Assembly (NCBI GenBank): GCA_030696345.1
Contig: JAUYSK010000015.1
Coordinates: 1-64,000, forward strand
Direction of reading: 5' to 3'
Length of the DNA stretch: 64,000 bases
DNA from: Azonexus sp.
Lineage (GTDB): Bacteria; Pseudomonadota; Gammaproteobacteria; Burkholderiales; Rhodocyclaceae
Part shown: positions 1-64,000 of the stretch, piece by piece
Layout: each line of letters begins with the position of its first letter
How positions within the stretch are numbered: the first letter of the stretch is position 1
Notes under the pieces: generated by a model
Database searches by the model: none
Seen by the model: only the letters and a program-made list of their open reading frames with translations
What the model was told of the DNA's origin: nothing
Made by a program: the position numbers and the translations under genes

Positions 1-1086
1 CGGTTTGACCTTTTCGCCAAAGGCATGGATCTTGGTCTTGAGAAATTCGGCATCGGCTAGCTGGGTATCGTTGAATTCCGGATGCTGGCGCTGGATAGCC
101 TGGTTGATGGTCAGGCGATGGAAGGGCCGCGAGAGATCGAGTTCGCGGCCTTGGTAGACGAAGACTTCCTTGCCCAGTGCTTCACGGGCGGCGTGGCGCA
201 ACAGGCCTTCGGTGAAATCCATTAGCGTGTGGTAGTTCGCATACGCCTCATAGAATTCCATCATCGTGAATTCAGGATTGTGGCGTGGGCTGAGGCCTTC
301 GTTACGGAAGTTGCGGTTGATTTCGAACACCTTCTCGAAGCCGCCAACAACCAATCGCTTCAGGTACAACTCAGGGGCGATGCGCAAAAATTGCTGCATA
401 TCAAGCGCGTTGTGGTGCGTGATGAAAGGCTTGGCCGAGGCACCGCCGGGGATCGGGTGCATCATCGGCGTTTCGACTTCGAGGAAGCCATGGCCATCCA
501 TATAGTTGCGGATGGAGGAAACGATGCGGCTGCGGGCGAGGAAGGTGAAGCGGGTTTCCTCGTTCATGATCAGGTCGACGTAGCGCTGGCGATACTTCAT
601 TTCCTGGTCGGCCAGGCCGTGGAACTTGTCGGGTAGCGGGCGAAGCGATTTGGTCAGCAGGCGGATTTCAGCAGCCTGAATGGTCAGTTCGCCCGTCTTG
701 GTCTTCATCAGCGTGCCAACGACGCCAATGATGTCGCCCAGATCCCAATGTTTGAAGTCGGCATAAACCTCTTCACCAACCTTGTCGCGGGCGATATAGA
801 GCTGGATGCGGCCCGACAGATCCTGCACCGTGGCAAACGAGGCCTTGCCCATGACGCGCTTCAGCATCATGCGGCCGGCGACCTTGACTTCGACCGGCAG
901 GCCTTCGAGTTCCTCGGTCGTCTTTTCGCCATAGCCTTCAAGCAACTTGGCAGCGGTGTTCTCGCGCTGGAAGTCATTCGGGAAGGCTTTGCCGGTCTTG
1001 CGCCACTCGGCGAGCTTGGCGCGACGCTCGGCGATAAGCTGGTTTTCGTCTTGCTGGACCGGAGGTTGCTGTTCGGCGTTGGACAT
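1..1086 (-). CDS. lysS: Lysyl-tRNA synthetase, class II (3' end outside window)
   Basis: The enzyme charges tRNA-Lys with lysine in the cytoplasm. The visible 362 codons start at an ATG at 1086 and begin [12 protein letters not shown]. They contain the OB-fold anticodon-binding region ([17 protein letters not shown]) and the class II start of the catalytic domain, with motif 2 [14 protein letters not shown] and the [10 protein letters not shown] stretch. The family is about 500 residues long, so roughly the last 140, including motif 3, lie beyond position 1. It is the last visible gene of a minus-strand run starting at prfB. E. coli also has a prfB-lysS operon; here two genes lie between them. 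The long plus-strand frames across it are antisense shadows. Confidence 0.96.
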
Positions 1087-1110
1087 GAAAAATCCTTGGG
1101 AAATGGGGGT

Positions 1111-1143
1111 TGCTGCGGTGGACCGCGTAAACCTTCGATTTTC
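1111..1143 (+). repeat. Uptake-signal-like motif, site 1
   Basis: The core TGCTGCGGTGGAC lies at 1111-1123. It is followed by an AAA tract at +6 and an ATTTT tract at +15 (counted from the base after the core). It sits between the lysS start and the upstream cupin gene, so coding constraint does not explain it. Site 1 of the dispersed family described in the findings. Confidence 0.7.
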
Positions 1144-1176
1144 GCCGATTTGGGCGTTCAGGGAAAGCGCGCAGCC

Positions 1177-1503
1177 TCAGTTGGCGGCGTAATGAATGGC
1201 CAGCCAGACGGTTTTCTGTTCCGGGTGCGTCCATTCGACACGGTGCCGGCGGTGCGGGGCGATCTCGACGAAGTCACCGGCGTGCAGCTGGCGAGGCACT
1301 TCTTCATCGGCAAAGCGCAGGCTGGCTTCACCCTGAACGACATAGACCCATTCGCCCTCGGCCTGGTCGTACCAGTAATCCGGCGGACTGGCCTGGCCGC
1401 TGGAAACGATGCGTTCGATGCGCAGGCCGGGCCGGGAAAGAAGTTCGGTGAATTCTTCCTGATCAGGCATTTCCGGCAGTTGGTCAAGCAGGTTGGCAAG
1501 CAT
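1177..1503 (-). CDS. Small single-domain cupin protein
   Basis: This 108-residue protein has one cupin fold. The first motif region is around residues 45-65 (GEWVYVVQGEASLRF) and the second is LHAGDFVEIAPHRRHRVEWT with metal-ligand-type histidines. Small stand-alone cupins bind a metal or small ligand and their functions vary, so no reaction can be assigned. The ATG at 1503 lies 2 bases after the stop of the upstream 418-residue gene and has GGGAG about 8 bases upstream. It is probably co-transcribed with prfB and lysS. Confidence 0.85.
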   Translation of the reverse strand: MLANLLDQLPEMPDQEEFTELLSRPGLRIERIVSSGQASPPDYWYDQAEGEWVYVVQGEASLRFADEEVPRQLHAGDFVEIAPHRRHRVEWTHPEQKTVWLAIHYAAN

Positions 1504-1505
1504 GC

Positions 1506-2762
1506 TCAGGACTCCCGGGCGGGGCGGTAAAGCGGTAGCGCGAAAAGGCGGCGCTCGATTTCGCCGAATATTTTTTGATAGGCCGGGCTGCCGGGGCCAC
1601 CGAAGCGCAGGCGGAATTCCTTTTCGTGCAGGAATTCCGGCAGGTCGGCGAGGGCAGGGGCCAGATCGGCATCGGAAAACCGGCTGTCGAGCAGACGATT
1701 CAGAGGCGCCGGCCGGCTTACGATCAGTTCGCCGAAGGCCGTCCCGGCGCGGTCTGCCGCCAGGTCGGCAAAGGAGAAGCCGCTGCCATGACGCGCGTCG
1801 TTCAGTTCCTTGTAGAGACCGATCGCGTCGGCAATCGGCTCGCCGGCCCAGGCGGCCAGCGTGGCCGAAATGATGAAGTGCTGGGCGCTGTCGTAGCGTC
1901 CGTGCAGGCTCAGCATGACCGGGCGTGGGCGAGGCCAGTTGGCGGCTTCGGGAATCAGCGAGGCGAGGTCTTTCTCGGCCAGATAGGCGGCCAGTATGAA
2001 GAGGGCAGCACGGCGATTTTCCCGCTGGTCGTCGCCGTCAATGCTGAGCATCGGGCCGAGGACTTCCGGCAGCACTACCTTGGCGCCCGACGCTTTGTGG
2101 TCAAGCAGGCCGGCCAGTGTTTCCTGGGCCGAGCGGAAGCGCACCAGATCAGCCGGATTGACCGCAATCGAGCGGGCGCGTTCGAGCAATGCCGGTTCCC
2201 AGACGTAGCCGACGATGACGCGTCGACGTGCCGTGTCAAATTTCAGTTCGCGAATGGCGTGGCGGGCCAGATTCCATTCCTTGTCGTAGCCGGCAAGGCG
2301 AATTCCCGAGGCGAGGATCAGTTCAAGCAGCGCCGGGGGAACGGGCAGGCTGCCGATTCTGGCGCTGGCAATGCGTGGTTCGCCTTCGGCTTCCTGCAGC
2401 GTGGCGCGCAGGTTGAGAAAATGTTCGCCGGGCAGCAGCGGCGGGCGAAGGGTCAGGCGGATTTCGGCCGATTTTTCGCCCATGACCAGCGCACCGCGAC
2501 CATGCAGGAAGCGCGTCGCGATGTAATTGACGCCCTCGTCGATCAATGGTGCCGGAATGGCGGTGCGCCGGGCTTCTCCGGCGCGCAGGCGACGCGGGTC
2601 ATTGGTGTCGAACAGCCAGCGGGCCTGGGCCACCGAGTTGGGTGAAATGGTTTCGCTGCGGCTGACCAGCGGCTGGCTGTCGAGCGCCAGCAGCAACAGC
2701 CCGCCGGCGGCCAGCACGAGCAGTAGCAGCGTGCCGGCCAGCCAGGCCAGAAGGCGTTTCAC
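1506..2762 (-). CDS. Conserved hypothetical protein with N-terminal membrane anchor
   Basis: A 418-residue protein that I do not recognise as a named family. It has one strongly hydrophobic helix at residues 4-27 (LLAWLAGTLLLLVLAAGGLLLL), so it is probably anchored in the inner membrane with the rest in the periplasm. The remainder is soluble, rich in charged residues and lacks an obvious catalytic motif. The start is a GTG at 2762, 6 bases after the prfB stop, which implies translation coupled to prfB. An HGRYDSAQHF segment near residue 285 and a KELNDARHGSGFSF segment near residue 320 are the most distinctive stretches. Confidence 0.8.
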   Translation of the reverse strand: MKRLLAWLAGTLLLLVLAAGGLLLLALDSQPLVSRSETISPNSVAQARWLFDTNDPRRLRAGEARRTAIPAPLIDEGVNYIATRFLHGRGALVMGEKSAEIRLTLRPPLLPGEHFLNLRATLQEAEGEPRIASARIGSLPVPPALLELILASGIRLAGYDKEWNLARHAIRELKFDTARRRVIVGYVWEPALLERARSIAVNPADLVRFRSAQETLAGLLDHKASGAKVVLPEVLGPMLSIDGDDQRENRRAALFILAAYLAEKDLASLIPEAANWPRPRPVMLSLHGRYDSAQHFIISATLAAWAGEPIADAIGLYKELNDARHGSGFSFADLAADRAGTAFGELIVSRPAPLNRLLDSRFSDADLAPALADLPEFLHEKEFRLRFGGPGSPAYQKIFGEIERRLFALPLYRPARES

Positions 2763-2768
2763 GACGGC

Positions 2769-3873
2769 TTAAACACCCTGCTTCAGACTGGCCTCGATGA
2801 ACGGATCGAGATCGCCGTCGAGCACACCCTGGGTGTTGCCGGTTTCGTGGTTGGTGCGCAGATCCTTGATACGGCTCTGGTCGAGCACGTAGGAGCGGAT
2901 CTGGTGGCCCCAGCCGATGTCGGACTTGGCGTCTTCGAGCTTCTGCTGTTCGGCCTGCTGTTTGCGCAGCTCGAATTCGTAGATGCGGGCGCGCAGCATT
3001 TGCCAGGCTTCGTCGCGGTTGCGGTGCTGCGAACGGTCGTTCTGGCACTGGACGACGATGCCGGTCGGGACGTGGGTGAGACGCACGGCGGAGTCGGTCT
3101 TGTTGATGTGCTGACCGCCGGCACCGGAGGCGCGGTAGGTGTCGGTACGGACATCGGACGGATTGATGTTGATCTCGATCGAATCATCGACTTCGGGGAA
3201 GACGAAGATGCTGGTGAACGAGGTGTGGCGGCGGGCAGCCGAGTCGAACGGCGATTTGCGGACCAGCCGGTGGATGCCGGTTTCGGTGCGCAGCGTGCCG
3301 TAGGCGTAATCGCCCGTGAATTTGATGGTGGCGCCCTTGATGCCGGCGACTTCACCTTCGGATTCTTCCATGACTTCCACGGTGAACCCTTTTTTCTCGC
3401 CAAATTTCAAATACATGCGCAACAGCATCGAGGCCCAGTCCTGGGCTTCGGTGCCGCCGGCGCCGGCCTGGATTTCCAGGAAGCAGGGGCTCGGGTCCAT
3501 CGGGTTGTTGAACATGCGGCGGAATTCGAGGGCGGCAACCCTGGCTTCCAGCGAAGCGTTATCGGCCTCGACGGAGAGCAGCGTCTCTTCATCGCCATCT
3601 TCCTTGCCCATGTCGAACAATTCGCGGCCATCGTCGAGGCCGGCCTGGACTTCTTCCAGCACCAGCACGATGTTTTCCAGCGATTTCTTCTCGCGCCCGA
3701 GTTCCTGGGCGCGCTTGGCGTCGTCCCAGATCTTCGGGTCTTCCATCTCCTGCGTCAGGAGGGTCAGGCGCTCGCGTTTCTGATCGTAGTCAAAGATACC
3801 TCCGCAGCTCGGCGGCGCGCTGCGCCAGATCGTCGAGCTTGTTGGAAATGCTGTTGATGTGTTCGGCTTCCAT
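2769..3873 (-). CDS. prfB: Peptide chain release factor 2 (programmed +1 frameshift)
   Basis: RF2 recognises UGA and UAA stop codons and triggers peptide release. Translation starts at ATG 3873, reads 27 codons ending RRYL, meets an in-frame UGA (3792-3790), and resumes in the +1 frame as DYDQ. The total is 367 residues, matching the usual RF2 length. The second frame carries the stop-codon-reading tripeptide SPF ([12 protein letters not shown]) and the catalytic GGQ motif ([15 protein letters not shown]). It heads a minus-strand operon with an unknown gene, a cupin and lysS. Annotating only the downstream frame would lose the first 27 residues. Confidence 0.97.
3789..3803 (-). promoter_or_regulatory. 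prfB programmed frameshift signal
   Basis: On the minus strand the order is GGAGG (3803-3799), a 3-base spacer TAT, the slippery codon CTT, then the stop UGA followed by C. This is the classical RF2 autoregulatory site: the internal Shine-Dalgarno helix and the weak UGA-C context push the ribosome +1 when RF2 is scarce. Confidence 0.95.
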
Positions 3874-4089
3874 GATCGTGCTTTCGGCTACTTGAAAACC
3901 CACCATTATACCGGTGCCAGTGCTGGCATCGTCATGCAGCATTTGTTCTAAATTTTCCTTGCCTCTAATGGCATATTTCGGCGCTAAATGGGCGTAGAAT
4001 GGCGTTGTTGCGGTGCAGCAACCGGCGTCCAGGGAGGGCGTCGCCCGCCGCGTGCTTCCAGCACGCAGCTCGTAAAAGCAGGAATAATA

Positions 4090-7699
<3,610 letters not shown>

Positions 7700-7707
<8 letters not shown>

Positions 7708-8710
7708 TCTATCCACCACCTACCTCGGGCTGGCGCTGAAGAACCCGCTGGTTCCCTCGTCGACCCCGCTCAGCCGCAGCCTCGATCCAGTGCTGCACCT
7801 CGAAGACGCAGGCGCGGCGGCCATCGTCATGCACTCGCTGTTTGAGGAAGATGTGCGCAACGACGAACAGATGATTGACCGCTTTCTTGTCCATCCTGAT
7901 TCCTTCGGTGAATCGGCCGGCCATCTGCCCGGCGGGCGTGATTACCTGAGCAAGCTCGACACCTATCTGGAGCAGATCCAGGCGTTCAAATCCCGCCTGA
8001 GCATTCCGGTGGTCGCCAGCCTGAACGGTTCATCGCTGACCGGCTGGGTCGAACTCGGCAAGGAAATGCAGGAAGCCGGCGCCGACGCTCTGGAACTCAA
8101 CGCCTGGTTCATGCCGGGTGACCCGAAAGTCTCCGGCGAGGCCTTGGAAGAACATTATCTTTCGCTGCTGCAGGAACTGAAGACCGTGGTCAGCATCCCG
8201 ATCAGCATGAAGCTCTCGCCCTTCTTTTCGTCGTTGCCGCATTTCGTGCAGCAGGCGGAAAAATCCGGGGCAGCGGGCATCTCGATGTTCAACCGCTTTT
8301 TCCAGCCCGATATCGATCTGGAAACACTGAGCGTCGTTGACCGAGTACAACTGTCGTCCTCGACCGATACCTTGCTGACCATGCGCTGGATCGCCATCCT
8401 GCGTGGCCGGACAACGATGACCCTGGCTGCTACCGGTGGCGTGCACACGGCCGAAGACGCCATGAAAATGCTGCTCGCCGGTGCCGACGTGGTGCACATG
8501 GCCAGCGCCCTGCTCCAACGCGGCCCGCAGGCCTTGAAGGATGTGCTGGAAGGTTTGACGGCCTGGATGGAAGCGCGCGAATACACCTCGGTGGCCCAAC
8601 TAAAAGGTTCGATGAGCCAGCAAAACCTGCCCGACCCAAGCGCCTTCGCCCGCGCCGCCTACCTGAACGCGTTGAATTCGTTTACGCCACCGGCCGGGGT
8701 AATGTATTGA
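7700..8710 (+). CDS. Dihydroorotate dehydrogenase-like FMN protein
   Basis: A 336-residue TIM-barrel protein of the DHODH/PreA-like family. It begins DLSTTYLGLALKNPLVPSSTPLS and contains VVASLNGSSLTGW, SIPISMKLSPF and the phosphate-binding end TGGVHTAEDAMKMLLAGAD. The start codon overlaps the end of nifJ by 8 bases, so the two are translationally coupled. Members next to nifJ are common in bacteria, but their substrate is not established to my knowledge; true pyrimidine synthesis is less likely than a flavin-based role linked to the PFOR. The electron acceptor cannot be inferred from the sequence. Confidence 0.88.
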
Positions 8711-8866
8711 AAAATCAACAAAATTAATGACAAATGGAATATGTCGGATTTTTTTACAGTTTTAGATAATTTCTCAGGCTGTCATATAATTATTTATTAA
8801 AAACAAACAGTTGGTGGACTGGCATCTATATTGCTCTTAGGTTTGCAACTATATTGGAGGTTCACC

Positions 8867-9643
8867 ATGAAAAAACTTATCGCTACAGCGCTTTGCGCCA
8901 CTGCTGGCTTTGCAAGTCTTCCGGCAAATGCTTTGACCGTTACATTCGGTGGCGTAAATCCGAATGATGGTTCCTTTCTGACCAGCGCATTGGCGCCAAC
9001 CAATCAGAACAACCTGCCTGCAGGAATCTTTGTTGAGACTTTTGATGTTAAAGGCGGCTGTGGGCTCAACTCCGCTGCGCTCGGTGTGGTTACCTCCGGA
9101 AACTTCTGGATGACGACAGGTGCATCAGGAACTGCTGCTGCCCCAGCCAATGACACGACTTGTTATGGCTCCGGCCCGCAGACTCTGATCGCTGGGGATC
9201 CGCTGGGTGCAAATACTGCAACAATCGACTTTTCCGGTGCTGCCGCTAATTTTTTCCCGGGTAAGAAAATTGACTACCTTGGATTTTATTGGGGATCAAT
9301 TGATAGCTACAACGACATCACTTTCTATGCAAATGGTGTGGCGATAACCATTTCAAAACTGAATGGCTTTACGTTGAATAGTTCTGTGTTGGACGGATCG
9401 GATATTCTTAGATTCGGTGGGAACTCTGGCGATCGCGCAAATCCAAATACAAACCGCTATGTCAATATGTATTTTGACGAAAATGAGCGGTTTGACAAAT
9501 TGGTGATGCACAGCTCCCAATATGCGATGGAAATTGACAACGTGGTAGTTCGTGTTGCCATTCCGGAGCCGTCAGTCCTGCTTCTGATTGGAACAGCATT
9601 GCTCGGCTTGGGATTTGGATCACGAAGCCGAAAAGCCAAGTAA
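8867..9643 (+). CDS. PEP-CTERM sorting-domain protein
   Basis: A 258-residue exported protein. It starts at ATG 8867 with GGAGG 6 bases upstream. A signal peptide (MKKLIATALCATAGFASLPANA) is followed by a Gly/Asn/Thr-rich extracellular-type domain and a C-terminal PEP-CTERM tripartite tail: IPEP, a hydrophobic helix, and a basic end RSRKAK. Such proteins are processed by exosortase and displayed or released with exopolysaccharide; no exosortase gene is in this window. The gene and its AT-rich upstream region are clearly lower in GC than the neighbours, typical of this family and compatible with lateral exchange. It is a single-gene unit ended by a terminator. Confidence 0.92.
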   Translation: MKKLIATALCATAGFASLPANALTVTFGGVNPNDGSFLTSALAPTNQNNLPAGIFVETFDVKGGCGLNSAALGVVTSGNFWMTTGASGTAAAPANDTTCYGSGPQTLIAGDPLGANTATIDFSGAAANFFPGKKIDYLGFYWGSIDSYNDITFYANGVAITISKLNGFTLNSSVLDGSDILRFGGNSGDRANPNTNRYVNMYFDENERFDKLVMHSSQYAMEIDNVVVRVAIPEPSVLLLIGTALLGLGFGSRSRKAK

Positions 9644-9661
9644 TCGTATTTTTTATAATTC

Positions 9662-9686
9662 TCGGCCCGAAAGGGCCGATTTTTTT
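9662..9686 (+). terminator. Rho-independent terminator of the PEP-CTERM gene
   Basis: A 7-bp stem (TCGGCCC / GGGCCGA) with a GAAA tetraloop is followed directly by a run of seven T, 19 bases after the stop codon. Confidence 0.92.
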
Positions 9687-9978
9687 GGCTATCAAGATTC
9701 CTGTCGAGTGCCGGTAGCCTTGGTGGGGCTGGCTCTGTCTGGCGGTGTTGCACAAGGCTGATATTTCCGCTCGCCGAAATTGCCCAAAACGAAGGGTCGA
9801 CCGCAGCATTGGTTGAACGGGGCGTGAACTTCCCCCGGGAATTAGTCCTCAAGGGCTTCAAGTTCGATTTTCCATAAAGGTGCGACAATCGCTCGCACGA
9901 CAAGCCGATCAACTCTGGAGGCTTTATGGAAGGAATGGCATCGATGGCAGGTTCAGCCGCATTATCTCCGGGCAGGCT
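9687..9978 (+). other. Intergenic region between PEP-CTERM gene and aarF-like gene
   Basis: About 290 bases with no convincing gene. It holds a copy of the dispersed motif at 9776-9808 and an 18-codon leader ORF at 9926-9982 (ATG after GGAGG) whose TGA overlaps the likely GTG start of the kinase gene. The long minus-strand frame across the region is low-complexity and unsupported. Confidence 0.6.
9776..9808 (-). repeat. Uptake-signal-like motif, site 3
   Basis: On the minus strand the core TGCTGCGGTCGAC spans 9808-9796. TTTT follows at +7 and AATTTC at +15. It is intergenic. Confidence 0.75.
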
Positions 9979-11292
9979 GTGACAGGCTCCTCCGCCGTTC
10001 CCGGCGGTCGCTGGTCGCGGCTGGCCAGGCTTGGCGGGCTGGCGACGACGGTGGCTGGGGGCATGGTTGCCGAGGGGGCGCGGCAGTGGGCTCAAGGGAA
10101 CCGTCCGCGTCTGAGCGAGCTGTTGCTGACGCCGGCCAATGCCCGGCGTGTCACGGATCAACTGGCGCAATTGCGCGGTGCGGCGATGAAGGTCGGACAG
10201 ATCCTTTCGATGGATGCGGGCGACCTCCTGCCGCCCGAGTTGAGCGAAATTCTCGGGCGTTTGCGGGCGGATGCTCGTCCGATGCCGATGAGCCAGCTGG
10301 TCGAGGTTTTGAATGCCGAATGGGGCGAGGGCTGGGATCGGCATTTCCGGCAATTCAGTTTCACGCCGATGGCGGCTGCCTCAATCGGGCAGGTCCATTC
10401 GGCGCATTGTCAGGTCGGGCGTCGGCTCGCCATCAAGGTGCAATACCCCGGCGTTCGCCAGAGCATTTCGAGCGATGTCGATAATGTGGCGACCTTGCTC
10501 CGTCTCTCCGGGCTGTTGCCGAAAACGCTGGACATCGGCCCGCTGCTCGAAGAAGCCAAGCGCCAGTTGCACGATGAGGCCAACTACCAGCTTGAGGGTA
10601 GTTACCTGAATCAGTACCGCAGTCTGCTCGCTGACCAGCCGGAGTTTTCACTGCCGGAGATGCATGCCGAACTGACCACCGGAAGCATTCTGGTCATGTC
10701 CTTTGTGGGCGGCATACCTGTCGAATCACTGGTGAATGCCCCGCAAATCGAGCGGGACAGGGTGATCAGCCTGTTGTTCTCCCTGTTGTTCCGGGAGATT
10801 TTCGAGTTTCGTCTGGTTCAGACTGACCCGAATTTCGCCAATTACCAGTACGACACGGCGACCCGGCAACTGGTTCTGCTCGATTTCGGCGCGACCAGAC
10901 CCTATCCGGCAGCGATGGTGGCGGCCTATCGAAACCTGTTGGGTGCCGCGATGGTAAGTGATCGTGCCGGGATCAATCAGTCCGCCAAGGAAATTGGCTA
11001 TTTTCAGCTGGATATTCAGGAAAGACACCGGAATGCGGTGCTCGATATCTTCGATCAGGCCTGTGAGCCGCTGCGCTACGAGGGCGACTACGATTTCGGC
11101 AAGAGCGATCTCGCGGCACGTATCCGCGATTCCGCTATGGTGCTCGGACTTGATCGCGATTTCTGGCACACGCCACCTGCCGACGCGCTGTTTTTGCATC
11201 GCAAGCTCGGCGGACTCTACCTTCTGGCAGTGAAACTTGGCGCCCGGGTCAATGTGCGCGCTTTACTCGAAGAGCATTTTCAGCGGGCTTGA
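9979..11292 (+). CDS. AarF/ABC1/UbiB-family atypical kinase
   Basis: A 437-residue protein of the ABC1 family, whose best-known members (UbiB, COQ8) support ubiquinone synthesis. Visible are the KxGQ-type motif (MKVGQILSMDAGDLLPPEL), AAASIGQVHSA, the VAIK-like lysine in LAIKVQYPGV and the DFG-like LLDFGATRPYP. It is shorter than UbiB and lacks C-terminal membrane helices, so it belongs to the soluble AarF subgroup; the substrate is unknown. I favour GTG 9979 because family members start shortly before the RLARLGGLA segment. An in-frame GTG at 9880 would add 33 unlikely residues. Its 3' end overlaps recJ by 13 bases, tail to tail. Confidence 0.85.
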   Translation: MTGSSAVPGGRWSRLARLGGLATTVAGGMVAEGARQWAQGNRPRLSELLLTPANARRVTDQLAQLRGAAMKVGQILSMDAGDLLPPELSEILGRLRADARPMPMSQLVEVLNAEWGEGWDRHFRQFSFTPMAAASIGQVHSAHCQVGRRLAIKVQYPGVRQSISSDVDNVATLLRLSGLLPKTLDIGPLLEEAKRQLHDEANYQLEGSYLNQYRSLLADQPEFSLPEMHAELTTGSILVMSFVGGIPVESLVNAPQIERDRVISLLFSLLFREIFEFRLVQTDPNFANYQYDTATRQLVLLDFGATRPYPAAMVAAYRNLLGAAMVSDRAGINQSAKEIGYFQLDIQERHRNAVLDIFDQACEPLRYEGDYDFGKSDLAARIRDSAMVLGLDRDFWHTPPADALFLHRKLGGLYLLAVKLGARVNVRALLEEHFQRA

Positions 11293-12977
11293 TCCAGATG
11301 TTCGATCATCAACTGCGGCGTTTCAACGCCCATGTATTCGTTGATGCTCAGCCGAAAGGCGGCGCGGGCAACGTGGCCAGGCTGCTTGCTGAAATTGAAC
11401 TGGATGGCGTCGATGCGGGTGTTGCCTTTGCGCAGCCTTAGCTTGAGGTGCTTTTCCTTGAGTACGCGCTGCTGTTCGACTTCGAACTCATCCATGAACA
11501 GCGGCGCCGGGAAACCATGGCCCCAGATTTCGTTTTCCAGCAGGCGGGCGGTTTCCAGCGAGAAGTAGGCGCCTTCGAGTGCACCATCAGTTTCCAGCGT
11601 GCGGGTCAGGTCCGCCGGGGCCAGTAATTCGGCGGCGACGGTGGCAAACAGGTCGCGGAATTTTTCGAAATTTTCGGCGTGCACCGTAGCACCCGCAGCC
11701 ATGGCGTGGCCGCCGAAGCGGATGAGCAGGCCGGGGGCGCGCTTGGCGACGAGGTCGAGCGCATCGCGCAGGTGCAGGCCGGGAATCGAGCGGCCGGAGC
11801 CCTTGACGATACCGCCTTCACCGGGGGCAAAGGCGAAGACCGGACGGTGCAACTTGTCCTTGATGCGCGAGGCGAGAATGCCGACAACGCCTTCGTGCCA
11901 GCTTGGGTCAAAGAGCGCGATGCCGGGGGCGGCGTCGTTGGCGTCGAGCGATTCGAGCAGGATCAGCGCCTGTTCCTGCATGCCGGATTCGATCTCGCGG
12001 CGTTCGCGGTTCAGCGCGTCGAGTTCCTGGGCAATGTTGAGGGCGCGGGCCGGATCTTCGGTGAGCAGGCATTCGACGCCGAGGCGCATGTCGGCCAGCC
12101 GGCCGGCGGCGTTGAGGCGGGGGCCGAGGATGAAGCCGAGATCCATTGCCGTCGCCTTCTTCGGATCGCGGCCAGCCGCTTTGAACAGGGCGGCGAGGCC
12201 GGGCTGCAACTGGCCGGCGCGCATGCGCTTCAGACCCTGGCTGACCAGAATGCGGTTGTTGCGGTCGAGCTTGACGACGTCGGCGACGGTGCCTAGCGCC
12301 ACGAGGTCGAGCAGGCTGGCGAAATTGGGTTCCGGCTGATCGGCGAAGAAGCCGCGTTCGCGCAATTCGGCGCGCAGGGCGAGCATGACGTAGAACATGA
12401 CGCCGACGCCGGCGATGCACTTTGACGGAAAGTCGCAGCCAGGCTGGTTCGGGTTCACGATGCAGTCGGCATCCGGCAGCGTTTCGGCTGGCAGGTGATG
12501 GTCGGTGATCAGTGTCGCGATGCCGAGTTCGCGGGCGCGGGCGACGCCTTCGAGGCTGGCGATGCCGTTGTCGACGGTGATGATCAGGTCGGGCGACTGC
12601 TCGGCGGCGACATCGACGATTTCCGGCGATAAACCATAGCCGAGCTTGAAACGGTCGGGCAGCAGGAAACTGACATCGGCGCCGAGCATCTTCAGAGCGC
12701 GCATGCCGACGGCGGTGGCGGTGGCGCCGTCGCAGTCGTAATCGCCGATGATCAGCAGGCGGGCTTCGGCCTCGATGGCATCGGCCAGCATGTGGGCGGC
12801 GTCGCTGGCGTGGGTGAGGGCGGTCGGCGGGATCAGCGACTTCAGCTCGTAGTCGAGTTCCGATTTGTCCTTGACGCCACGTGAGGCGTAGAGCCGGGCG
12901 AGCAGCGGGTGCAGGCCCTGTTGTTCGAGCTGCCAGACGACGCGCTGCGGAATGCTGCGGTTGACGATGTGGGTCAC
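11280..12977 (-). CDS. recJ: Single-stranded-DNA-specific 5'-3' exonuclease RecJ
   Basis: RecJ degrades single-stranded DNA 5' to 3' in recombination and mismatch repair. This 565-residue protein has the DHH-family motifs: IIGDYDCDGATATAVG, the DHH box in LITDHHLP, and the DHHA1-type region ending in GGHAMAAGATVHAENF. Length is normal. The start is a GTG at 12977 that overlaps the stop of the upstream COG4255-type gene by 4 bases (GTGA), so the two are coupled. A degenerate uptake-type motif lies within the gene at about 11658-11691. Confidence 0.96.
   Translation of the reverse strand: MTHIVNRSIPQRVVWQLEQQGLHPLLARLYASRGVKDKSELDYELKSLIPPTALTHASDAAHMLADAIEAEARLLIIGDYDCDGATATAVGMRALKMLGADVSFLLPDRFKLGYGLSPEIVDVAAEQSPDLIITVDNGIASLEGVARARELGIATLITDHHLPAETLPDADCIVNPNQPGCDFPSKCIAGVGVMFYVMLALRAELRERGFFADQPEPNFASLLDLVALGTVADVVKLDRNNRILVSQGLKRMRAGQLQPGLAALFKAAGRDPKKATAMDLGFILGPRLNAAGRLADMRLGVECLLTEDPARALNIAQELDALNRERREIESGMQEQALILLESLDANDAAPGIALFDPSWHEGVVGILASRIKDKLHRPVFAFAPGEGGIVKGSGRSIPGLHLRDALDLVAKRAPGLLIRFGGHAMAAGATVHAENFEKFRDLFATVAAELLAPADLTRTLETDGALEGAYFSLETARLLENEIWGHGFPAPLFMDEFEVEQQRVLKEKHLKLRLRKGNTRIDAIQFNFSKQPGHVARAAFRLSINEYMGVETPQLMIEHLDQAR
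11658..11691 (-). repeat. Uptake-signal-like motif, degenerate site
   Basis: On the minus strand the core TGCTACGGTGCAC (11691-11679) differs from the consensus at two or three positions. It keeps both A/T tracts: AAAATTT at +5 and AAAAATT at +14. It lies within recJ. Confidence 0.45.
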
Positions 12978-14008
12978 GGCTTTTCCTTGGCCAGTTGGGT
13001 AGCCATGGCTGCCAGCGGCTGGCCCTTGCGCCAGAATTTCCAGCGATCCTTGCCGCGAAGCGTCCAGTTCAGTTCGCCATAAATGGTCGGGCCAACGATG
13101 CTCAATGTTTCAATCTGGCGGCCGAGTCGACCACGCAAAGGCAGGAACCAGTTGGCTTCGAGCGCCTGCCAGCTTGTGCGCCAGCCTTCACAATCCTCGT
13201 AAAGCACGGTCGGCAACAGGTTGTCGAGTACGACCAGTTGGCTGGTTTCAGGCGAGGCCAGCGTCAGCATGCTGACCAGGCCTTCCGGCGTCGGGTGTAC
13301 AGGCATGCCGGCGGCACGGGCGAGGCCGATGGCCAGCGGGTTGTTGCTCCAGACTCCGGTGAAACGCCCCGGTGCCGGGCGGGTCAGGCTGCCACCGCCC
13401 CAGAGCCACAGGCTGTTGACCTCCGGTTTGCCTGCGGCCTGACGGCGTTCATTGACCGGGTGGCCGTGCAGGAACATCTGTACTTCATTCAGCCAGCGGG
13501 TCAGGGGTGCGTTCTTGTCGGAAAGCTCGCTGTTGACCAGGCGCCCGGCGACGGCAGAAATTGGCTCTGCAGCGTGGTCTACCGCAGCATTGAGTTTCAG
13601 GTACCAGCGTCGGGCGGTGGCGACGCGAAACTCGCCGATATCAGCGAATTCGGCATTGAGCGAAGCAACGATGGCTCGTGCTTCGTCTTCATCGAGCTCG
13701 AAGGCGCCGGCATCGGCCAGAATGATCCGTTCCTGGTGAAAGCGCAGATGCACCGGGTCGGCACACAGCCAGTAACCTTCGACGGCGGCGTCACTGACGT
13801 TTTCGCCAAGCAGGCGCAGCGCGCCGAAGGGCGCGTCGGTCAGCCCGAACTGGCGGGCGAGGGCGATTTCAAACGGGCGGCGCGGCTGGCGAATGAATTC
13901 GGCGTGGCCGGTCAGCCATTCGAAACCGGGTGCAGGCAGCTTCCCGAGGGTTTGTTGGTCGGCCGGTTCGGGCCAGATCAGTTCGGGAACGAGCAGTGTA
14001 AGGCGCAC
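12974..14008 (-). CDS. COG4255-type conserved protein linked to recJ
   Basis: A 344-residue protein of a proteobacterial family usually found next to recJ and often mislabelled phosphoglycerate mutase. It shows an N-terminal LVPELIWPEP, a central VSDAAVEGYWLCADPVHLR, and a distinctive SLWLWGGGSL segment. I see no signal peptide or membrane helix. No reaction can be assigned. It starts at GTG 14008, is divergent from lolC, and overlaps the recJ start by 4 bases. Confidence 0.8.
   Translation of the reverse strand: MRLTLLVPELIWPEPADQQTLGKLPAPGFEWLTGHAEFIRQPRRPFEIALARQFGLTDAPFGALRLLGENVSDAAVEGYWLCADPVHLRFHQERIILADAGAFELDEDEARAIVASLNAEFADIGEFRVATARRWYLKLNAAVDHAAEPISAVAGRLVNSELSDKNAPLTRWLNEVQMFLHGHPVNERRQAAGKPEVNSLWLWGGGSLTRPAPGRFTGVWSNNPLAIGLARAAGMPVHPTPEGLVSMLTLASPETSQLVVLDNLLPTVLYEDCEGWRTSWQALEANWFLPLRGRLGRQIETLSIVGPTIYGELNWTLRGKDRWKFWRKGQPLAAMATQLAKEKP
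13557..13589 (-). repeat. Uptake-signal-like motif, site 4
   Basis: On the minus strand the core TGCTGCGGTAGAC spans 13589-13577, one base off consensus. The first tract is missing, but the second (AATTTC at +15) is identical to that of site 3. It is within the COG4255-type gene. Confidence 0.6.
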
Positions 14009-14082
14009 AGGGGGCGGGGACAGGCAGAGGGGGAATGGGAGAAGAGTGTACCATAGCGACTTTTCCTGCCTCCTAAAGCTGC

Positions 14083-15330
14083 ATGGCCCTTCCCTACGAA
14101 CTGCTGATTGGCTTGCGCTACACGCGCGCCAAACGTCGCAACCATTTTATTTCCTTCATTTCGCTGATTTCCATGCTCGGTATTGGGCTGGGCGTGATGG
14201 CGCTGATTGTCGTGCTGTCGGTGATGAATGGCTTCCAGAAAGAACTGCGGACGCGCATCCTCGGCGTTGCTTCGCACATCCAGATCACGGCGATCAATGG
14301 CGAACTGGACAACTGGCCGGCGCTGGCCGCCCAGGCGATGCAACATCCCGAAGTCAAGGCGAGTGCTCCCTTTGTCCAGTCGCAGGCGATGTTTACTGTC
14401 GATGGCGGCGTCAAGGGTTCGCTGGTGCGCGGCATCCTGCCCGATCAGGAAGATCTTGTGGCCGACTTCCGCAAGACGATCAAGAGCGGCAGCCTGGACG
14501 ACCTGCGTCCGGGCGAATTTGGCGTCGTGCTCGGGGCCGATCTGGCTCGTTCGCTGCGCGTCTTCACCGGCGACAAGGTGACGCTGATCGCCCCGCAGGG
14601 CACGGTAACGCCGGCTGGTGTCGTGCCGCGGCTGAAATCCTTCAGGGTGGTTGGCATCTTCGAGGTTGGCATGTTCGAGTACGACTCGGGCCTGGCGCTG
14701 ATTCATCTGGAAGATGCCCAGAAGCTTTACCAGATGGGCGACAAGGTGACTGGCGTCCGGCTCAAGGTTGATGATCTCTTCCAGGCGCCGCGGATTGCTC
14801 GCGAGTTGGCCCGTTATGTCGATGCCGATGCCTATCTCAGCGACTGGACGAAGAGCCACGCCAATTTCTTCCGCGCCGTGCAGATCGAGAAGAACATGAT
14901 GTTCATTATCCTGTCGCTGATCGTTGCCGTCGCTGCCTTCAATCTGGTGTCGACGCTGGTTATGGCGGTCACTGACAAGCAGGCCGACATTGCCATTCTG
15001 CGGACGCTGGGGGCGCGGCCCCTGTCGGTGATGGCGATTTTCGTCATTCAAGGCGCGCTGGTGGGCTTCATCGGACTCGGTTTGGGGATCGTTGGCGGGG
15101 TCACGCTGGCCCTGAATATCGACGTCGTCGTGCCTTTCATTGAAAAGATGCTCGGCGTGCATTTCCTTTCGAAGGAGGTTTATTACATCTCCGACCTGCC
15201 CTCCGAACTGCAATGGGGCGATGTCTGGGGCGTCACGCTGATTGCCTTCGTGCTCGCCTTGCTGGCGACGCTTTATCCCAGCTGGCGGGCTTCCCGCGTC
15301 AATCCGGCGGAGGCCTTGCGCTATGAGTGA
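14083..15330 (+). CDS. lolC: Lipoprotein-releasing ABC transporter permease (LolC/LolE family)
   Basis: The inner-membrane permease of the Lol system, which extracts outer-membrane lipoproteins and hands them to LolA. At 415 residues it has the family plan: an N-terminal helix after the [11 protein letters not shown] start, a large periplasmic domain (about residues 50-265), then three helices near residues 270-400 and the terminal [16 protein letters not shown]. Only one permease gene accompanies lolD here, so the protein may act as a LolF-like homodimer rather than as a LolC/LolE heterodimer. Its stop overlaps lolD by 8 bases. Confidence 0.94.
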
Positions 15331-16000
15331 ACCAATTCTGATCGCCCGAGATCTTTGCAAGGCCTTTCGCGGTGGCGGACTGGAAGTATCGGTGCTATCC
15401 GGTGTCAGCCTGGAAATTCAACCCGGCGAAACAGTCGCCATCGTTGGTGCCTCGGGTTCCGGCAAGAGTACGCTGCTGCATCTGCTGGGCGGCCTGGATT
15501 CGCCGTCGACCGGTACCGTGACACTGATGGGGCGTGATTTTTCGTCCCTGGGCGAGGTCGACCGCGGCGATTGGCGTAACCGGCATCTTGGCTTCGTTTA
15601 CCAGTTCCACCATCTGCTGGCCGAGTTCTCTGCCGTGGAAAATGTCGCCATGCCGCTGCTGATTCGTCGGGTCGAGCGTGCATCAGCCCTCGAAAAGGCG
15701 GCTGAAATGCTTGCTGCCGTCGGTCTTGGGCATCGCCTGGAACACCGCCCCGGCGAGCTTTCCGGCGGCGAACGCCAGCGCGCGGCAATTGCCCGGGCGA
15801 TGGTCAGCGAACCTTCCTGTCTGCTGGCCGATGAGCCGACCGGCAATCTGGACAGCAATACGGCCGGGATTGTTTTCGACTTGCTGATACAGCGCGTTCG
15901 CATGCAGCAAGCCAGTCTGGTCATGGTGACGCATGATCATCGCCTGGCGGATCGCGCCGACCGGATCTTGAACCTGAACGACGGCAGTCTGGGCGGCTAA
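15323..16000 (+). CDS. lolD: Lipoprotein-releasing ABC transporter ATPase
   Basis: The 225-residue ATPase that powers lipoprotein release by the LolC/E permease. Walker A is GASGSGKST near residue 43, the signature is LSGGERQR, Walker B is [11 protein letters not shown], and the H-loop is in VMVTHDHR. The ATG at 15323 lies inside the end of lolC (8-base overlap); 27 upstream in-frame codons are just lolC sequence in another frame. The 3' end overlaps the converging DUF2062 gene by 4 bases. Confidence 0.97.
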
Positions 16001-16527
16001 CTCCGCTGGCGTCGCCGCCAGGCGGTAATCAGATAAATCCGCCAGGCAATCTTGGTGGCGAAATAACCCAGCACGGCGAGACTGGTGGCCAGCGAGACCA
16101 AGCCGACCCCCAGCGGTTTGGCGACGCTGAGCATCCAGGCCTGCATTGCCGTGGTCCAATCGACGAAAGCCGTGGCGCTGAATTCCGGTGGGGTGAGGAA
16201 GCCGCCGCTGTCTCCAATGAGCAGGCGGCCTAGTTGATAGGCGAGCAGGTAGAGCGGCACGATGGTGAAGGGATTAGTGTAGAACGTCACAAAAATCGCC
16301 ATTGGAAGATTGACGCGAAAAAGCAGGGCACAGATGGCGGCACCAAACATCTGCAACGGCCCGGGAATCAGGCCGCAGAACATGCCAGCCGCCACAGCAC
16401 CGGCGGCCGAATGACGATTCAGGTGCCACAAGCGCGGATGCAATAACGAGGACGCGAACGGCCGCAACCAGGGGTTGCGGCGGATCGTCTCGTGGTCGGG
16501 CAGGTATTTTTTCAGGGTGCGGCGCAT
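15997..16527 (-). CDS. DUF2062 membrane protein
   Basis: A 176-residue inner-membrane protein with the DUF2062 pattern: an N-terminal basic helix, [21 protein letters not shown]-like glycine-rich helix, [13 protein letters not shown], and two more hydrophobic segments near 95-115 and 130-165. The family has no established biochemical function, although it is often linked with glycosyltransferases or lipopolysaccharide. It converges on lolD, sharing 4 bases at the stops. Confidence 0.88.
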
Positions 16528-16532
16528 GCCCG

Positions 16533-16778
16533 TATTATCCCTGAAACCTCAGTTGGATGCGGTTGTTGGTGCGTTTGGGCGGGATGGCCGGCGCGAAGCG
16601 ACGACGCGGCAGGCTAATGCCTGCAAGAAGGAGCGACAAAGCCGGACGCCCGACCAAACGTGCCAGCAACCGCGTAGCGCTCTCACAGTGGGGATGAATC
16701 GACTTAATGGCACAGAAGCCTAAATTTCTACGGATTATTAGAGATTGATAAGCGGTCAGCTGAGGTTTCAGGGATTAT
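16533..16778. mobile_element. MITE-like inverted-repeat element
   Basis: Perfect 16-bp inverted repeats (ATCCCTGAAACCTCAG) lie at 16537-16552 and 16759-16774. They are flanked on both sides by the tetranucleotide TATT (16533-16536 and 16775-16778), a candidate target duplication. Inside is a second, imperfect inverted repeat, roughly 16561-16583 against 16652-16676, around a GC-rich core. No transposase fits in 246 bp. One minus-strand frame is open across about 70 codons (LVGRPALSLLLAGISL ... LRFQG) and could be a transposase remnant or chance. It sits between the DUF2062 gene and comEC. Confidence 0.5.
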
Positions 16779-16784
16779 TACAGC

Positions 16785-19103
16785 ATGCGTCTGAATATTC
16801 TTGCTTTCGCCGCTGGCGTTTTGTTGCTGCAGATGCAGCCGGAACTGCCTGTGTCGGGGCTTTGGGCGCTGGGCGGGGCTTTGCTGGTTTTGCCGCGCTG
16901 GCGTTGGTCGGGCTGGCCGGCCAGGCTTCTTGCCATTGTCGGGTGTTGCGCGCTGGGTTTTGCCTGGGCTGGTTGGCGGGCCGACATCCGCGTGTCCGAA
17001 AACCTGGCGGCGGAATGGGAGGGGCGCGACATTGAGGTGATCGGCGTCGTTGCCACGCTGCCGCAGGATTTCAGCAACGGTACGCGCTTTGAATTTGCCC
17101 TTGAAACGGCGTTGACCGCAGGAGTGTCTGTGCCGCAGCACATCATGCTTTCCTGGTATCAGGGGCGGCGCGATGGCGAGGCATTCGAGCGCCTGCCGGT
17201 TCGCCCCGGCGAGCGCTGGCGCTTTACCGTGCGCCTGAAGCGGCCACACGGCAACGCCAATCCCGGTGGCTTCGATTACGAAGTCTGGCTGCTCGAACAC
17301 GATATCCGGGCCACTGGCTACATTCGCCCGAACCCGGCACAACGCCTGAGCGAGATGGTCTGGCAACCGGAATATGTCATCGAGCGCCTGCGTTACCTGG
17401 TGCGCGCCCGTTACGCCGAAGTGCTGCCGTCAGATAGCTATCCGTGGGCAGGCATTCTGGTGGCGCTGGCGGTCGGCGATCAGAAGGCGATACAAGGTGA
17501 TCTGTGGACGACCTTCAACCGCACTGGCACGACACATCTGATGAGTATTTCAGGATTGCACGTGACGATGGTTGCCGCCCTCTTCGGCTGGCTGGTCAGT
17601 TTTGGCTGGCGGCGGGCCCCAAAACTCGCGCTGCGGCTGCCGGCACAGAAAGCCGGTCTGCTTGCCGCCTGTGTGGCTGCCTTGCTCTATACCTTGCTGG
17701 CCGGTTTTGCCGTGCCAGCCCAGCGCACCCTTTACATGCTGCTGGTAGCGGCGCTGGCCATGCTGTCAGGACGGATCGTTGCGCCCAGCCGGACGCTTTC
17801 GCTCGCCCTGCTGGTGGTTCTGCTTATTGATCCGTGGGCGGTATTGGCTGCTGGTTTCTGGCTCTCCTTCGGCGCCGTTGGCGCCTTGCTCTATGTTGGC
17901 TCAGCCGAGGTGGGGCAAGGGCGGGGCTGGCGACAAAGGGCTCGGGCCTGGGGTGTCGTGCAATGGGCCGCAACGCTCGCTTCGTTGCCAGTTCTGCTGC
18001 TGGTCTTTCAGCAGTTCTCGCTGGTTTCGCCATTGGCCAATGCCGTGGCTATCCCGGTAATCAGTTTTATTGTCACGCCGCTCGCCCTGCTCGGGGCGGT
18101 GGTGCCGTGGTGGCCGATTCTGGAACTGGCGCATTGGGTTATGGACTGGCTGATGCTGTTTCTGAACTGGGGTGCTGTCTGGCCGGTCTGGCAGGCGCCG
18201 GCACCACCATTGTGGGCCGGGGTGGCGGCCGGGCTGGGGGTGGCGATCTGTCTATTGCCACGCGGCATGCCGGGGCGGTTGCTTGGGCTATTTCTGCTGC
18301 TTCCAGCCTTGTTCTGGCCGGTTGATAAACCCGCCGAGGGCGAAGCCTGGATTACCGTGCTCGATGTCGGCCAGGGGTTGGCGTCGGTGGTCCGAACCCG
18401 CGAGCACACGCTGATTTACGATCCGGGCCCGCTCTACAGTGCCGAGTCGGATGCCGGGCAGCGTGTGGTGGTGCCCTATCTGCGGATGCTCGGCCTCAGT
18501 CGTGTCGACATGCTGATGGTGACACATCGCGACAGCGACCATTCCGGCGGAACGATTTCGGTGCAATCGGCGCTGGCCGTTGGCGAACTCCGTTCGTCAG
18601 TGCCCGAGATCGGCGGCGAACCTTGTCTGGCTGGGCAACGCTGGGTCTGGGACGGGGTGATTTTCGAGGTGTTGCACCCGACGGCGGAGAATGCTGCGGT
18701 CAACGGCAAATCCAACCATCTTTCCTGCGTCTTGCGTGTCGATGCCGGTGGTCGGCGGATGTTGCTGACCTCCGATATTGAAGCGCCGGATGAAGTCGCC
18801 ATGCTGGCGCGCTACCCCGGGCAACTGGCGGCAGATATTCTGCTGGTGCCGCACCATGGCTCGAAGACCTCATCGACGCCGGCATTCTTGCAGGCGGTGG
18901 GGGCCCGAGAGGCGGTGATCCCAGTTGGTTACCGCAACCGCTTCGGCCATCCAAAGGCAGAAGTGGTGGCGCGTTACGAGGCTTCAGGAATGATACTCTG
19001 GCGAACCGATCGCGATGGGGCGGTGACGGTGCGGCTGGGGGCTGATGGCATGAAACTCTCGGCATGGCGGCAAGTGCATCGCCGCTACTGGCACGAGCGG
19101 TGA
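16785..19103 (+). CDS. comEC: DNA internalisation competence protein ComEC/Rec2
   Basis: The inner-membrane channel that moves single-stranded DNA into the cytoplasm during natural transformation. The 772-residue protein has the full three-part layout: an N-terminal DUF4131/OB-like region (1-200), the multi-helix Competence domain (about 210-500, with HLMSISGLHVTMVAALFGWL), and a C-terminal metallo-beta-lactamase-like domain (MVTHRDSDHSGG, then ILLVPHHGSKTSS). It looks intact, which supports competence. It contains a copy of the uptake-like motif at 18692-18724. The start ATG lies only 7 bases after the MITE-like element, so that element may supply or disrupt its leader. Confidence 0.95.
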   Translation: MRLNILAFAAGVLLLQMQPELPVSGLWALGGALLVLPRWRWSGWPARLLAIVGCCALGFAWAGWRADIRVSENLAAEWEGRDIEVIGVVATLPQDFSNGTRFEFALETALTAGVSVPQHIMLSWYQGRRDGEAFERLPVRPGERWRFTVRLKRPHGNANPGGFDYEVWLLEHDIRATGYIRPNPAQRLSEMVWQPEYVIERLRYLVRARYAEVLPSDSYPWAGILVALAVGDQKAIQGDLWTTFNRTGTTHLMSISGLHVTMVAALFGWLVSFGWRRAPKLALRLPAQKAGLLAACVAALLYTLLAGFAVPAQRTLYMLLVAALAMLSGRIVAPSRTLSLALLVVLLIDPWAVLAAGFWLSFGAVGALLYVGSAEVGQGRGWRQRARAWGVVQWAATLASLPVLLLVFQQFSLVSPLANAVAIPVISFIVTPLALLGAVVPWWPILELAHWVMDWLMLFLNWGAVWPVWQAPAPPLWAGVAAGLGVAICLLPRGMPGRLLGLFLLLPALFWPVDKPAEGEAWITVLDVGQGLASVVRTREHTLIYDPGPLYSAESDAGQRVVVPYLRMLGLSRVDMLMVTHRDSDHSGGTISVQSALAVGELRSSVPEIGGEPCLAGQRWVWDGVIFEVLHPTAENAAVNGKSNHLSCVLRVDAGGRRMLLTSDIEAPDEVAMLARYPGQLAADILLVPHHGSKTSSTPAFLQAVGAREAVIPVGYRNRFGHPKAEVVARYEASGMILWRTDRDGAVTVRLGADGMKLSAWRQVHRRYWHER
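18692..18724 (+). repeat. Uptake-signal-like motif, site 5
   Basis: The core TGCTGCGGTCAAC lies at 18692-18704, with AAAT at +4 and ATCTTTCC at +14. It is inside comEC, encoding AAVN. Confidence 0.7.
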
Positions 19104-19127
19104 TAAAGTTCTGGCAGAGGAGACGCC

Positions 19128-19982
19128 ATGCAATATCAACAAAATCATGTGCAGTGCATCAGCCCGTCCGGTCTGCACCGGATGGCCTATACCGAGTGGG
19201 GTGATCGGCATAATCCGCGTGTACTCGTCTGCGTTCACGGCCTGACTCGCAACGGACGCGATTTCGACTCGCTTGCCGAGGCCATGTCGGCGCATTACCG
19301 GGTGATTTGTCCGGATATCGTCGGGCGGGGCAAGAGCAGCCGGCTGCGCGATCCTTCAGGCTATGCGATTCCGCAATACGTCGCCGACATGGTGACGCTG
19401 ATCGCCCGACTGGGCGTTGCGCGGGTCGACTGGGTCGGAACCTCGATGGGCGGCCTGATCGGCATGGCGCTGGCGGCGCAGGAAGGTACGCCGGTTGGCA
19501 AATTGCTGCTCAATGATGTCGGGCCGGTGATTACCGTTGAGGCGCTACAGCGCATCGCGACCTATGTCGGGGCTGATCCCGTCTGGCCGACTTTCGAGGA
19601 TGTGCTGGCCTACGTCAAGCAGATCAGCGCGCCGTTCGGCAATCTCAGCGAAGCACAGTGGTGGCACCTGACCGAAACCAGCGTTGCCCAGCGTTCTGAC
19701 GGGCGCTGGGGGTTCCTTTACGATCCGCAGATCGCCGCGCCGTTCAAGGCGACCTTTGCCGACAAGGATATTGACCTGTGGCCGGTTTACGAAATGGTCA
19801 AGTGCCCGACGCTGGTTCTGCGCGGTGCCGAATCCGATCTGCTGCCCCGCGATACCTGGGAGCAGATGGGCTTGCGCGGTCCACGGGCAAAACTGGCTGA
19901 AATCCCGGGGGTCGGCCATGCGCCGATGTTCCTGAACGATGAACAGATTTCACTGGCCCGGGAATTTTTGTTGCACTCATGA
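19128..19982 (+). CDS. Alpha/beta hydrolase
   Basis: A 284-residue soluble alpha/beta-hydrolase. The oxyanion-side VCVHGLTRNGRDFD, the nucleophile elbow GTSMGG and the catalytic histidine in PGVGHAPMF are present; the acid is probably the Asp in the ESDLLPRDTW stretch. Substrate is unknown; simple ester or lactone hydrolysis is likely. It begins 24 bases after comEC with GGAG upstream, and its stop overlaps the next hydrolase gene by 4 bases (ATGA), so the pair form a unit. Confidence 0.9.
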   Translation: MQYQQNHVQCISPSGLHRMAYTEWGDRHNPRVLVCVHGLTRNGRDFDSLAEAMSAHYRVICPDIVGRGKSSRLRDPSGYAIPQYVADMVTLIARLGVARVDWVGTSMGGLIGMALAAQEGTPVGKLLLNDVGPVITVEALQRIATYVGADPVWPTFEDVLAYVKQISAPFGNLSEAQWWHLTETSVAQRSDGRWGFLYDPQIAAPFKATFADKDIDLWPVYEMVKCPTLVLRGAESDLLPRDTWEQMGLRGPRAKLAEIPGVGHAPMFLNDEQISLAREFLLHS

Positions 19983-20809
19983 AGCACATCGTCATTGATG
20001 GTCTGCGGCTCGAATACCGCGACCTTCCGGCAACGGTGGCGGCTCGCCCAAACCTGTTGCTGCTTCACGAAGGCCTTGGCTGCGTCGCCATGTGGCGGGA
20101 TTTTCCCGCCAAGCTGGCCGCTGCGACTGGCTGCCGGGTGATCGTCTGGTCGCGCGCCGGCTATGGTGGTTCACAGCCATATGCCGAGCTGCGCATGCCA
20201 AGCTACATGCATCGCGAGGGTGAAGAGGCTTTGCCTGCCCTGGTCAAGGCACTGAACGTCGAGAATCCGGTTCTGATCGGCCATAGTGACGGTGGCAGCA
20301 TCGCACTGATTTTCGCCGGGGCGTTCGCCGATGTGCCGCTCGGTATTGCGGTCATGGCACCGCACGAATTCGTCGAAGAGGTCACGCTGGCCGGCATTCG
20401 GGTAGCCCGGGCGGCTTGGGAAACGACTGATCTGCCGAAGAAAATGGCGCGCTACCACCACGATCAGACGCCGTGCGTCTTCAGCGACTGGAACGATACT
20501 TGGCTGTCACCGGATTTTCGCGACTGGAATATCGAGGCCTACCTGCCAAAAATCCGCTGTCCGGTGCTGGCAATTCAGGGCGAGGATGACGAATACGCGA
20601 CGATGCGTCAGATTGATGTTATTGCCGAACGAGTGCCGGGAACGAAGCTGCTTAAACTGCGTGATTGCGGCCACTCGCCACAGCGTGACCAGGAATCAGC
20701 GGTCCTTGCCGCCTTGGCCGAATTCATTGAAACGCTGGCTCCCCGCCACGCCGGGGGCCATGATTTAAAAACACCAATCTTCTCGCATGGGAGCATTACA
20801 GAATCATGA
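19979..20809 (+). CDS. Alpha/beta hydrolase (second of a pair)
   Basis: A 276-residue alpha/beta-hydrolase with LLLLHEGLGCVAMWRDFP, the nucleophile elbow GHSDGG, and the catalytic histidine in LRDCGHSPQRD. The LHEGLG and GYGGS segments resemble enzymes close to proline iminopeptidase or haloperoxidase-like hydrolases, but substrate cannot be assigned. It overlaps the preceding hydrolase and the following DUF3334 gene by 4 bases each, so all three are translationally linked. Confidence 0.9.
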   Translation: MKHIVIDGLRLEYRDLPATVAARPNLLLLHEGLGCVAMWRDFPAKLAAATGCRVIVWSRAGYGGSQPYAELRMPSYMHREGEEALPALVKALNVENPVLIGHSDGGSIALIFAGAFADVPLGIAVMAPHEFVEEVTLAGIRVARAAWETTDLPKKMARYHHDQTPCVFSDWNDTWLSPDFRDWNIEAYLPKIRCPVLAIQGEDDEYATMRQIDVIAERVPGTKLLKLRDCGHSPQRDQESAVLAALAEFIETLAPRHAGGHDLKTPIFSHGSITES

Positions 20810-21489
20810 GCACACAAGAAATTCCTGTCGTCTTCGGTACTGAAGACATCCTTTTAAGCCTGTGCAATTCGGTGACCCGGGTTCTGACCGTCGCCACCCA
20901 GAGCCAGATTCACTTTTCCGGCATGGTGCAGCGGATCACCAAAACCTGCCTCAAGCCAGATATCGGCTGCTTTGTTCTTTTCGATGGCGGCTTTTCCGGG
21001 CTGGTGGTCATCAACTTTTCTGCCCAGTCTGCCATGGAGCTCTATGAGAGCTACATGCTGAACATGGGTATGGCCAAGGAAGATCTGGCGACTTCCCATA
21101 CCTCGGATGAGGTGAGCAACGTCATGGGCGAGCTGATGAACCAGTTCGTCGGCGACTTCACCGGCAAGGTGGCGCGTGAATTGCAAACGCACATCACGCA
21201 GAACCAGCCCAAGATGCTGGTTCTCAACAAGCAGGTGATGCTGAGTGTGGATACCAATCTCGACAAGCCCGAGGCCCGTCGCGTCACCTTTTTCACTGGC
21301 CGCAACAATATTTTCTATCTCGAACTTGCCATCGACCGGACCGAATTCATCAAACTGTTTGATTTCGAGTCCAACGAGGCGCCAGATCCGGACGAGTTGA
21401 TCGCTCAGGCAAATAAGCCGAGCAAGCCCAAATCCCAGCCTGTGCAGTCATCGGAGCAGGATGACCTGCTCGACTCACTCGGAATGTGA
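20806..21489 (+). CDS. DUF3334 / CheX-like protein
   Basis: A 227-residue cytoplasmic protein that I assign to DUF3334. The central segment TSDEVSNVMGELMNQFVGDFTGKVARELQ resembles the CheC/CheX phosphatase-type helix pair, with the conserved E..N spacing. The C-terminus is Lys/Pro/Gln-rich and ends DDLLDSLGM. A link to chemotaxis-type or second-messenger signalling is inferred from the fold only. The gene overlaps the hydrolase before it by 4 bases. Confidence 0.75.
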   Translation: MSTQEIPVVFGTEDILLSLCNSVTRVLTVATQSQIHFSGMVQRITKTCLKPDIGCFVLFDGGFSGLVVINFSAQSAMELYESYMLNMGMAKEDLATSHTSDEVSNVMGELMNQFVGDFTGKVARELQTHITQNQPKMLVLNKQVMLSVDTNLDKPEARRVTFFTGRNNIFYLELAIDRTEFIKLFDFESNEAPDPDELIAQANKPSKPKSQPVQSSEQDDLLDSLGM

Positions 21490-21564
21490 TGCGGGATTTC
21501 CACATTGCTCGGAACCGGCTATTACTAAAGTAAGTAGTATCCCGAATAGTCAGAACCGAATCGC

Positions 21565-21578
21565 TTGATCACAATCAA
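21565..21578 (+). promoter_or_regulatory. FNR/Anr-type binding site
   Basis: TTGAT CACA ATCAA is a perfect FNR/Anr palindrome with the standard 4-base spacer. It is centred about 42 bases upstream of the hemerythrin ATG (21614). If it activates from -41.5, transcription would start almost at the start codon. Confidence 0.75.
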
Positions 21579-21613
21579 AGCATGTACATGGATTGCCGTT
21601 CAGGCTGAGAGTA

Positions 21614-22030
21614 ATGATGGATCAAAAATTATTTACCCAGTGGCAACCCAACTTCAGTGTTGGTAATCCGATACTGGATCAGCAGCACAAAAAGCTGCTT
21701 AGCCTTTGCCAACAGGCGATCGAGTGCATGTCTGACAACAGTCGGGACGGAGTTTCGCTGTTTCACCACATCCTGAATGATCTGTCCGAATATGTGGACC
21801 AGCATTTCCAGACCGAAGAGGCTCTGCTCAAGGCCAGTGGCTATCCGCTGTTGGACAAGCACAAGGAAGAGCATCTGGAATACCGGCTCAAACTGACGGA
21901 TTTCCTTTTGTCAGCAACGCTGGGGGAGATCAACAAGGCAGGTCTGCATCACTATCTGTCCGGCTGGTGGTCGGATCACATCCTTGGTTCGGACAAGCAG
22001 TATTCAGGCTTTATCAAGGGTGTCGACTGA
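21614..22030 (+). CDS. Bacteriohemerythrin
   Basis: A 138-residue oxygen-binding diiron protein. The ligand pattern is complete: His in LDQQHKKL, HFQTEEALL (HxxxE), HKEEHLEY (HxxxH) and SDHILGSD (HxxxxD). Bacteriohemerythrins bind O2 reversibly and can deliver it to respiratory enzymes or act in O2 sensing. The double ATG at 21614/21617 is preferred over an upstream TTG because the family starts close to W-x-P-x-FSVG. A perfect FNR/Anr box lies upstream, implying control by oxygen. Confidence 0.95.
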   Translation: MMDQKLFTQWQPNFSVGNPILDQQHKKLLSLCQQAIECMSDNSRDGVSLFHHILNDLSEYVDQHFQTEEALLKASGYPLLDKHKEEHLEYRLKLTDFLLSATLGEINKAGLHHYLSGWWSDHILGSDKQYSGFIKGVD

Positions 22031-22037
22031 CCCCGGG

Positions 22038-22790
22038 TCAGGCCTGCTGGCGGAATAGCGGGTCTTGCCGGTAGTAGCGCCTTAGCAGGTCGTAGAGCGC
22101 CGGATATTCGTTTTGGACCACCGCCGGCAGCTCGAAGAAGCTTTCAGACAACACCGCAAAGAATTCGGCAGGTTCATCGCTGGCATACGGGTCGATGATC
22201 GTTTCCTCGGCATCGTCGACACGCCGGCAAAAGTCTTCATAGGCTGCCACAAAGACCTGCGCCCATTCCTCTTCGGTGATACCTGAATGCAAGGCCGGCA
22301 TGCCATCGGCCTGGCCATTCAGCATGTCCAGCTTGTGGGCAAATTCGTGGATGACGACGTTGTAACCGTCACCAGCCATCTGGACATCGCGCCAGGAAAC
22401 CAGCAAGGGGCCGCCTTCCCAGGCTTCGCCGGCGAGCACGTCATCGTATTCATGAACAACACCGTCCTCGTCCTCAATCTGCCGGGAAACAACGAACTCA
22501 TCGGGATAAACGACGATGCCGACCCACTCGCGATAAGCGGTGAGGCCCAGATTCAGGATCGGCAGGCAGCCTTGCGCAGCAATGGAGACACAGATTTCAT
22601 CGCTAAGTGCCAGGCCGCCGGCGGTGCTGAATTCCTTTTCGGCAAGGAAAGCTTCGGCCAGCGATTTCAGGCTTTTTTTCTCGTCCACCGTAAGACTCGC
22701 CAGGAAAGGCAGGGCGGCGACTGTTTTCTCCCACAACTCGTCCGGAATCAAGGGGGATTTATCGCGTTTGAACCAGTCGAAGAGAGCCAT
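22038..22790 (-). CDS. mtfA: Zinc-dependent M90 peptidase, MtfA-like
   Basis: A 250-residue protein of the MtfA (M90) family. In E. coli MtfA binds the Mlc repressor and so affects glucose-PTS expression, and it has Zn-dependent aminopeptidase activity. The HExxH motif is visible in VVIHEFAHKLDMLNG, with the downstream DEPAEFFAVLSESFFE glutamate region. The ATG at 22790 was chosen because the family starts MxLFDWFKR; it overlaps the EamA stop by one base (TGATG), so it is coupled to that gene. Confidence 0.92.
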   Translation of the reverse strand: MALFDWFKRDKSPLIPDELWEKTVAALPFLASLTVDEKKSLKSLAEAFLAEKEFSTAGGLALSDEICVSIAAQGCLPILNLGLTAYREWVGIVVYPDEFVVSRQIEDEDGVVHEYDDVLAGEAWEGGPLLVSWRDVQMAGDGYNVVIHEFAHKLDMLNGQADGMPALHSGITEEEWAQVFVAAYEDFCRRVDDAEETIIDPYASDEPAEFFAVLSESFFELPAVVQNEYPALYDLLRRYYRQDPLFRQQA

Positions 22791-23686
22791 CACTTTTTCA
22801 TGGTCAGCCAGATGCCGGTAAAGATCAGGCCGATGCCCAGATAGTGATACCAAAGCGGCACTTCACCGAGAAAGATGAAGGAGAGCAGGGTGCCGAAAAC
22901 CGGCATCAGGTGGATGAACAGGCTGCCCTTGTTAGCCCCGATTTCGGCGACGCCGCGGTTGTAAAAAATGTAGCCAAGAAAGCTCGGGAAAATGCCGACG
23001 TAAGCCAGCGAAGCCAGGGAGCCGAGATAGACGTTGATCAGCCGGCCCTGAGCTATTTCCCAGAGGTACACCGGAAGCAATGCAGTCAGACCGACCGCGG
23101 TCATCGCCGCCAGCATCAACATCGGGTGCACACCGGCCGGTCGCCAGGCCAGACCGACGGTGTAAAGTGCCCAGACGAGGACGGCACCAAGCATCCAGGC
23201 GTCGCCGATATTCAGGTTGAGATGGGCCAGCACCTGCAGGTCGCCACGGGCAACGATGGTCATCGCCCCGCACAGCGAAACGAGGACGCCAACAGCCTGC
23301 GGGCGACTCAGATGCTTGCCGAGAAATGCCCAGGATATGGCGATGGTGACTACGGGAATGAAGGAGTTGAGCAGCACGGCGTTGGTCGCCGTCGTGTGCT
23401 GCAGCGCAAGATAGGCAAAGGTGTTGTAGCTGCCGACGCCGACCAGCCCGAGGAGTATTACTGGTTTCCAGCCTTGCTTCAGCAACGGCCACTGGCTTTT
23501 GAGATGGGGCAGCGCCAATGGCAGCACGAGCACAAAGGCAATTGCCCAGCGCCAGAAGGCCAGCGCCATCGGCGGAACATCGGCACGAATGCCGCGACCG
23601 AGGACCATGTTGCCGGACCAGAAGAGGGCGGTCAGGGTCAATAGCAGATAGGGGTTGGTGAAGAAGCTGTGGTGTTTTTCGCTCAT
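22790..23686 (-). CDS. EamA/DMT-superfamily transporter
   Basis: A 298-residue inner-membrane protein with about ten hydrophobic helices in two EamA repeats (the first ends near SLCGAMTIVARGD, the second near IFTGIWLTMKK). Members export amino acids, nucleosides or other metabolites; the substrate cannot be read from the sequence. It starts divergently from relA, with only about 50 bases between the two starts, and is coupled to mtfA downstream. Confidence 0.9.
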   Translation of the reverse strand: MSEKHHSFFTNPYLLLTLTALFWSGNMVLGRGIRADVPPMALAFWRWAIAFVLVLPLALPHLKSQWPLLKQGWKPVILLGLVGVGSYNTFAYLALQHTTATNAVLLNSFIPVVTIAISWAFLGKHLSRPQAVGVLVSLCGAMTIVARGDLQVLAHLNLNIGDAWMLGAVLVWALYTVGLAWRPAGVHPMLMLAAMTAVGLTALLPVYLWEIAQGRLINVYLGSLASLAYVGIFPSFLGYIFYNRGVAEIGANKGSLFIHLMPVFGTLLSFIFLGEVPLWYHYLGIGLIFTGIWLTMKK

Positions 23687-23727
23687 GCCGTGAATTATGC
23701 CTGAGCGTCCTCAATGAGCTCAGACGG

Positions 23728-23733
23728 TATAAT
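23728..23733 (+). promoter_or_regulatory. -10 element for relA, implying a leaderless mRNA
   Basis: A perfect TATAAT ends 7 bases before the relA ATG at 23741, so transcription would start on or next to the A of the start codon. No Shine-Dalgarno sequence precedes that ATG. No strong -35 is visible. Confidence 0.5.
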
Positions 23734-23740
23734 CCCTACC

Positions 23741-25963
23741 ATGGTTTCCGTCGTTCATTCCGTCGCCGCCCAGAGCGACTTCGAGCAGTTCCTGACTATC
23801 CTTTCCGATGGTCTGTCCGCCGTTGAAACGGCGAATCTCAAGCGCTGCGTCGAGTATGCCTGGGAGGCTTACGGCGAAAAGACGCTGGGTAGCGGCGAGC
23901 GCATCTGGTCGCACGCCTTGGGCATGGGCGTCATCATTGCAGGGCTCAAGCTCGATGCCGAATCTCGGATGGCGGCAGTTCTTTTTGCCATGCCGGCCCA
24001 GGACGAACATGCAGTTGCCCGTATCGAAGAGCGCTTCGGCAAGCCGGCGGCGCATCTGGTTCATGGCATTTCCCGGCTCAACAAGCTGCGCCCGATCACC
24101 AAGGGTTTTGTTGCCGCCAATATCGAAGATGGCGAAGCCAATCCGGCGGAAGTGAAGGCGCAGATCGAAGTGCTGCGCAAGATGTTGCTGGCCATGGTCG
24201 AGGACATCCGCGTCGTGCTGCTGCGTCTGGCCAGCCGGACGCAAACCTTGCGCTACTACGCGTCGCATCCGGACGAACTGCGCGCCCAAGTGGCGCGGGA
24301 AACGCTGGAACTCTATTCTCCACTGGCCAACCGGCTCGGGGTCTGGGAATTGAAGTGGGAGCTGGAAGATTTGTCCTTCCGCTTCCTGCATCCGGAGACC
24401 TACAAGAAAATTGCCAGCATGCTCGACGAGAAGCGCAGCGAGCGCGAGCAGTTCATCGTCGATGCGGTGACGAAGGTTCGAGAGGAGCTGGCGGCGGTCG
24501 GGGTGAATCATGCCGAAATTTACGGTCGACCGAAGCACATCTACAGCATCTGGAACAAGATGCGGAAAAAGAGTGTCGAGTTTGCCGAGGTCTATGACGT
24601 GCGTGCCTTGCGCATCATTGTCGATGACCTGAAGGATTGTTACACGGCGCTGGGCGTCGTACATAACCTGTGGTCGCCGATTTCCAAGGAATTTGACGAT
24701 TACATTTCCAATCCCAAGGGAAATTACTATCGCTCGCTGCATACGGCGGTGCGCTGCCCGGACGGTCGCAGTCTGGAAATCCAGATTCGTACCGAGGAAA
24801 TGCACAAGCACGCTGAACTTGGCGTTGCCGCGCACTGGCGGTACAAGGAAGGCAGCAAGCGCGGCAGCGAGGACGATTACGACGAGAAGATTGCCTGGCT
24901 GCGACAGCTGCTGACCTGGAAGGACGAAGTCGCCGACAGCTCGGACTGGGTCAGCCACTACAAGCAGGCGGCGCTCGACGAAACAATCTACGTCATTACC
25001 CCGCAGGGCAAAGTGGTCGATTTGCCGCAGGGCTCGACGGCGGTCGATTTTGGCTACCGCGTGCATACCGATCTTGGTCACCGTTGTCGTGGTGCCAAAG
25101 TCAATGGTCAACTGGTGACGCTGAACACACCGCTTGAAACCGGTCAGCAGGTCGAGATCGTGACCGCCAAGCATGGCGGGCCATCGCGCGACTGGCTGAA
25201 TCCGACGCTTGGCTACATTCATACCAAGAGTGCCCGGGTCAAGGTGCGTACCTGGTTCTCGAACCTGGCACTGGAAGAAACGCTGTCCGAAGGCCGGGCG
25301 CTGATCGCCAAGGAGTTGCAGCGAGCCGGCCAGACCGGGGCCAATATTGAGGAGTTGTCCCACAAGCTGGGTTTTTCGCGGGCTGATGACATGTACATCG
25401 CCGCCGCCCGGGGCGAACTCAATCAGCGCCAGTTCCAGTCCGTGGCGCGCGGTGGCGACCTTCTCGCCGAAACGCAATTGCCGGACGAGGTGATCGCCAA
25501 GCCGAGCAAGCCGGTCGTCGGCAATCAGGGCATCCTGATTGTCGGGGTGGACAAGTTGCTGACTCAGCTGGCCCGTTGCTGCAAACCGGCGCCACCGGAC
25601 GAGATTCAAGGCTTCATCACGCGCGGCAAGGGCATTTCCATCCACCGCATGGATTGCTCCAATTTCACCCATCTGGCGGCGCTTCACCCGGAACGCGTCA
25701 TCGAAACTGACTGGGGCCTGCAGACGACGGGGGTTTTTGCTGCTGACATCGTGGTTGATGCGCATGACCGCCAGGGTTTGTTGCGCGACATCTCGGAAAT
25801 TTTCACCCGTGAAAAGCTCAATGTAGTGGGCGTCAATACGCAGTCCAAGCAGGGCAAGGCCCATATGAGCTTTACCGTTGAAATCACCAATCTGCAGCAG
25901 ATGCAGCGGACCTTGACGTTGATCCACGATGTTGAAGGCGTGGTCGGCGTGCGCCGCGCCTGA
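23741..25963 (+). CDS. relA: GTP pyrophosphokinase RelA (synthetase-only type)
   Basis: It makes (p)ppGpp on stalled ribosomes. The 740-residue protein has a pseudo-hydrolase domain in which the HD motif is lost (VLFAMPAQDEHA in place of HDVVED). The synthetase domain follows (YDVRALRIIV, EFDDYISNPKGNYYRSLH, EIQIRTEEMH), with the acidic ExDD signature of RelA rather than SpoT's RxKD. Then come TGS (VVDLPQGSTAVDFGYRVH), a zinc-finger-type CC region (RCCKPAPPDEIQGF) and a C-terminal ACT domain. ATG 23741 is chosen over ATG 23714 because a TATAAT box overlaps the upstream codons. A separate SpoT-type hydrolase should exist elsewhere. Confidence 0.95.
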   Translation: MVSVVHSVAAQSDFEQFLTILSDGLSAVETANLKRCVEYAWEAYGEKTLGSGERIWSHALGMGVIIAGLKLDAESRMAAVLFAMPAQDEHAVARIEERFGKPAAHLVHGISRLNKLRPITKGFVAANIEDGEANPAEVKAQIEVLRKMLLAMVEDIRVVLLRLASRTQTLRYYASHPDELRAQVARETLELYSPLANRLGVWELKWELEDLSFRFLHPETYKKIASMLDEKRSEREQFIVDAVTKVREELAAVGVNHAEIYGRPKHIYSIWNKMRKKSVEFAEVYDVRALRIIVDDLKDCYTALGVVHNLWSPISKEFDDYISNPKGNYYRSLHTAVRCPDGRSLEIQIRTEEMHKHAELGVAAHWRYKEGSKRGSEDDYDEKIAWLRQLLTWKDEVADSSDWVSHYKQAALDETIYVITPQGKVVDLPQGSTAVDFGYRVHTDLGHRCRGAKVNGQLVTLNTPLETGQQVEIVTAKHGGPSRDWLNPTLGYIHTKSARVKVRTWFSNLALEETLSEGRALIAKELQRAGQTGANIEELSHKLGFSRADDMYIAAARGELNQRQFQSVARGGDLLAETQLPDEVIAKPSKPVVGNQGILIVGVDKLLTQLARCCKPAPPDEIQGFITRGKGISIHRMDCSNFTHLAALHPERVIETDWGLQTTGVFAADIVVDAHDRQGLLRDISEIFTREKLNVVGVNTQSKQGKAHMSFTVEITNLQQMQRTLTLIHDVEGVVGVRRA

Positions 25964-25980
25964 CCCAAAAGGAGTTTGCG

Positions 25981-26166
25981 ATGAAGGGAAATTTCGCTGC
26001 CGTTGTCTTGCTGGTGATCGGTGTCCTGGCGCTGGCCGTAAATCTGGATCTGCTGGAAATCGATCTGGTTCAGCTGTTGCGCAAGTGGTGGCCGCTGGCA
26101 CTGATTGCACTTGGTATAGCCCTGTTTTTCACGCCTGCCGACGGAAACCGGAAATCGCCCGAATAG
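25981..26166 (+). CDS. Small membrane protein (DUF5668/LiaI-like)
   Basis: A 61-residue protein with two hydrophobic helices (AAVVLLVIGVLALAVNL and WWPLALIALGIALFF) joined by an acidic amphipathic linker and a short basic tail. The WWPLxLIxLG pattern is typical of the LiaI/LiaF N-terminal or DUF5668 membrane module. Function is unknown. It starts 15 bases after the relA stop codon with a strong AAAGGAG ribosome-binding site, so it is probably in the relA transcript. Confidence 0.85.
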   Translation: MKGNFAAVVLLVIGVLALAVNLDLLEIDLVQLLRKWWPLALIALGIALFFTPADGNRKSPE

Positions 26167-26263
26167 CCGTTCTGTGAAGTGTCGACTCCTGCCACTTACA
26201 GGCTTCATTGTGGCTTGATTGCCAAAATGTCTGCGGGTGCCAAACGGTACTCAGGGAGAGGCG

Positions 26264-29200
26264 ATGAAAGCAGGGAAAATTTTGATTCGGGCAAGCCTCA
26301 GGCGTTGGCTGATGACCGGTTTGCTGATGCTCAATCTGTTGCCGCTCGCCGTCGCGCAGGATGTGGCGGAAACGCTGGAAGTGCTGCCGGCGCAAGGGAC
26401 GCTGCTGGCAGAACTCGAACGGCAAGTGGCGGCGCCACCGCCGGATGGTAGTGACCTCCAGAAACTTTGTATCTATCGCCATCAACGGGGCATGGCCAAT
26501 AATCGGCTGGGGCGAACTGCCGATGCGATCGCCGACCTGCGCCTGGCGCTTGAGCTGAATCAGCCGAATCGGCTTTCTCCAAACCAGTGGTGTGAGCGCT
26601 GGCGGATTCAGGTTGATTTGGCTAATTCGTATCGTCAGGCAGGTGATCCTCTGGCGCGCGTTGAATTCGTCAAGCAGTTGGGCGAGGAAGTACGCAAGAC
26701 CAATATTCGGCGCTATTTCTTTACCTTGACCTGGCTGATGGATGACTACGTGACGCTGGGTATGCTGAAAAGCGCCGAGAACGTTCTGCGCAAGGCTGGC
26801 GAGTTGATTCCGGAATTACGGCAACGGCGCGACTGGGTCAGGGAGGAAGCCAATATCCTCAATCAGTGGAATCTGCATCAGGCTTACATGCAGGAATTGC
26901 GTGGCAACTTTGCCGAAGCCGAACGCCTGCGTCGGGAGTCACTGCGATTGGCGCGCGTCTACTTTGATTTGCGGACGAGTATCGATGCGGCTGACAGTCA
27001 GATTTTGCGTGGAGCCCGAAGTAACGTTGCCGTCGCCCAACGCTTGCTGGCGAAAAACCTCTCAGAGCAGGGAAAATTCAGTGAAGCCGAGGTTTATTCC
27101 CGCCAGGGCTTGTCGCTTCTCCTGACTTATACGGCCCGTACTTCGCCGGAGGTCGCGCGTGCCCTGGGTAATCTCGGGGTGATCAAGCTCCAGCAGGGGC
27201 GGCTTGATGTTGCCGAAGACCTGTTCCTGCAATCGCTGGCGGCGATGGAAGGGAGTCAGGCGCGAAGTTCTTCGCCACTCCTGGCCGAGAGCCGCGCCAA
27301 ATTGGCCTTCGCCCTGCAAATGCAGGAACGCTGGGCTGCATCGTTGGCCTTGTTCGAGGCGCGCGATCAGGGCCTGCGTTCAAATCAGCTGCAGTTTGAT
27401 CGAACCGGCTCGTTTCGGAGTGACTGGGCCTACGCCCTGATTCGGATGGGGAAAGTCGATCAGGCTGTCGAGATGATGCAACGCATCGTTGCCTACAATC
27501 AGCGCATTCCCTATGTTGATCCGCAAATCCTGGCCAGGGCCAAGGGCTTTCTCGCCACCGCGTTGGCGGCGAAAGGTGATGACAGGCAGGCACTGGCGGT
27601 GTTCGAGGATGCCTTGCCCGCGCTATTGAAAATGGTGGCCAGCGATGCCGAGGGGGACGGCCTGGGGGCGGCACGCCAGTTCCGCATTAACAATATCCTT
27701 GAGGCTTACCTTGGCTTGCTTGCCCGCCTGCATGCCCGTGGCGAACTGGCCAATGGTCGCGACCCGGTCGCCGAAGCCTTTGCCATTGCCGATGTGGCGC
27801 GTGGTTCGGCGGTTCAGCGGGCGGTAATCGCCAGTTCGGCCCGGGCCAGCTTGCCTGATCCGGCGCTCGCCGAGCTGGCGCGCAAGGAACAGGATGCAGG
27901 CAATCGGAAACTGTCCCTGAGCCGGATTCTGGCTCGCCTTGCATCGGCAAGCGAGGGGCAGCGGCTGGATTCCGTAATGGCTGATCTGCGCCGGGAAATT
28001 GATCAGCTGGGCAAGCAGCAGGAAGAGCTGCGGGCAGAAATATCCAGTCGCTTCCCGGAGTATTTGAGCCTGATTGATCCCAAGCCTGTGGTGCCGGGTG
28101 ATCTGCAGGCGGCTCTGAAGCCCGATGAGGCGGTCGTCGCGATCTACTCGGCACGGGATCAGGCGTATGTCTGGACAATTAGCCCGCAGAAGGTGAGTTA
28201 TCGCGTCGTGCCTCTGGCCCGTAGCCAGCTCAACTCCGATGTCGCCAGGATCAGGGCGTCACTTGATATTGGCGATGCCGGGGTGTTGCCTTTTGACGGA
28301 GCGACCGCCCATTCGCTCTACAAATCGCTGCTGGCGCCGGACGAGGCGCTCTGGTCTTCGAGCAAGCTGCTTAACCTGATTCCGCATGGCTCGCTCGGTC
28401 AGATTCCTCTGGGCATACTGCCGACCGCGCCCTATCAGTCAAAGGCAGGCAACGCCAAGGCGGCATGGCTGATCCGCAAGGTGGCGATTGTTCAGCAATC
28501 CTCTGCCAGCAGTTTTCTGGCGTTGCGCCAGCGAGCCGCGTCAAGCGAGGGACGGGAGAGTTTCGTTGGTTTCGGCGATCCGCTATTTTCTCGTGAAGTC
28601 TCCAATACCGGAGCGGCCAAAGTGCGCAAACTGCGCTTGATGGTCCGGACCGAAGCGGTCGCGCAGGAGGCCGAGCCAGCCGACCGGCAAGCTCAGGCGT
28701 TTGCCCGCCTGTCGCCGCTACCGGATACCTTGATAGAACTCGAGGACATTGCCCGTACATTGAAAGCCGATCCGGAAAGAGATCTTTATCTGGGCAGTCG
28801 TGCCACGGAACGCAATGTCAAGAATGGTCGGCTTGCCGGTTATCGCATCGTAGCCTTCGCCACGCATGGGCTGGTGCCAGGGGAACTGCTTGGTCTTGAC
28901 CAGCCGGCGCTGGCGCTCTCCAACCCGGTGCTGAGCAATGACAAGGAAAACGATGGGCTGCTGACGCTGGAGGAAATTCTGGGTTTGCGTCTGAACGCGG
29001 ATTGGGTCGTGCTTTCGGCGTGCAACACCGGGTCCGGTGATGGCTTGCAGGGGGAGGCAGTTTCCGGGTTGGGGCGTGGCTTCTTCTTTGCCGGGGCGCG
29101 CAGCCTGCTCGTGTCGAATTGGGCGGTGGAGACGGTATCAGCCCGCTTGCTGACGACAGGACTGTTCCGTACCCAGCTCGAGGAGCCCGGCCTGACCCGG

Positions 29201-29311
29201 GCCGAAGCACTGCGCCGCTCAATGTTGCTGATCATGCAAAGCCCGGAGCCGAACTACTCGCACCCGGCTTACTGGGGACCGTTCACGCTGGTTGGTGACG
29301 GTTACCGTTGA
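26264..29311 (+). CDS. Exported TPR-CHAT (caspase-like) protein
   Basis: A 1015-residue protein with a signal peptide (cleavage after LPLAVA, near residue 28). A long alpha-helical repeat region of tetratricopeptide type follows (about 40-520), then a coiled linker, and a C-terminal CHAT domain. The CHAT catalytic pair is intact: His about 868 in FATHGL and Cys about 920 in LSACNTG. CHAT proteases share the caspase/separase fold. Being periplasmic or surface-exposed, this one differs from the cytoplasmic CHAT effectors of anti-phage systems. ATG 26264 has AGGGAGAGG upstream. No gasdermin or known partner is adjacent; the nearest gene is a converging lipoprotein hydrolase. Confidence 0.9.
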   Translation: MKAGKILIRASLRRWLMTGLLMLNLLPLAVAQDVAETLEVLPAQGTLLAELERQVAAPPPDGSDLQKLCIYRHQRGMANNRLGRTADAIADLRLALELNQPNRLSPNQWCERWRIQVDLANSYRQAGDPLARVEFVKQLGEEVRKTNIRRYFFTLTWLMDDYVTLGMLKSAENVLRKAGELIPELRQRRDWVREEANILNQWNLHQAYMQELRGNFAEAERLRRESLRLARVYFDLRTSIDAADSQILRGARSNVAVAQRLLAKNLSEQGKFSEAEVYSRQGLSLLLTYTARTSPEVARALGNLGVIKLQQGRLDVAEDLFLQSLAAMEGSQARSSSPLLAESRAKLAFALQMQERWAASLALFEARDQGLRSNQLQFDRTGSFRSDWAYALIRMGKVDQAVEMMQRIVAYNQRIPYVDPQILARAKGFLATALAAKGDDRQALAVFEDALPALLKMVASDAEGDGLGAARQFRINNILEAYLGLLARLHARGELANGRDPVAEAFAIADVARGSAVQRAVIASSARASLPDPALAELARKEQDAGNRKLSLSRILARLASASEGQRLDSVMADLRREIDQLGKQQEELRAEISSRFPEYLSLIDPKPVVPGDLQAALKPDEAVVAIYSARDQAYVWTISPQKVSYRVVPLARSQLNSDVARIRASLDIGDAGVLPFDGATAHSLYKSLLAPDEALWSSSKLLNLIPHGSLGQIPLGILPTAPYQSKAGNAKAAWLIRKVAIVQQSSASSFLALRQRAASSEGRESFVGFGDPLFSREVSNTGAAKVRKLRLMVRTEAVAQEAEPADRQAQAFARLSPLPDTLIELEDIARTLKADPERDLYLGSRATERNVKNGRLAGYRIVAFATHGLVPGELLGLDQPALALSNPVLSNDKENDGLLTLEEILGLRLNADWVVLSACNTGSGDGLQGEAVSGLGRGFFFAGARSLLVSNWAVETVSARLLTTGLFRTQLEEPGLTRAEALRRSMLLIMQSPEPNYSHPAYWGPFTLVGDGYR

Positions 29312-29347
29312 AGCATCCCCGCTTTGTCCTGGGGCGCAGCTGCTGAT

Positions 29348-30622
29348 CTACCATCGGCCGTCCCCCGAAAGGAGTTGATAGACGTAGGCGTGCGCCGAAT
29401 CGCTGCCCAGAATGCTCATGTGATCCTCATCAAAGCCACGTATGGCGGCGGCTTGTGCCTGAGCTTCAGGGCGTAGTTGGCTGGCCAGAGGAATGACACC
29501 GTCGCCGCTGATTGTTCCGACCAGGTTGGTGTTGCGATAGCCGAAAAGCATGAAATGCGGGACGCCACTCGGTATCGGTGTTTGAAAAAGCTCGCTCAGA
29601 AACTCGCTTCCCGGCACCATGCTTTTCCAGACGGGCATGACCACAGGGGCGTAATCGACACCGCTGCGGGCCGCTGAATCGCCGCCAAAGGGCGATGACA
29701 GGGAGGTGAAGGAGCGCACGTAGCGGCAATTTCCGGCTTGTTCGCAGGCGCCGAGATAGGAGCGTGCGATCAAACCACCCATGCTGTGGGCGACGATATG
29801 CATGTTCCTGAAGTTGTAGCGCAGATGCAGTTCGCTCAGTATGCCGAGCATGCCATCACCGAGGGACTGGATATTCAGCCCTGATGGGAGGTAAAGCACC
29901 CAGGGCTGGAATTGCGTCCGATCCAGATGGCTGATCATCGAGGAAAAGTCTCTCGGGCTGCCATTGATGCCATGAACGAAGAGGATCGGTACCTTTTCCG
30001 GAGAATATGCTTCGAGGAAGTAGATCCCGGCATATCCGGCCTTCATGAAATGCAGTGGCCGCCACATGCCGAGCCCGGCCATGTCCTGCTCGAATCGTGG
30101 GTCGTCCAGCGTGGTCACGGTGCCGAGTCGAACATCAATCATCTCGGGCGTTGTTGCCCGCAGATTGAAAAGGTTGCCGATGGTCGGCATGGCGGGGCGA
30201 TCAGGCTTCGCTGGCAGAATATTAATTTGCAAATCATCAACACGTTGCCCGGCCTTGAAGTCGGCTGGTAGCTCATACCAGCCGGCGGGTTCTTCGGGCT
30301 GGTATTGAAAGTCGCTATTCAGGTCATTGAAGGCGAAAAGATGTCGGGATTCGCCGGAAGTAACGATTTCAAAGCTTCCTGGACTCTCCAGTACCCGATA
30401 GGCATGAATCTTCTTGCCGGCATGATCGCCGAGGGTCACGACTATCGTCGGGCATTCCGGGCATTCCGGGGATTCGACGGTGCCTGCAACCAGCGCAAAG
30501 CTTGATTTGGCGGTGATCAGGTCCTGGCGCAAATCCAGAAGATTGCTGCAGGCAGATAACAGCAAGGCGGGAATGATGGGGAGCAGGAATCTCGTGGTTT
30601 TCCTTAAAGTTGCTAACTTCAC
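29348..30622 (-). CDS. Lipoprotein alpha/beta hydrolase
   Basis: A 424-residue predicted lipoprotein with lipobox LLLSAC and Cys25 as the lipidation site. The N-terminal third is a beta-rich domain (with a short SPECPECP duplication). The C-terminal domain is a lipase-like alpha/beta hydrolase with LFVHGINGSPRDF, the nucleophile elbow AHSMGG and a terminal DEDHMSIL histidine. It is likely anchored in the envelope and may act on a lipid or ester. It starts at GTG 30622 with AAGGA upstream. It converges on the CHAT gene and diverges from the RND adaptor. Confidence 0.9.
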   Translation of the reverse strand: MKLATLRKTTRFLLPIIPALLLSACSNLLDLRQDLITAKSSFALVAGTVESPECPECPTIVVTLGDHAGKKIHAYRVLESPGSFEIVTSGESRHLFAFNDLNSDFQYQPEEPAGWYELPADFKAGQRVDDLQINILPAKPDRPAMPTIGNLFNLRATTPEMIDVRLGTVTTLDDPRFEQDMAGLGMWRPLHFMKAGYAGIYFLEAYSPEKVPILFVHGINGSPRDFSSMISHLDRTQFQPWVLYLPSGLNIQSLGDGMLGILSELHLRYNFRNMHIVAHSMGGLIARSYLGACEQAGNCRYVRSFTSLSSPFGGDSAARSGVDYAPVVMPVWKSMVPGSEFLSELFQTPIPSGVPHFMLFGYRNTNLVGTISGDGVIPLASQLRPEAQAQAAAIRGFDEDHMSILGSDSAHAYVYQLLSGDGRW

Positions 30623-30805
30623 TACGAGATCCTTCCTGTCTTTGAATCAAATAGGGTGCTTTGGAGTATCGCGAGTATACCCAGTATCAAATCGCCTGAC
30701 ATGCCGTTTGGCAAGCGATTCAGCTGCGAAATCAGCCTTCTACAAGGCGGCTGTGTTTTTGGGTAGAGTGTTGCCTTCAGCCGTTCGTCCGGCGCGGAGA
30801 TATTC

Positions 30806-31975
30806 GTGAAACATCCCAATCGTGATTGTTTGAATTCTGTATCAGCCGCCGGGCTGGCATTTCTTGTCGCCGTTTCCATGTTTGGTTGCAAGGACAACAA
30901 GGCTCCCCCGGTAGCAACGCCACCCGAAGTCATCGTTCAGACCATAACCCCGCAAAACACGCCCCTGTCGGTCGAGATAGTTTCTGAAATCAAGGCCTTC
31001 CGCGAGGTGGAGTTGCGGCCACGCGTTTCCGGCCTGATCATCAAGCAGAGTTTCCTGCCCGGTCAGAAGGTCAAGGAAGGGGATCTGCTCTTTTCCATCG
31101 ACCCGCGAGCCTACGACGAGGCCGTGATCGATGCCCAGGCCAAGCTGGCCGAGGCGGAAGCCATTCTCGCCCGGGCGCGCCAGGATGTCTCCCGCTACAT
31201 TCCCTTGTTGCCGGATAACGCCATTCCCCGTCAGACCTACGATCAGGCTGTCGCCTTCGAACAACAGAATGTAGCCATCGTCCAGGCCCGCCGTGCCTCT
31301 CTGGAAAAGACCCGCCTTGATCGCTCCTATGCCGAGGTTCGCTCGCCGGTTTCCGGTCAGATCGGCCTGCAAAAGGTTGAAGTCGGCGCCTTGGCCTCGG
31401 CCGGGCAGAGTGTGCTAGCGACGGTATCGACGCTTGACCCGGTCGTCGCCTACTTCAGTATTGCCGAGCTCGACTATCTCCACTATCAGAAAAAATTCCG
31501 CAAAAGCGGCCAGAGCACGGAGAGTCCGATTGAACTGATTCTGGCTGACAACAGCGTTTACCCAGAAAAAGGTCGTGCCGACTTTATCGACCGTGCCCTC
31601 AATCCGGCAACCGGCACGCTGACCTTGCGCGCAGTCTTCCCGAATCCGAATGGCCTGCTGCGTCCGGGAATGAACACCCGGGTCCGCATCGTTTATGAAG
31701 TGGCCCAGAATGCCCTGCTGATCCCTCAGAAAGCCGTTACCGAAATGCTCGGCAAACAGTTTGCCACGGTGGTGATCGCTGGCGACAAGGTTGAGCAGCG
31801 GCCGATCACTACCGGCAACCGGATTGGTGACATGTGGCTGGTCGAAAGTGGGCTGCAGGCCGGCGAACGCATCGTGGTCGAGGGATTGCAAAAGGCTCGC
31901 CCGGGCAGCATCGTCAAGCCGGTCGCTCCGGCAAGGCCTGCTGCGGTGGACGCCAAAAATCCGGCAAAAAGCTAA
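30806..31975 (+). CDS. RND efflux periplasmic adaptor (MexA/AcrA type)
   Basis: The membrane-fusion subunit of a tripartite drug efflux pump. The 389-residue lipoprotein has lipobox MFGC (Cys28), a lipoyl domain (VELRPRVSGLIIKQSFLPGQKVKEG), the alpha-hairpin around residues 105-175, and beta-barrel and membrane-proximal domains (NPNGLLRPGMNTRVRI). It starts at GTG 30806 after GGAGA. Nine bases separate it from the permease gene. No TetR- or MarR-type regulator is next to the operon, so local control is not evident. Confidence 0.95.
   Translation: MKHPNRDCLNSVSAAGLAFLVAVSMFGCKDNKAPPVATPPEVIVQTITPQNTPLSVEIVSEIKAFREVELRPRVSGLIIKQSFLPGQKVKEGDLLFSIDPRAYDEAVIDAQAKLAEAEAILARARQDVSRYIPLLPDNAIPRQTYDQAVAFEQQNVAIVQARRASLEKTRLDRSYAEVRSPVSGQIGLQKVEVGALASAGQSVLATVSTLDPVVAYFSIAELDYLHYQKKFRKSGQSTESPIELILADNSVYPEKGRADFIDRALNPATGTLTLRAVFPNPNGLLRPGMNTRVRIVYEVAQNALLIPQKAVTEMLGKQFATVVIAGDKVEQRPITTGNRIGDMWLVESGLQAGERIVVEGLQKARPGSIVKPVAPARPAAVDAKNPAKS
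31939..31971 (+). repeat. Uptake-signal-like motif, site 6
   Basis: The core TGCTGCGGTGGAC lies at 31939-31951, with AAAAA at +4 and AAAAA at +15. It is in the last codons of the adaptor gene, encoding AAVDAKNPAKS. Confidence 0.7.
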
Positions 31976-31984
31976 GGACGAACC

Positions 31985-34900
31985 ATGGCCAAGCTATTCA
32001 TCGACCGCCCGGTCCTGGCGATCGTCACGGCCATCGTGCTGACACTGGCCGGCATCATCGCCGGCATCAATCTGCCGATCGCCCAGTATCCCCAGATCAC
32101 GTTGCCGACCATCCGGGTCAGCGGCTTCTATCCGGGCGCCAGTGCCGAGGTGGTGGAACAGGCGGTCGGCCAGCCGATCGAGGAGCAGGTCAACGGTGTT
32201 GAGGGCATGCTCTACATGACCTCCAGTTCGTCGGGCGATGGCAGCTACAACCTCGATGTCACTTTCAGCCTCGACAACAATGCTGATATCGCGGCGGTGC
32301 AGGTCCAGAATCGCGCCTCGCAGGCCAATGCCCGCCTGCCGAGCGAAGTGATCAGCAGCGGCGTGACGACCAAGAAACAGACGCCCGACGTTCTGATGTA
32401 TATCGCGCTGGTTTCGCCAAATGGTACTTACGATGAGTTGTTCCTGACCAACTATGCGGCCATCAACGTCGTCGAGGCGCTGAAGCGGGTCAAGGGGGTC
32501 GGCAACGTTCAGGTCTTCGGTTCGGAATTCGGCATGCGCCTGTGGCTCAAGCCTGACCGCATGGCGGCACTTGGTCTGACCCCGACTGATGTCTACAACG
32601 CCGTGCGCGAGCAGAATGCGCAAGCGCCGGCCGGCCAGGTTGGCCAGTTGCCGGCACCGAAAGACCAGCAGTTCCAGTACAGCGTGCAGGTACGCGGCCG
32701 GCTGGTGGAGATTGCCGAGTTTGAACAGATCATCATCCGAGCCAAGGCTGATGGCTCCTTCATCCGGGTCAAGGATGTCGCACGGGTCGAACTCGGGGCC
32801 AAGGACTACACCTTCCTGTCGCGGGTGAATGGTCAGGTGGCGGCGGCTTTCGCCATCAACCTGACGCCGGATGCCAGCGCGATCGAGACGGCCGGGTTGA
32901 TCAACGCGCAACTGAAAGAGCTTTCCGAAGCCTTCCCGACCGACATGAAGGTCGAGACGGTGCTCGACAACACCATCTTCATCAAGGCCTCGCTGGAGGA
33001 GGTCGTGCATACCTTCTTCGAGGCGCTGGTGCTGGTACTGATCGTCGTCTTCCTCTTCCTGCAAAACTGGCGGGCGACGGTGATCCCGATGCTGGCGGTG
33101 CCGGTGTCGCTGGTTGGCACCTTCGCCGTGTTCACGCTGCTGGGTTTCACCATCAATACGCTGACCCTTTTCGGCATGGTGCTTGCCATCGGCATCGTGG
33201 TCGATGATGCCATCGTGGTCGTCGAGGCCGTCGAGCATCACATGGCGCATGGACTGTCGCCGCGCGACGCAACGATCAAGGCGATGGAGGAGGTCTCCGG
33301 GCCGGTCGTTGCCATCGCCCTGATTCTGGCCGCTGTCTTTGTGCCGGTCGCTTTCCTGGGCGGCATTGCCGGTGTGATGTACAAGCAATTCGCCATCACT
33401 GTTGCGGTATCGACGGTGCTCTCTGCCTTTGTCGCGCTGTCGCTGACGCCGGCGCTGTGCAGCCTGTTGCTCAAGCCCAAGGTCGAGAGTCATGGCCCGC
33501 TTGCCCGTTTCTTTGCTGCCTTCAACCGCCGTTTCGACCGTCTCACCGAAGGTTACGGCCGCGGCGTGCAAACCCTGATTCGGCGCAGCCTGATGACACT
33601 GGCGACGCTCGGCATCCTGATCTTTGCCGCTTTTAGCCTGATGAACAAGGTTCCCGGTGCCTTCGTGCCGCCCGAAGATCAAGGCTATTTCATCAGCAGC
33701 ATCCAGTTGCCGGCGGCCGCTTCGCTGAACCGCACCGAAGCTGTCTCGGCCAAGTTTGACGCCATGCTCGGCAATATGCCCGGGGTCGAGAAGCGCCTGG
33801 TGATCAATGGCTACAACATCCTTAATGGCGCCCCGCAGCCTGACAGCGCCCTGGTCGTCGGCAAGCTGAAGCCCTGGGAGGAACGTGTTGAGCCGGCCGA
33901 GCAGCTTGGCAGCATCATCCGCGGTGTTTACGGCCTGGCCGCAAAGATCCCCGAAGCCATTGTGCTCACCTTCAATCCGCCGCCTATTCCTGGTCTCGGC
34001 TCGACCGGGGGTTTCTCGTTCAAACTGCAGGACCGCCGCGGTGGCACGCCGCAGGAACTGGCGCAGGTGGCTGACGAGTTCATTGCTGCTGCCCAGAAAC
34101 GCCCGGAGATCGGCAGCCTGTTCTCCAAGTTCAATCCAAAGACGCCCGCCTATCGGCTGGAGGTGGATCGTGAGAAGGCCAAGAAGCTGGGCGTGCCGAT
34201 CTCCGACGTCACCAACGCGCTGCAGACCTTCCTTGGCGGGCTTAACGTCAACGACTTCAGCCGCTTCGGCCGCACCTACAAGGTGACGATGCAGGCCGAG
34301 CCGGAATATCGCAGCGACATCCAGGGAATCAGTCTGTTCTACGTGCGCAGTGCCGAGGGCGTCATGCTGCCGCTGTCCACACTGGTCACGCCAATACCGA
34401 CCAGCTCGCCGACCGTGGTACAGCGCTACAACCTCTACCGTACCGCCGAGCTTGGCGGCGATGCCGCACCGGGTTACAGCTCGGGTGATGCCATCACCGC
34501 CATGGAGGCTGTAGCCCGCGAAGCCTTGCCGCCGGGCTATGGCTTCGAATGGTCAGGTATCAGCCTGCAGGAGAAGGAGTCAGCCGGCAAGGCGCCGATT
34601 GTCTTTGGCATGGCGATCATCTTTGTCTTCCTCTTCCTCGCTGCCCTGTATGAAAGCTGGGCAGTCCCCTTTGCCGTGCTCTTCGCGGTGCCGCTCGGTG
34701 TCTTCGGCGCCATGCTCGGCCTCTGGCTGACCGGGTTGACCAACAACATCTACGCCCAGATCGGCCTGATTCTCCTGATCGGACTGGCCGCCAAGAATGC
34801 CATCCTGATCGTCGAATTCGCCAAGATGAAACGCGATGCCGGCGCCGATGCCGTCAGTGCCGCCATTGAGGCAGCCAAGCTGCGCCTGCGGCCGATCATC

Positions 34901-35119
34901 ATGACTTCCTTTGCTTTCATCCTCGGGGTTGTGCCGCTGATCATCGCTTCCGGCGCCGGTGCGGCGTCGCGTGTCTCGATGGGAATCACAGTGTTCTCCG
35001 GCATGCTGGCGGCAACCTTGCTGGCCATCTTCATGGTGCCGGTATTGTTCGTTACGGTTGACCGTCTGATCACGCGTTTCTCGCCACCTCAGCCCAAGCC
35101 TGTAGAGGCGCAGCAATGA
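31985..35119 (+). CDS. RND efflux inner-membrane permease (MexB/AcrB, HAE1 type)
   Basis: A 1044-residue proton-driven exporter. It starts AKLFIDRPVLAIVTAIVLTLAG and contains the HAE1 landmarks: the VVDDAIVVVEAVE acidic pair in TM4 (proton relay), a second IGLAAKNAILIVEFAK region near residue 940, and two large periplasmic loops. Length and order are standard. It forms a pump with the preceding adaptor and the following OprM-type channel, whose start codon overlaps its stop by 4 bases. Substrates cannot be predicted; aromatic drugs, dyes or detergents are usual. Confidence 0.96.
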   Translation: MAKLFIDRPVLAIVTAIVLTLAGIIAGINLPIAQYPQITLPTIRVSGFYPGASAEVVEQAVGQPIEEQVNGVEGMLYMTSSSSGDGSYNLDVTFSLDNNADIAAVQVQNRASQANARLPSEVISSGVTTKKQTPDVLMYIALVSPNGTYDELFLTNYAAINVVEALKRVKGVGNVQVFGSEFGMRLWLKPDRMAALGLTPTDVYNAVREQNAQAPAGQVGQLPAPKDQQFQYSVQVRGRLVEIAEFEQIIIRAKADGSFIRVKDVARVELGAKDYTFLSRVNGQVAAAFAINLTPDASAIETAGLINAQLKELSEAFPTDMKVETVLDNTIFIKASLEEVVHTFFEALVLVLIVVFLFLQNWRATVIPMLAVPVSLVGTFAVFTLLGFTINTLTLFGMVLAIGIVVDDAIVVVEAVEHHMAHGLSPRDATIKAMEEVSGPVVAIALILAAVFVPVAFLGGIAGVMYKQFAITVAVSTVLSAFVALSLTPALCSLLLKPKVESHGPLARFFAAFNRRFDRLTEGYGRGVQTLIRRSLMTLATLGILIFAAFSLMNKVPGAFVPPEDQGYFISSIQLPAAASLNRTEAVSAKFDAMLGNMPGVEKRLVINGYNILNGAPQPDSALVVGKLKPWEERVEPAEQLGSIIRGVYGLAAKIPEAIVLTFNPPPIPGLGSTGGFSFKLQDRRGGTPQELAQVADEFIAAAQKRPEIGSLFSKFNPKTPAYRLEVDREKAKKLGVPISDVTNALQTFLGGLNVNDFSRFGRTYKVTMQAEPEYRSDIQGISLFYVRSAEGVMLPLSTLVTPIPTSSPTVVQRYNLYRTAELGGDAAPGYSSGDAITAMEAVAREALPPGYGFEWSGISLQEKESAGKAPIVFGMAIIFVFLFLAALYESWAVPFAVLFAVPLGVFGAMLGLWLTGLTNNIYAQIGLILLIGLAAKNAILIVEFAKMKRDAGADAVSAAIEAAKLRLRPIIMTSFAFILGVVPLIIASGAGAASRVSMGITVFSGMLAATLLAIFMVPVLFVTVDRLITRFSPPQPKPVEAQQ

Positions 35120-36504
35120 ACCGCCGCCTTCCTCTGGCGCTCGCCATTTCAGCAACGCTGATGGCCGGTTGTGCCGTCGGTCCGGACTACCAGCGCCCGG
35201 CGACCGATTTGCCGGAAAGCTACCGCAGTGCCGCGAAAGCTTCGGCCGACAAAGCCTCACTGGCCGAGTTGGGCTGGCGTGAAGTGTTCACCGATGTGCC
35301 GTTACAGCAACTGATTGAAGAGGCCTTGCTGGCCGGACCGGATGCCCTGCTGGCCGCAGCGCGTGTGCGTGAGGCTGAGGCACAGGGCGGGGTGGCACGG
35401 GCGCCGCTCTTTCCGCAAGCCTCGTTGTCGCTGAATACCTCGCCGACCGCTCGCATGCCGGGTGACCAATACTCTTCGACTTTCCTTGGTGGTGCCGGCA
35501 TTTCCTGGGAGATCGATCTCTGGGGCCGCTACCGCCGGGCCAACGAAGCGGCCCAGGCCGATTTGTTGGCCAGCGAGGAAACGCTCTATGGCATGCGAGC
35601 TTCGCTGGTCGGCAGCGTCGCTTCCTACTACTACCAACTGGCGGCATTGCGCGAGATTCAGGCCGTGACGCAGACTTCAGCCGACAATCAACGCGAGGTG
35701 CTGCGCCTGGTCAAGCGTCTGTCGGCGGCCGGCATTTCATCAGCGGCCGAAGAGCGCCAGCAGGAAAGTGCGCTCGGCGCGACCGAAGCGCGTTTGCCAA
35801 CCCTGCGCCGGCAGATTGCCGAAACCGAAAATGCGCTGTCCATCCTGCTCGGACGTCACCCCGGCCAGATCGGATTCAAAACACCGCCGACCCTTGATAT
35901 TCCGAATCTGGCCCCGCCGGGCTTGCCTTCCGCCCTACTCGAACGTCGCCCCGACATTCGTCAGGCCGAGGCGCGGCTGGTGGCTGCGAATGCGCGAGTC
36001 GGTGAGGCCAAGGCGCTGTTCTTTCCCAGTCTGTCGCTGACGGCGATATTTGGCGGGGTCAGTACCAGCCTGAGCGATGTGCTGAATGGCCGCGCCCCGG
36101 CGGTGGCGTCGGTCGGGCCGGGTTTGCTGCAGCCGCTGTTTGCCGGTGGAAAAATCTATTTCAATCGCGAAGCGGCGCAGGCGCGGCTCGATCAGGCCTT
36201 GATCAGCTATCGCAAGATCATTCTCGGGGCGCTGGGTGAGGTTGCCGATACGCTGACCGCCTTTGAAACCAGTGCCGAACTGATTGAAATTCAGGCTCGC
36301 CGTGTTGATGCCTCACGTGAAGCAATGCGTCTGGCGAACCTGCGATTCCGCGCCGGCACGGCGAGTTTCCTTGAAGTACTCGATGCCCAGCGGCAGTTAC
36401 TGGCAGCCGAAACCGATCAGGCGCAGAGCCTGCTTGATCGCCGGAATTCGCTGATTCGGCTCTACCTGGCGCTGGGTGGGGGATGGCAGGACGGGGCACG
36501 CTGA
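35116..36504 (+). CDS. Outer-membrane efflux channel (NodT/OprM family lipoprotein)
   Basis: The TolC-like exit channel for the RND pump. The 462-residue lipoprotein has lipobox LMAGC (Cys19), the typical VGPDYQRP start, and two outer-membrane efflux repeats with the LLERRPDIRQAEARLVAANARVGEAKALFFPS signature region in the middle. It overlaps the permease gene by 4 bases. A bidirectional hairpin follows its stop codon. Confidence 0.95.
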   Translation: MNRRLPLALAISATLMAGCAVGPDYQRPATDLPESYRSAAKASADKASLAELGWREVFTDVPLQQLIEEALLAGPDALLAAARVREAEAQGGVARAPLFPQASLSLNTSPTARMPGDQYSSTFLGGAGISWEIDLWGRYRRANEAAQADLLASEETLYGMRASLVGSVASYYYQLAALREIQAVTQTSADNQREVLRLVKRLSAAGISSAAEERQQESALGATEARLPTLRRQIAETENALSILLGRHPGQIGFKTPPTLDIPNLAPPGLPSALLERRPDIRQAEARLVAANARVGEAKALFFPSLSLTAIFGGVSTSLSDVLNGRAPAVASVGPGLLQPLFAGGKIYFNREAAQARLDQALISYRKIILGALGEVADTLTAFETSAELIEIQARRVDASREAMRLANLRFRAGTASFLEVLDAQRQLLAAETDQAQSLLDRRNSLIRLYLALGGGWQDGAR

Positions 36505-36553
36505 TTAATTTCTCCTCCCCGCGGAAGCGGGGAGGCCGTATCGAATTAATCAG
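36501..36553. terminator. Bidirectional terminator hairpin between converging genes
   Basis: A 9-bp GC stem (CCTCCCCGC / GCGGGGAGG) with a GGAA loop at 36514-36535 is nested in a 10-bp outer inverted repeat CTGATTAATT / AATTAATCAG (36501-36510 and 36544-36553). The outer arms give A/T-rich tails on both strands. It separates the efflux operon from ppk1. Confidence 0.8.
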
Positions 36554-36567
36554 CGTTTCACCAGCCT

Positions 36568-38649
36568 TTAAGCGCCACCCAGAGTCAGCATCAATTCGCC
36601 CTGCGCGTTGTGCGGTTTGGCGCGGGCCGAGCGACGGCGCTGATAGATGCCCTGGCCGTTCATGTCCCAGCCTTGCTGGTTATCAGCCAGGTAGAACTTC
36701 AGGCCCTCGGTAATGACCCGCTTTTTCAGTTTCGGGTCGAGGATCGGGAAGGCCAGTTCGATGCGCTTGAAGAAATTGCGCTCCATCCAGTCGGCGCTGG
36801 AGAGATAAACATTTTCCTTGCCGCCAGCATAGAAGTAGAAGACACGGTGATGTTCGAGGAAGCGACCGATGATGGAACGGACGCGGATATTCTCGGAAAG
36901 TCCGGGAACGCCGGGGCGCAGGGTGCAAACACCACGAATGATCAGATCGACCAAGACACCGGCCTTCGAGGCTTCGTAAAGCGCATTGATGACTTCCGGG
37001 TCAACCAGCGAATTCATCTTGGCGACGATGCGCGCACGGCCGCCACTACGGGCAATTTCAGCTTCGGCAAGGATCCCGGCGACGACATTGGGATGCAGCG
37101 TGAAGGGCGCCTGCCACAGGTATTGCAGCGTCCGTGCCTTGCCCAGCCCGGTCAGTTGCTTGAAGACTTCGCTGACGTCGTGGGTGATTTCGTCATTGGC
37201 GGTCATCAAGCCGAAGTCGGAATACAGGCGGGCGGTGCGCGGATGGTAGTTGCCGGTGCCGAGGTGGGCATAGCGCTTCAGGCCGGCTTCTTCGCGGCGG
37301 ACGATGAGCAGCGCCTTGGCGTGCGTCTTGTAACCGACGACGCCATAGACGACGTGGGCGCCGACCTCTTCAAGCTTGGTCGCCCAGCTGATGTTGGCCT
37401 CTTCATCAAAACGTGCCATCAACTCGACAACGACGGTGACTTCCTTGCCGTTCTGCGCCGCGCGGATCAGCGACTGCATCAGCACCGAATCGGTACCGGT
37501 GCGGTAGACCGTCATTTTTATGGCAACAACCAGCGGGTCGTTGGCGGCCTGGTTGAGGAATTCGATGACCGGTGCAAAGGACTGGTAGGGATGGTGCAGC
37601 AGAATGTCGTTGCGGCGGATGCTGTCGAAAATGTTGGCACCCTTGCCGACAGCTTTGGGAATGCCCGGAACGAAGGCGGAAAACTTCATGTCCGGACGGT
37701 CGACCCAGTCCGGCACCTGCATCAGTCGGACCAGGTTCACCGGGCCATGGACGCGGTAGAGATCGGCTTCCTTGAGGGAAAACTGGGCGAGCAGGAATTC
37801 GGTCATCGCCGGCGAGCAGTTGTCGGCAATCTCCAGCCGAACGGCATCGCCGAAATGGCGGTGCGGCAGTTCGCCCTGCAACTTGGTGCGCAGGTTGGTG
37901 ACTTCTTCTTCATCGACGAAGAGGTCGGAATTGCGCGTGGCGCGGAACTGGTAGCAACCAAGCACGGTCATGCCGGTGAATAGTTCGCCGACAAATTCAT
38001 GCAGGATGGACGAGAGGAATACGAAGCCATATTCGACACCCGCGAGTTCTTCCGGCAGGCGGATGACGCGCGGCAATACGCGCGGCGCCTGGACGATCGC
38101 AGCATTGGAACTGCGACCGAAAGCATCCTTGCCTTCGAGTTCAACGGCAAAATTCAGGCTCTTGTTGAGCACTTTCGGGAAGGGGTGCGAAGGATCGAGC
38201 CCGATCGGTGTCAGCACCGGCACCATTTCCTGTATGAAGTAATTGCGTATCCACTCGCGCTGCGCCTCGTTCCAGGTCGAACGGCGCAGGAAGCTGATGC
38301 CTTGTTCGGCCAGCGCCGGCAGGATCACTTCGTTCAGGTGTTCGTACTGCTCGGCAACGATATTGTGGGCTTCACCGGAAACCAGCCGGAAGGCTTCATG
38401 CGCTGTCTTGCCGTCAGTGGTGACGGTCGGGGAATTGGCGCGCACTTGCTCCTTGAGGCCCGCCATGCGAATTTCGAAGAATTCGTCCATATTGCTGGAG
38501 ACGATGCACAGGAAGCGCAGGCGCTCAAGCAGTGGTATACGTTCGTCCTCGGCCTGGGCGAGCACCCGGCGGTTGAAGGCGAGCAGACCAAGTTCGCGGT
38601 TGGAATAATTTTCGGTCGGGAAGCGAGGTTTAAGAGGTGTGTGGATCAT
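36568..38649 (-). CDS. ppk1: Polyphosphate kinase 1
   Basis: It polymerises the gamma-phosphate of ATP into polyphosphate at the membrane. The 693-residue protein carries the four PPK1 domains. The N-terminal domain starts NRELGLLAFNRRVL; the catalytic core contains the phospho-histidine region YAHLGTGNYHPRTARLYSDFGL and the ARFDEEANISWA and HHPYQSF ATP-site segments. The ATG at 38649 is chosen over upstream codons because GGAG lies about 8 bases before it and the family starts shortly before ENYSNRELG. Rhodocyclales include polyphosphate-accumulating organisms, so this is a notable core gene. Confidence 0.97.
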   Translation of the reverse strand: MIHTPLKPRFPTENYSNRELGLLAFNRRVLAQAEDERIPLLERLRFLCIVSSNMDEFFEIRMAGLKEQVRANSPTVTTDGKTAHEAFRLVSGEAHNIVAEQYEHLNEVILPALAEQGISFLRRSTWNEAQREWIRNYFIQEMVPVLTPIGLDPSHPFPKVLNKSLNFAVELEGKDAFGRSSNAAIVQAPRVLPRVIRLPEELAGVEYGFVFLSSILHEFVGELFTGMTVLGCYQFRATRNSDLFVDEEEVTNLRTKLQGELPHRHFGDAVRLEIADNCSPAMTEFLLAQFSLKEADLYRVHGPVNLVRLMQVPDWVDRPDMKFSAFVPGIPKAVGKGANIFDSIRRNDILLHHPYQSFAPVIEFLNQAANDPLVVAIKMTVYRTGTDSVLMQSLIRAAQNGKEVTVVVELMARFDEEANISWATKLEEVGAHVVYGVVGYKTHAKALLIVRREEAGLKRYAHLGTGNYHPRTARLYSDFGLMTANDEITHDVSEVFKQLTGLGKARTLQYLWQAPFTLHPNVVAGILAEAEIARSGGRARIVAKMNSLVDPEVINALYEASKAGVLVDLIIRGVCTLRPGVPGLSENIRVRSIIGRFLEHHRVFYFYAGGKENVYLSSADWMERNFFKRIELAFPILDPKLKKRVITEGLKFYLADNQQGWDMNGQGIYQRRRSARAKPHNAQGELMLTLGGA

Positions 38650-38770
38650 CGCGCGCGCTCCATGTAATGTCTCAAGTATAGGCCTCAAGACCATCATTTT
38701 GTTGCATTATTGTTACATTGGCATGACCGGTAGCGGTGCTTTTCAATCCCTGAAATGGCTAGCAACTGAA

Positions 38771-38803
38771 TGCTGCGGTCGACGGTCAAAAAAGGCACTT
38801 TTC
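38771..38803 (+). repeat. Uptake-signal-like motif, site 7
   Basis: The core TGCTGCGGTCGAC lies at 38771-38783, with AAAAAA at +5 and TTTTC at +16. It is intergenic, between the divergent ppk1 and acuI genes. This is one of the best copies. Confidence 0.75.
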
Positions 38804-38853
38804 ACGGTGCTGTCTTATAGTCACCGATTAAGCGATTTCAACGGAGAGAGAAC

Positions 38854-39837
38854 ATGTTCAAGGGAGTACTGATCAACAAGGACGACGCCGGCTACCGGGC
38901 TGCTGTGCAGGAAATCGATGAGTCATCGTTGCCGGAGGGCGATGTCTGCGTCAGTGTCGAATGGTCCACGCTCAACTACAAGGACGGGCTGGCCGTTACT
39001 GGCAAGTCGCCCGTGGTGCGGCGTTTCCCCATGGTGCCGGGCATCGACTTTGCCGGCACGGTGACGGAGAGTCGGCATCCGAACTGGCAGGTTGGCGACA
39101 AGGTTGTGCTGAACGGCTGGGGCGTCGGTGAAACGCATTGGGGCGGGCTGGCGCAGAAGGCGCGGGTGCGTGGTGACTGGCTGGTGCCGCTGCCCAAAGC
39201 TTTCAGTGCCCGTCAGGCAATGGCTATCGGGACGGCTGGCTACACCGCCATGCTTTGCGTGCTGGCGCTGGAACGGCACGGCATCAAGCCTGCTGGCGGT
39301 GAAATTCTGGTGACCGGCGCCAATGGTGGTGTCGGAAGTGTGGCTATTGCGCTACTCGCCAAGCTGGGCTACGAAGTCGTCGCCTCGACCGGTCGTGCTT
39401 CCGAAGAGGCGCACCTGAAAGCGCTGGGTGCCTCGGCCATCATCGACCGCAGCGAGCTTTCATCCCCCGGCAAGCCGCTGGGCAAGGAGCGCTGGGCCGG
39501 AGTGGTCGATGCCGTGGGAAGTCATACGCTGGCCAATGCCTGTGCCACGACCAAATACCGTGGTGCTGTTGCGGCCTGCGGCCTCGCTCAAGGCATGGAT
39601 TTTCCGTCCAGTGTGGCACCTTTCATCCTGCGTGGCGTGACGCTCTATGGCATCGACAGCGTGATGGCGCCGTTGCCGGTGCGTCTGGAAGCCTGGGAAC
39701 GCCTCGGGCGCGATCTTGATATTGCCCGGCTGGATGCGATTGTCCGCGAAATTGGCCTGGGCGAAGCGGTCGCTGTCGCGGCTGATTTGCTCGATGGCAA
39801 GGTGCGCGGGCGTGTTGTCGTGGATGTCAATCGCTGA
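38854..39837 (+). CDS. acuI: Acrylyl-CoA reductase-type MDR oxidoreductase (AcuI/YhdH)
   Basis: A 327-residue zinc-independent medium-chain dehydrogenase of the YhdH/AcuI group, which reduces acryloyl-CoA to propionyl-CoA with NADPH. The family start ([13 protein letters not shown]), the [14 protein letters not shown] segment, the nucleotide-binding [20 protein letters not shown] near residue 150 and the terminal GRVVVDVN are all present. It is a single-gene unit starting at ATG 38854 with GGAGAG upstream. Confidence 0.9.
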
Positions 39838-39871
39838 CTTGTCAGGCGATTTTTAAGCCGGCAACCAAATT

Positions 39872-39899
39872 AGTCATTCCCACGAAGGCGGGAATGACT
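39872..39899. repeat. REP-like palindrome between converging genes
   Basis: A perfect 10-bp stem AGTCATTCCC / GGGAATGACT encloses the loop ACGAAGGC. It belongs to the widespread GTCATTCCCGCGAAGGCGGG type of dispersed palindrome seen in many proteobacteria. It lies between acuI and menF and may end transcription from both sides. Confidence 0.75.
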
Positions 39900-39950
39900 G
39901 GCATCTGGGTGGGCGCTATCTGTTGTTGAGGTTTGGTGGACGCCGTCTTG

Positions 39951-41288
39951 TCATGACCCAGTGCCGTTTCGGCTAGCCTCGGTGACTGCTCCGAGGGCGG
40001 CGAGCAGCGTGCCCATTTTTGCCTCGATCTCATCGAGTTCCTGCTGTGGATCGGAGCCGGCGACGATGCCGGCGCCAGCCTGCAATTCGGCAGTGTGACC
40101 AGCGAGCAGGGCCGAACGCAGGGCGACGGAAAATTCGCCATCGCCATCCGGGCTGAGCAGGCCGAAGCCACCGCTGTACCAGCCAGAGCGTTGCTCGCCA
40201 TGAGCCGCCAGCCAGTCAAGTGCCGCCCCTGTCGGGAAGCCACCGACTGCCGGTGTCGGGTGCAGGGTGCGAACGAGGTCGAACAGCGTCGTTCCCGGCT
40301 GCGCCGCCGCTGAAATCCGGGTGCGGAGATGGCGCAGTTGGCTCGCCGGATGCTCGCTGGTTGAACCGATCCCCGGCGGCGTGTTGCACAGCGGGGCAAG
40401 AGCTTCGCAGACGGCGCGAACGACCAGCAATTGTTCATGCCGGTTTTTTTCGCCACCAAGTTCGCCGGAGCCCGGCCAGGCGGTGCCGGCCAAGGCATCG
40501 GCATCGACCTGTCCGTGGTTCAGTCGGACCAGTCGTTCCGGCGTTGCGCCGAGAAAGGTTTGCTGCCCGTTGCCATAGGCGTAAACCAGGCTGTCTGGTT
40601 GTTGAACGACGAGCTGGCCAAGAATATGGGCGGGTGAAAAGGGCTGAACCGCTTCGATTTTCCGGCAGCGGCTGAGCACCAGTTTGTCGACCTGTCCGCT
40701 GTCGATATGGCGCAAGGCGGCATTGACCCGGGCGATCCAGGCGCGTTCGGCCAGCATTTCAGGATAGCTGGGGCATAGTCTGGAAGCGCTTCGCCTGGCT
40801 GGTCTATCCAGCAATCGTTGCCATTCCGCTGCCGCTTGCCGGAGGCGCCCTGCTGGGATGGTCAGTGTCGCCGAGCAGTCGCCCTTCAGGTTTTCGAGCA
40901 GGATGGCGGGGATCGCCAACAGGGCATTGGGCAGGGGGCCGTCACTATTGGCAGTGAAGGCAAAGCCGGCAAAGGCGAAGGCTGGCCCATCGCGTCGCCA
41001 GTGCTGGCAAAATCCGGCAAAGGCGTTGTCGAGGGCGGCGAATCGATGCGGCCCGGTGCTGGTGACTTGAAATGCGTGACCGATACCGAGCCGGAATTCC
41101 TGTTGGGCCGGGCGGGCGCGATACCAGAATGGGGCATCAGCAGGTAACTGCTGCAACCAGTCGCTATCGAGTCGCCCGAGTTCCAGGCGCAGGCTGAGCG
41201 GGGCCGAGGCTGGGGTATCGCCGGCCAGTCGTTCAAGACGTTCGGTCAGTCTTGTCGAGGCCAGCTGGCGGCGCAGGGCTTCGATCAT
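39951..41288 (-). CDS. menF: Isochorismate synthase
   Basis: It converts chorismate to isochorismate, the first step towards menaquinone (or salicylate). The 445-residue protein has the chorismate-binding fold in its C-terminal half: VDKLVLSRCRKIE with the catalytic lysine, the ALAGTAWPGSGE and HPTPAVGGFPTGAA segments, the GWYSGGFG strand and the metal-site IVAGSDPQQELDEIEAK. The N-terminal half is divergent, as is usual. Its start overlaps the end of menE by 4 bases. A shorter frame at 39842-40504 on this strand is an out-of-frame shadow. Confidence 0.9.
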   Translation of the reverse strand: MIEALRRQLASTRLTERLERLAGDTPASAPLSLRLELGRLDSDWLQQLPADAPFWYRARPAQQEFRLGIGHAFQVTSTGPHRFAALDNAFAGFCQHWRRDGPAFAFAGFAFTANSDGPLPNALLAIPAILLENLKGDCSATLTIPAGRLRQAAAEWQRLLDRPARRSASRLCPSYPEMLAERAWIARVNAALRHIDSGQVDKLVLSRCRKIEAVQPFSPAHILGQLVVQQPDSLVYAYGNGQQTFLGATPERLVRLNHGQVDADALAGTAWPGSGELGGEKNRHEQLLVVRAVCEALAPLCNTPPGIGSTSEHPASQLRHLRTRISAAAQPGTTLFDLVRTLHPTPAVGGFPTGAALDWLAAHGEQRSGWYSGGFGLLSPDGDGEFSVALRSALLAGHTAELQAGAGIVAGSDPQQELDEIEAKMGTLLAALGAVTEASRNGTGS

Positions 41289-42577
41289 GGCAGGCTTTCG
41301 GCGGCAATCCGGCGCAGCGCGGCGCGTTCCAGCTTGCCGCCGGCAGAGCGCGGCAGATGGTCGAGAAAGAGCATTTTTCGGGGCAGGGCGGCGGCTGGCA
41401 GGTGTTGCCGGGCGTGGGCGAGCAGCGCATCTGTTTTGGCATCGCCGACGATCAGTGCCACCACCAGATCGCCCCAGATTGGGTCGGTTTGCCCGGTCAC
41501 GGCCACATCGTGGACGCCGGGGCAGGCAGACAGGCAGGATTCGATTTCCAGCGGATGGACGTTGCGGCCACCGCTGATCAGCATGTCATCGGCCCGGCCG
41601 GTGATGGTGAGGCTGCCTTCTACATCAATGCTGCCGAGATCGCTGGTCATCAGCCAGCCATCGGCTTCAAGGCCGCCGCCGTTGAGGTAGCCGAGCATGA
41701 CTTGCGGGCCGCGAAGGCAGAGTCGACCATCCTCACCCAGCCGGATTTCGTGGCCGGGCATCGGCTTGCCGACCAGTCCCCGATGCCACGGGCCGTCAGC
41801 GGGGGTATGGGTGGCGAATTGGGCGGCAGTCTCCGTCATGCCGTAGCTCGGATAGAGTGGCCAGCCAGCGCTGCAGGCCTTCTCGTAGAGTGGCATCGAG
41901 AGCGCGGCACCGCCGATCAGCGTGACGCGCAGGCTGGGCGGCGGCCTGATGCCGAGTTCAAGCAACTGGGCCAGCATGGCCGGTACCAGTGAAATATGGC
42001 TGACCGGATGACGGGCGAGATTGGCGGCGACGGCTTGGGCAGCAAAGCCGTCATGCAGCAACACACCCGCCTTGGCTCGGGCACAGCGCCAGAGTATGGA
42101 CTGGCCGCCGATATGGTAGAGCGGCAGGCAGTTCAGCCAGAGGTCGCCGGGACCAAGCGGCAGGCGCTCGTTCGAGGCTGCGGCAGCGGCGTCGAGTTGG
42201 ACATTGCCAAGCAAAACCGGACGTGGCTGGCCCTCGCTGCCGCTGGTCGAGATGATCAGGGCAACATCAGTCAGAGGTGCGGGGCCATTTGGCTGAGCTT
42301 CGTTGTACCCATGGTGTGTTTCATGAATGCTGCGGTCGACCGGCCAAAATGGCCGATTTCCAAGGTTGCAGGCATAGGCATGGCGGGCCAGGGCAAGGCT
42401 GTCCCCGGCCTTGATCAGAGGTTCGGGGGCGTTGCCAATTTGTTCGGCCAGGGTAAGCGTATCGGCCAGCAGATCGGCAAAAGTCCACGTGGCTCCTTTG
42501 CTGATCAAGGCGACTGAATCCCGATGGCTGCTTGCCGCGTTGCGCAGGTGGTGAGCGAGTGAGGTATTGGCCGCCAT
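41285..42577 (-). CDS. menE: AMP-dependent ligase, probable o-succinylbenzoate-CoA ligase
   Basis: A 430-residue acyl-adenylate/CoA ligase with STSGSEGQPRPVLL (P-loop, A3), YGMTETAAQF (A5), GWLMTSDLG (A7) and GRADDMLISGGRNVHPLEIE (A8), ending SAGGKLERAALRR (A10 lysine). The compact size and the 4-base overlap with isochorismate synthase point to MenE. No menD, menC, menB or menA is in the window, so the assignment leans on context. ATG 42577 is chosen; the 36 upstream in-frame codons overlap a TATAAT box. A dispersed motif copy lies at 42328-42360. Confidence 0.82.
   Translation of the reverse strand: MAANTSLAHHLRNAASSHRDSVALISKGATWTFADLLADTLTLAEQIGNAPEPLIKAGDSLALARHAYACNLGNRPFWPVDRSIHETHHGYNEAQPNGPAPLTDVALIISTSGSEGQPRPVLLGNVQLDAAAAASNERLPLGPGDLWLNCLPLYHIGGQSILWRCARAKAGVLLHDGFAAQAVAANLARHPVSHISLVPAMLAQLLELGIRPPPSLRVTLIGGAALSMPLYEKACSAGWPLYPSYGMTETAAQFATHTPADGPWHRGLVGKPMPGHEIRLGEDGRLCLRGPQVMLGYLNGGGLEADGWLMTSDLGSIDVEGSLTITGRADDMLISGGRNVHPLEIESCLSACPGVHDVAVTGQTDPIWGDLVVALIVGDAKTDALLAHARQHLPAAALPRKMLFLDHLPRSAGGKLERAALRRIAAESLP
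42328..42360 (+). repeat. Uptake-signal-like motif, site 8
   Basis: The core TGCTGCGGTCGAC lies at 42328-42340, with AAAAT at +6 and ATTTCC at +16. It is antisense within menE. A nested CGGCC/GGCCG palindrome surrounds the first A tract. Confidence 0.75.
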
Positions 42578-42586
42578 AAGTATTCG

Positions 42587-42592
42587 ATTATA
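42587..42592 (-). promoter_or_regulatory. -10 element for menE, possibly leaderless
   Basis: A perfect TATAAT on the minus strand ends 9 bases before the menE ATG (42577). No Shine-Dalgarno sequence lies between them. The -35 is poor. Confidence 0.4.
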
Positions 42593-42782
42593 CGAAGACT
42601 GACTCCGGTGAGATTCAAGACAAATCAAGAAAACCCCCTGCAGTCGCACCGCTTGCACGGAACTCTCTGCCTGTTTCACAGTCATTTACAACTGTTGACC
42701 AAGGCCCAACACACATTGCCAAGGCGACTCGGTACCATGTAACAATGACACGAATGATTAAAGATAAATTCAGGAGTTTGCG

Positions 42783-43283
42783 ATGATGTCGCAGCTGGTT
42801 TTGATCAAGGCAATTCGCTCCGGAAAACTAGCCGATGTTAAAGCCGCGCTGGATGCCGGAGCAGCGGTTGAAGTGTCGGATGGGCAGGGCGACCCCGGCC
42901 TGCCGATGGGGATTGCCTGTTTCATGGGCTTTGTCGACATTGTTCGCGAACTGGTCAGGCGTGGCGCTCCGGTCAACCTGGCGGACAACCAGCTACCGAC
43001 ATCGCCGCTGAGCATGGCATTGCGGGGTGGACGGACCGAAGTGGTCCGGGCGCTGATCGAATTGGGCGCCAATTTGCCGGCCGGCATGAACAGCGGACTC
43101 TCCGAACACGAAGTGATGCTGGCTCAATGGAAGGCCTTGCGTGATGGCCATGCGGTTGCGACTGAGGAAAGTCAGGCTGATCAGGTTCCCGATATTGAGG
43201 AAATCGATGCGATTGGCTGCTTTGGTACCGACACCCAGGTGCTCGAAGCCGACGTTATGCGCCGGCTTCGGGAAGGGCACTGA
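42783..43283 (+). CDS. Small ankyrin-repeat protein
   Basis: A 166-residue cytoplasmic protein. Residues 7-105 make three ankyrin-type repeats (KAIRSGKLADVKAALDAGAAVE, then CFMGFVDIVRELVRRGAPVN, then ALRGGRTEVVRALIELGANL), followed by an acidic C-terminal tail. Ankyrin repeats bind proteins; the partner is unknown. The start has AGGAG 7 bases upstream. It converges on the FecR-like gene with 6 bases between the stops. Confidence 0.85.
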   Translation: MMSQLVLIKAIRSGKLADVKAALDAGAAVEVSDGQGDPGLPMGIACFMGFVDIVRELVRRGAPVNLADNQLPTSPLSMALRGGRTEVVRALIELGANLPAGMNSGLSEHEVMLAQWKALRDGHAVATEESQADQVPDIEEIDAIGCFGTDTQVLEADVMRRLREGH

Positions 43284-43289
43284 GCGAAC

Positions 43290-44576
43290 TTAACGCTGGG
43301 TTGTTTCAGCCTGGGTAGCCAGCCATTCACCGTTGCGCATTTCAAGCCGGTACTGTTCCGTGGATTCGAAACGATAAGGCTTGCCATCCATCAGCCCCTG
43401 CTCGATGACCAGCGATTTGACATCCAGGCGCTGGCAAGTGGCCTCGGTTTCACCATTGGGCAGGCTGGCTTCGACGGAAATCCGGCGTTGCTGGTAATCC
43501 TTCAGGTTGGCAATCGAACTCAGTGTGCTTTGAACCAGTTCGTCGCGATTGAAGTCCAGCGTGCTGGTCTTGTTGTCGCTGCTGCGTATCGTGGCGCGGG
43601 CGACTACATCCGGGGCGAAGAGGCCGAGGATGGTTTTGAGGTCGCGCCGGGCAATCGCCCGGTCAAGGCTGCCCAGCCAGTAATCACCGATGGCGCGGGG
43701 ATTGCAGCCGACTGGCGCGGCGATCGCTGGTTCAGCTTCAGCCGGGGCAGCGGCAGCCATTTTTTCCGGGGCCGGACGCTTGGCGCCGGATTGGCGTGAT
43801 TCGAGTTGTTTCTGACTCTGGTTATCGGCAGTTTCCGAATAGCGGTCCAGTTCGGCATCGAAAGCACCGGGAACGTAGAAGTCCGGCACTTTGGCGAGCA
43901 GCGTGGGCAGCAGCAAAGTGATCAGCGCCCGTGTTCGGGGAGCGGTGGCGTTGGGGTCACGGGCGAAACCGACACGGCCCTGATCGATCAGCAGATTGCC
44001 GCCGTTGGCTTCCAGCGAAGTAGCGCCACGATTGACCTTGTCGTAGGTGCCGGGGCGATATACCGCAGTCGCCATCTCTGGCGGCAGGACATACGGTTCG
44101 TGATCGGTGCCGCGAATGCCGATGGTGGCGGAGGGGGTAATGACGCGGTGGTCGGGGTGATTGAGCTGGCCGATCCAGCCGCTGATCAGGCGCAGCGAGC
44201 CGGTAATTAGGCGCAGGATCTGGCGGTCGGTCGACTTGCCTTCGGCGGCAAAGCGCTCGGGGACGAATTCGGCGCCGGGGCGGACGGCAACAATGCCGGC
44301 ATCGGCGGTTCTGAGAACGGCTTCGCCCGTCGAAGAGGCGCGAATTTGTTCACCGACATAAACCGGGCTGCCTTCGCGCAGTTTGCGCGGCACGCCCAGC
44401 TTGCCGGAAGCCAAGACCTCTCCGCGAACGCGCCAGACATTGGCGAACAGTTTGCCGGTATCCGGGTTGGCCACGACTTCGTCGGCGGCGATGGCGCTTT
44501 GTCCGCTCAGGGAAGCGAAAATCAGGCTCAGTGTGATCAGCGCGCGGGAAAGGAAGGGGGGCGTGGCGATGTTCAT
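43290..44576 (-). CDS. Exported FecR-domain protein
   Basis: A 428-residue protein with a signal peptide (cleaved near SAIAADE, about residue 31). A FecR-type beta-domain follows (GEVLASGKLGVPRKLREGSPVYVGEQIRAS ... VITPSATIGIRGTDHEPYVL). A Pro/Ala-rich linker near 265-290 leads to a C-terminal SnoaL/nuclear-transport-factor-like region of about 125 residues. Periplasmic FecR domains of this kind are often structural or ligand-binding rather than anti-sigma; no sigma factor is adjacent. Function is unknown. Confidence 0.82.
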   Translation of the reverse strand: MNIATPPFLSRALITLSLIFASLSGQSAIAADEVVANPDTGKLFANVWRVRGEVLASGKLGVPRKLREGSPVYVGEQIRASSTGEAVLRTADAGIVAVRPGAEFVPERFAAEGKSTDRQILRLITGSLRLISGWIGQLNHPDHRVITPSATIGIRGTDHEPYVLPPEMATAVYRPGTYDKVNRGATSLEANGGNLLIDQGRVGFARDPNATAPRTRALITLLLPTLLAKVPDFYVPGAFDAELDRYSETADNQSQKQLESRQSGAKRPAPEKMAAAAPAEAEPAIAAPVGCNPRAIGDYWLGSLDRAIARRDLKTILGLFAPDVVARATIRSSDNKTSTLDFNRDELVQSTLSSIANLKDYQQRRISVEASLPNGETEATCQRLDVKSLVIEQGLMDGKPYRFESTEQYRLEMRNGEWLATQAETTQR

Positions 44577-44679
44577 GGGAGATATGACTCGATCTCTATA
44601 AACGGGAGGGATGACGTCAGTGTAATCCCAAATTCGTTGTTGTCGGCAAACTGAAAGTCTCGTTGCCCCGGCGTGGGAA

Positions 44680-45648
44680 TCAGGCGGGTAGCGGCGAAGG
44701 CAGCAGCGGCACGAGGCCGGATTCGAGATATATGTCGCAGCGTTCGATGTACTCGCGGGTGCTTTTTGGCATCGGCGTCCGGGCTCGGGTGATGTAGGAA
44801 ACCAGATCGCGGCCGTTGCGGATCAGTTGCAGGCCGTCAGAAATGTTGTGAAGGGCCGGCGTGCCGTTCTCGACCAGGGCAGGATGCGGCGCGTGGTTGG
44901 CAAGGCGCTCGGCCGAGGTGACCAGTTGTGACCAGACTTCGAAGATGTCGGGGTCGGTGCGCAGGGTTTCGGTTTTCAGCTTGGCGGCACAGGCGAAGTC
45001 GCGGATCGCTGGTTCGAGTTCGGCGAAGGCCGGGATCTGGGCGAAGGTGGCACTCATGGCATTCGCGATCTTGTCAATGTCGCGCATGCTCTGGCCGATC
45101 TTAATGTAGCGGCTTTCGTAGAAATCCTCGACCGGGATCGAAAACGCCCGAAATGGCTCGCCCCACAACTCGTCTATGCCTTCTTCACCGCTGCGGTGCA
45201 GCACGAAGCGGCCCAATTCCATGGCTTCCAGCAGGCAATTGCCGCATTCGCGCATCAATGCATCATCGCTGCGGATTTCAACGCCTTCACCCTGCAGTTC
45301 GACCAGTTTCCGGAAAATGTCGGTGGCCCGGTTGAACAGGGCGCCGGCCAGCATGGCGGCCTTGACCCGGCGACGGCCGGGATCGGTTTCTGCGGCATGG
45401 GTCTGCCGCGCTTCGGCAAGGCGGGTGCCGGGGATGTTGAGGCCGTGTTCGGTATGGTTGAACAGGCGCCGGGTCAGCGCTTCGATCAGGCGCTTCTTGG
45501 CATCCAGCGAATCGGCCGGAACCGTGTAGGTCTTGATCCAGTAACCATCGTAGAGCACGCGTTCCTGTCCACCGATGATCCGTCGCGTTCCTTCGGGCGG
45601 ATTTTCGTCGTTGACTACAGGCTGTTCCAGATGGTGAACCGTATTCAT
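44680..45648 (-). CDS. Conserved hypothetical protein, alpha-helical
   Basis: A 322-residue soluble protein that I do not recognise. It begins MNTVHHLEQPVVN, is helix-rich throughout, and has no signal peptide or membrane segment. The segments LIEALTRRLFNHTEHGLNIPG and EGIDELWGEPFRAFSIPVEDFYESRYIKIG are the most distinctive. ATG 45648 is preferred to an in-frame codon at 45690. It stands alone between the FecR-like gene and the QseC-like kinase. Confidence 0.7.
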   Translation of the reverse strand: MNTVHHLEQPVVNDENPPEGTRRIIGGQERVLYDGYWIKTYTVPADSLDAKKRLIEALTRRLFNHTEHGLNIPGTRLAEARQTHAAETDPGRRRVKAAMLAGALFNRATDIFRKLVELQGEGVEIRSDDALMRECGNCLLEAMELGRFVLHRSGEEGIDELWGEPFRAFSIPVEDFYESRYIKIGQSMRDIDKIANAMSATFAQIPAFAELEPAIRDFACAAKLKTETLRTDPDIFEVWSQLVTSAERLANHAPHPALVENGTPALHNISDGLQLIRNGRDLVSYITRARTPMPKSTREYIERCDIYLESGLVPLLPSPLPA

Positions 45649-45729
45649 GGACTGCGTCTTTGAATGTTGCGACGCAATATTTTGCAGCAAAAGTAGGGTT
45701 TTAGGTTGGCTGATTTGCGCGTGAAAAAA

Positions 45730-47076
45730 TCAGGCGTCCGGAGTTGTCGGCCATTGCACGGTAACGACCAGGCCAGTACTCATATTGGATTCGCCCAGTT
45801 CCAGGCGGGCGCTGTGCAGTTCAGCGATTCGCGCGACGATGGCCAGGCCCAGGCCGCTGCCCGGTTGCCCGCCCTGATCGAGGCGATGGAAGCGCCGCAG
45901 CACGGATTTGCGTTCATCTTGCGGAATGCCGGGGCCGCTGTCGCTGACGGCAAGTTGGCAACGTCCGTCGATGCGACTCAGGCTGACGCGGACCTGTCCA
46001 CCTTCCGGGGTGTAGCGAACCGCGTTATCAACGAGATTGCGGATCAAAACCCGCAGCCATTCGGTCTGGCCAATCACCTTGCAGCCCGTCGCTGCCTCAA
46101 GATCGAAATCTATATTTTTGCCGAGGATCAATGGTCCGAGGTCGGCGCAGACGGATTCGGCCTGGCTGGCGAGATCGACCGGCTGCGGATCGGGCAGGCC
46201 GGATTCGGGATCGAGCCGGGCCAGTTGCAGCATCTGGTCGACGAGGTGAGAGGCGCGGGTCAGGCCGCTTTGCAACTGATTCAGCGAACGGTCGCGTTCG
46301 TCGCTGTCGCGGGCACGTTGGGCGACCTGCAGTTGTGCCTGTAGCGCGGCGAGTGGGGTGCGCAGTTCGTGAGCGGCATCGGCCGTGAAGCGGCGTTCGG
46401 CTTCAAGTGCGGTATCGACGCGCTGGAAAAGGCCGTTCAGTGCTTCCAGCATGGTCCGGATTTCTTCCGGGGCGGTGGCCGGGGTCAGCGGCTGCAACTG
46501 TTGCGGGGCGCGGCTGGCGATCTGCCGGGCGATGCCGTCGAGCGAGGCCAGGCCTTGCCGGGTGGCGAGCCAGACCCAGAGGCCGATCAGCGGCAGGCCG
46601 AAGAGAGCGGGGAAGAGCAGGCGCCAGGCGATGTGGCCGATCAGTTCGTCGCGGATGTGGTGGTTTTCGCTGACCTGAACCTGAATGCTGTGTTCGTCAT
46701 TCCATTGGCTGAAATGGCGCCAGTGGCCATCGTCTTCGCGGGTTTCGGAAAAGCCGGTTGCTGCGGTCAACGGTGTTTTTGGGGCATTTTTCGAACGCAT
46801 CAGCAGCTTGCCGTCGGCTCGCCAGATCTGGAAGCGCAGGCGGCGCTGGTATTTGTGGGTGATGTCGCCGAGGTCTTCGATGTCGTCGCCTCCATCGTGG
46901 CTGGCCAGCGCGAGCAGCGTCTGGGCCGCCTGACCAAGCTGGGCGTCGAATAGTTCATCAACTTCGTGGTGGGCGTCGATGTAGCTGAAGATCATCGTCG
47001 CCAGCCAGGCGGCGGCAACGCCGCCAAGCAACAGGCCGAGCAGGCGGCGACGCAGCGAAAACCAGGCGGTGGTCAC
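45730..47076 (-). CDS. QseC/PmrB-like sensor histidine kinase
   Basis: A 448-residue membrane kinase. Two transmembrane helices (about 9-30 and 153-172) flank a periplasmic sensor. A HAMP-like linker, a HisKA domain with ADAAHELRTPLAALQ (phospho-His) and HATPase boxes (IRNLVDNAVRY, VSDSGPGIP, GSGLGLAIV) follow. It overlaps its response-regulator gene by 4 bases. Both lie downstream of the SHP/diheme cytochrome genes, so it probably senses a redox or envelope signal that controls them. Confidence 0.93.
   Translation of the reverse strand: MTTAWFSLRRRLLGLLLGGVAAAWLATMIFSYIDAHHEVDELFDAQLGQAAQTLLALASHDGGDDIEDLGDITHKYQRRLRFQIWRADGKLLMRSKNAPKTPLTAATGFSETREDDGHWRHFSQWNDEHSIQVQVSENHHIRDELIGHIAWRLLFPALFGLPLIGLWVWLATRQGLASLDGIARQIASRAPQQLQPLTPATAPEEIRTMLEALNGLFQRVDTALEAERRFTADAAHELRTPLAALQAQLQVAQRARDSDERDRSLNQLQSGLTRASHLVDQMLQLARLDPESGLPDPQPVDLASQAESVCADLGPLILGKNIDFDLEAATGCKVIGQTEWLRVLIRNLVDNAVRYTPEGGQVRVSLSRIDGRCQLAVSDSGPGIPQDERKSVLRRFHRLDQGGQPGSGLGLAIVARIAELHSARLELGESNMSTGLVVTVQWPTTPDA
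46759..46792 (+). repeat. Uptake-signal-like motif, site 9
   Basis: The core TGCTGCGGTCAAC lies at 46759-46771, with TTTTT at +5 and ATTTTTC at +15. It is antisense within the sensor kinase gene. Confidence 0.72.
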
Positions 47077-47729
47077 TTGGCGATCGTGTAACCGACGCCG
47101 CGCAGCGTGCGAATCAGGTCGCTGCCCAACTTCTTGCGCAGGTGGTGGATATGCACTTCGAGGGCGTTGCTGTCCGGCTCGTCGCGCCAGCCATACATTG
47201 ATTGTTCGAGCTGGCTGCGGGTCAGAACCCGACCGGCGCTTTCGAGCAGCATCTGCAATAGCGAAAATTCGCGGCTGGAGAGCTCGACAGTCTGGCCAGC
47301 CAGCGTAACGCTGTGGGCGGCCGGGTCGACGACGAGATCGCCGTGGGTCAACAACGGGTCAGCGCGGCCGGCGCTACGTCGGGTCAGGGCGCGGATGCGG
47401 GCGGTCAGTTCATCGAGGTCGATCGGCTTGACGAGATAGTCGTCAGCCCCGGCATCGAGCCCGGAAACCTTGTCGCCGGTGGCGTCGCGGGCGGTCAGGA
47501 TGAGTATGGGCATGGCCTGACCCCGGCCCCGGGCACGCGTCAGGACATCCATGCCGGAAAGGCGGGGCAGGCCAAGGTCGAGGACGACAAGATCAAAAAT
47601 CTCGGCCTGCAGGGCGTGGTCGGCAGCATTGCCATCACGCACCCAGTCGACTGCAAAGCCGGCCTGGCGCAGGCCGATGGTCAGGCCGTCGCCAAGTTCC
47701 GGATCATCTTCAACAAGCAGAATTCGCAT
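47073..47729 (-). CDS. OmpR-family response regulator (QseB-like)
   Basis: A 218-residue DNA-binding regulator with a receiver domain (acidic pair EDD at 7-9, phospho-Asp in LVVLDLGLP, Lys in LVKPID) and a C-terminal winged helix (SREFSLLQMLLESAGRVLTRSQLEQ ... VHIHHLRKKLG). It works with the adjacent kinase. It begins 12 bases after the cytochrome b gene, with a TAGAAT sequence 7 bases upstream of the ATG that could give it its own start point. Confidence 0.94.
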   Translation of the reverse strand: MRILLVEDDPELGDGLTIGLRQAGFAVDWVRDGNAADHALQAEIFDLVVLDLGLPRLSGMDVLTRARGRGQAMPILILTARDATGDKVSGLDAGADDYLVKPIDLDELTARIRALTRRSAGRADPLLTHGDLVVDPAAHSVTLAGQTVELSSREFSLLQMLLESAGRVLTRSQLEQSMYGWRDEPDSNALEVHIHHLRKKLGSDLIRTLRGVGYTIAK

Positions 47730-47741
47730 GGCAGGATTCTA

Positions 47742-48347
47742 TCAGCTAGCGATCAGCCAGCCGGTGGCGGCAATCCAGGCCAGCAACAGCAGGGCGGCGA
47801 GCGGTCGGGCCGAAGGGATGGCTGCTTCAGGCGAGCCCTGCTTGCGACCGGTGAGCATTGCGCGAACCAGGTTTTCATTGTGCATCAGGCTGCCGGAAAT
47901 CACGCCGCCGACATGCACAACGACGACGGTCAATATTGCTGCCGCCAGTCCTTCGTGCAGTTCTTCCAGCAGGTGGCCGCCGATGTCGTTATAGATTGCC
48001 CAGCCAGCGAGGCCGGTCAGGATGCCGAGGCTGAGCAGCAGGACGATGGCCCAACCGCCAGCCGGGTTGTGGCCGGTGTGGTGGGCCGGCTCAAGCTTGA
48101 GCAGGCTGTTCAGGTAATCCTTGACGGCGGTTGGTCCACGCACGAACTCGACAAAGCGGGCATAGCGCGTGCCGATAAAGCCCCAGGGCAAACGAAAGGT
48201 GGCAACGCCGACGACGGTTGCCCCGGCAATTACATGCACCAGCCGGAAGGTTTCGCTATCGCCGGTCAGCCAGGCGATGCAGAAGCCGCCGACCATCAGC
48301 CAGTGACCGAGCCGTACCGGCCAGTCCCAGACAAGTATCTTTTGCAT
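47742..48347 (-). CDS. Membrane cytochrome b (b561-type)
   Basis: A 201-residue integral membrane cytochrome b with four main helices. Haem-ligand histidines are expected in WDWPVRLGHWLMVGG (helix 1), LVHVIAGATVV (helix 2) and LHEGLAAAILTVVVVHVGGVISG (helix 4). It would pass quinol electrons to the periplasmic diheme cytochrome encoded just upstream. In the known SHP operons a cytochrome b of this kind accompanies the diheme cytochrome and SHP. Confidence 0.9.
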   Translation of the reverse strand: MQKILVWDWPVRLGHWLMVGGFCIAWLTGDSETFRLVHVIAGATVVGVATFRLPWGFIGTRYARFVEFVRGPTAVKDYLNSLLKLEPAHHTGHNPAGGWAIVLLLSLGILTGLAGWAIYNDIGGHLLEELHEGLAAAILTVVVVHVGGVISGSLMHNENLVRAMLTGRKQGSPEAAIPSARPLAALLLLAWIAATGWLIAS

Positions 48348-48350
48348 GAC

Positions 48351-48812
48351 TTATCTCCGCAATTCGCGAATGGCGATTTCGTGTTCGCTGTAACGGCCAT
48401 CGGCGGCGCCCTGGTGGCAGGCTTCGCAATTGGCAGCCGACTTGATGCGCGGGTCTTTCCAGTACTTCGGTGCGACCTCGCGGTGCTTGCGGACGAAGCG
48501 ATCAGTCTGCGTAATTCGAGGCGGTTCACCGCCCGCACCAACTTTTCCGGCATTGCCGGCGTTGCGCTGGAGGAAGTTGCTGATTTCCTGCTGTGCCGGG
48601 CCGTCCACCGTAGCATCGGTGCCAAAGTGGTCCTTCAGCCCGGCCACGGTGCGCTGCCAGTCATTGGCGGTGAGCATTGCCGGCGGAAAGGCGAGATGGC
48701 AACTGCCACATTCGTTCTTGAAACTGGCCGGCGTATTCGCCGGGAGCGGCATGCGGTCGGCCATGGCCGGCAGGGCAATGCCAAGAAGCAGGGTCAGGGC
48801 AATACGTTTCAT
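48351..48812 (-). CDS. Periplasmic diheme cytochrome c (DHC type)
   Basis: A 153-residue exported protein with a signal peptide (cleaved near PAMAD) and two CxxCH haem sites, CGSCH at 34-38 and CEACH at 128-132. The N-terminal part matches the DHC partner of SHP cytochromes. It sits between SHP (gap 1 base) and cytochrome b (gap 3 bases), and probably relays electrons from the membrane cytochrome to SHP. Confidence 0.9.
   Translation of the reverse strand: MKRIALTLLLGIALPAMADRMPLPANTPASFKNECGSCHLAFPPAMLTANDWQRTVAGLKDHFGTDATVDGPAQQEISNFLQRNAGNAGKVGAGGEPPRITQTDRFVRKHREVAPKYWKDPRIKSAANCEACHQGAADGRYSEHEIAIRELRR
48582..48615 (-). repeat. Uptake-signal-like motif, degenerate site
   Basis: On the minus strand the core TGCTACGGTGGAC (48615-48603) has one mismatch. 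The first A/T tract is missing and a weak AAAT lies at +17. It is inside the diheme cytochrome gene. Confidence 0.4.
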
Positions 48813-48813
48813 C

Positions 48814-49221
48814 TCAGCGTACCTCGCTCATGTAGGCAACGAAATCGGCCTTCTCGCCCGGTGTGCAGGCGCGGCCAATGACTTCCTTGCAGTTGCGGCC
48901 AAACCATTTTTCCACCTTGGCGGTGTCGGTAAAGCGTTCAGGATTCGCCGCAACCGCCAACGCGCGGACCGATTTGCCCGTGACGGCGTGCTGGCCGGCG
49001 TTCAGTGGGCTATCGGTGTGGCAACTGGTGCAGGCCGGCATCTTGTCGCTGACGGCAAAGCGCTGATGGAAAAATGCCTCGCCACGCTTGGCGGAAGGGG
49101 TGAAGCCGGCTTGCTGGGCGCTGGCTTCCATGGTGTAGGCCTGGCGAATCTGCTGCGGGGTTTCGGCGTGGCAAGCGATGCTGGAAAGCAGCAGGCAGAG
49201 GGCGGGAAGGGCTTTCATCAT
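48814..49221 (-). CDS. SHP-type oxygen-binding cytochrome c (DUF1924)
   Basis: A 135-residue exported monohaem cytochrome with CTSCH at 64-68. It matches the sphaeroides heme protein (SHP, DUF1924) family, in which an asparagine is the labile sixth haem ligand and is displaced on O2 or NO binding. The RNC...C pattern (Asn110 next to Cys111, with Cys119 eight residues on) fits that ligand and its disulphide. ATG 49221 is chosen because AAGGAGA lies just upstream; an ATG at 49242 would add 7 residues. It heads the operon SHP-DHC-cytochrome b-regulator-kinase. Confidence 0.9.
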   Translation of the reverse strand: MMKALPALCLLLSSIACHAETPQQIRQAYTMEASAQQAGFTPSAKRGEAFFHQRFAVSDKMPACTSCHTDSPLNAGQHAVTGKSVRALAVAANPERFTDTAKVEKWFGRNCKEVIGRACTPGEKADFVAYMSEVR

Positions 49222-49333
49222 CGTTCTCCTTGAAGTGTTCATGGAGTCGGAGTGTAGAGAGCGAGTCTTAAGGGGAAATTAGCCGAAGCTTAATCAGGGC
49301 TTAACAGGGGCCTGCGCCAGACTTGGGGCAATA

Positions 49334-51943
49334 CTAAGTTTGCCCGGCCTTGTCGAGGCGAAGCGTGAAGGTGAAGGTGCTGCCAGCGCCGGCAATGCTG
49401 CTGACTTCGATGTCGCCACCCATCAGGCGGATCAGGTGCTTGCAGATGGTCAGCCCCAGCCCGGTGCCGCCGTGGAGGCGGGTGGTCGAATTGTCAGCCT
49501 GTTCGAAGGATTCGAAGATTCGTTTCAGCGCGTCGCCCGGGATGCCGATACCAGTGTCGTCGACCGCGACTCGCAGCAGAATATCCTGTTCTGACTCCTG
49601 CTCGATCTGGGCACGAATGGAAATGCTGCCTTGTTCGGTGAATTTGACTGCGTTATTGAGCAGATTGAGCAGAATCTGCTGCACACGCATGGCATCGCCC
49701 AGCAGAGTGATCTCCTGCAGCCTGCTTTCGATATCCGTGTGCATCTGCAAATGCTTGGCTTCGATCCTGTCCTTGATCTGGCTCTCGAGGTTGGCAATCA
49801 CACTGCTGATTTTGAAGGGCTTCCTTTCAAGCGGCAGGCGTTCAGCTTCGATTTTAGAGATGTCGAGGATGTCGCTGAGCATGCCCAGCAAATGGGCGGC
49901 AGCATTGGCGATCTTGCCCAGCTTGTCGCGTTGAAGGGGATCCTTGTTGCTGCGCTGGAGTATCCCGGTCAGGCCGATGATGGCATTCATTGGTGTCCGC
50001 AACTCATGGCTCATGTTCGCCAGGAAGGAACTTTTCGCCCGGTAGGCGGCTTCGGCGGCTTCCTTGGCGATCAACAGGTCGGCTGTTCTGATCTTGACCA
50101 GCTCTTCAAGATGGTGGCGGTGCTGGTCGAGTTCTGCCTCGATCTGCTTGCGTTCGGTAACATCGATAATGACGCCGATGACGGCTGGCCTGCCCTCGTA
50201 CTCCATGCGCCGGCCGTAGACTTCGACATCGATGCGGGTGCCATCCTTGCGTCGTCCGATGAATGAATAATTGATCGCATCGATTTCCTGCGCTACGCGA
50301 CGCCGAAGGTTTTCAGCGACCCGCTCCCGATCTTCCGGGGCGACCAGATCATCGACGCTGGCATGATTGACCAATTCATCGCTGCCGGAAAAGCCGAAAA
50401 TTTCGGCAAAGCGCGGATTGGCATAGGAAAACCGCCCACCCTGAATGATGTAGACGCCGACCAGTGATTGCTCGATCAGGCCACGGAACTTGCGCTCTGC
50501 TGCCTGCAGGGCATGCTCGGCGCGCTTGCGCTCGGCGATGTCACGGCAGGAACCGAGCACGTTACCGTTGGGCAAGCGAACGGCATTGAGCTCGACAAGC
50601 ACATTCGTCCCATCCTGCTTCTGGAGCTTCAATTCCGAAAAAGCATTGCCGTCATTGAGTACCTGGCTGAAGATTCCTTGGTGTACTTCAGTCTGGTCCT
50701 CGGGCGTGAGATTGATGTAGGCCAGCTTCAGCAAGTCTTCTTTGGTGTAACCGACCAGTTCTGAGGCTCGCTGATTGACATAGTCGAAGTGGCCATCATG
50801 ATTTGCGATGAAAACAGCATCCGGGGCACTATCCAGAATGCTTCGCAACGACTGTTCGCTCTCGGTCAATTGTCTGGCGATCATCTCGACGCGACGCTGG
50901 TGGCGGGCATTGTTGAATAGCAAGGAAAAAATCATCAAGCCCAGCAAGCCGCCGCTGATGGCGATGCTTTCGGGAAGGTAACTGGCCGTGGCAAGATCGA
51001 GTTCCGGCCTGCTCTGGAAACGGGCCATCCAGCGACGTCCCCCGAGTTCCAGCGGCAGGTAAATTTCATCCCTTCCACTGGCGGCCTGCACGCCATATTT
51101 TCTTGACTCGAACAGCAGGTTTTCGGGGTCCTCTTTTTCATCGTATAGCGTAAATTCGACGTCCTTCCGATCATTACCGATGACGCCGCGCATCAAATCC
51201 TCGGCTCGGAATGGGCTATAGACAAAACCAATCAGGTTCTTGCGTCGATCCTCAAGGCTGATTGTTTCCTGATTGGGCTTGTAGATCGGACGGTACAAGA
51301 GGAAGCCTGACTGAATATCCTGGTCAGTTTCCTGCACCAGCTTGACCTTGCCGCTCAGGGCGGTGCGCCCGGTGTCGCGGGCCCGGTCCATGGCATCTCG
51401 GCGAATCGGCTCCGAGTACATGTCGTACCCAAGCGCGCGAAGGTTCCGGTCCGAGAGGGGTTCTAGATAGATGATGCTGCTGTACTGCTCACGATCACCG
51501 GGCGGCCAGATTTTGTAGTTGGCGAAGCCCTGGCTGCGGATGGCGTACTCGTGAGTGAGTTTTGCGGCAGGTGCGACCATCAGCGAGAACCCGACCCCCT
51601 GAATGCCGGGAAGTGTCTTGTCCAGTTCCAGATTCTCTACATAGCTATGCCACTCATTCCGATCGACTTCCTTGCTTGATTCGAAAAATGCTGCAGCGCC
51701 GCGCAGAACCTGTTCATAGGCTTCCAGACGCCTGATGATGTTGTCGCGTTCTTTCTCGGCGCGATATACAAAGCGCTCAGTGGCTCGATGGGTGGTGACT
51801 TCGTTTGCGACGTACCAAGAACCAAACGTGAAGAGCAGGGTCAATACAAGGGCAACCCAGGGCAGCAATTCCGGACGCAAAAACCTGCTTCCTCGTGCCT
51901 CATGAGGTGGCTGGTGTAATGGATTGAGCAACTCGTCTTTCAA
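49334..51943 (-). CDS. CHASE-PAS sensor histidine kinase
   Basis: An 869-residue membrane kinase. A first helix (about 29-46), an extracytoplasmic CHASE domain (about 80-310, with LPGIQGVGFSLMV), and a second helix (about 325-345) lead to two PAS/PAC domains (about 370-610) with a coiled coil. HisKA (NMSHELRTPMNAIIG) and HATPase (NNAVKF, DTGIGIP, GGTGLGLTICKHL) follow. It lacks a receiver domain, so a separate regulator must exist. The start is a TTG at 51943 with no ATG nearby, so the exact N-terminus is uncertain. Confidence 0.9.
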   Translation of the reverse strand: MKDELLNPLHQPPHEARGSRFLRPELLPWVALVLTLLFTFGSWYVANEVTTHRATERFVYRAEKERDNIIRRLEAYEQVLRGAAAFFESSKEVDRNEWHSYVENLELDKTLPGIQGVGFSLMVAPAAKLTHEYAIRSQGFANYKIWPPGDREQYSSIIYLEPLSDRNLRALGYDMYSEPIRRDAMDRARDTGRTALSGKVKLVQETDQDIQSGFLLYRPIYKPNQETISLEDRRKNLIGFVYSPFRAEDLMRGVIGNDRKDVEFTLYDEKEDPENLLFESRKYGVQAASGRDEIYLPLELGGRRWMARFQSRPELDLATASYLPESIAISGGLLGLMIFSLLFNNARHQRRVEMIARQLTESEQSLRSILDSAPDAVFIANHDGHFDYVNQRASELVGYTKEDLLKLAYINLTPEDQTEVHQGIFSQVLNDGNAFSELKLQKQDGTNVLVELNAVRLPNGNVLGSCRDIAERKRAEHALQAAERKFRGLIEQSLVGVYIIQGGRFSYANPRFAEIFGFSGSDELVNHASVDDLVAPEDRERVAENLRRRVAQEIDAINYSFIGRRKDGTRIDVEVYGRRMEYEGRPAVIGVIIDVTERKQIEAELDQHRHHLEELVKIRTADLLIAKEAAEAAYRAKSSFLANMSHELRTPMNAIIGLTGILQRSNKDPLQRDKLGKIANAAAHLLGMLSDILDISKIEAERLPLERKPFKISSVIANLESQIKDRIEAKHLQMHTDIESRLQEITLLGDAMRVQQILLNLLNNAVKFTEQGSISIRAQIEQESEQDILLRVAVDDTGIGIPGDALKRIFESFEQADNSTTRLHGGTGLGLTICKHLIRLMGGDIEVSSIAGAGSTFTFTLRLDKAGQT

Positions 51944-52008
51944 GGCCGCCCCGGGTTTTATCTGAATATAATAAAGATAGCACTTTTGCTATATTGTGTG
52001 TTAGTAAT

Positions 52009-52920
52009 TTACCGGGGAATATTCGCTTTGTCGTCTGACTTCAGGGCATTGAATGAGGGTTCGGCCAGTCGTTCATACTCGGCAATCACCTGTGCCCCGA
52101 GCAGTAGCAGGGTGGCGCCGATTTCAAGGCTGAACAGCGCGACGACGGTGCTGGTCAGCGAGCCGTACACCACGCTGGCCGTCGAGAGCGTCGTGAAATA
52201 CCAGACCAGCAGATGGCGGATGATTTCCCAAAGTGCGGCAGCGGTGAAGCCGCCGACCAGCGCATGCCGCAGCGGGATGCGCCCGACCGGCAGGAAATGG
52301 TAAATCGCTGCCAGTATCATGGTTTCAGCGGTCAGGCCGAGCAGGTAGAGGATGCTCCCGGAGAGCCCGGCCAATGCCCATTGACGGCCGAAGATGTCGA
52401 TGTTTTCAGGCATCACCGTCTGCACGGTAATCGAGATCAAGGTCAGCGTCAGCAGGCTGAGTCCGAGCAGCGCGACAAAGCCGTACGGCAACAACAGCGA
52501 AAAAATCGACGAACGCCGGATGCTGGCGCCACGAAAGGCAAAGATCACGGCGATGGATTTTTCCAGCACCGAGAAGGTCAGCGAACTGAAAAAAATCATG
52601 CTGGCCAGCAGCACGCTACCGATGGCGACGCGTTTGTCGATAAAGCGCGACAGTTCTTCCAGAAAAGCCTCTGACTGGCTGGGAACCAGCCATTCCAGAT
52701 AGCGCCCGAGTGTCCCCATCAGTTCGGCTGGTGACAATAGGTGAGAAAGGAGAATGCCGCAAAGGATGAGTAGTGGAACCAGGGAAAGCAGCGTGTAATA
52801 AGCGATGGCCCCGGCCAGCAGCAGGCCCTGATTGGCCTGGAAACCCTTCAGGACTTTCAGGGCGAAACTGAGCGGGTGTGTCAGAACCTGGATGGCGGGG
52901 GAGTTCGGGCGGGGCATCAT
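52009..52920 (-). CDS. YihY/BrkB-family inner-membrane protein
   Basis: A 303-residue protein with about six membrane helices and the BrkB/YihY pattern (GAIAYYTLLSLVPLLIL, LPVGRIPLRHALVGGFTAAALWEIIRH, VYGSLTSTVVALFSLEIGATLLLLGAQVIAEYE). The family was once called ribonuclease BN by error; its transport or envelope role remains unclear. Double ATG at 52920/52917 with no clear Shine-Dalgarno sequence. Confidence 0.9.
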   Translation of the reverse strand: MMPRPNSPAIQVLTHPLSFALKVLKGFQANQGLLLAGAIAYYTLLSLVPLLILCGILLSHLLSPAELMGTLGRYLEWLVPSQSEAFLEELSRFIDKRVAIGSVLLASMIFFSSLTFSVLEKSIAVIFAFRGASIRRSSIFSLLLPYGFVALLGLSLLTLTLISITVQTVMPENIDIFGRQWALAGLSGSILYLLGLTAETMILAAIYHFLPVGRIPLRHALVGGFTAAALWEIIRHLLVWYFTTLSTASVVYGSLTSTVVALFSLEIGATLLLLGAQVIAEYERLAEPSFNALKSDDKANIPR

Positions 52921-53067
52921 GGTGAAAGGATACGCCGATCAGGCCCTCGTTTCTGTACGCCTGGCAGTATATGCCGTGTCAATTTTGGCAAAAAATACAC
53001 TGCTTGATCCGCATGAATACTGCGTGCAGACTGAAGCCTTGAATTTGCCCACCGAGAGAGGCACGCA

Positions 53068-53325
53068 ATGAACGAAGCCCAACTGAAAAATGCAATAACC
53101 TCACCCTGGCCATTCTTTGGTGTCAGTCCCCATGGCGATGTGCTGGCCAGATATGTTCCCTACGGCCCGGTATTCCGCTGGAGCTGGAATCAGATGATAC
53201 CGATGCCGGTGCAAGGCAGCGATCTGGTCTGGCTACTGCATGCTGCGGCAGAAGAAGGTCACTCGATTGGCGACACCGAGGTCGTCAAGAGCAGCAAGAA
53301 AACGCCGAAAAAATCAGGTTCATGA
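53068..53325 (+). CDS. Small conserved-looking protein of unknown function
   Basis: An 85-residue protein that I do not recognise. It has an aromatic/proline-rich core (SPWPFFGVSP, RYVPYGPVFRWSWNQMIPMP) and a basic tail (SSKKTPKKSGS). There is no signal peptide or membrane helix. GAGAGAGG lies about 8 bases before the ATG, and codon use resembles that of the neighbours, which supports a real gene. It stands alone between converging and diverging genes. Confidence 0.6.
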   Translation: MNEAQLKNAITSPWPFFGVSPHGDVLARYVPYGPVFRWSWNQMIPMPVQGSDLVWLLHAAAEEGHSIGDTEVVKSSKKTPKKSGS

Positions 53326-53418
53326 TTTATTCGGCGTGGGCTGATTAGACAAGTAAAGCCTGTTTCCCTTGACTTGAGTGCTGCTCATGGTGCGAGAGCG
53401 CAATACCGCGTCAAGCGA

Positions 53419-56049
53419 TCAGATTTCGCGGCGCTGCTTCAACCATTTCAGCAGGCATGAGTAGAGATCTTCCGGTCTGACCGGCTTGGCAATGAAGTCG
53501 TTCATGCCAGCCGCGAAACAGCGCGCCTTGTCTTCGGCAAAGGCGTTGGCGGTCATCGCCAGGATCGGGATTTTCACGCCGTTGGGCATCCGGCGGATCT
53601 GGCGCGTAGCTTCCAGTCCATCCATTCTTGGCATCTGCATGTCCATCAGGATCAGGTCGTAGTGCCGATGGCTCGCCCGATCAACCGCTTCAACGCCATC
53701 CTCGGCAAAGTCGACCAGTTGGCCAACATCGGCCAGCATCATCAAGGCAACCTCGCGGTTGATCGGTTCGTCCTCCACCAGCAGAATGTGGCAACCGGCA
53801 TAGTCGCGTTTCAACACATCCTCAGCAGCTTCGCCGTGTTCTGTTTCTTCGGCCATGCCAAAGTCTTCTCCCTTGCTCAGTCGCGCCGTAAACCAGAAGG
53901 TGCTGCCCGCGCCAAGGGTGCTTTCCGCGCCGGTTTCGCCACCCATCAGTTCTGCCAGTTTTTTGTTGATGGCGAGACCGAGGCCGGTGCCGCCGTACTT
54001 GCGGGTCATTGTGTTGTCGGCCTGTTCGAAGGCGGAAAACAGTTTGGGCAGGGTTTTCGGGTCAATGCCAATGCCAGTATCGCTGACCTCGAAGCGCACC
54101 AGGGCTGAATTCTCGTCTTCTTCCAGTAGTTTGGCGCGCAGGGTCACGCTACCGCTGGTGGTGAATTTGACAGCATTGATGGCGTAGTTGAGCAGCGCCT
54201 GTTGCAGACGGGTCGGGTCGCCCAGCAGATTCCTCGGCAAATTTGAAGGTTCGATCAGCAGTTGAAGATGCTTGGTTTGCACGCGGTGATGGAGCATTGA
54301 CGTGATATTGCCCAGCAGGCCTTCCACCCTGATCGGAGACTCTTCGAGGGTCAGCCTGCCGGCCTCGATTTTGGAGAGATCAAGCACGGCATTGATCACT
54401 TCCAGCAGGTGCTCTCCGGCAGCCTCGAGTTTTCCAAGACGCTCACTCTGCTCCGGGGTAAGGCCGGCGCGGCGTATCAGGTGAGCCATGCCGGTGATGG
54501 CGTTGAGAGGCGTGCGGATTTCGTGCGACATGTTGGCAACGAAGGCGCTCTTGGCGACGTTGGCGGCCTCGGCGGCTTCCTTGGCTGCGGCAAGCTGCTC
54601 GGTGCGCTTGGTGACCAGTTGTTCGAGATGGTATCGATACTGCGCAAGTTCGTGCTCGGCCTGCTTGGCGGCGGAGATGTCCCGGGTGACGGCAAGCTGC
54701 ATCGTTTCGCCACCATCGAGCAAGGGCACGGCGTGGGTTTCCATCCAGCGCCGCCCCCCTTTGAGGCCAAGTATTTCAAATTCGAGTAGCGCTGACTCGC
54801 CGGCCAATACTCGTCTGTGCATATCGTCAAAGGCGGCGCGGTATTCCGGGGCGATCAGGTCGAGAATCTGTTCCCCGGCGACTTCTTCCAGGGAGTCAGC
54901 CTCGATCATCACCAGCCCGGCCTGATTCATTTGTCTCAGGCGGCCTTGGGCATCAACAATCTTGATGCACTCCGGTTCGTTATCGATGATGGTGCGCAGT
55001 CGGCTTTCACTTTCGACCAGTTTTGTGACTGCCTGCATGCGCTCCTGATCGATTTTCTTCAGGTTGGCCTGTGTTTTTGCCAACAGCCCCAGCACACTTT
55101 CTTTCAGGTTGTCGGCGCATGGGATGTCGGCCGAGAAGTCACCCTGGCCGATGCGGGCGATTTGTGCGTGCACTTCGTCAACGGTGCCGCCCAGTGTTTC
55201 GCGCAAGGCATGGTTTATTCGCCAGAGCATGAGCATCATGCTCAGACCGAGTGCGACAAAAATGCCCATCAGTATCAGCGCCCGTCTTTGAGCCGCCAGA
55301 ACGGATTCGACGGTGCGCTTTTCCATCAGCTCATAAAACTCGTTGATGGGCTTCATGATGGCGAATTTTGCCTGATGGTATTTGTCGTCATGCATCATCA
55401 GGCGTGCCAGCCGATGATTGGCCTCGGCGGACGGGCCGGTTGTTTCCACCAGTTTCATCGCCGCAAATTCGGTGCTGGTTAGGCCGTCGGAGTTTGCCTT
55501 GGCTTCGGCCAGTTTTCTGAACTCGTCCTCGGTAAACCCGGCTTGCCGCATCAATTCCAGCAACGGGATGGCTTCGCCCACAAGGCCATCTGGAGGCGGA
55601 TGATCTGCCTCGACCAGATTCCAGTAACTCTTCCGGTAGCCGGTTGCTCGCGGCTTTTTGCCGTCGCGGATGTCAAGAATGGTCTGGTAATACTGCTTGT
55701 ATCGCGGGTCTTCGGTCACGACATAGTTGCGCGCCATTCGCGTCAGATTGTCCGAAGACTGACGCAGTTCCTCAGCAAGCTGAATGGACTCGTACCGGAC
55801 CTCGTTGGCGCGATCTATCTGTTTCTCGGACCAGACGTAAGCCGTGAAGGCCAGGACAAGAACAATGAGTACGCCAACAGTCAGCCAGATGTAACGGGAG
55901 AACGGGGGGCGTCTTTTCTGCAAGGTGGAGATATGTTCGGCAATCACGGGGGAGGTTATTTGTGCAAATGGCCTGTTCTGAGGTGAACGTGGGCGTGTCA
56001 TCGGTTTCTCGAATGAACGATGATGGTACACCGGCTTGGTCCGCGGCAT
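53419..56049 (-). CDS. Hybrid sensor histidine kinase/response regulator
   Basis: An 876-residue membrane kinase. One helix near 52-72, a periplasmic helical sensor (about 75-250), a second helix (about 255-278) and a HAMP-like linker lead to a PAS domain (about 355-475). HisKA ([15 protein letters not shown]), HATPase ([18 protein letters not shown]) and a C-terminal receiver ([23 protein letters not shown] with phospho-Asp, TANA, KPV) follow. The layout is that of BarA/EvgS-like phosphorelays without a C-terminal Hpt, so a separate Hpt protein is expected. An alternative ATG at 56001 would shorten it by 16 residues. Confidence 0.92.
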
Positions 56050-56185
56050 CAGGATAAGTTTAGCGAGCTTGAAACTGGAAGCCGCAGCGGCTCTTTACGT
56101 TGAGTGGCCGTTGCGATGGAATTGATTTCGAATTGCGTAGTCAGAGATGCTTCAGCTTTCTCACCATCATTTGAAGGAGTTTTTC

Positions 56186-56689
56186 ATGAGCAATACCGTA
56201 ACGCTGGGCGGCAATCCGATCGAAGTTGCCGGTATTTTTCCGGCCAAGGGTACTCAGGCGCCAAATTTCTCGCTGGTTGGCAAGGATCTGGCCGATGTCA
56301 CGCTGGCTAGCCTGGCCGGCATGCGCAAGGTGCTGAACATTTTCCCGAGTATCGATACGCCGACCTGCGCGACTTCGGTACGCAAGTTCAACCAGTCGGC
56401 CAATGCGCTGGCCAATACCGTGGTGCTGTGCATCTCGGCCGATCTGCCTTTCGCGCAAAGCCGTTTCTGCGGCGCCGAAGGTCTGGCCAATGTCCGGACG
56501 CTCTCCACCATGCGCGGTCGCGAATTCCTCGAGGCCTATGGAGTCGCGATCAAGAGCGGGCCGCTGGCTGGTGTTTCGGCTCGGGCCGTGGTCGTGCTCG
56601 ACGAGAACAACAAGGTTTTGCACAGCGAACTGGTTTCTGAAATCAAGAATGAACCGGACTACGACTCGGCGCTGGCTGCCCTGGCCTGA
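56186..56689 (+). CDS. tpx: Thiol peroxidase (atypical 2-Cys peroxiredoxin)
   Basis: A 167-residue thioredoxin-dependent peroxidase that reduces lipid and hydrogen peroxides. The peroxidatic cysteine is in [14 protein letters not shown] (near 60) and the resolving cysteine in SRFCGAEGL (near 94), the Tpx arrangement. ATG 56186 has GAAGGAG upstream; 13 earlier in-frame codons are not supported. Confidence 0.96.
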
Positions 56690-56699
56690 TCTGTTGAAA

Positions 56700-56725
56700 C
56701 GCCCGGATTTCCGATGATCCGGGCG
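56700..56725 (+). terminator. Hairpin after tpx
   Basis: A perfect 9-bp stem CGCCCGGAT / ATCCGGGCG with an 8-base loop lies 10 bases after the tpx stop. It has no U-run, so it may be a weak terminator or an mRNA 3' stabiliser. Confidence 0.55.
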
Positions 56726-56782
56726 GATTCCCCGTAAAATACGCCCTTTGTTTGCCGGCTGGCCCGGATAAGGTTTGATTGC

Positions 56783-58105
56783 ATGACTATTCCACAAAAA
56801 GTGCCGACCGTCGGCTTCGTTTCCCTCGGTTGCCCGAAAGCCAGTTCCGACGCCGAGCGCATCCTGACCAAGCTGCGCGCCGAGGGTTACGAGATTTCGC
56901 CGAGCTACGAGAACTCCGATCTGGTCATTGTCAATACCTGCGGCTTCATCGATGCCGCCGTCGAAGAGTCGCTCGACGCCATTGGTGAGGCACTCAACGA
57001 AAACGGTAAGGTCATCGTTACCGGCTGCCTCGGCGCCAAAGGCGACATCGTGCAATCAACGCACCCATCCGTGCTCGCCGTCACCGGCCCGCACGCTGCC
57101 GACGAGGTCATGGGCTACGTCCATGCCCATCTGCCGAAACCGCACGACCCGTATTCCGACCTGGTTCCGCCGCAGGGTGTGCGCCTGACGCCGGATCACT
57201 TTGCTTACCTGAAGATTTCCGAAGGCTGCAACCATAGCTGCACCTTCTGCATCATCCCGTCGCTGCGCGGCCCGCTGGTTTCCCGTCCGGTTGGTGATGT
57301 GCTGGCCGAAGCGGAAAACCTGGCTCGTGCCGGCGTCAAGGAAATTCTCGTTATTTCGCAGGACACCAGTGCCTACGGTGTCGATCTCAAGTACCGCACC
57401 GCCTTCTGGGGCGGCAAGCCGGTCAAGTCGCGGCTGAAGGAATTGTGCGAGGCGCTGGCCAGTTTCGGCATCTGGGTTCGCCTGCATTACGTCTACCCTT
57501 ACCCCTCGGTCGATGACGTCATTCCGCTGATGGCCGAGGGCAAGATCCTGCCTTACCTCGATGTGCCTTTCCAGCATGCCAGCCCGAAGATTCTCAAGGC
57601 GATGAAGCGCCCGGCCTCGGCCGAGAACACGCTGGAGCGCATCGCCAAGTGGCGTTCGATCTGCCCCGAAATTGTCATCCGCTCGACCTTCATTACCGGC
57701 TTCCCCGGCGAAACTGACGAGGATTTCGATCAGCTGATCCAGTTTCTCGAAGATGCCAAACTCGACCGCGTCGGCGCTTTTGCCTACTCACCGGTCGAGG
57801 GCGCCAAGGCCAACGAGCTCGCTGGCTTGCCGCCGGAAGATGTGCGCGAAGACCGCCGGCGCTGGCTGATGCAGGTGCAGGAAGATATCAGCGCCGAGAA
57901 AATGGCCGCCAAGATTGACAGCGTGATCGAAGTGCTGGTCGATGCTGTCGATGAAGAGGGGACGATTGCCCGTTCCAAGGCGGATGCACCGGAAATCGAT
58001 GGCCTCGTTTACATTGACGGGCTGTTCGATGCGCAGCCGGGTGACTTCCTGCAAGTCAAAGTCATCGATGCCGACCACCATGACCTCTACGCCGAGCCTG
58101 TCTGA
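56783..58105 (+). CDS. rimO: Ribosomal protein S12 methylthiotransferase
   Basis: A radical-SAM enzyme that adds a methylthio group to Asp of ribosomal protein uS12. The 440-residue protein has the N-terminal UPF0004 domain ([16 protein letters not shown]), the radical-SAM cluster motif CNHSCTFC, and a C-terminal TRAM domain. Length is normal. It starts at ATG 56783 with AAGG upstream. Its end overlaps the FAD oxidase start by about 26 bases. Confidence 0.96.
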
Positions 58106-59477
58106 ACGGCTGGCCAGTATCGTCGGGGCAGCCAATGTCCTGACCGATCCGGCCGATCTGGCGCCTTTCCTGACCGACTGGCGTGGTCGCTATCATGGTC
58201 GGGCGCAATGTGTCGTCCGGCCGGCGAATACCGGTGAAGTCGCCGCCGTGGTCAAGGCCTGTGCCGAAGCTGGCGCGCCCGTTGTGCCACAGGGCGGCAA
58301 TACCAGCCATTGCGGTGCGGCGACGCCGGATGAGGCTGGCAGGGCGGTCGTTCTCAGCTTGTCGCGGCTGAACCGCATTGCTGCGGTCGACGCCCAAAAC
58401 AACACGATTTCCGTTGAGGCCGGCTGCACGCTGGCCGCTGTTCAGGCAGCGGCGCGTGCTGCCGACCGACTGTTTCCGCTCTCGTTGGCGGCAGAGGGCA
58501 GTTGCCAGATTGGCGGCAATTTGTCGACCAATGCCGGCGGTGTGCAGGTGTTGCGCTACGGCAATACGCGGGAGCTGACGCTCGGCCTTGAAGTCGTGCT
58601 GCCCAACGGCGACATCTGGGATGGTCGGCGCGGCCTGCGCAAGGACAACACCGGCTATGACCTGAAGCAGCTATTCATCGGCGCCGAAGGCACGCTCGGC
58701 ATCATCACCGGTGCCGTGCTCAAGCTCTTTCCGCTGCCCAAAACGCAAGTAACCTGCTGGTTGAATGTCGCAACGCCGAGTGCTGCGGTCGACCTGCTTA
58801 ATCGGGCAAAAAGCGTTTTCGATGCGCAGCTGACAGCCTTCGAGCTGATTTCCGAAACTGCGCTGGGTTTGGTGCTGAAGAATATTCCCGACTCGGTTCG
58901 CCCGACGGCGAGCAGCGCCTGGACCATCCTCGCGGAGTTCAGCGATGCCGATCCGCTTGCCGTTGAAGCTTGGCTGGCAGCCCGCATCGAGGCTGGCGAA
59001 GTGGTCGATGGCGTCATCGCCCAGTCCGAAAGCCAGTCCGCAAAACTGTGGGCTTTGCGCGAGAACATTTCGGAAGCGCAGAAGATCGAAGGCGTCAGCA
59101 TCAAGCACGATATTTCGGTGCCGGTATCCCGCATTCCAGATTTCCTGACTCAGGCTGACGCGCTACTGAACGAAACCTTTCCGGGCATCCGGGTCGTGGC
59201 CTTTGGCCATGTCGGCGACGGCAATCTGCACTACAACCTGTCGAAGCCGGATGCTCAGGAAAACACGGCGTTCATTGCCAGCCAGCCGGTGGTGAATCGC
59301 CTCGTCCATGATGCAGTGCACGCGCTGAATGGCTCAATTTCCGCTGAACACGGGATTGGCCAGCTGAAGCGCGAGGAATTGCTGCGTTACAAGAGTCCGG
59401 TTGAAATGGCGCTGATGCGCTCGATCAAGCAGGCGCTTGATCCTCAGGGTTTGATGAATCCGGGGAAGATTCTTTAA
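58080..59477 (+). CDS. FAD-linked oxidase (GlcD/D-lactate dehydrogenase type)
   Basis: A 465-residue FAD-binding protein of the GlcD/Dld2 family, oxidising a 2-hydroxyacid such as glycolate, D-lactate or D-2-hydroxyglutarate. The FAD segment [46 protein letters not shown] and the C-terminal [10 protein letters not shown] and [12 protein letters not shown] motifs are complete. ATG 58080 is inside the end of rimO; earlier in-frame codons belong to rimO sequence. Two copies of the dispersed motif lie in this gene, 400 bases apart. Confidence 0.9.
58379..58411 (+). repeat. Uptake-signal-like motif, site 10
   Basis: The core TGCTGCGGTCGAC lies at 58379-58391, with AAAA at +5 and ATTTCC at +16. 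In-gene, encoding AAVDAQN. Confidence 0.75.
58781..58813 (+). repeat. Uptake-signal-like motif, site 11
   Basis: The core TGCTGCGGTCGAC lies at 58781-58793, with TTAAT at +5 and AAAAA at +15. In-gene, encoding AAVDLLN. Confidence 0.75.
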
Positions 59478-59957
59478 TCAGAACTTGCCGGCATCCAGTG
59501 CGTCGGGAATGCCCGGCGTGATGCGCTCAAAGGAAAATATCTTCTTTCCCTTGTGATCCTTCATGAAATCGTCGGCATCGGCCTGGTTGGCCAAAGGTAC
59601 AAACTCATGCCCCATCGGGCCGAGGACATCGGAGCCAATGACGAACAGCGTCTTGCGCGCGTCCATCCGTTGCAGGTTGTAGAAATCGGTGACGTGAATG
59701 CTGGCAATCTCTTCCTTGCGATGCCCCGGCGCATATTTGGGCAGGTCATGCAGGAACTTGAACATGTCCTTGGCGCCATCGAAGAAATGGCTGTGGCCAT
59801 CCTTCCAGACGACGACGGCGATCCAGTTCGGGTACTTGGAAACCAGCATGCCGCAAACCGGGCAGAGGTCTTTGGGCCCCGGTTTGGGCACGTTCTGGGC
59901 AACCGAAGCGGTCGCCCAGAAGCATATGCAGAGCGCGAGAAAGGCTCGACGCAGCAT
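59478..59957 (-). CDS. NosL-like copper-binding protein 1
   Basis: A 159-residue exported protein with a signal peptide (cleaved after ATASVA) and the NosL signature CPVCGMLVSKYPNW, followed by HFFDGAKDMFKFL. NosL binds Cu(I) and helps build the copper sites of nitrous-oxide reductase. It lacks a lipobox cysteine, so it is probably soluble in the periplasm. Its ATG overlaps the stop of the second NosL-like gene by one base (TGATG). Confidence 0.88.
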   Translation of the reverse strand: MLRRAFLALCICFWATASVAQNVPKPGPKDLCPVCGMLVSKYPNWIAVVVWKDGHSHFFDGAKDMFKFLHDLPKYAPGHRKEEIASIHVTDFYNLQRMDARKTLFVIGSDVLGPMGHEFVPLANQADADDFMKDHKGKKIFSFERITPGIPDALDAGKF

Positions 59958-60556
59958 CAGGCCGGTTTCTGCATGGCGCGCTTGCGGCGCTCTTCGCGGT
60001 TCTTGCGGATCATGCTGACATCGCTCGCCATGTCGAGATAGGACTCGCGCAGCGCGTCATTGAAGTTGCCCAGAGAGCCGCCGTGCTTGGCCATGAATTC
60101 CTTGGCAGTACTGGCCGAGGCGAAGGAATGTTTGCTGCGCTTGGTCATGGCGTGCTTCAGATCGGCACCGATCAGGTAAACCAAGCTGTCGACTGGCGTC
60201 AGCGGACGCGGCTCGACGGCGGAACCGTAATCCGGTCCCCATATGTTCTTTGGCTCGCGGTCAATATTGACGCCGAGGCTGAGCGACAGGCAGTGGATGG
60301 AACAAACGCCATCGGTCAGGTCGTCCGAATACTGAACCAGCATGCGGGCGCGATGATGTTCCTTGCGATCCATGCCGCAATAGGGGCATTTCGGATACTT
60401 TTCGAATTCATTCTCGAGCGGCTTGGCGTCAGCGGCTTTTTTTGGAATGAACTGGTTCGGCGTGCCATCAGTAGCGCAGGCATTGGCGCTGGCTTGTGTG
60501 GTGGCGGCAGCAAGGCCGGCAAAGGCGGAAATCTTGAGCAGATCGCGGCGATTCAT
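59957..60556 (-). CDS. NosL-like protein 2 with Tat-type signal
   Basis: A 199-residue exported protein. The N-terminus NRRDLLKISAFAGLAAATTQASA is a twin-arginine-type signal, unusual for NosL. The metal motif is KCPYCGMDRKEHHRARM, followed by GVCSIHC, giving a second cysteine/histidine pair. It probably handles copper or another redox metal. ATG 60556 starts at the Tat motif with AGGAAAG upstream; an in-frame ATG at 60589 with a very strong GGAGG site is also possible and would add 11 residues. It is coupled to NosL-like protein 1. Confidence 0.85.
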   Translation of the reverse strand: MNRRDLLKISAFAGLAAATTQASANACATDGTPNQFIPKKAADAKPLENEFEKYPKCPYCGMDRKEHHRARMLVQYSDDLTDGVCSIHCLSLSLGVNIDREPKNIWGPDYGSAVEPRPLTPVDSLVYLIGADLKHAMTKRSKHSFASASTAKEFMAKHGGSLGNFNDALRESYLDMASDVSMIRKNREERRKRAMQKPA

Positions 60557-60615
60557 GGTGCTTTCCTGAGGGATGGATAACCCGTACATATTAGCCTCCG
60601 GTTATGCATAAGGCC

Positions 60616-60632
60616 TGCGACAAAGTGTCGCA
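60616..60632 (-). terminator. Hairpin after the TauE/SafE-like gene
   Basis: A 6-bp stem TGCGAC / GTCGCA with a 5-base loop lies just past the TauE/SafE-like stop codon. It has no U-run, so termination may be partial and the NosL-like pair may be co-transcribed. Confidence 0.4.
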
Positions 60633-60633
60633 C

Positions 60634-61374
60634 CTAGCCAAGCAGATTCTGCATCACGGAGTAATAGCGCAGGCCCTGCCAGAGCGTCGATACGCCGAGC
60701 GCTATGACGAACAGCGCGGCACCTTTGAGTAGCCAGCCACGCAGTTTCGGTCCCAGTTTGCCGAAAAGGAATGAGGCGGAGAGCATTGAGGGCAGGGTGC
60801 CGGCACCGAAGGCCAGCATCAGCAGCCCGCCTTCGATGATCGATGGGGCGGTGGTTGCCTTGACCGCCATCGCCATGGTCATCGAACAGGGCATCAGGCC
60901 GTTGATCGCCCCGCCGATCAGCGCGCCCAGCACTGGCCCCTTTTGCGTCGCCTGACCAAATTGCTTGCGCAGCCAGGCCAGCGGCGCGAAGCCAAGGCTG
61001 TTGCGAATTGGCGAAACACCGAGCAAATCGAGGCCCAGCAGAATGACAATGATCCCGGCAACGATTTGCAAAACGCCCTGCCATTTGCCGATCTGCCCGG
61101 TCGATACCAGAACGGCACCAATTCCCGCCGCGATCAGTCCGACGATGGCGTAAATGCCAACGCGAGCCCCGTGATAAGCCAGGTAAGGCCAGATGCCCTT
61201 GGCGCCCAGCCGCACAAAGAACGCTGAAACCAGTCCGCCGCACATGCCGAGACAATGGCCGCTGCCGAGCAAGCCAGTCATGAAAGCCAGCCAGTAGGAA
61301 AACTCGGCGATGGCATGGTGTTGGGTGTGGTCCAAAAGGGGGGCAATCGGCAGGAAAGGTGGCCATTTTATCAA
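60634..61374 (-). CDS. TauE/SafE-like (UreH/DsbD-type) membrane protein
   Basis: A 246-residue inner-membrane protein with six to seven helices. The SGHCLGMCGG motif in the first helix and MPCSMTMAMAV in the fourth are the paired Cys motifs of the UreH/CcdA-like sulfite exporter family. Relatives near cytochrome oxidase genes are thought to move metals or reductant. The start is uncertain: a TTG at 61374 gives the family-like N-terminus, and no upstream ATG fits. It lies downstream of the globin and the 48-residue protein. Confidence 0.85.
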   Translation of the reverse strand: MIKWPPFLPIAPLLDHTQHHAIAEFSYWLAFMTGLLGSGHCLGMCGGLVSAFFVRLGAKGIWPYLAYHGARVGIYAIVGLIAAGIGAVLVSTGQIGKWQGVLQIVAGIIVILLGLDLLGVSPIRNSLGFAPLAWLRKQFGQATQKGPVLGALIGGAINGLMPCSMTMAMAVKATTAPSIIEGGLLMLAFGAGTLPSMLSASFLFGKLGPKLRGWLLKGAALFVIALGVSTLWQGLRYYSVMQNLLG

Positions 61375-61403
61375 ACGCCACCGGCCGGTTGCCTTCCGAT
61401 TAT

Positions 61404-61550
61404 TCAGCCGATCAGTTCAAGCAGCATCAGAAAATTGGCGGTGGCAGCAAGCAGCCCAGCCAGGACAACCAGCCAGCGCCCACCCGGCGTCCATCTTGCC
61501 AATGGCTGGCCCACGGTGGATGTCACCGATTTACCGTCCAAGGACATCAT
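61404..61550 (-). CDS. 48-residue predicted membrane protein
   Basis: Too short for normal gene calling. The frame starts at a double ATG (61550/61547), reads MMSLDGKSVTSTVGQ, and ends TGA at 61404. Residues 26-48 form one hydrophobic helix (WLVVLAGLLAATANFLMLLELI). It overlaps the 3' end of the globin gene by 20 bases, which suggests coupling, with a weak GAGACGG site upstream. It fills the globin-TauE gap. It may be a small accessory subunit or a chance ORF. Confidence 0.55.
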   Translation of the reverse strand: MMSLDGKSVTSTVGQPLARWTPGGRWLVVLAGLLAATANFLMLLELIG

Positions 61551-61896
61551 CGCGCACCGTCTCGGCTACTGCAGCCACCTCCTGAATCAAAGGCAGTTCG
61601 ACACCCAATTCAGTCATTGCCTCTGCCAGATTCTCGACGACGGCATCGTAATGGCTGTCGTTCATGCCCTGATCCACGAGTTGTTTGTGCCCGGAGCGCA
61701 AATCGCGGCCCTGATAGGCATTCGGGCCGCCGAAAGCGACTGTCAGAAAAGCCTTTTGATGGGCGCGCTGGCGGGCCATGTCGGTAGCGGTGAAAAAATG
61801 CCGAATCCGCTCGTCGGCCATCACCTTGTCGTAAAAGATATCGACTGCGGCATCAACGGCGGCGCTGCCGCCCAATCGCGAGAATATTGTGCTCAT
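61531..61896 (-). CDS. Truncated haemoglobin (group I, trHbN-like)
   Basis: A 121-residue 2-on-2 globin with the start MSTIFSRLGGSAAVDAAVDIFYDKVMAD, the FF...TD motif RHFFTATDMARQ, and the proximal histidine in RSGHKQLV, followed by MNDSHYDAVVENL. Group I globins oxidise NO to nitrate or carry O2. ATG 61896 is chosen by homology and by the TAGGAAAA site that overlaps the upstream stop codon; about 80 upstream in-frame codons belong to the small membrane gene in another frame. It is embedded in the bd-like cluster. Confidence 0.92.
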   Translation of the reverse strand: MSTIFSRLGGSAAVDAAVDIFYDKVMADERIRHFFTATDMARQRAHQKAFLTVAFGGPNAYQGRDLRSGHKQLVDQGMNDSHYDAVVENLAEAMTELGVELPLIQEVAAVAETVRDDVLGR

Positions 61897-61904
61897 TTGT
61901 TTTC

Positions 61905-62084
61905 CTAAATATTCGAGAACATGATCGAGACCACGCTGACAAAAAACACCAAAACGCTTAGCCACCAAATGTATTTCTTGAGCGGAATCCATGCGGGCAT
62001 CTTTTTGCCCACACACTCCATGCCTAGCAGCAGACAGGCCAAGAGGCCGCCAACTACAGCAAGAAACCAAGCGATTGAAATCAT
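61905..62084 (-). CDS. 59-residue predicted membrane protein
   Basis: A short gene between the CydA-like protein and the globin. ATG 62084 to TAG 61905 reads MISIAWFLAVVGGLLACLLL, a central MECVGKKMPAWIPLKKYIW, and a second helix WLSVLVFFVSVVSIMF. Two helices with a basic connecting loop are predicted. The stop codon overlaps the globin ribosome-binding site, a strong sign of coupling. It is a candidate small subunit of the bd-like complex, as CydX is for cytochrome bd, though CydX has one helix. Confidence 0.75.
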   Translation of the reverse strand: MISIAWFLAVVGGLLACLLLGMECVGKKMPAWIPLKKYIWWLSVLVFFVSVVSIMFSNI

Positions 62085-62109
62085 GACAAGCGAGCCCTGA
62101 AAAATGAAA

Positions 62110-62124
62110 GGGCCATAATGGCCC
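62110..62124 (-). terminator. Hairpin between CydA-like gene and small membrane gene
   Basis: A 6-bp GC stem GGGCCA / TGGCCC with a 3-base loop is followed on the minus strand by TTTCATTTTT. It is a possible attenuator that lowers expression of the downstream globin section. Confidence 0.5.
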
Positions 62125-62139
62125 CTTCGGCAACACTAC

Positions 62140-63480
62140 TTACTTCAAGCCGTTGATCCACTTGGCGATGATCGCCGCGTCCTCCTTCGGCAACTGCGGT
62201 TGCGGCGGCATCGGGATGAAGTCAGGCCAGTTTTCCGGCTTGGGCGCGTAGATCAGGGCGACAATCTGCTCATCGCTATAGCCCTTCTGCGCGACATCCT
62301 TGTAGGCTGGGCCGACCAGTTTCTGATCGGCCGAGTGACAAGCCAGGCAGCCGTTCTTTTCCAGCGCGACTTCGGCCGGGCTCAGAGTGGCTACCGCGGC
62401 AGCCTTCTGCGCGTTTTTGGCTTCTTCGGAAGCGGCCTTCGAGCGGGCGACAAAGTCGTCGCTCTGCGCCTTCGACTGGGCCATCGCTTCGCTGGTCAGC
62501 GACAGCCGCATGCCATGGCGTAGCGTCGCCATCGACAGGACGGTGATGAAAGCCAGACCAACGATGCTCCACAGCTTGCCTTTGGAGAGATCGGGGTTGA
62601 AGAAATCCTTGATCGTCAGGTAGGCAGCGCCGAGGATGCTCACCACGCCGAGGATGATCAGCCAGTACCAGCCGGCATTGAAGAAATTCTCGATGCCGTA
62701 GCTCGGGAAGTGGAAGAGAACCAGCGGGCCGGCGAACAGGTTCAATACTGTCGGCAGCAGGAACCAGCTCTTGCCGGTATTGACCAGCACATCGCCGGCC
62801 TGACGCGTCACTTCATCGTCGCTTTTGCGCTTGGCCGTGCCGTAGATCATCATGAACAGGCCGGTCACCGCAAACGAGGCGAGGTAGAAATGCACCAGAC
62901 GGAAGAAGGTGTCGGCGCGGAACAGGGCATCCCAGAAATGGGTGTTAAGGGTCCACGTCGTCGGCGTCATGTAGAGCTGAACCGTTGCCATGAAGACCAG
63001 CGGCAGGGTCAGGAACAAGGCGACGGCAGCGGTGCCGATGGCCAGATGCAGGCTCTTGCGATGCTCCAGCTTGTGCCAGGTGTACTTGTACAGGTAGGAG
63101 AGCAGGAAGGCGGCGATATTGCCGTAGATGATGTGCAGCCACTGCGGCGAGTTCATGATCGCCGCCGCGTAAAACAGCGGCGTAAACATGACACTGATCA
63201 GCAGCAGCGGCGCGACACCCCACAACGCTCCCATGTTTTCGCAGATGGTGACTGGCGTGGTCAGCAGGTAGGCAACGCGGTCGAAGACCGGATTGTTCTC
63301 GCGGGCGCCGCGCTTGTTGAAATACACCGAACCCGTCGAAGCGCCGAGCAGGACGTTGATGAATAGGATGTGTACCAGCCAGGCAACGACCAGCAGCACG
63401 GTTAACACGACATCGACTGCTTCCAGACCGCCGGTAGGTATCGGCAATGGAAGGTCGTTGGGAATGAAATTGAATTGCAT
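62140..63480 (-). CDS. CydA-like membrane subunit fused to cytochrome c
   Basis: A 446-residue protein. Residues 20-335 hold about eight to nine helices with cytochrome-bd-type haem ligands: His37 in AWLVHILFINVLLGAS (cf. CydA H19) and His197 in FRLVHFYLASFAVTGLF (cf. CydA H186, RFVHTVAAGY). After a charged helical linker a class I cytochrome c domain follows, with CLACH at 378-382 and axial Met about 424 in IPMPPQ. The long quinol-binding Q-loop of CydA is missing, so electrons probably enter through the c haem. AGGA lies upstream of ATG 63480. It probably pairs with the upstream, similarly fused protein. Confidence 0.75.
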   Translation of the reverse strand: MQFNFIPNDLPLPIPTGGLEAVDVVLTVLLVVAWLVHILFINVLLGASTGSVYFNKRGARENNPVFDRVAYLLTTPVTICENMGALWGVAPLLLISVMFTPLFYAAAIMNSPQWLHIIYGNIAAFLLSYLYKYTWHKLEHRKSLHLAIGTAAVALFLTLPLVFMATVQLYMTPTTWTLNTHFWDALFRADTFFRLVHFYLASFAVTGLFMMIYGTAKRKSDDEVTRQAGDVLVNTGKSWFLLPTVLNLFAGPLVLFHFPSYGIENFFNAGWYWLIILGVVSILGAAYLTIKDFFNPDLSKGKLWSIVGLAFITVLSMATLRHGMRLSLTSEAMAQSKAQSDDFVARSKAASEEAKNAQKAAAVATLSPAEVALEKNGCLACHSADQKLVGPAYKDVAQKGYSDEQIVALIYAPKPENWPDFIPMPPQPQLPKEDAAIIAKWINGLK

Positions 63481-63510
63481 GTTGAATTGTCCTCGTGTCG
63501 ATTGGCGCGA

Positions 63511-64000
63511 TCAGTGTTTGCTGTCGGCGTTGAGGGTCACCAGATAGGCGGCCAGCGCAGCACGTTCCTCGTCGGTGCCGGCAAACGGCGGCATGTACGG
63601 CGTGGCCGGCGAGTTGAGCTGACCGATGCGGTGATAGATGGTCGCTTCATCCCAGCCCTTGACCCGCGTTTTGACCGAGTTGATGCCGTTGACCGTATGG
63701 CAATAGCGGCACTCGAACAGATAGAGTTGTTCGCCGACCTTGACCTTGTTTTCCGGCGTGATCTTGCGCAGCTCGTCGGGCAGGAAGACGGCCTGTTTCA
63801 GATAGCCTTCCTTGTTGATCAGCGGCATGTCCTGGACGCGGATACCGTTGGCGTACATGTAGCCGTAGATGATGTAAGGCTTGCGGACAAACTCGCGGAC
63901 CCGCTCGAATTCGCCGATCAGCGTGCCGCTGGCGACCAGCAGGCCAATGGCGGCCAGCATCGGTGCCTTGGTTGGTCTGAAGAACAGGTAGGCCGACGAG
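63511..64000 (-). CDS. Second CydA-like/cytochrome c fusion (5' end outside window)
   Basis: Only the C-terminal 162 residues are inside the window; the frame is open to position 64000. They show a last membrane helix (MLAAIGLLVASGTLIG), then EFERVREFVRKPYIIYGYMYANGIR, which resembles the C-terminal RxPWxxYG segment of CydA-type proteins. A class I cytochrome c domain with CRYCH and axial Met in TPYMPPF follows. It lies 30 bases upstream of the 446-residue partner, in the same operon. Confidence 0.72.
   Translation of the reverse strand, partial: SSAYLFFRPTKAPMLAAIGLLVASGTLIGEFERVREFVRKPYIIYGYMYANGIRVQDMPLINKEGYLKQAVFLPDELRKITPENKVKVGEQLYLFECRYCHTVNGINSVKTRVKGWDEATIYHRIGQLNSPATPYMPPFAGTDEERAALAAYLVTLNADSKH

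What the first reader, a model, noticed from the sequence alone, without database searches (positions are those of the whole stretch)
1111..58813. Dispersed oriented motif with the architecture of a DNA uptake signal sequence
Seen: 11 strong copies plus 2 degenerate ones of TGCTGCGGTSRAC in 64 kb. Core coordinates are 1111+, 5262-, 9808-, 13589-, 18692+, 31939+, 38771+, 42328+, 46759+, 58379+, 58781+, with degenerate copies at 11691- and 48615-. Two more features go with the core. Most copies have an A/T tract 4-7 bases after it, and nearly all have a second A/T tract at +14 to +17, usually ending in C. The core is often preceded by AA, AT or TT. Copies lie on both strands, in at least three intergenic regions and in unrelated genes and frames, so protein sequence does not explain them. 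A 13-mer with two two-fold positions should occur far less than once here by chance. Known: the Pasteurellaceae uptake sequence has the core AAGTGCGGT followed by two A/T tracts spaced by about a helical turn. The shared TGCGGT and tract spacing are striking. Inference: a lineage-specific DNA uptake sequence, or the site of a genome-wide DNA-binding protein. I know of no described uptake sequence in Rhodocyclales.
Basis: partly seen in the sequence, partly recalled or inferred. Interest (0 to 1): 0.92.

Follow-up and report, generated by a model that had tools for sequence, protein, structure and literature searches.

The report
Possible third family of uptake tags
Hundreds of copies of one short, directional DNA tag are scattered through the genomes of about half the species of one bacterial genus, and they look like the 'take up my own DNA' tags known so far from two other bacterial families; uptake itself has not been tested.

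Summary
TGCTGCGGTSRAC occurs 10 times exactly in the window (shuffles: 0) and 524 times in the genome (246 and 278 per strand; reversed control 0). The full signal is a constant CGGTSRAC with dialect-specific bases 5' and, downstream, a weaker and a stronger A/T tract about 10 bp apart.

In the window's genus (nearest named relatives: Dechloromonas spp.), 40 of 76 genomes carry 138-486 signals per Mb and 36 carry 5-61. At least two dialects exist. All 321 other-genus genomes of the family search and all 393 of the order search are at background.

Sites lie in genes and gaps on both strands, without polarity in the stretches seen. Exact cores in genes exceed synonymous shuffles about 70-fold. 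Sites arise by substitution. Perfect copies exceed singly mismatched ones. ComEC lies in the window.

Best reading: a DNA uptake signal in a third family, built like the Pasteurellaceae USS. Uptake was not tested, the receptor is unknown, and the ComP-like minor pilin shows no clear link to dialect.

The parts
1111..1142 (+). uptake-signal candidate: exact core + second A/T tract, inside a class II tRNA synthetase gene on the other strand
5231..5262 (-). exact core + second A/T tract, inside a pyruvate:ferredoxin oxidoreductase-like gene (3988-7707)
9777..9808 (-). exact core + second A/T tract, intergenic
18692..18704 (+). exact core without a full second tract, inside comEC
31939..31970 (+). 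exact core + second tract, end of an HlyD/CusB-family gene
38771..38802 (+). exact core + second tract, intergenic between divergent genes
42328..42359 (+). exact core + second tract, inside an AMP-binding enzyme gene on the other strand
46759..46790 (+). exact core + second tract, inside a sensor histidine kinase gene on the other strand
58379..58410 (+). exact core + second tract, intergenic between convergent genes (the right-hand one weakly predicted)
58781..58812 (+). exact core + second tract, in a weakly predicted gene
4635..4666 (+). one-mismatch core (TGCTACGGTCAAC) + second tract
17092..17123 (-). one-mismatch core + second tract, inside comEC, opposite strand
3380..3406 (+). short core CGGTSRAC + second tract, no TGCTG
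15538..15569 (-). two-mismatch core + second tract
22664..22690 (-). short core CGGTSRAC + second tract, no TGCTG
63669..63695 (-). short core CGGTSRAC + second tract, no TGCTG
16785..19103 (+). comEC, inner-membrane DNA channel of natural transformation (PF03772 210.7 bits, plus DUF4131 and Lactamase_B)

Best explanation
The motif is a DNA uptake signal. During natural transformation a surface DNA receptor, probably on or near a type IV pilus, prefers DNA that carries the directional core CGGTSRAC with dialect-specific bases 5' (TGCTG in this genome). Downstream A/T tracts, the second the more constant, probably help the helix bend so that it can be drawn through the outer membrane, as proposed for the Haemophilus signal. 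Related cells' DNA is then taken up preferentially, passes ComEC as a single strand and recombines. Because alleles that by chance carry the signal are transferred more often, it accumulates by point mutation all over the genome. Shown here: abundance, architecture, dialects, genus restriction, substitution origin, maintenance, lack of polarity in the stretches seen, presence of competence genes. Inferred: surface recognition, uptake bias, accumulation by biased transformation, the role of the tracts.
For: 524 exact cores v 0 reversed. Core plus downstream A/T tracts. CGGTSRAC-N15-WWWW is bimodal in 76 genus genomes: 40 at 138-486/Mb and 36 at 5-61/Mb; reversed controls 7-47 per genome. The 321 other-genus genomes of the family search hold 1-55 and the 393 of the order search 0-55 (7 genomes are in both). 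Dialects share the octamer and the second-tract position: CACGGTCRAC in G147 (1243 copies) and G250 (1302), TGCTACGGT in G245. In 504 kb, 66 exact cores: 46 in genes, 23 with and 23 against transcription; 20 outside v 9.1 expected. Strand order near random over 240 and 140 kb. 66 perfect v 49 singly mismatched copies, control 0 v 5. Orthologous sites: kept in 710 of 1534 comparisons between signal-rich genomes, e.g. 58% at about 85% DNA identity where matched windows keep 22%; in signal-poor partners 8 of 1133 (comparisons not independent). Signal-poor partners show aligned near-misses and no site-sized insertion. Overlapping inverted pairs CGGTCGACCG are intergenic in 40 of 76 cases v 85 of 449 single sites. 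ComEC in 71, DprA in 75 and a ComP_DUS-family pilin in 70 of 76 genomes.
Against: No uptake or transformation data. The first A/T tract is weak in several dialects (A/T about 49-56% at its place in G201, G062, G204). Competence genes do not predict the signal. Rich v poor: ComEC 39/40 v 32/36, ComP_DUS pilin 39/40 v 31/36, GspH pilin 39/40 v 30/36, DprA 39/40 v 36/36; genomes without a match are mostly incomplete assemblies. Signal-rich G254 (485/Mb, 99% complete) has no DprA match and a split comEC; G209 and G230 also have interrupted comEC. No receptor identified: the ComP-like pilin is not sorted by signal state, its link to dialect is weak or nil, and G201 and G202 share the signal but have very different minor pilins. 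Density here (about one signal per 5 kb) is below the near one per kb given for Haemophilus and Neisseria (PMC1626085, passage). Spacing is no more even than random. Compositionally odd genes have only slightly fewer sites (18.9 v 21.5-29.2 per 100 kb). After re-checking the first tract and G254 I lowered confidence from 0.80 to 0.78.
Confidence: 0.78

Rival explanations
1. The motif is the binding site of an intracellular chromosome-organising or silencing protein specific to this genus, with a specificity that drifts between species.
For: A long, asymmetric core-plus-A/T site could suit a nucleoid protein. Sites occur genome-wide and are maintained between signal-rich relatives. Competence-gene content does not predict presence, and G254 is signal-rich without a DprA match.
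Against: Perfect copies outnumber singly mismatched ones, a pattern that PMC1626085 (passage) contrasts with the relaxed consensus of regulatory sites. 46 of 66 exact cores sit in coding sequence. Near-complete presence or absence between relatives at about 90% DNA identity (G205 v G208: 0 of 8 sites kept) is odd for a chromosome-maintenance site. No strand pattern in the stretches seen.
Confidence: 0.15
2. It is a polar recombination or segregation signal such as Chi or KOPS.
For: Oriented, short, hundreds of copies.
Against: Strands are mixed: 16/22 over 240 kb with 19 runs (19.5 expected) and 12/14 over 140 kb with 19 runs (13.9 expected); mixed within single 20-kb stretches of closed genome G204. 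The length, the A/T tracts and the dialects do not fit.
Confidence: 0.02
3. It is a transposable or REP-like element, or part of one.
For: Many near-identical dispersed copies, sometimes as inverted pairs.
Against: Information is confined to about 3 bp before and 33 bp after the core start. Relatives align through the sites with substitutions; 4 listed sites had gaps of one to three bases, none the size of the motif. Sites lie inside genes.
Confidence: 0.01
4. It is a by-product of codon usage, protein motifs or mutation bias.
For: In-gene copies prefer one reading frame (offset 2 in 37 of 46).
Against: Synonymous shuffles give 0.64 v 46 observed. Intergenic excess 20 v 9.1. Relatives with the same genes lack it.
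Confidence: 0.01

Closest known systems
Pasteurellaceae uptake signal sequence (USS; Hin-type AAGTGCGGT, Apl-type ACAAGCGGT, with two 3' A/T segments)
   Same: Directional core followed on its 3' side by two A/T segments about one helical turn apart. Dialects differ 5' of a constant (G)CGGT. Copies in genes and gaps, both strands; arises by substitution; perfect copies exceed singly mismatched ones. TGCGGTCAA, present in the CAA form of this genome's core, is contained in the extended Hin-USS AAAGTGCGGTCAATTTT (PMC12616744, passage).
   Different: Betaproteobacterial genus, 58-64% GC in the four genomes measured. The core continues as SRAC, so the first A/T tract lies about 13-16 bases after the C of CGGT instead of directly after the core, and it is weak in some dialects. 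Lower density. Patchy presence among close relatives. No uptake experiment; no known receptor.
Neisseriaceae DNA uptake sequence (DUS, GCCGTCTGAA and dialects) read by ComP
   Same: Same kind of genomic distribution, dialects and inverted pairs; ComP_DUS-family minor pilin present.
   Different: Unrelated sequence, and DUS has no flanking motifs (PMC1626085, passage). The ComP-like pilin here shows no clear link to dialect.
Chi / KOPS (recalled)
   Same: Oriented, repeated, chromosomal.
   Different: No strand polarity in the stretches seen; longer motif; dialects.

Membership tests
Pasteurellaceae-type USS | short constant core strongly over-represented, strand-symmetric | tested here: met
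   524 v 0 control, 246/278 strands
Pasteurellaceae-type USS | two A/T segments 3' of the core, about a helical turn apart | tested here: met
   In this genome and G147 tracts about 10 bp apart; the second is constant in all signal-rich genomes profiled, the first is weak in G201, G062 and G204 and lies further from the core than in Hin-USS
Pasteurellaceae-type USS | perfect copies exceed singly mismatched copies | tested here: met
   66 v 49 in 504 kb of this genome
Pasteurellaceae-type USS | sites arise by point mutation, not insertion | tested here: met
Pasteurellaceae-type USS | core AAGTGCGGT or ACAAGCGGT itself | tested here: not met
   core is TGCTGCGGTSRAC or CACGGTCRAC; shares CGGT, at most TGCGGTCAA
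Pasteurellaceae-type USS | ComN/PpdA-type minor pilin as predicted receptor | not tested
   no PpdA query was run
Neisseriaceae DUS | GCCGTCTGAA-like core with CTG, no flanking motifs | tested here: not met
   different core, tracts present
Neisseriaceae DUS | ComP receptor whose sequence follows dialect | tested here: inconclusive
   PF16732 pilin present (66.7 bits). Spearman r with dialect 0.16 for 20 genomes (93 of 2000 permutations reach it) and 0.04 for 36 (495 of 2000); the dialect measure is coarse. G201 and G202 share the signal with very different pilins
DNA uptake sequence in the functional sense | motif-bearing DNA is taken up better by competent cells | not testable with these tools
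   needs an uptake or transformation assay
DNA uptake sequence in the functional sense | organism has transformation genes | tested here: met
   ComEC in the window; ComEC 71/76, DprA 75/76 of the genus, with broken or missing genes in a few signal-rich genomes
Chi / KOPS | strand bias along replication | tested here: not met
   (partial stretches, no whole replichore)

The most novel reading that the evidence does not exclude
The signal is not just functionally parallel to the Haemophilus USS but recognised by the same kind of DNA-reading domain. The run TGCGGTCAA followed by phased A/T tracts would then be a shared recognition code that moved between, or arose twice under the same structural constraint in, Gamma- and Betaproteobacteria. 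In this genus uptake specificity switches on and off repeatedly between related species, giving a natural experiment on how self-recognition of DNA arises and is lost.
Probability: 0.25. Interest if true: 0.92.

Novelty: new variant of a known kind. Interest (0 to 1): 0.84.

Why it matters
A 2025 paper states that only Neisseriaceae and Pasteurellaceae are known to tell their own DNA from foreign DNA at uptake (PMC12616744, introduction). A third lineage, free-living as far as I recall, would show that such self-recognition evolves more than twice and outside animal hosts. It would also show that the USS layout (CGGT-type core plus phased A/T tracts) recurs, which hints at a shared mechanical need during uptake. 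Forty signal-rich and 36 signal-poor species in one genus, some of them close relatives, make the old question of how uptake sequences start, spread and vanish directly testable. It may also give a practical handle: motif-tagged DNA might transform these perchlorate-reducing and phosphate-accumulating bacteria (physiology recalled).

Tried and rejected
Receptor in the minor-pilin operon (fimU-pilV-pilW-pilX-pilY1-pilE; gene names are my reading of the order): tested because PF16732 (ComP_DUS) hits its last gene. The PilE tree mixes signal-rich and signal-poor genomes, and mean charge and length do not separate them. Some close relatives that share the signal have very different pilins: G201 v G202 97% housekeeping identity, 30-41% pilin identity; G216 v G215 94% and 22-47%. 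Other pairs keep similar ones (G244 v G245 81-85%; G210 v G215 61-81%). The fetched stretches do not always hold the whole operon, so low values in some pairs may reflect missing orthologues. Dialect distance shows r 0.16 or 0.04 with PilE distance and 0.01 with housekeeping distance. An extra FimT/GspH pilin in signal-rich genomes: not seen; most genomes have one.

Loss of competence genes in signal-poor genomes: no clear difference (tallies in the Against line). The HHH_3 search hits all 76 genomes but mixes long and short ORFs and its list was cut, so ComEA itself was not tallied.

Another motif in signal-poor genomes: no comparable k-mer in 60-140 kb each of 8 of the 36. Gapped motifs would be missed; in G201, a signal-rich genome, plain k-mers barely show the signal.

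Apparent all-plus listing in closed genome G204: taken as a listing artefact, because fetched stretches are mixed.

More even spacing than random: not seen. Solved structures: this genome's PilE matches pilins in general. The tree from IspH-LspA-IleS-RibF holds only 36 of 61 loci, the others lacking those genes in the fetched stretch; minimum 8 state changes. It may be blurred by recombination.

Thresholds for signal-rich (130/Mb or more) and poor (65/Mb or less) were set after seeing the bimodal counts. Sites are reused across pairs, so no p-value is claimed; the 70% and 95% identity bins (9 and 20 sites: 0.22 v 0.05 and 1.0 v 0.59) are small. In one search I chose 14 locus pairs by hand, mostly from the PilE tree and including named loci; one search ran all ordered pairs (36 signal-rich against 36 rich and 25 poor genomes) and kept those with 6 kb or more aligned at 70% identity or more. 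Most loci used are minor-pilin neighbourhoods, not a random genome sample. A dyad can count twice.
Full report
OBSERVATION. The window holds 10 exact copies of TGCTGCGGTSRAC on both strands (shuffles 0) and 28 copies with up to two mismatches, against 9.4 expected. The whole genome (3.96 Mb, 28 contigs) holds 246 forward and 278 reverse copies and none of the reversed pattern. In 504 kb of this genome, 46 exact cores lie in predicted genes against 0.64 +/- 0.83 after synonymous-codon shuffling.

ANATOMY. Aligning 61 exact cores shows a weak A at -2 and G at -3, the core, a G/C-rich stretch, an A/T tract at offsets 18-21, a G/C-rich stretch, and a stronger A/T tract at 27-31 followed by C at 33; beyond that the profile is nearly flat. 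In the 49 one-mismatch copies CGGT and the A of SRAC are rarely the mismatched position (0, 0, 1, 1 and 1), while the first T (11) and the second G (12) vary most. The constant part is therefore close to CGGTSRAC.

DIALECTS AND RANGE. De novo k-mer counts in same-genus genome G147 gave another form, CACGGTCRAC: 1243 copies in G147, 1302 in G250, 752 in G230 and 73 in the window's genome (control there 24). G245 favours TGCTACGGT. G201 has almost no 5' preference. The second tract keeps its offset in the signal-rich genomes profiled; the first is clear in this genome, G147 and G245 and weak in G201, G062 and G204. Counting CGGTSRAC-N15-WWWW gives, in 76 genus genomes, 40 at 138-486 per Mb and 36 at 5-61 per Mb. 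Several of the latter are slightly raised (G265 61, G242 42, G241 33 per Mb). In the family search 321 of 336 genomes belong to other genera and hold 1-55 matches. In the order search 393 of 399 lie outside the genus (7 of them also in the family search) and hold 0-55. The tool does not name the genus; the nearest named relatives of this genome's PilY1 are Dechloromonas sp. MAG-190 (76%) and Dechloromonas sp. UBA6271 (62%), order Rhodocyclales.

DISTRIBUTION IN THE GENOME. Of 66 exact cores, 46 are in genes (23 along and 23 against transcription, one frame preferred) and 20 outside against 9.1 expected. The share outside genes differs by genome: 18 of 44 generic sites in G147 (4.4 expected) but 2 of 38 in G201 (6.5 expected). 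Over loci of 36 signal-rich genomes (1.83 Mb, 525 generic sites) the overlapping inverted form CGGTCGACCG is intergenic in 40 of 76 cases and single sites in 85 of 449. Between convergent genes, which make up 17.7% of intergenic bases, lie 16 of 38 intergenic dyads and 24 of 82 intergenic single sites. That resembles the terminator use of USS/DUS pairs (PMC12616744 introduction). Strand order is near random along 240 and 140 kb.

EVOLUTION. In orthologous loci, sites of signal-rich genomes are kept in other signal-rich genomes more often than matched random windows: 0.385 v 0.102, 0.414 v 0.152, 0.58 v 0.223 and 0.833 v 0.362 at about 75, 80, 85 and 90% identity. In signal-poor genomes they are kept in 8 of 1133 comparisons, where matched windows give 0.07-0.38. 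Aligned near-misses show substitutions, with small gaps in four listed cases. So sites are gained by point mutation in signal-rich lineages and then maintained. The deficit in signal-poor genomes fits recent gain better than slow decay of old sites; I did not model this. A four-protein tree of 36 genomes needs at least 8 changes of state.

MACHINERY. ComEC is in the window (16785-19103). In the genus ComEC is found in 71 of 76 genomes, DprA in 75, a ComP_DUS-family minor pilin in 70 and a GspH/FimT-type pilin in 69. Signal-rich and signal-poor genomes do not differ clearly in these, and signal-rich G254 lacks a DprA match and has a split comEC. The minor-pilin operon is very variable and shows no clear link to dialect, so I do not name a receptor.

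WHAT IT IS. Most computable traits of an uptake sequence that I tested are met; even spacing, high density and a marked lack in odd genes are not. Intracellular binding is the only live rival. The layout is that of the Pasteurellaceae USS: core, then A/T segments on the 3' side at roughly one-turn spacing (PMC1626085, passages). TGCGGTCAA, part of this genome's most enriched 10-mer (TGCGGTCAAC), lies inside the extended Hin-USS given in PMC12616744 (passage). Here the first tract sits further from the core. By strict membership it is neither the Pasteurellaceae USS nor the Neisseriaceae DUS (different core sequence, different lineage). That it works like them is inference.

LITERATURE. PMC12616744 (abstract, introduction and passages read) says only two families are known to use such signals. 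PMC1626085, PMC7811141 and PMC3630211 were read as passages only. Searches joining uptake-sequence or competence terms with Rhodocyclales, Betaproteobacteria, Proteobacteria or Dechloromonas showed no report of this motif (open-licence PubMed Central only, listings seen). One search listed 20 of 141 papers, and the single hit (PMC3364145) was not opened, so absence is not proven.

LIMITS. Gene calls come from a simple hexamer caller. Only stretches of other genomes were read, many of them around one operon; genome-wide numbers come from pattern counts. No uptake, binding or transformation was measured.

Noticed in passing
L183:724-3533 and L184 (G230:C33); G251:C1:2218607-2251879: comEC is interrupted after the GTTHLMSI stretch by about 33 kb in G230 and, by match coordinates only, at about the same point in G251. 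In G230 the insert begins with a large serine recombinase (Resolvase, Recombinase, Zn_ribbon_recom), then a CHAT-domain protein; near its other end is a protein with a CoiA N-terminal domain. A mobile element that lands in the DNA-uptake channel may switch off transformation.
   Followed up: partly
L039:2843-10713 and orthologous loci L059-L118: The minor-pilin operon is very variable: some pairs with 94-97% housekeeping identity have pilins only 22-47% identical, while other such pairs keep 61-85%, which suggests replacement of the cassette in some lineages.
   Followed up: partly
G209:C10:856383-856889; G206:C8:1085724-1086371; G218:C1:1959178-1959913: comEC looks broken in several genus members (stop codon, partial match or split match), signal-rich (G209) and signal-poor (G206, G218) alike.
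   Followed up: no
G254 (DprA search): G254, 99% complete and signal-rich (485/Mb), is the only one of 76 genomes without a DprA-family match, and its comEC match is split.
   Followed up: no
G254 loci L100, L125-L127: GAACCCGAACC-type k-mers occur 14-15 times in 80 kb of G254, perhaps a tandem repeat.
   Followed up: no
G361 (same family, genus g19): Slight excess of CGGTSRAC-N15-WWWW (26+29 v 8+13 controls), the highest outside the genus in the family search.
   Followed up: no
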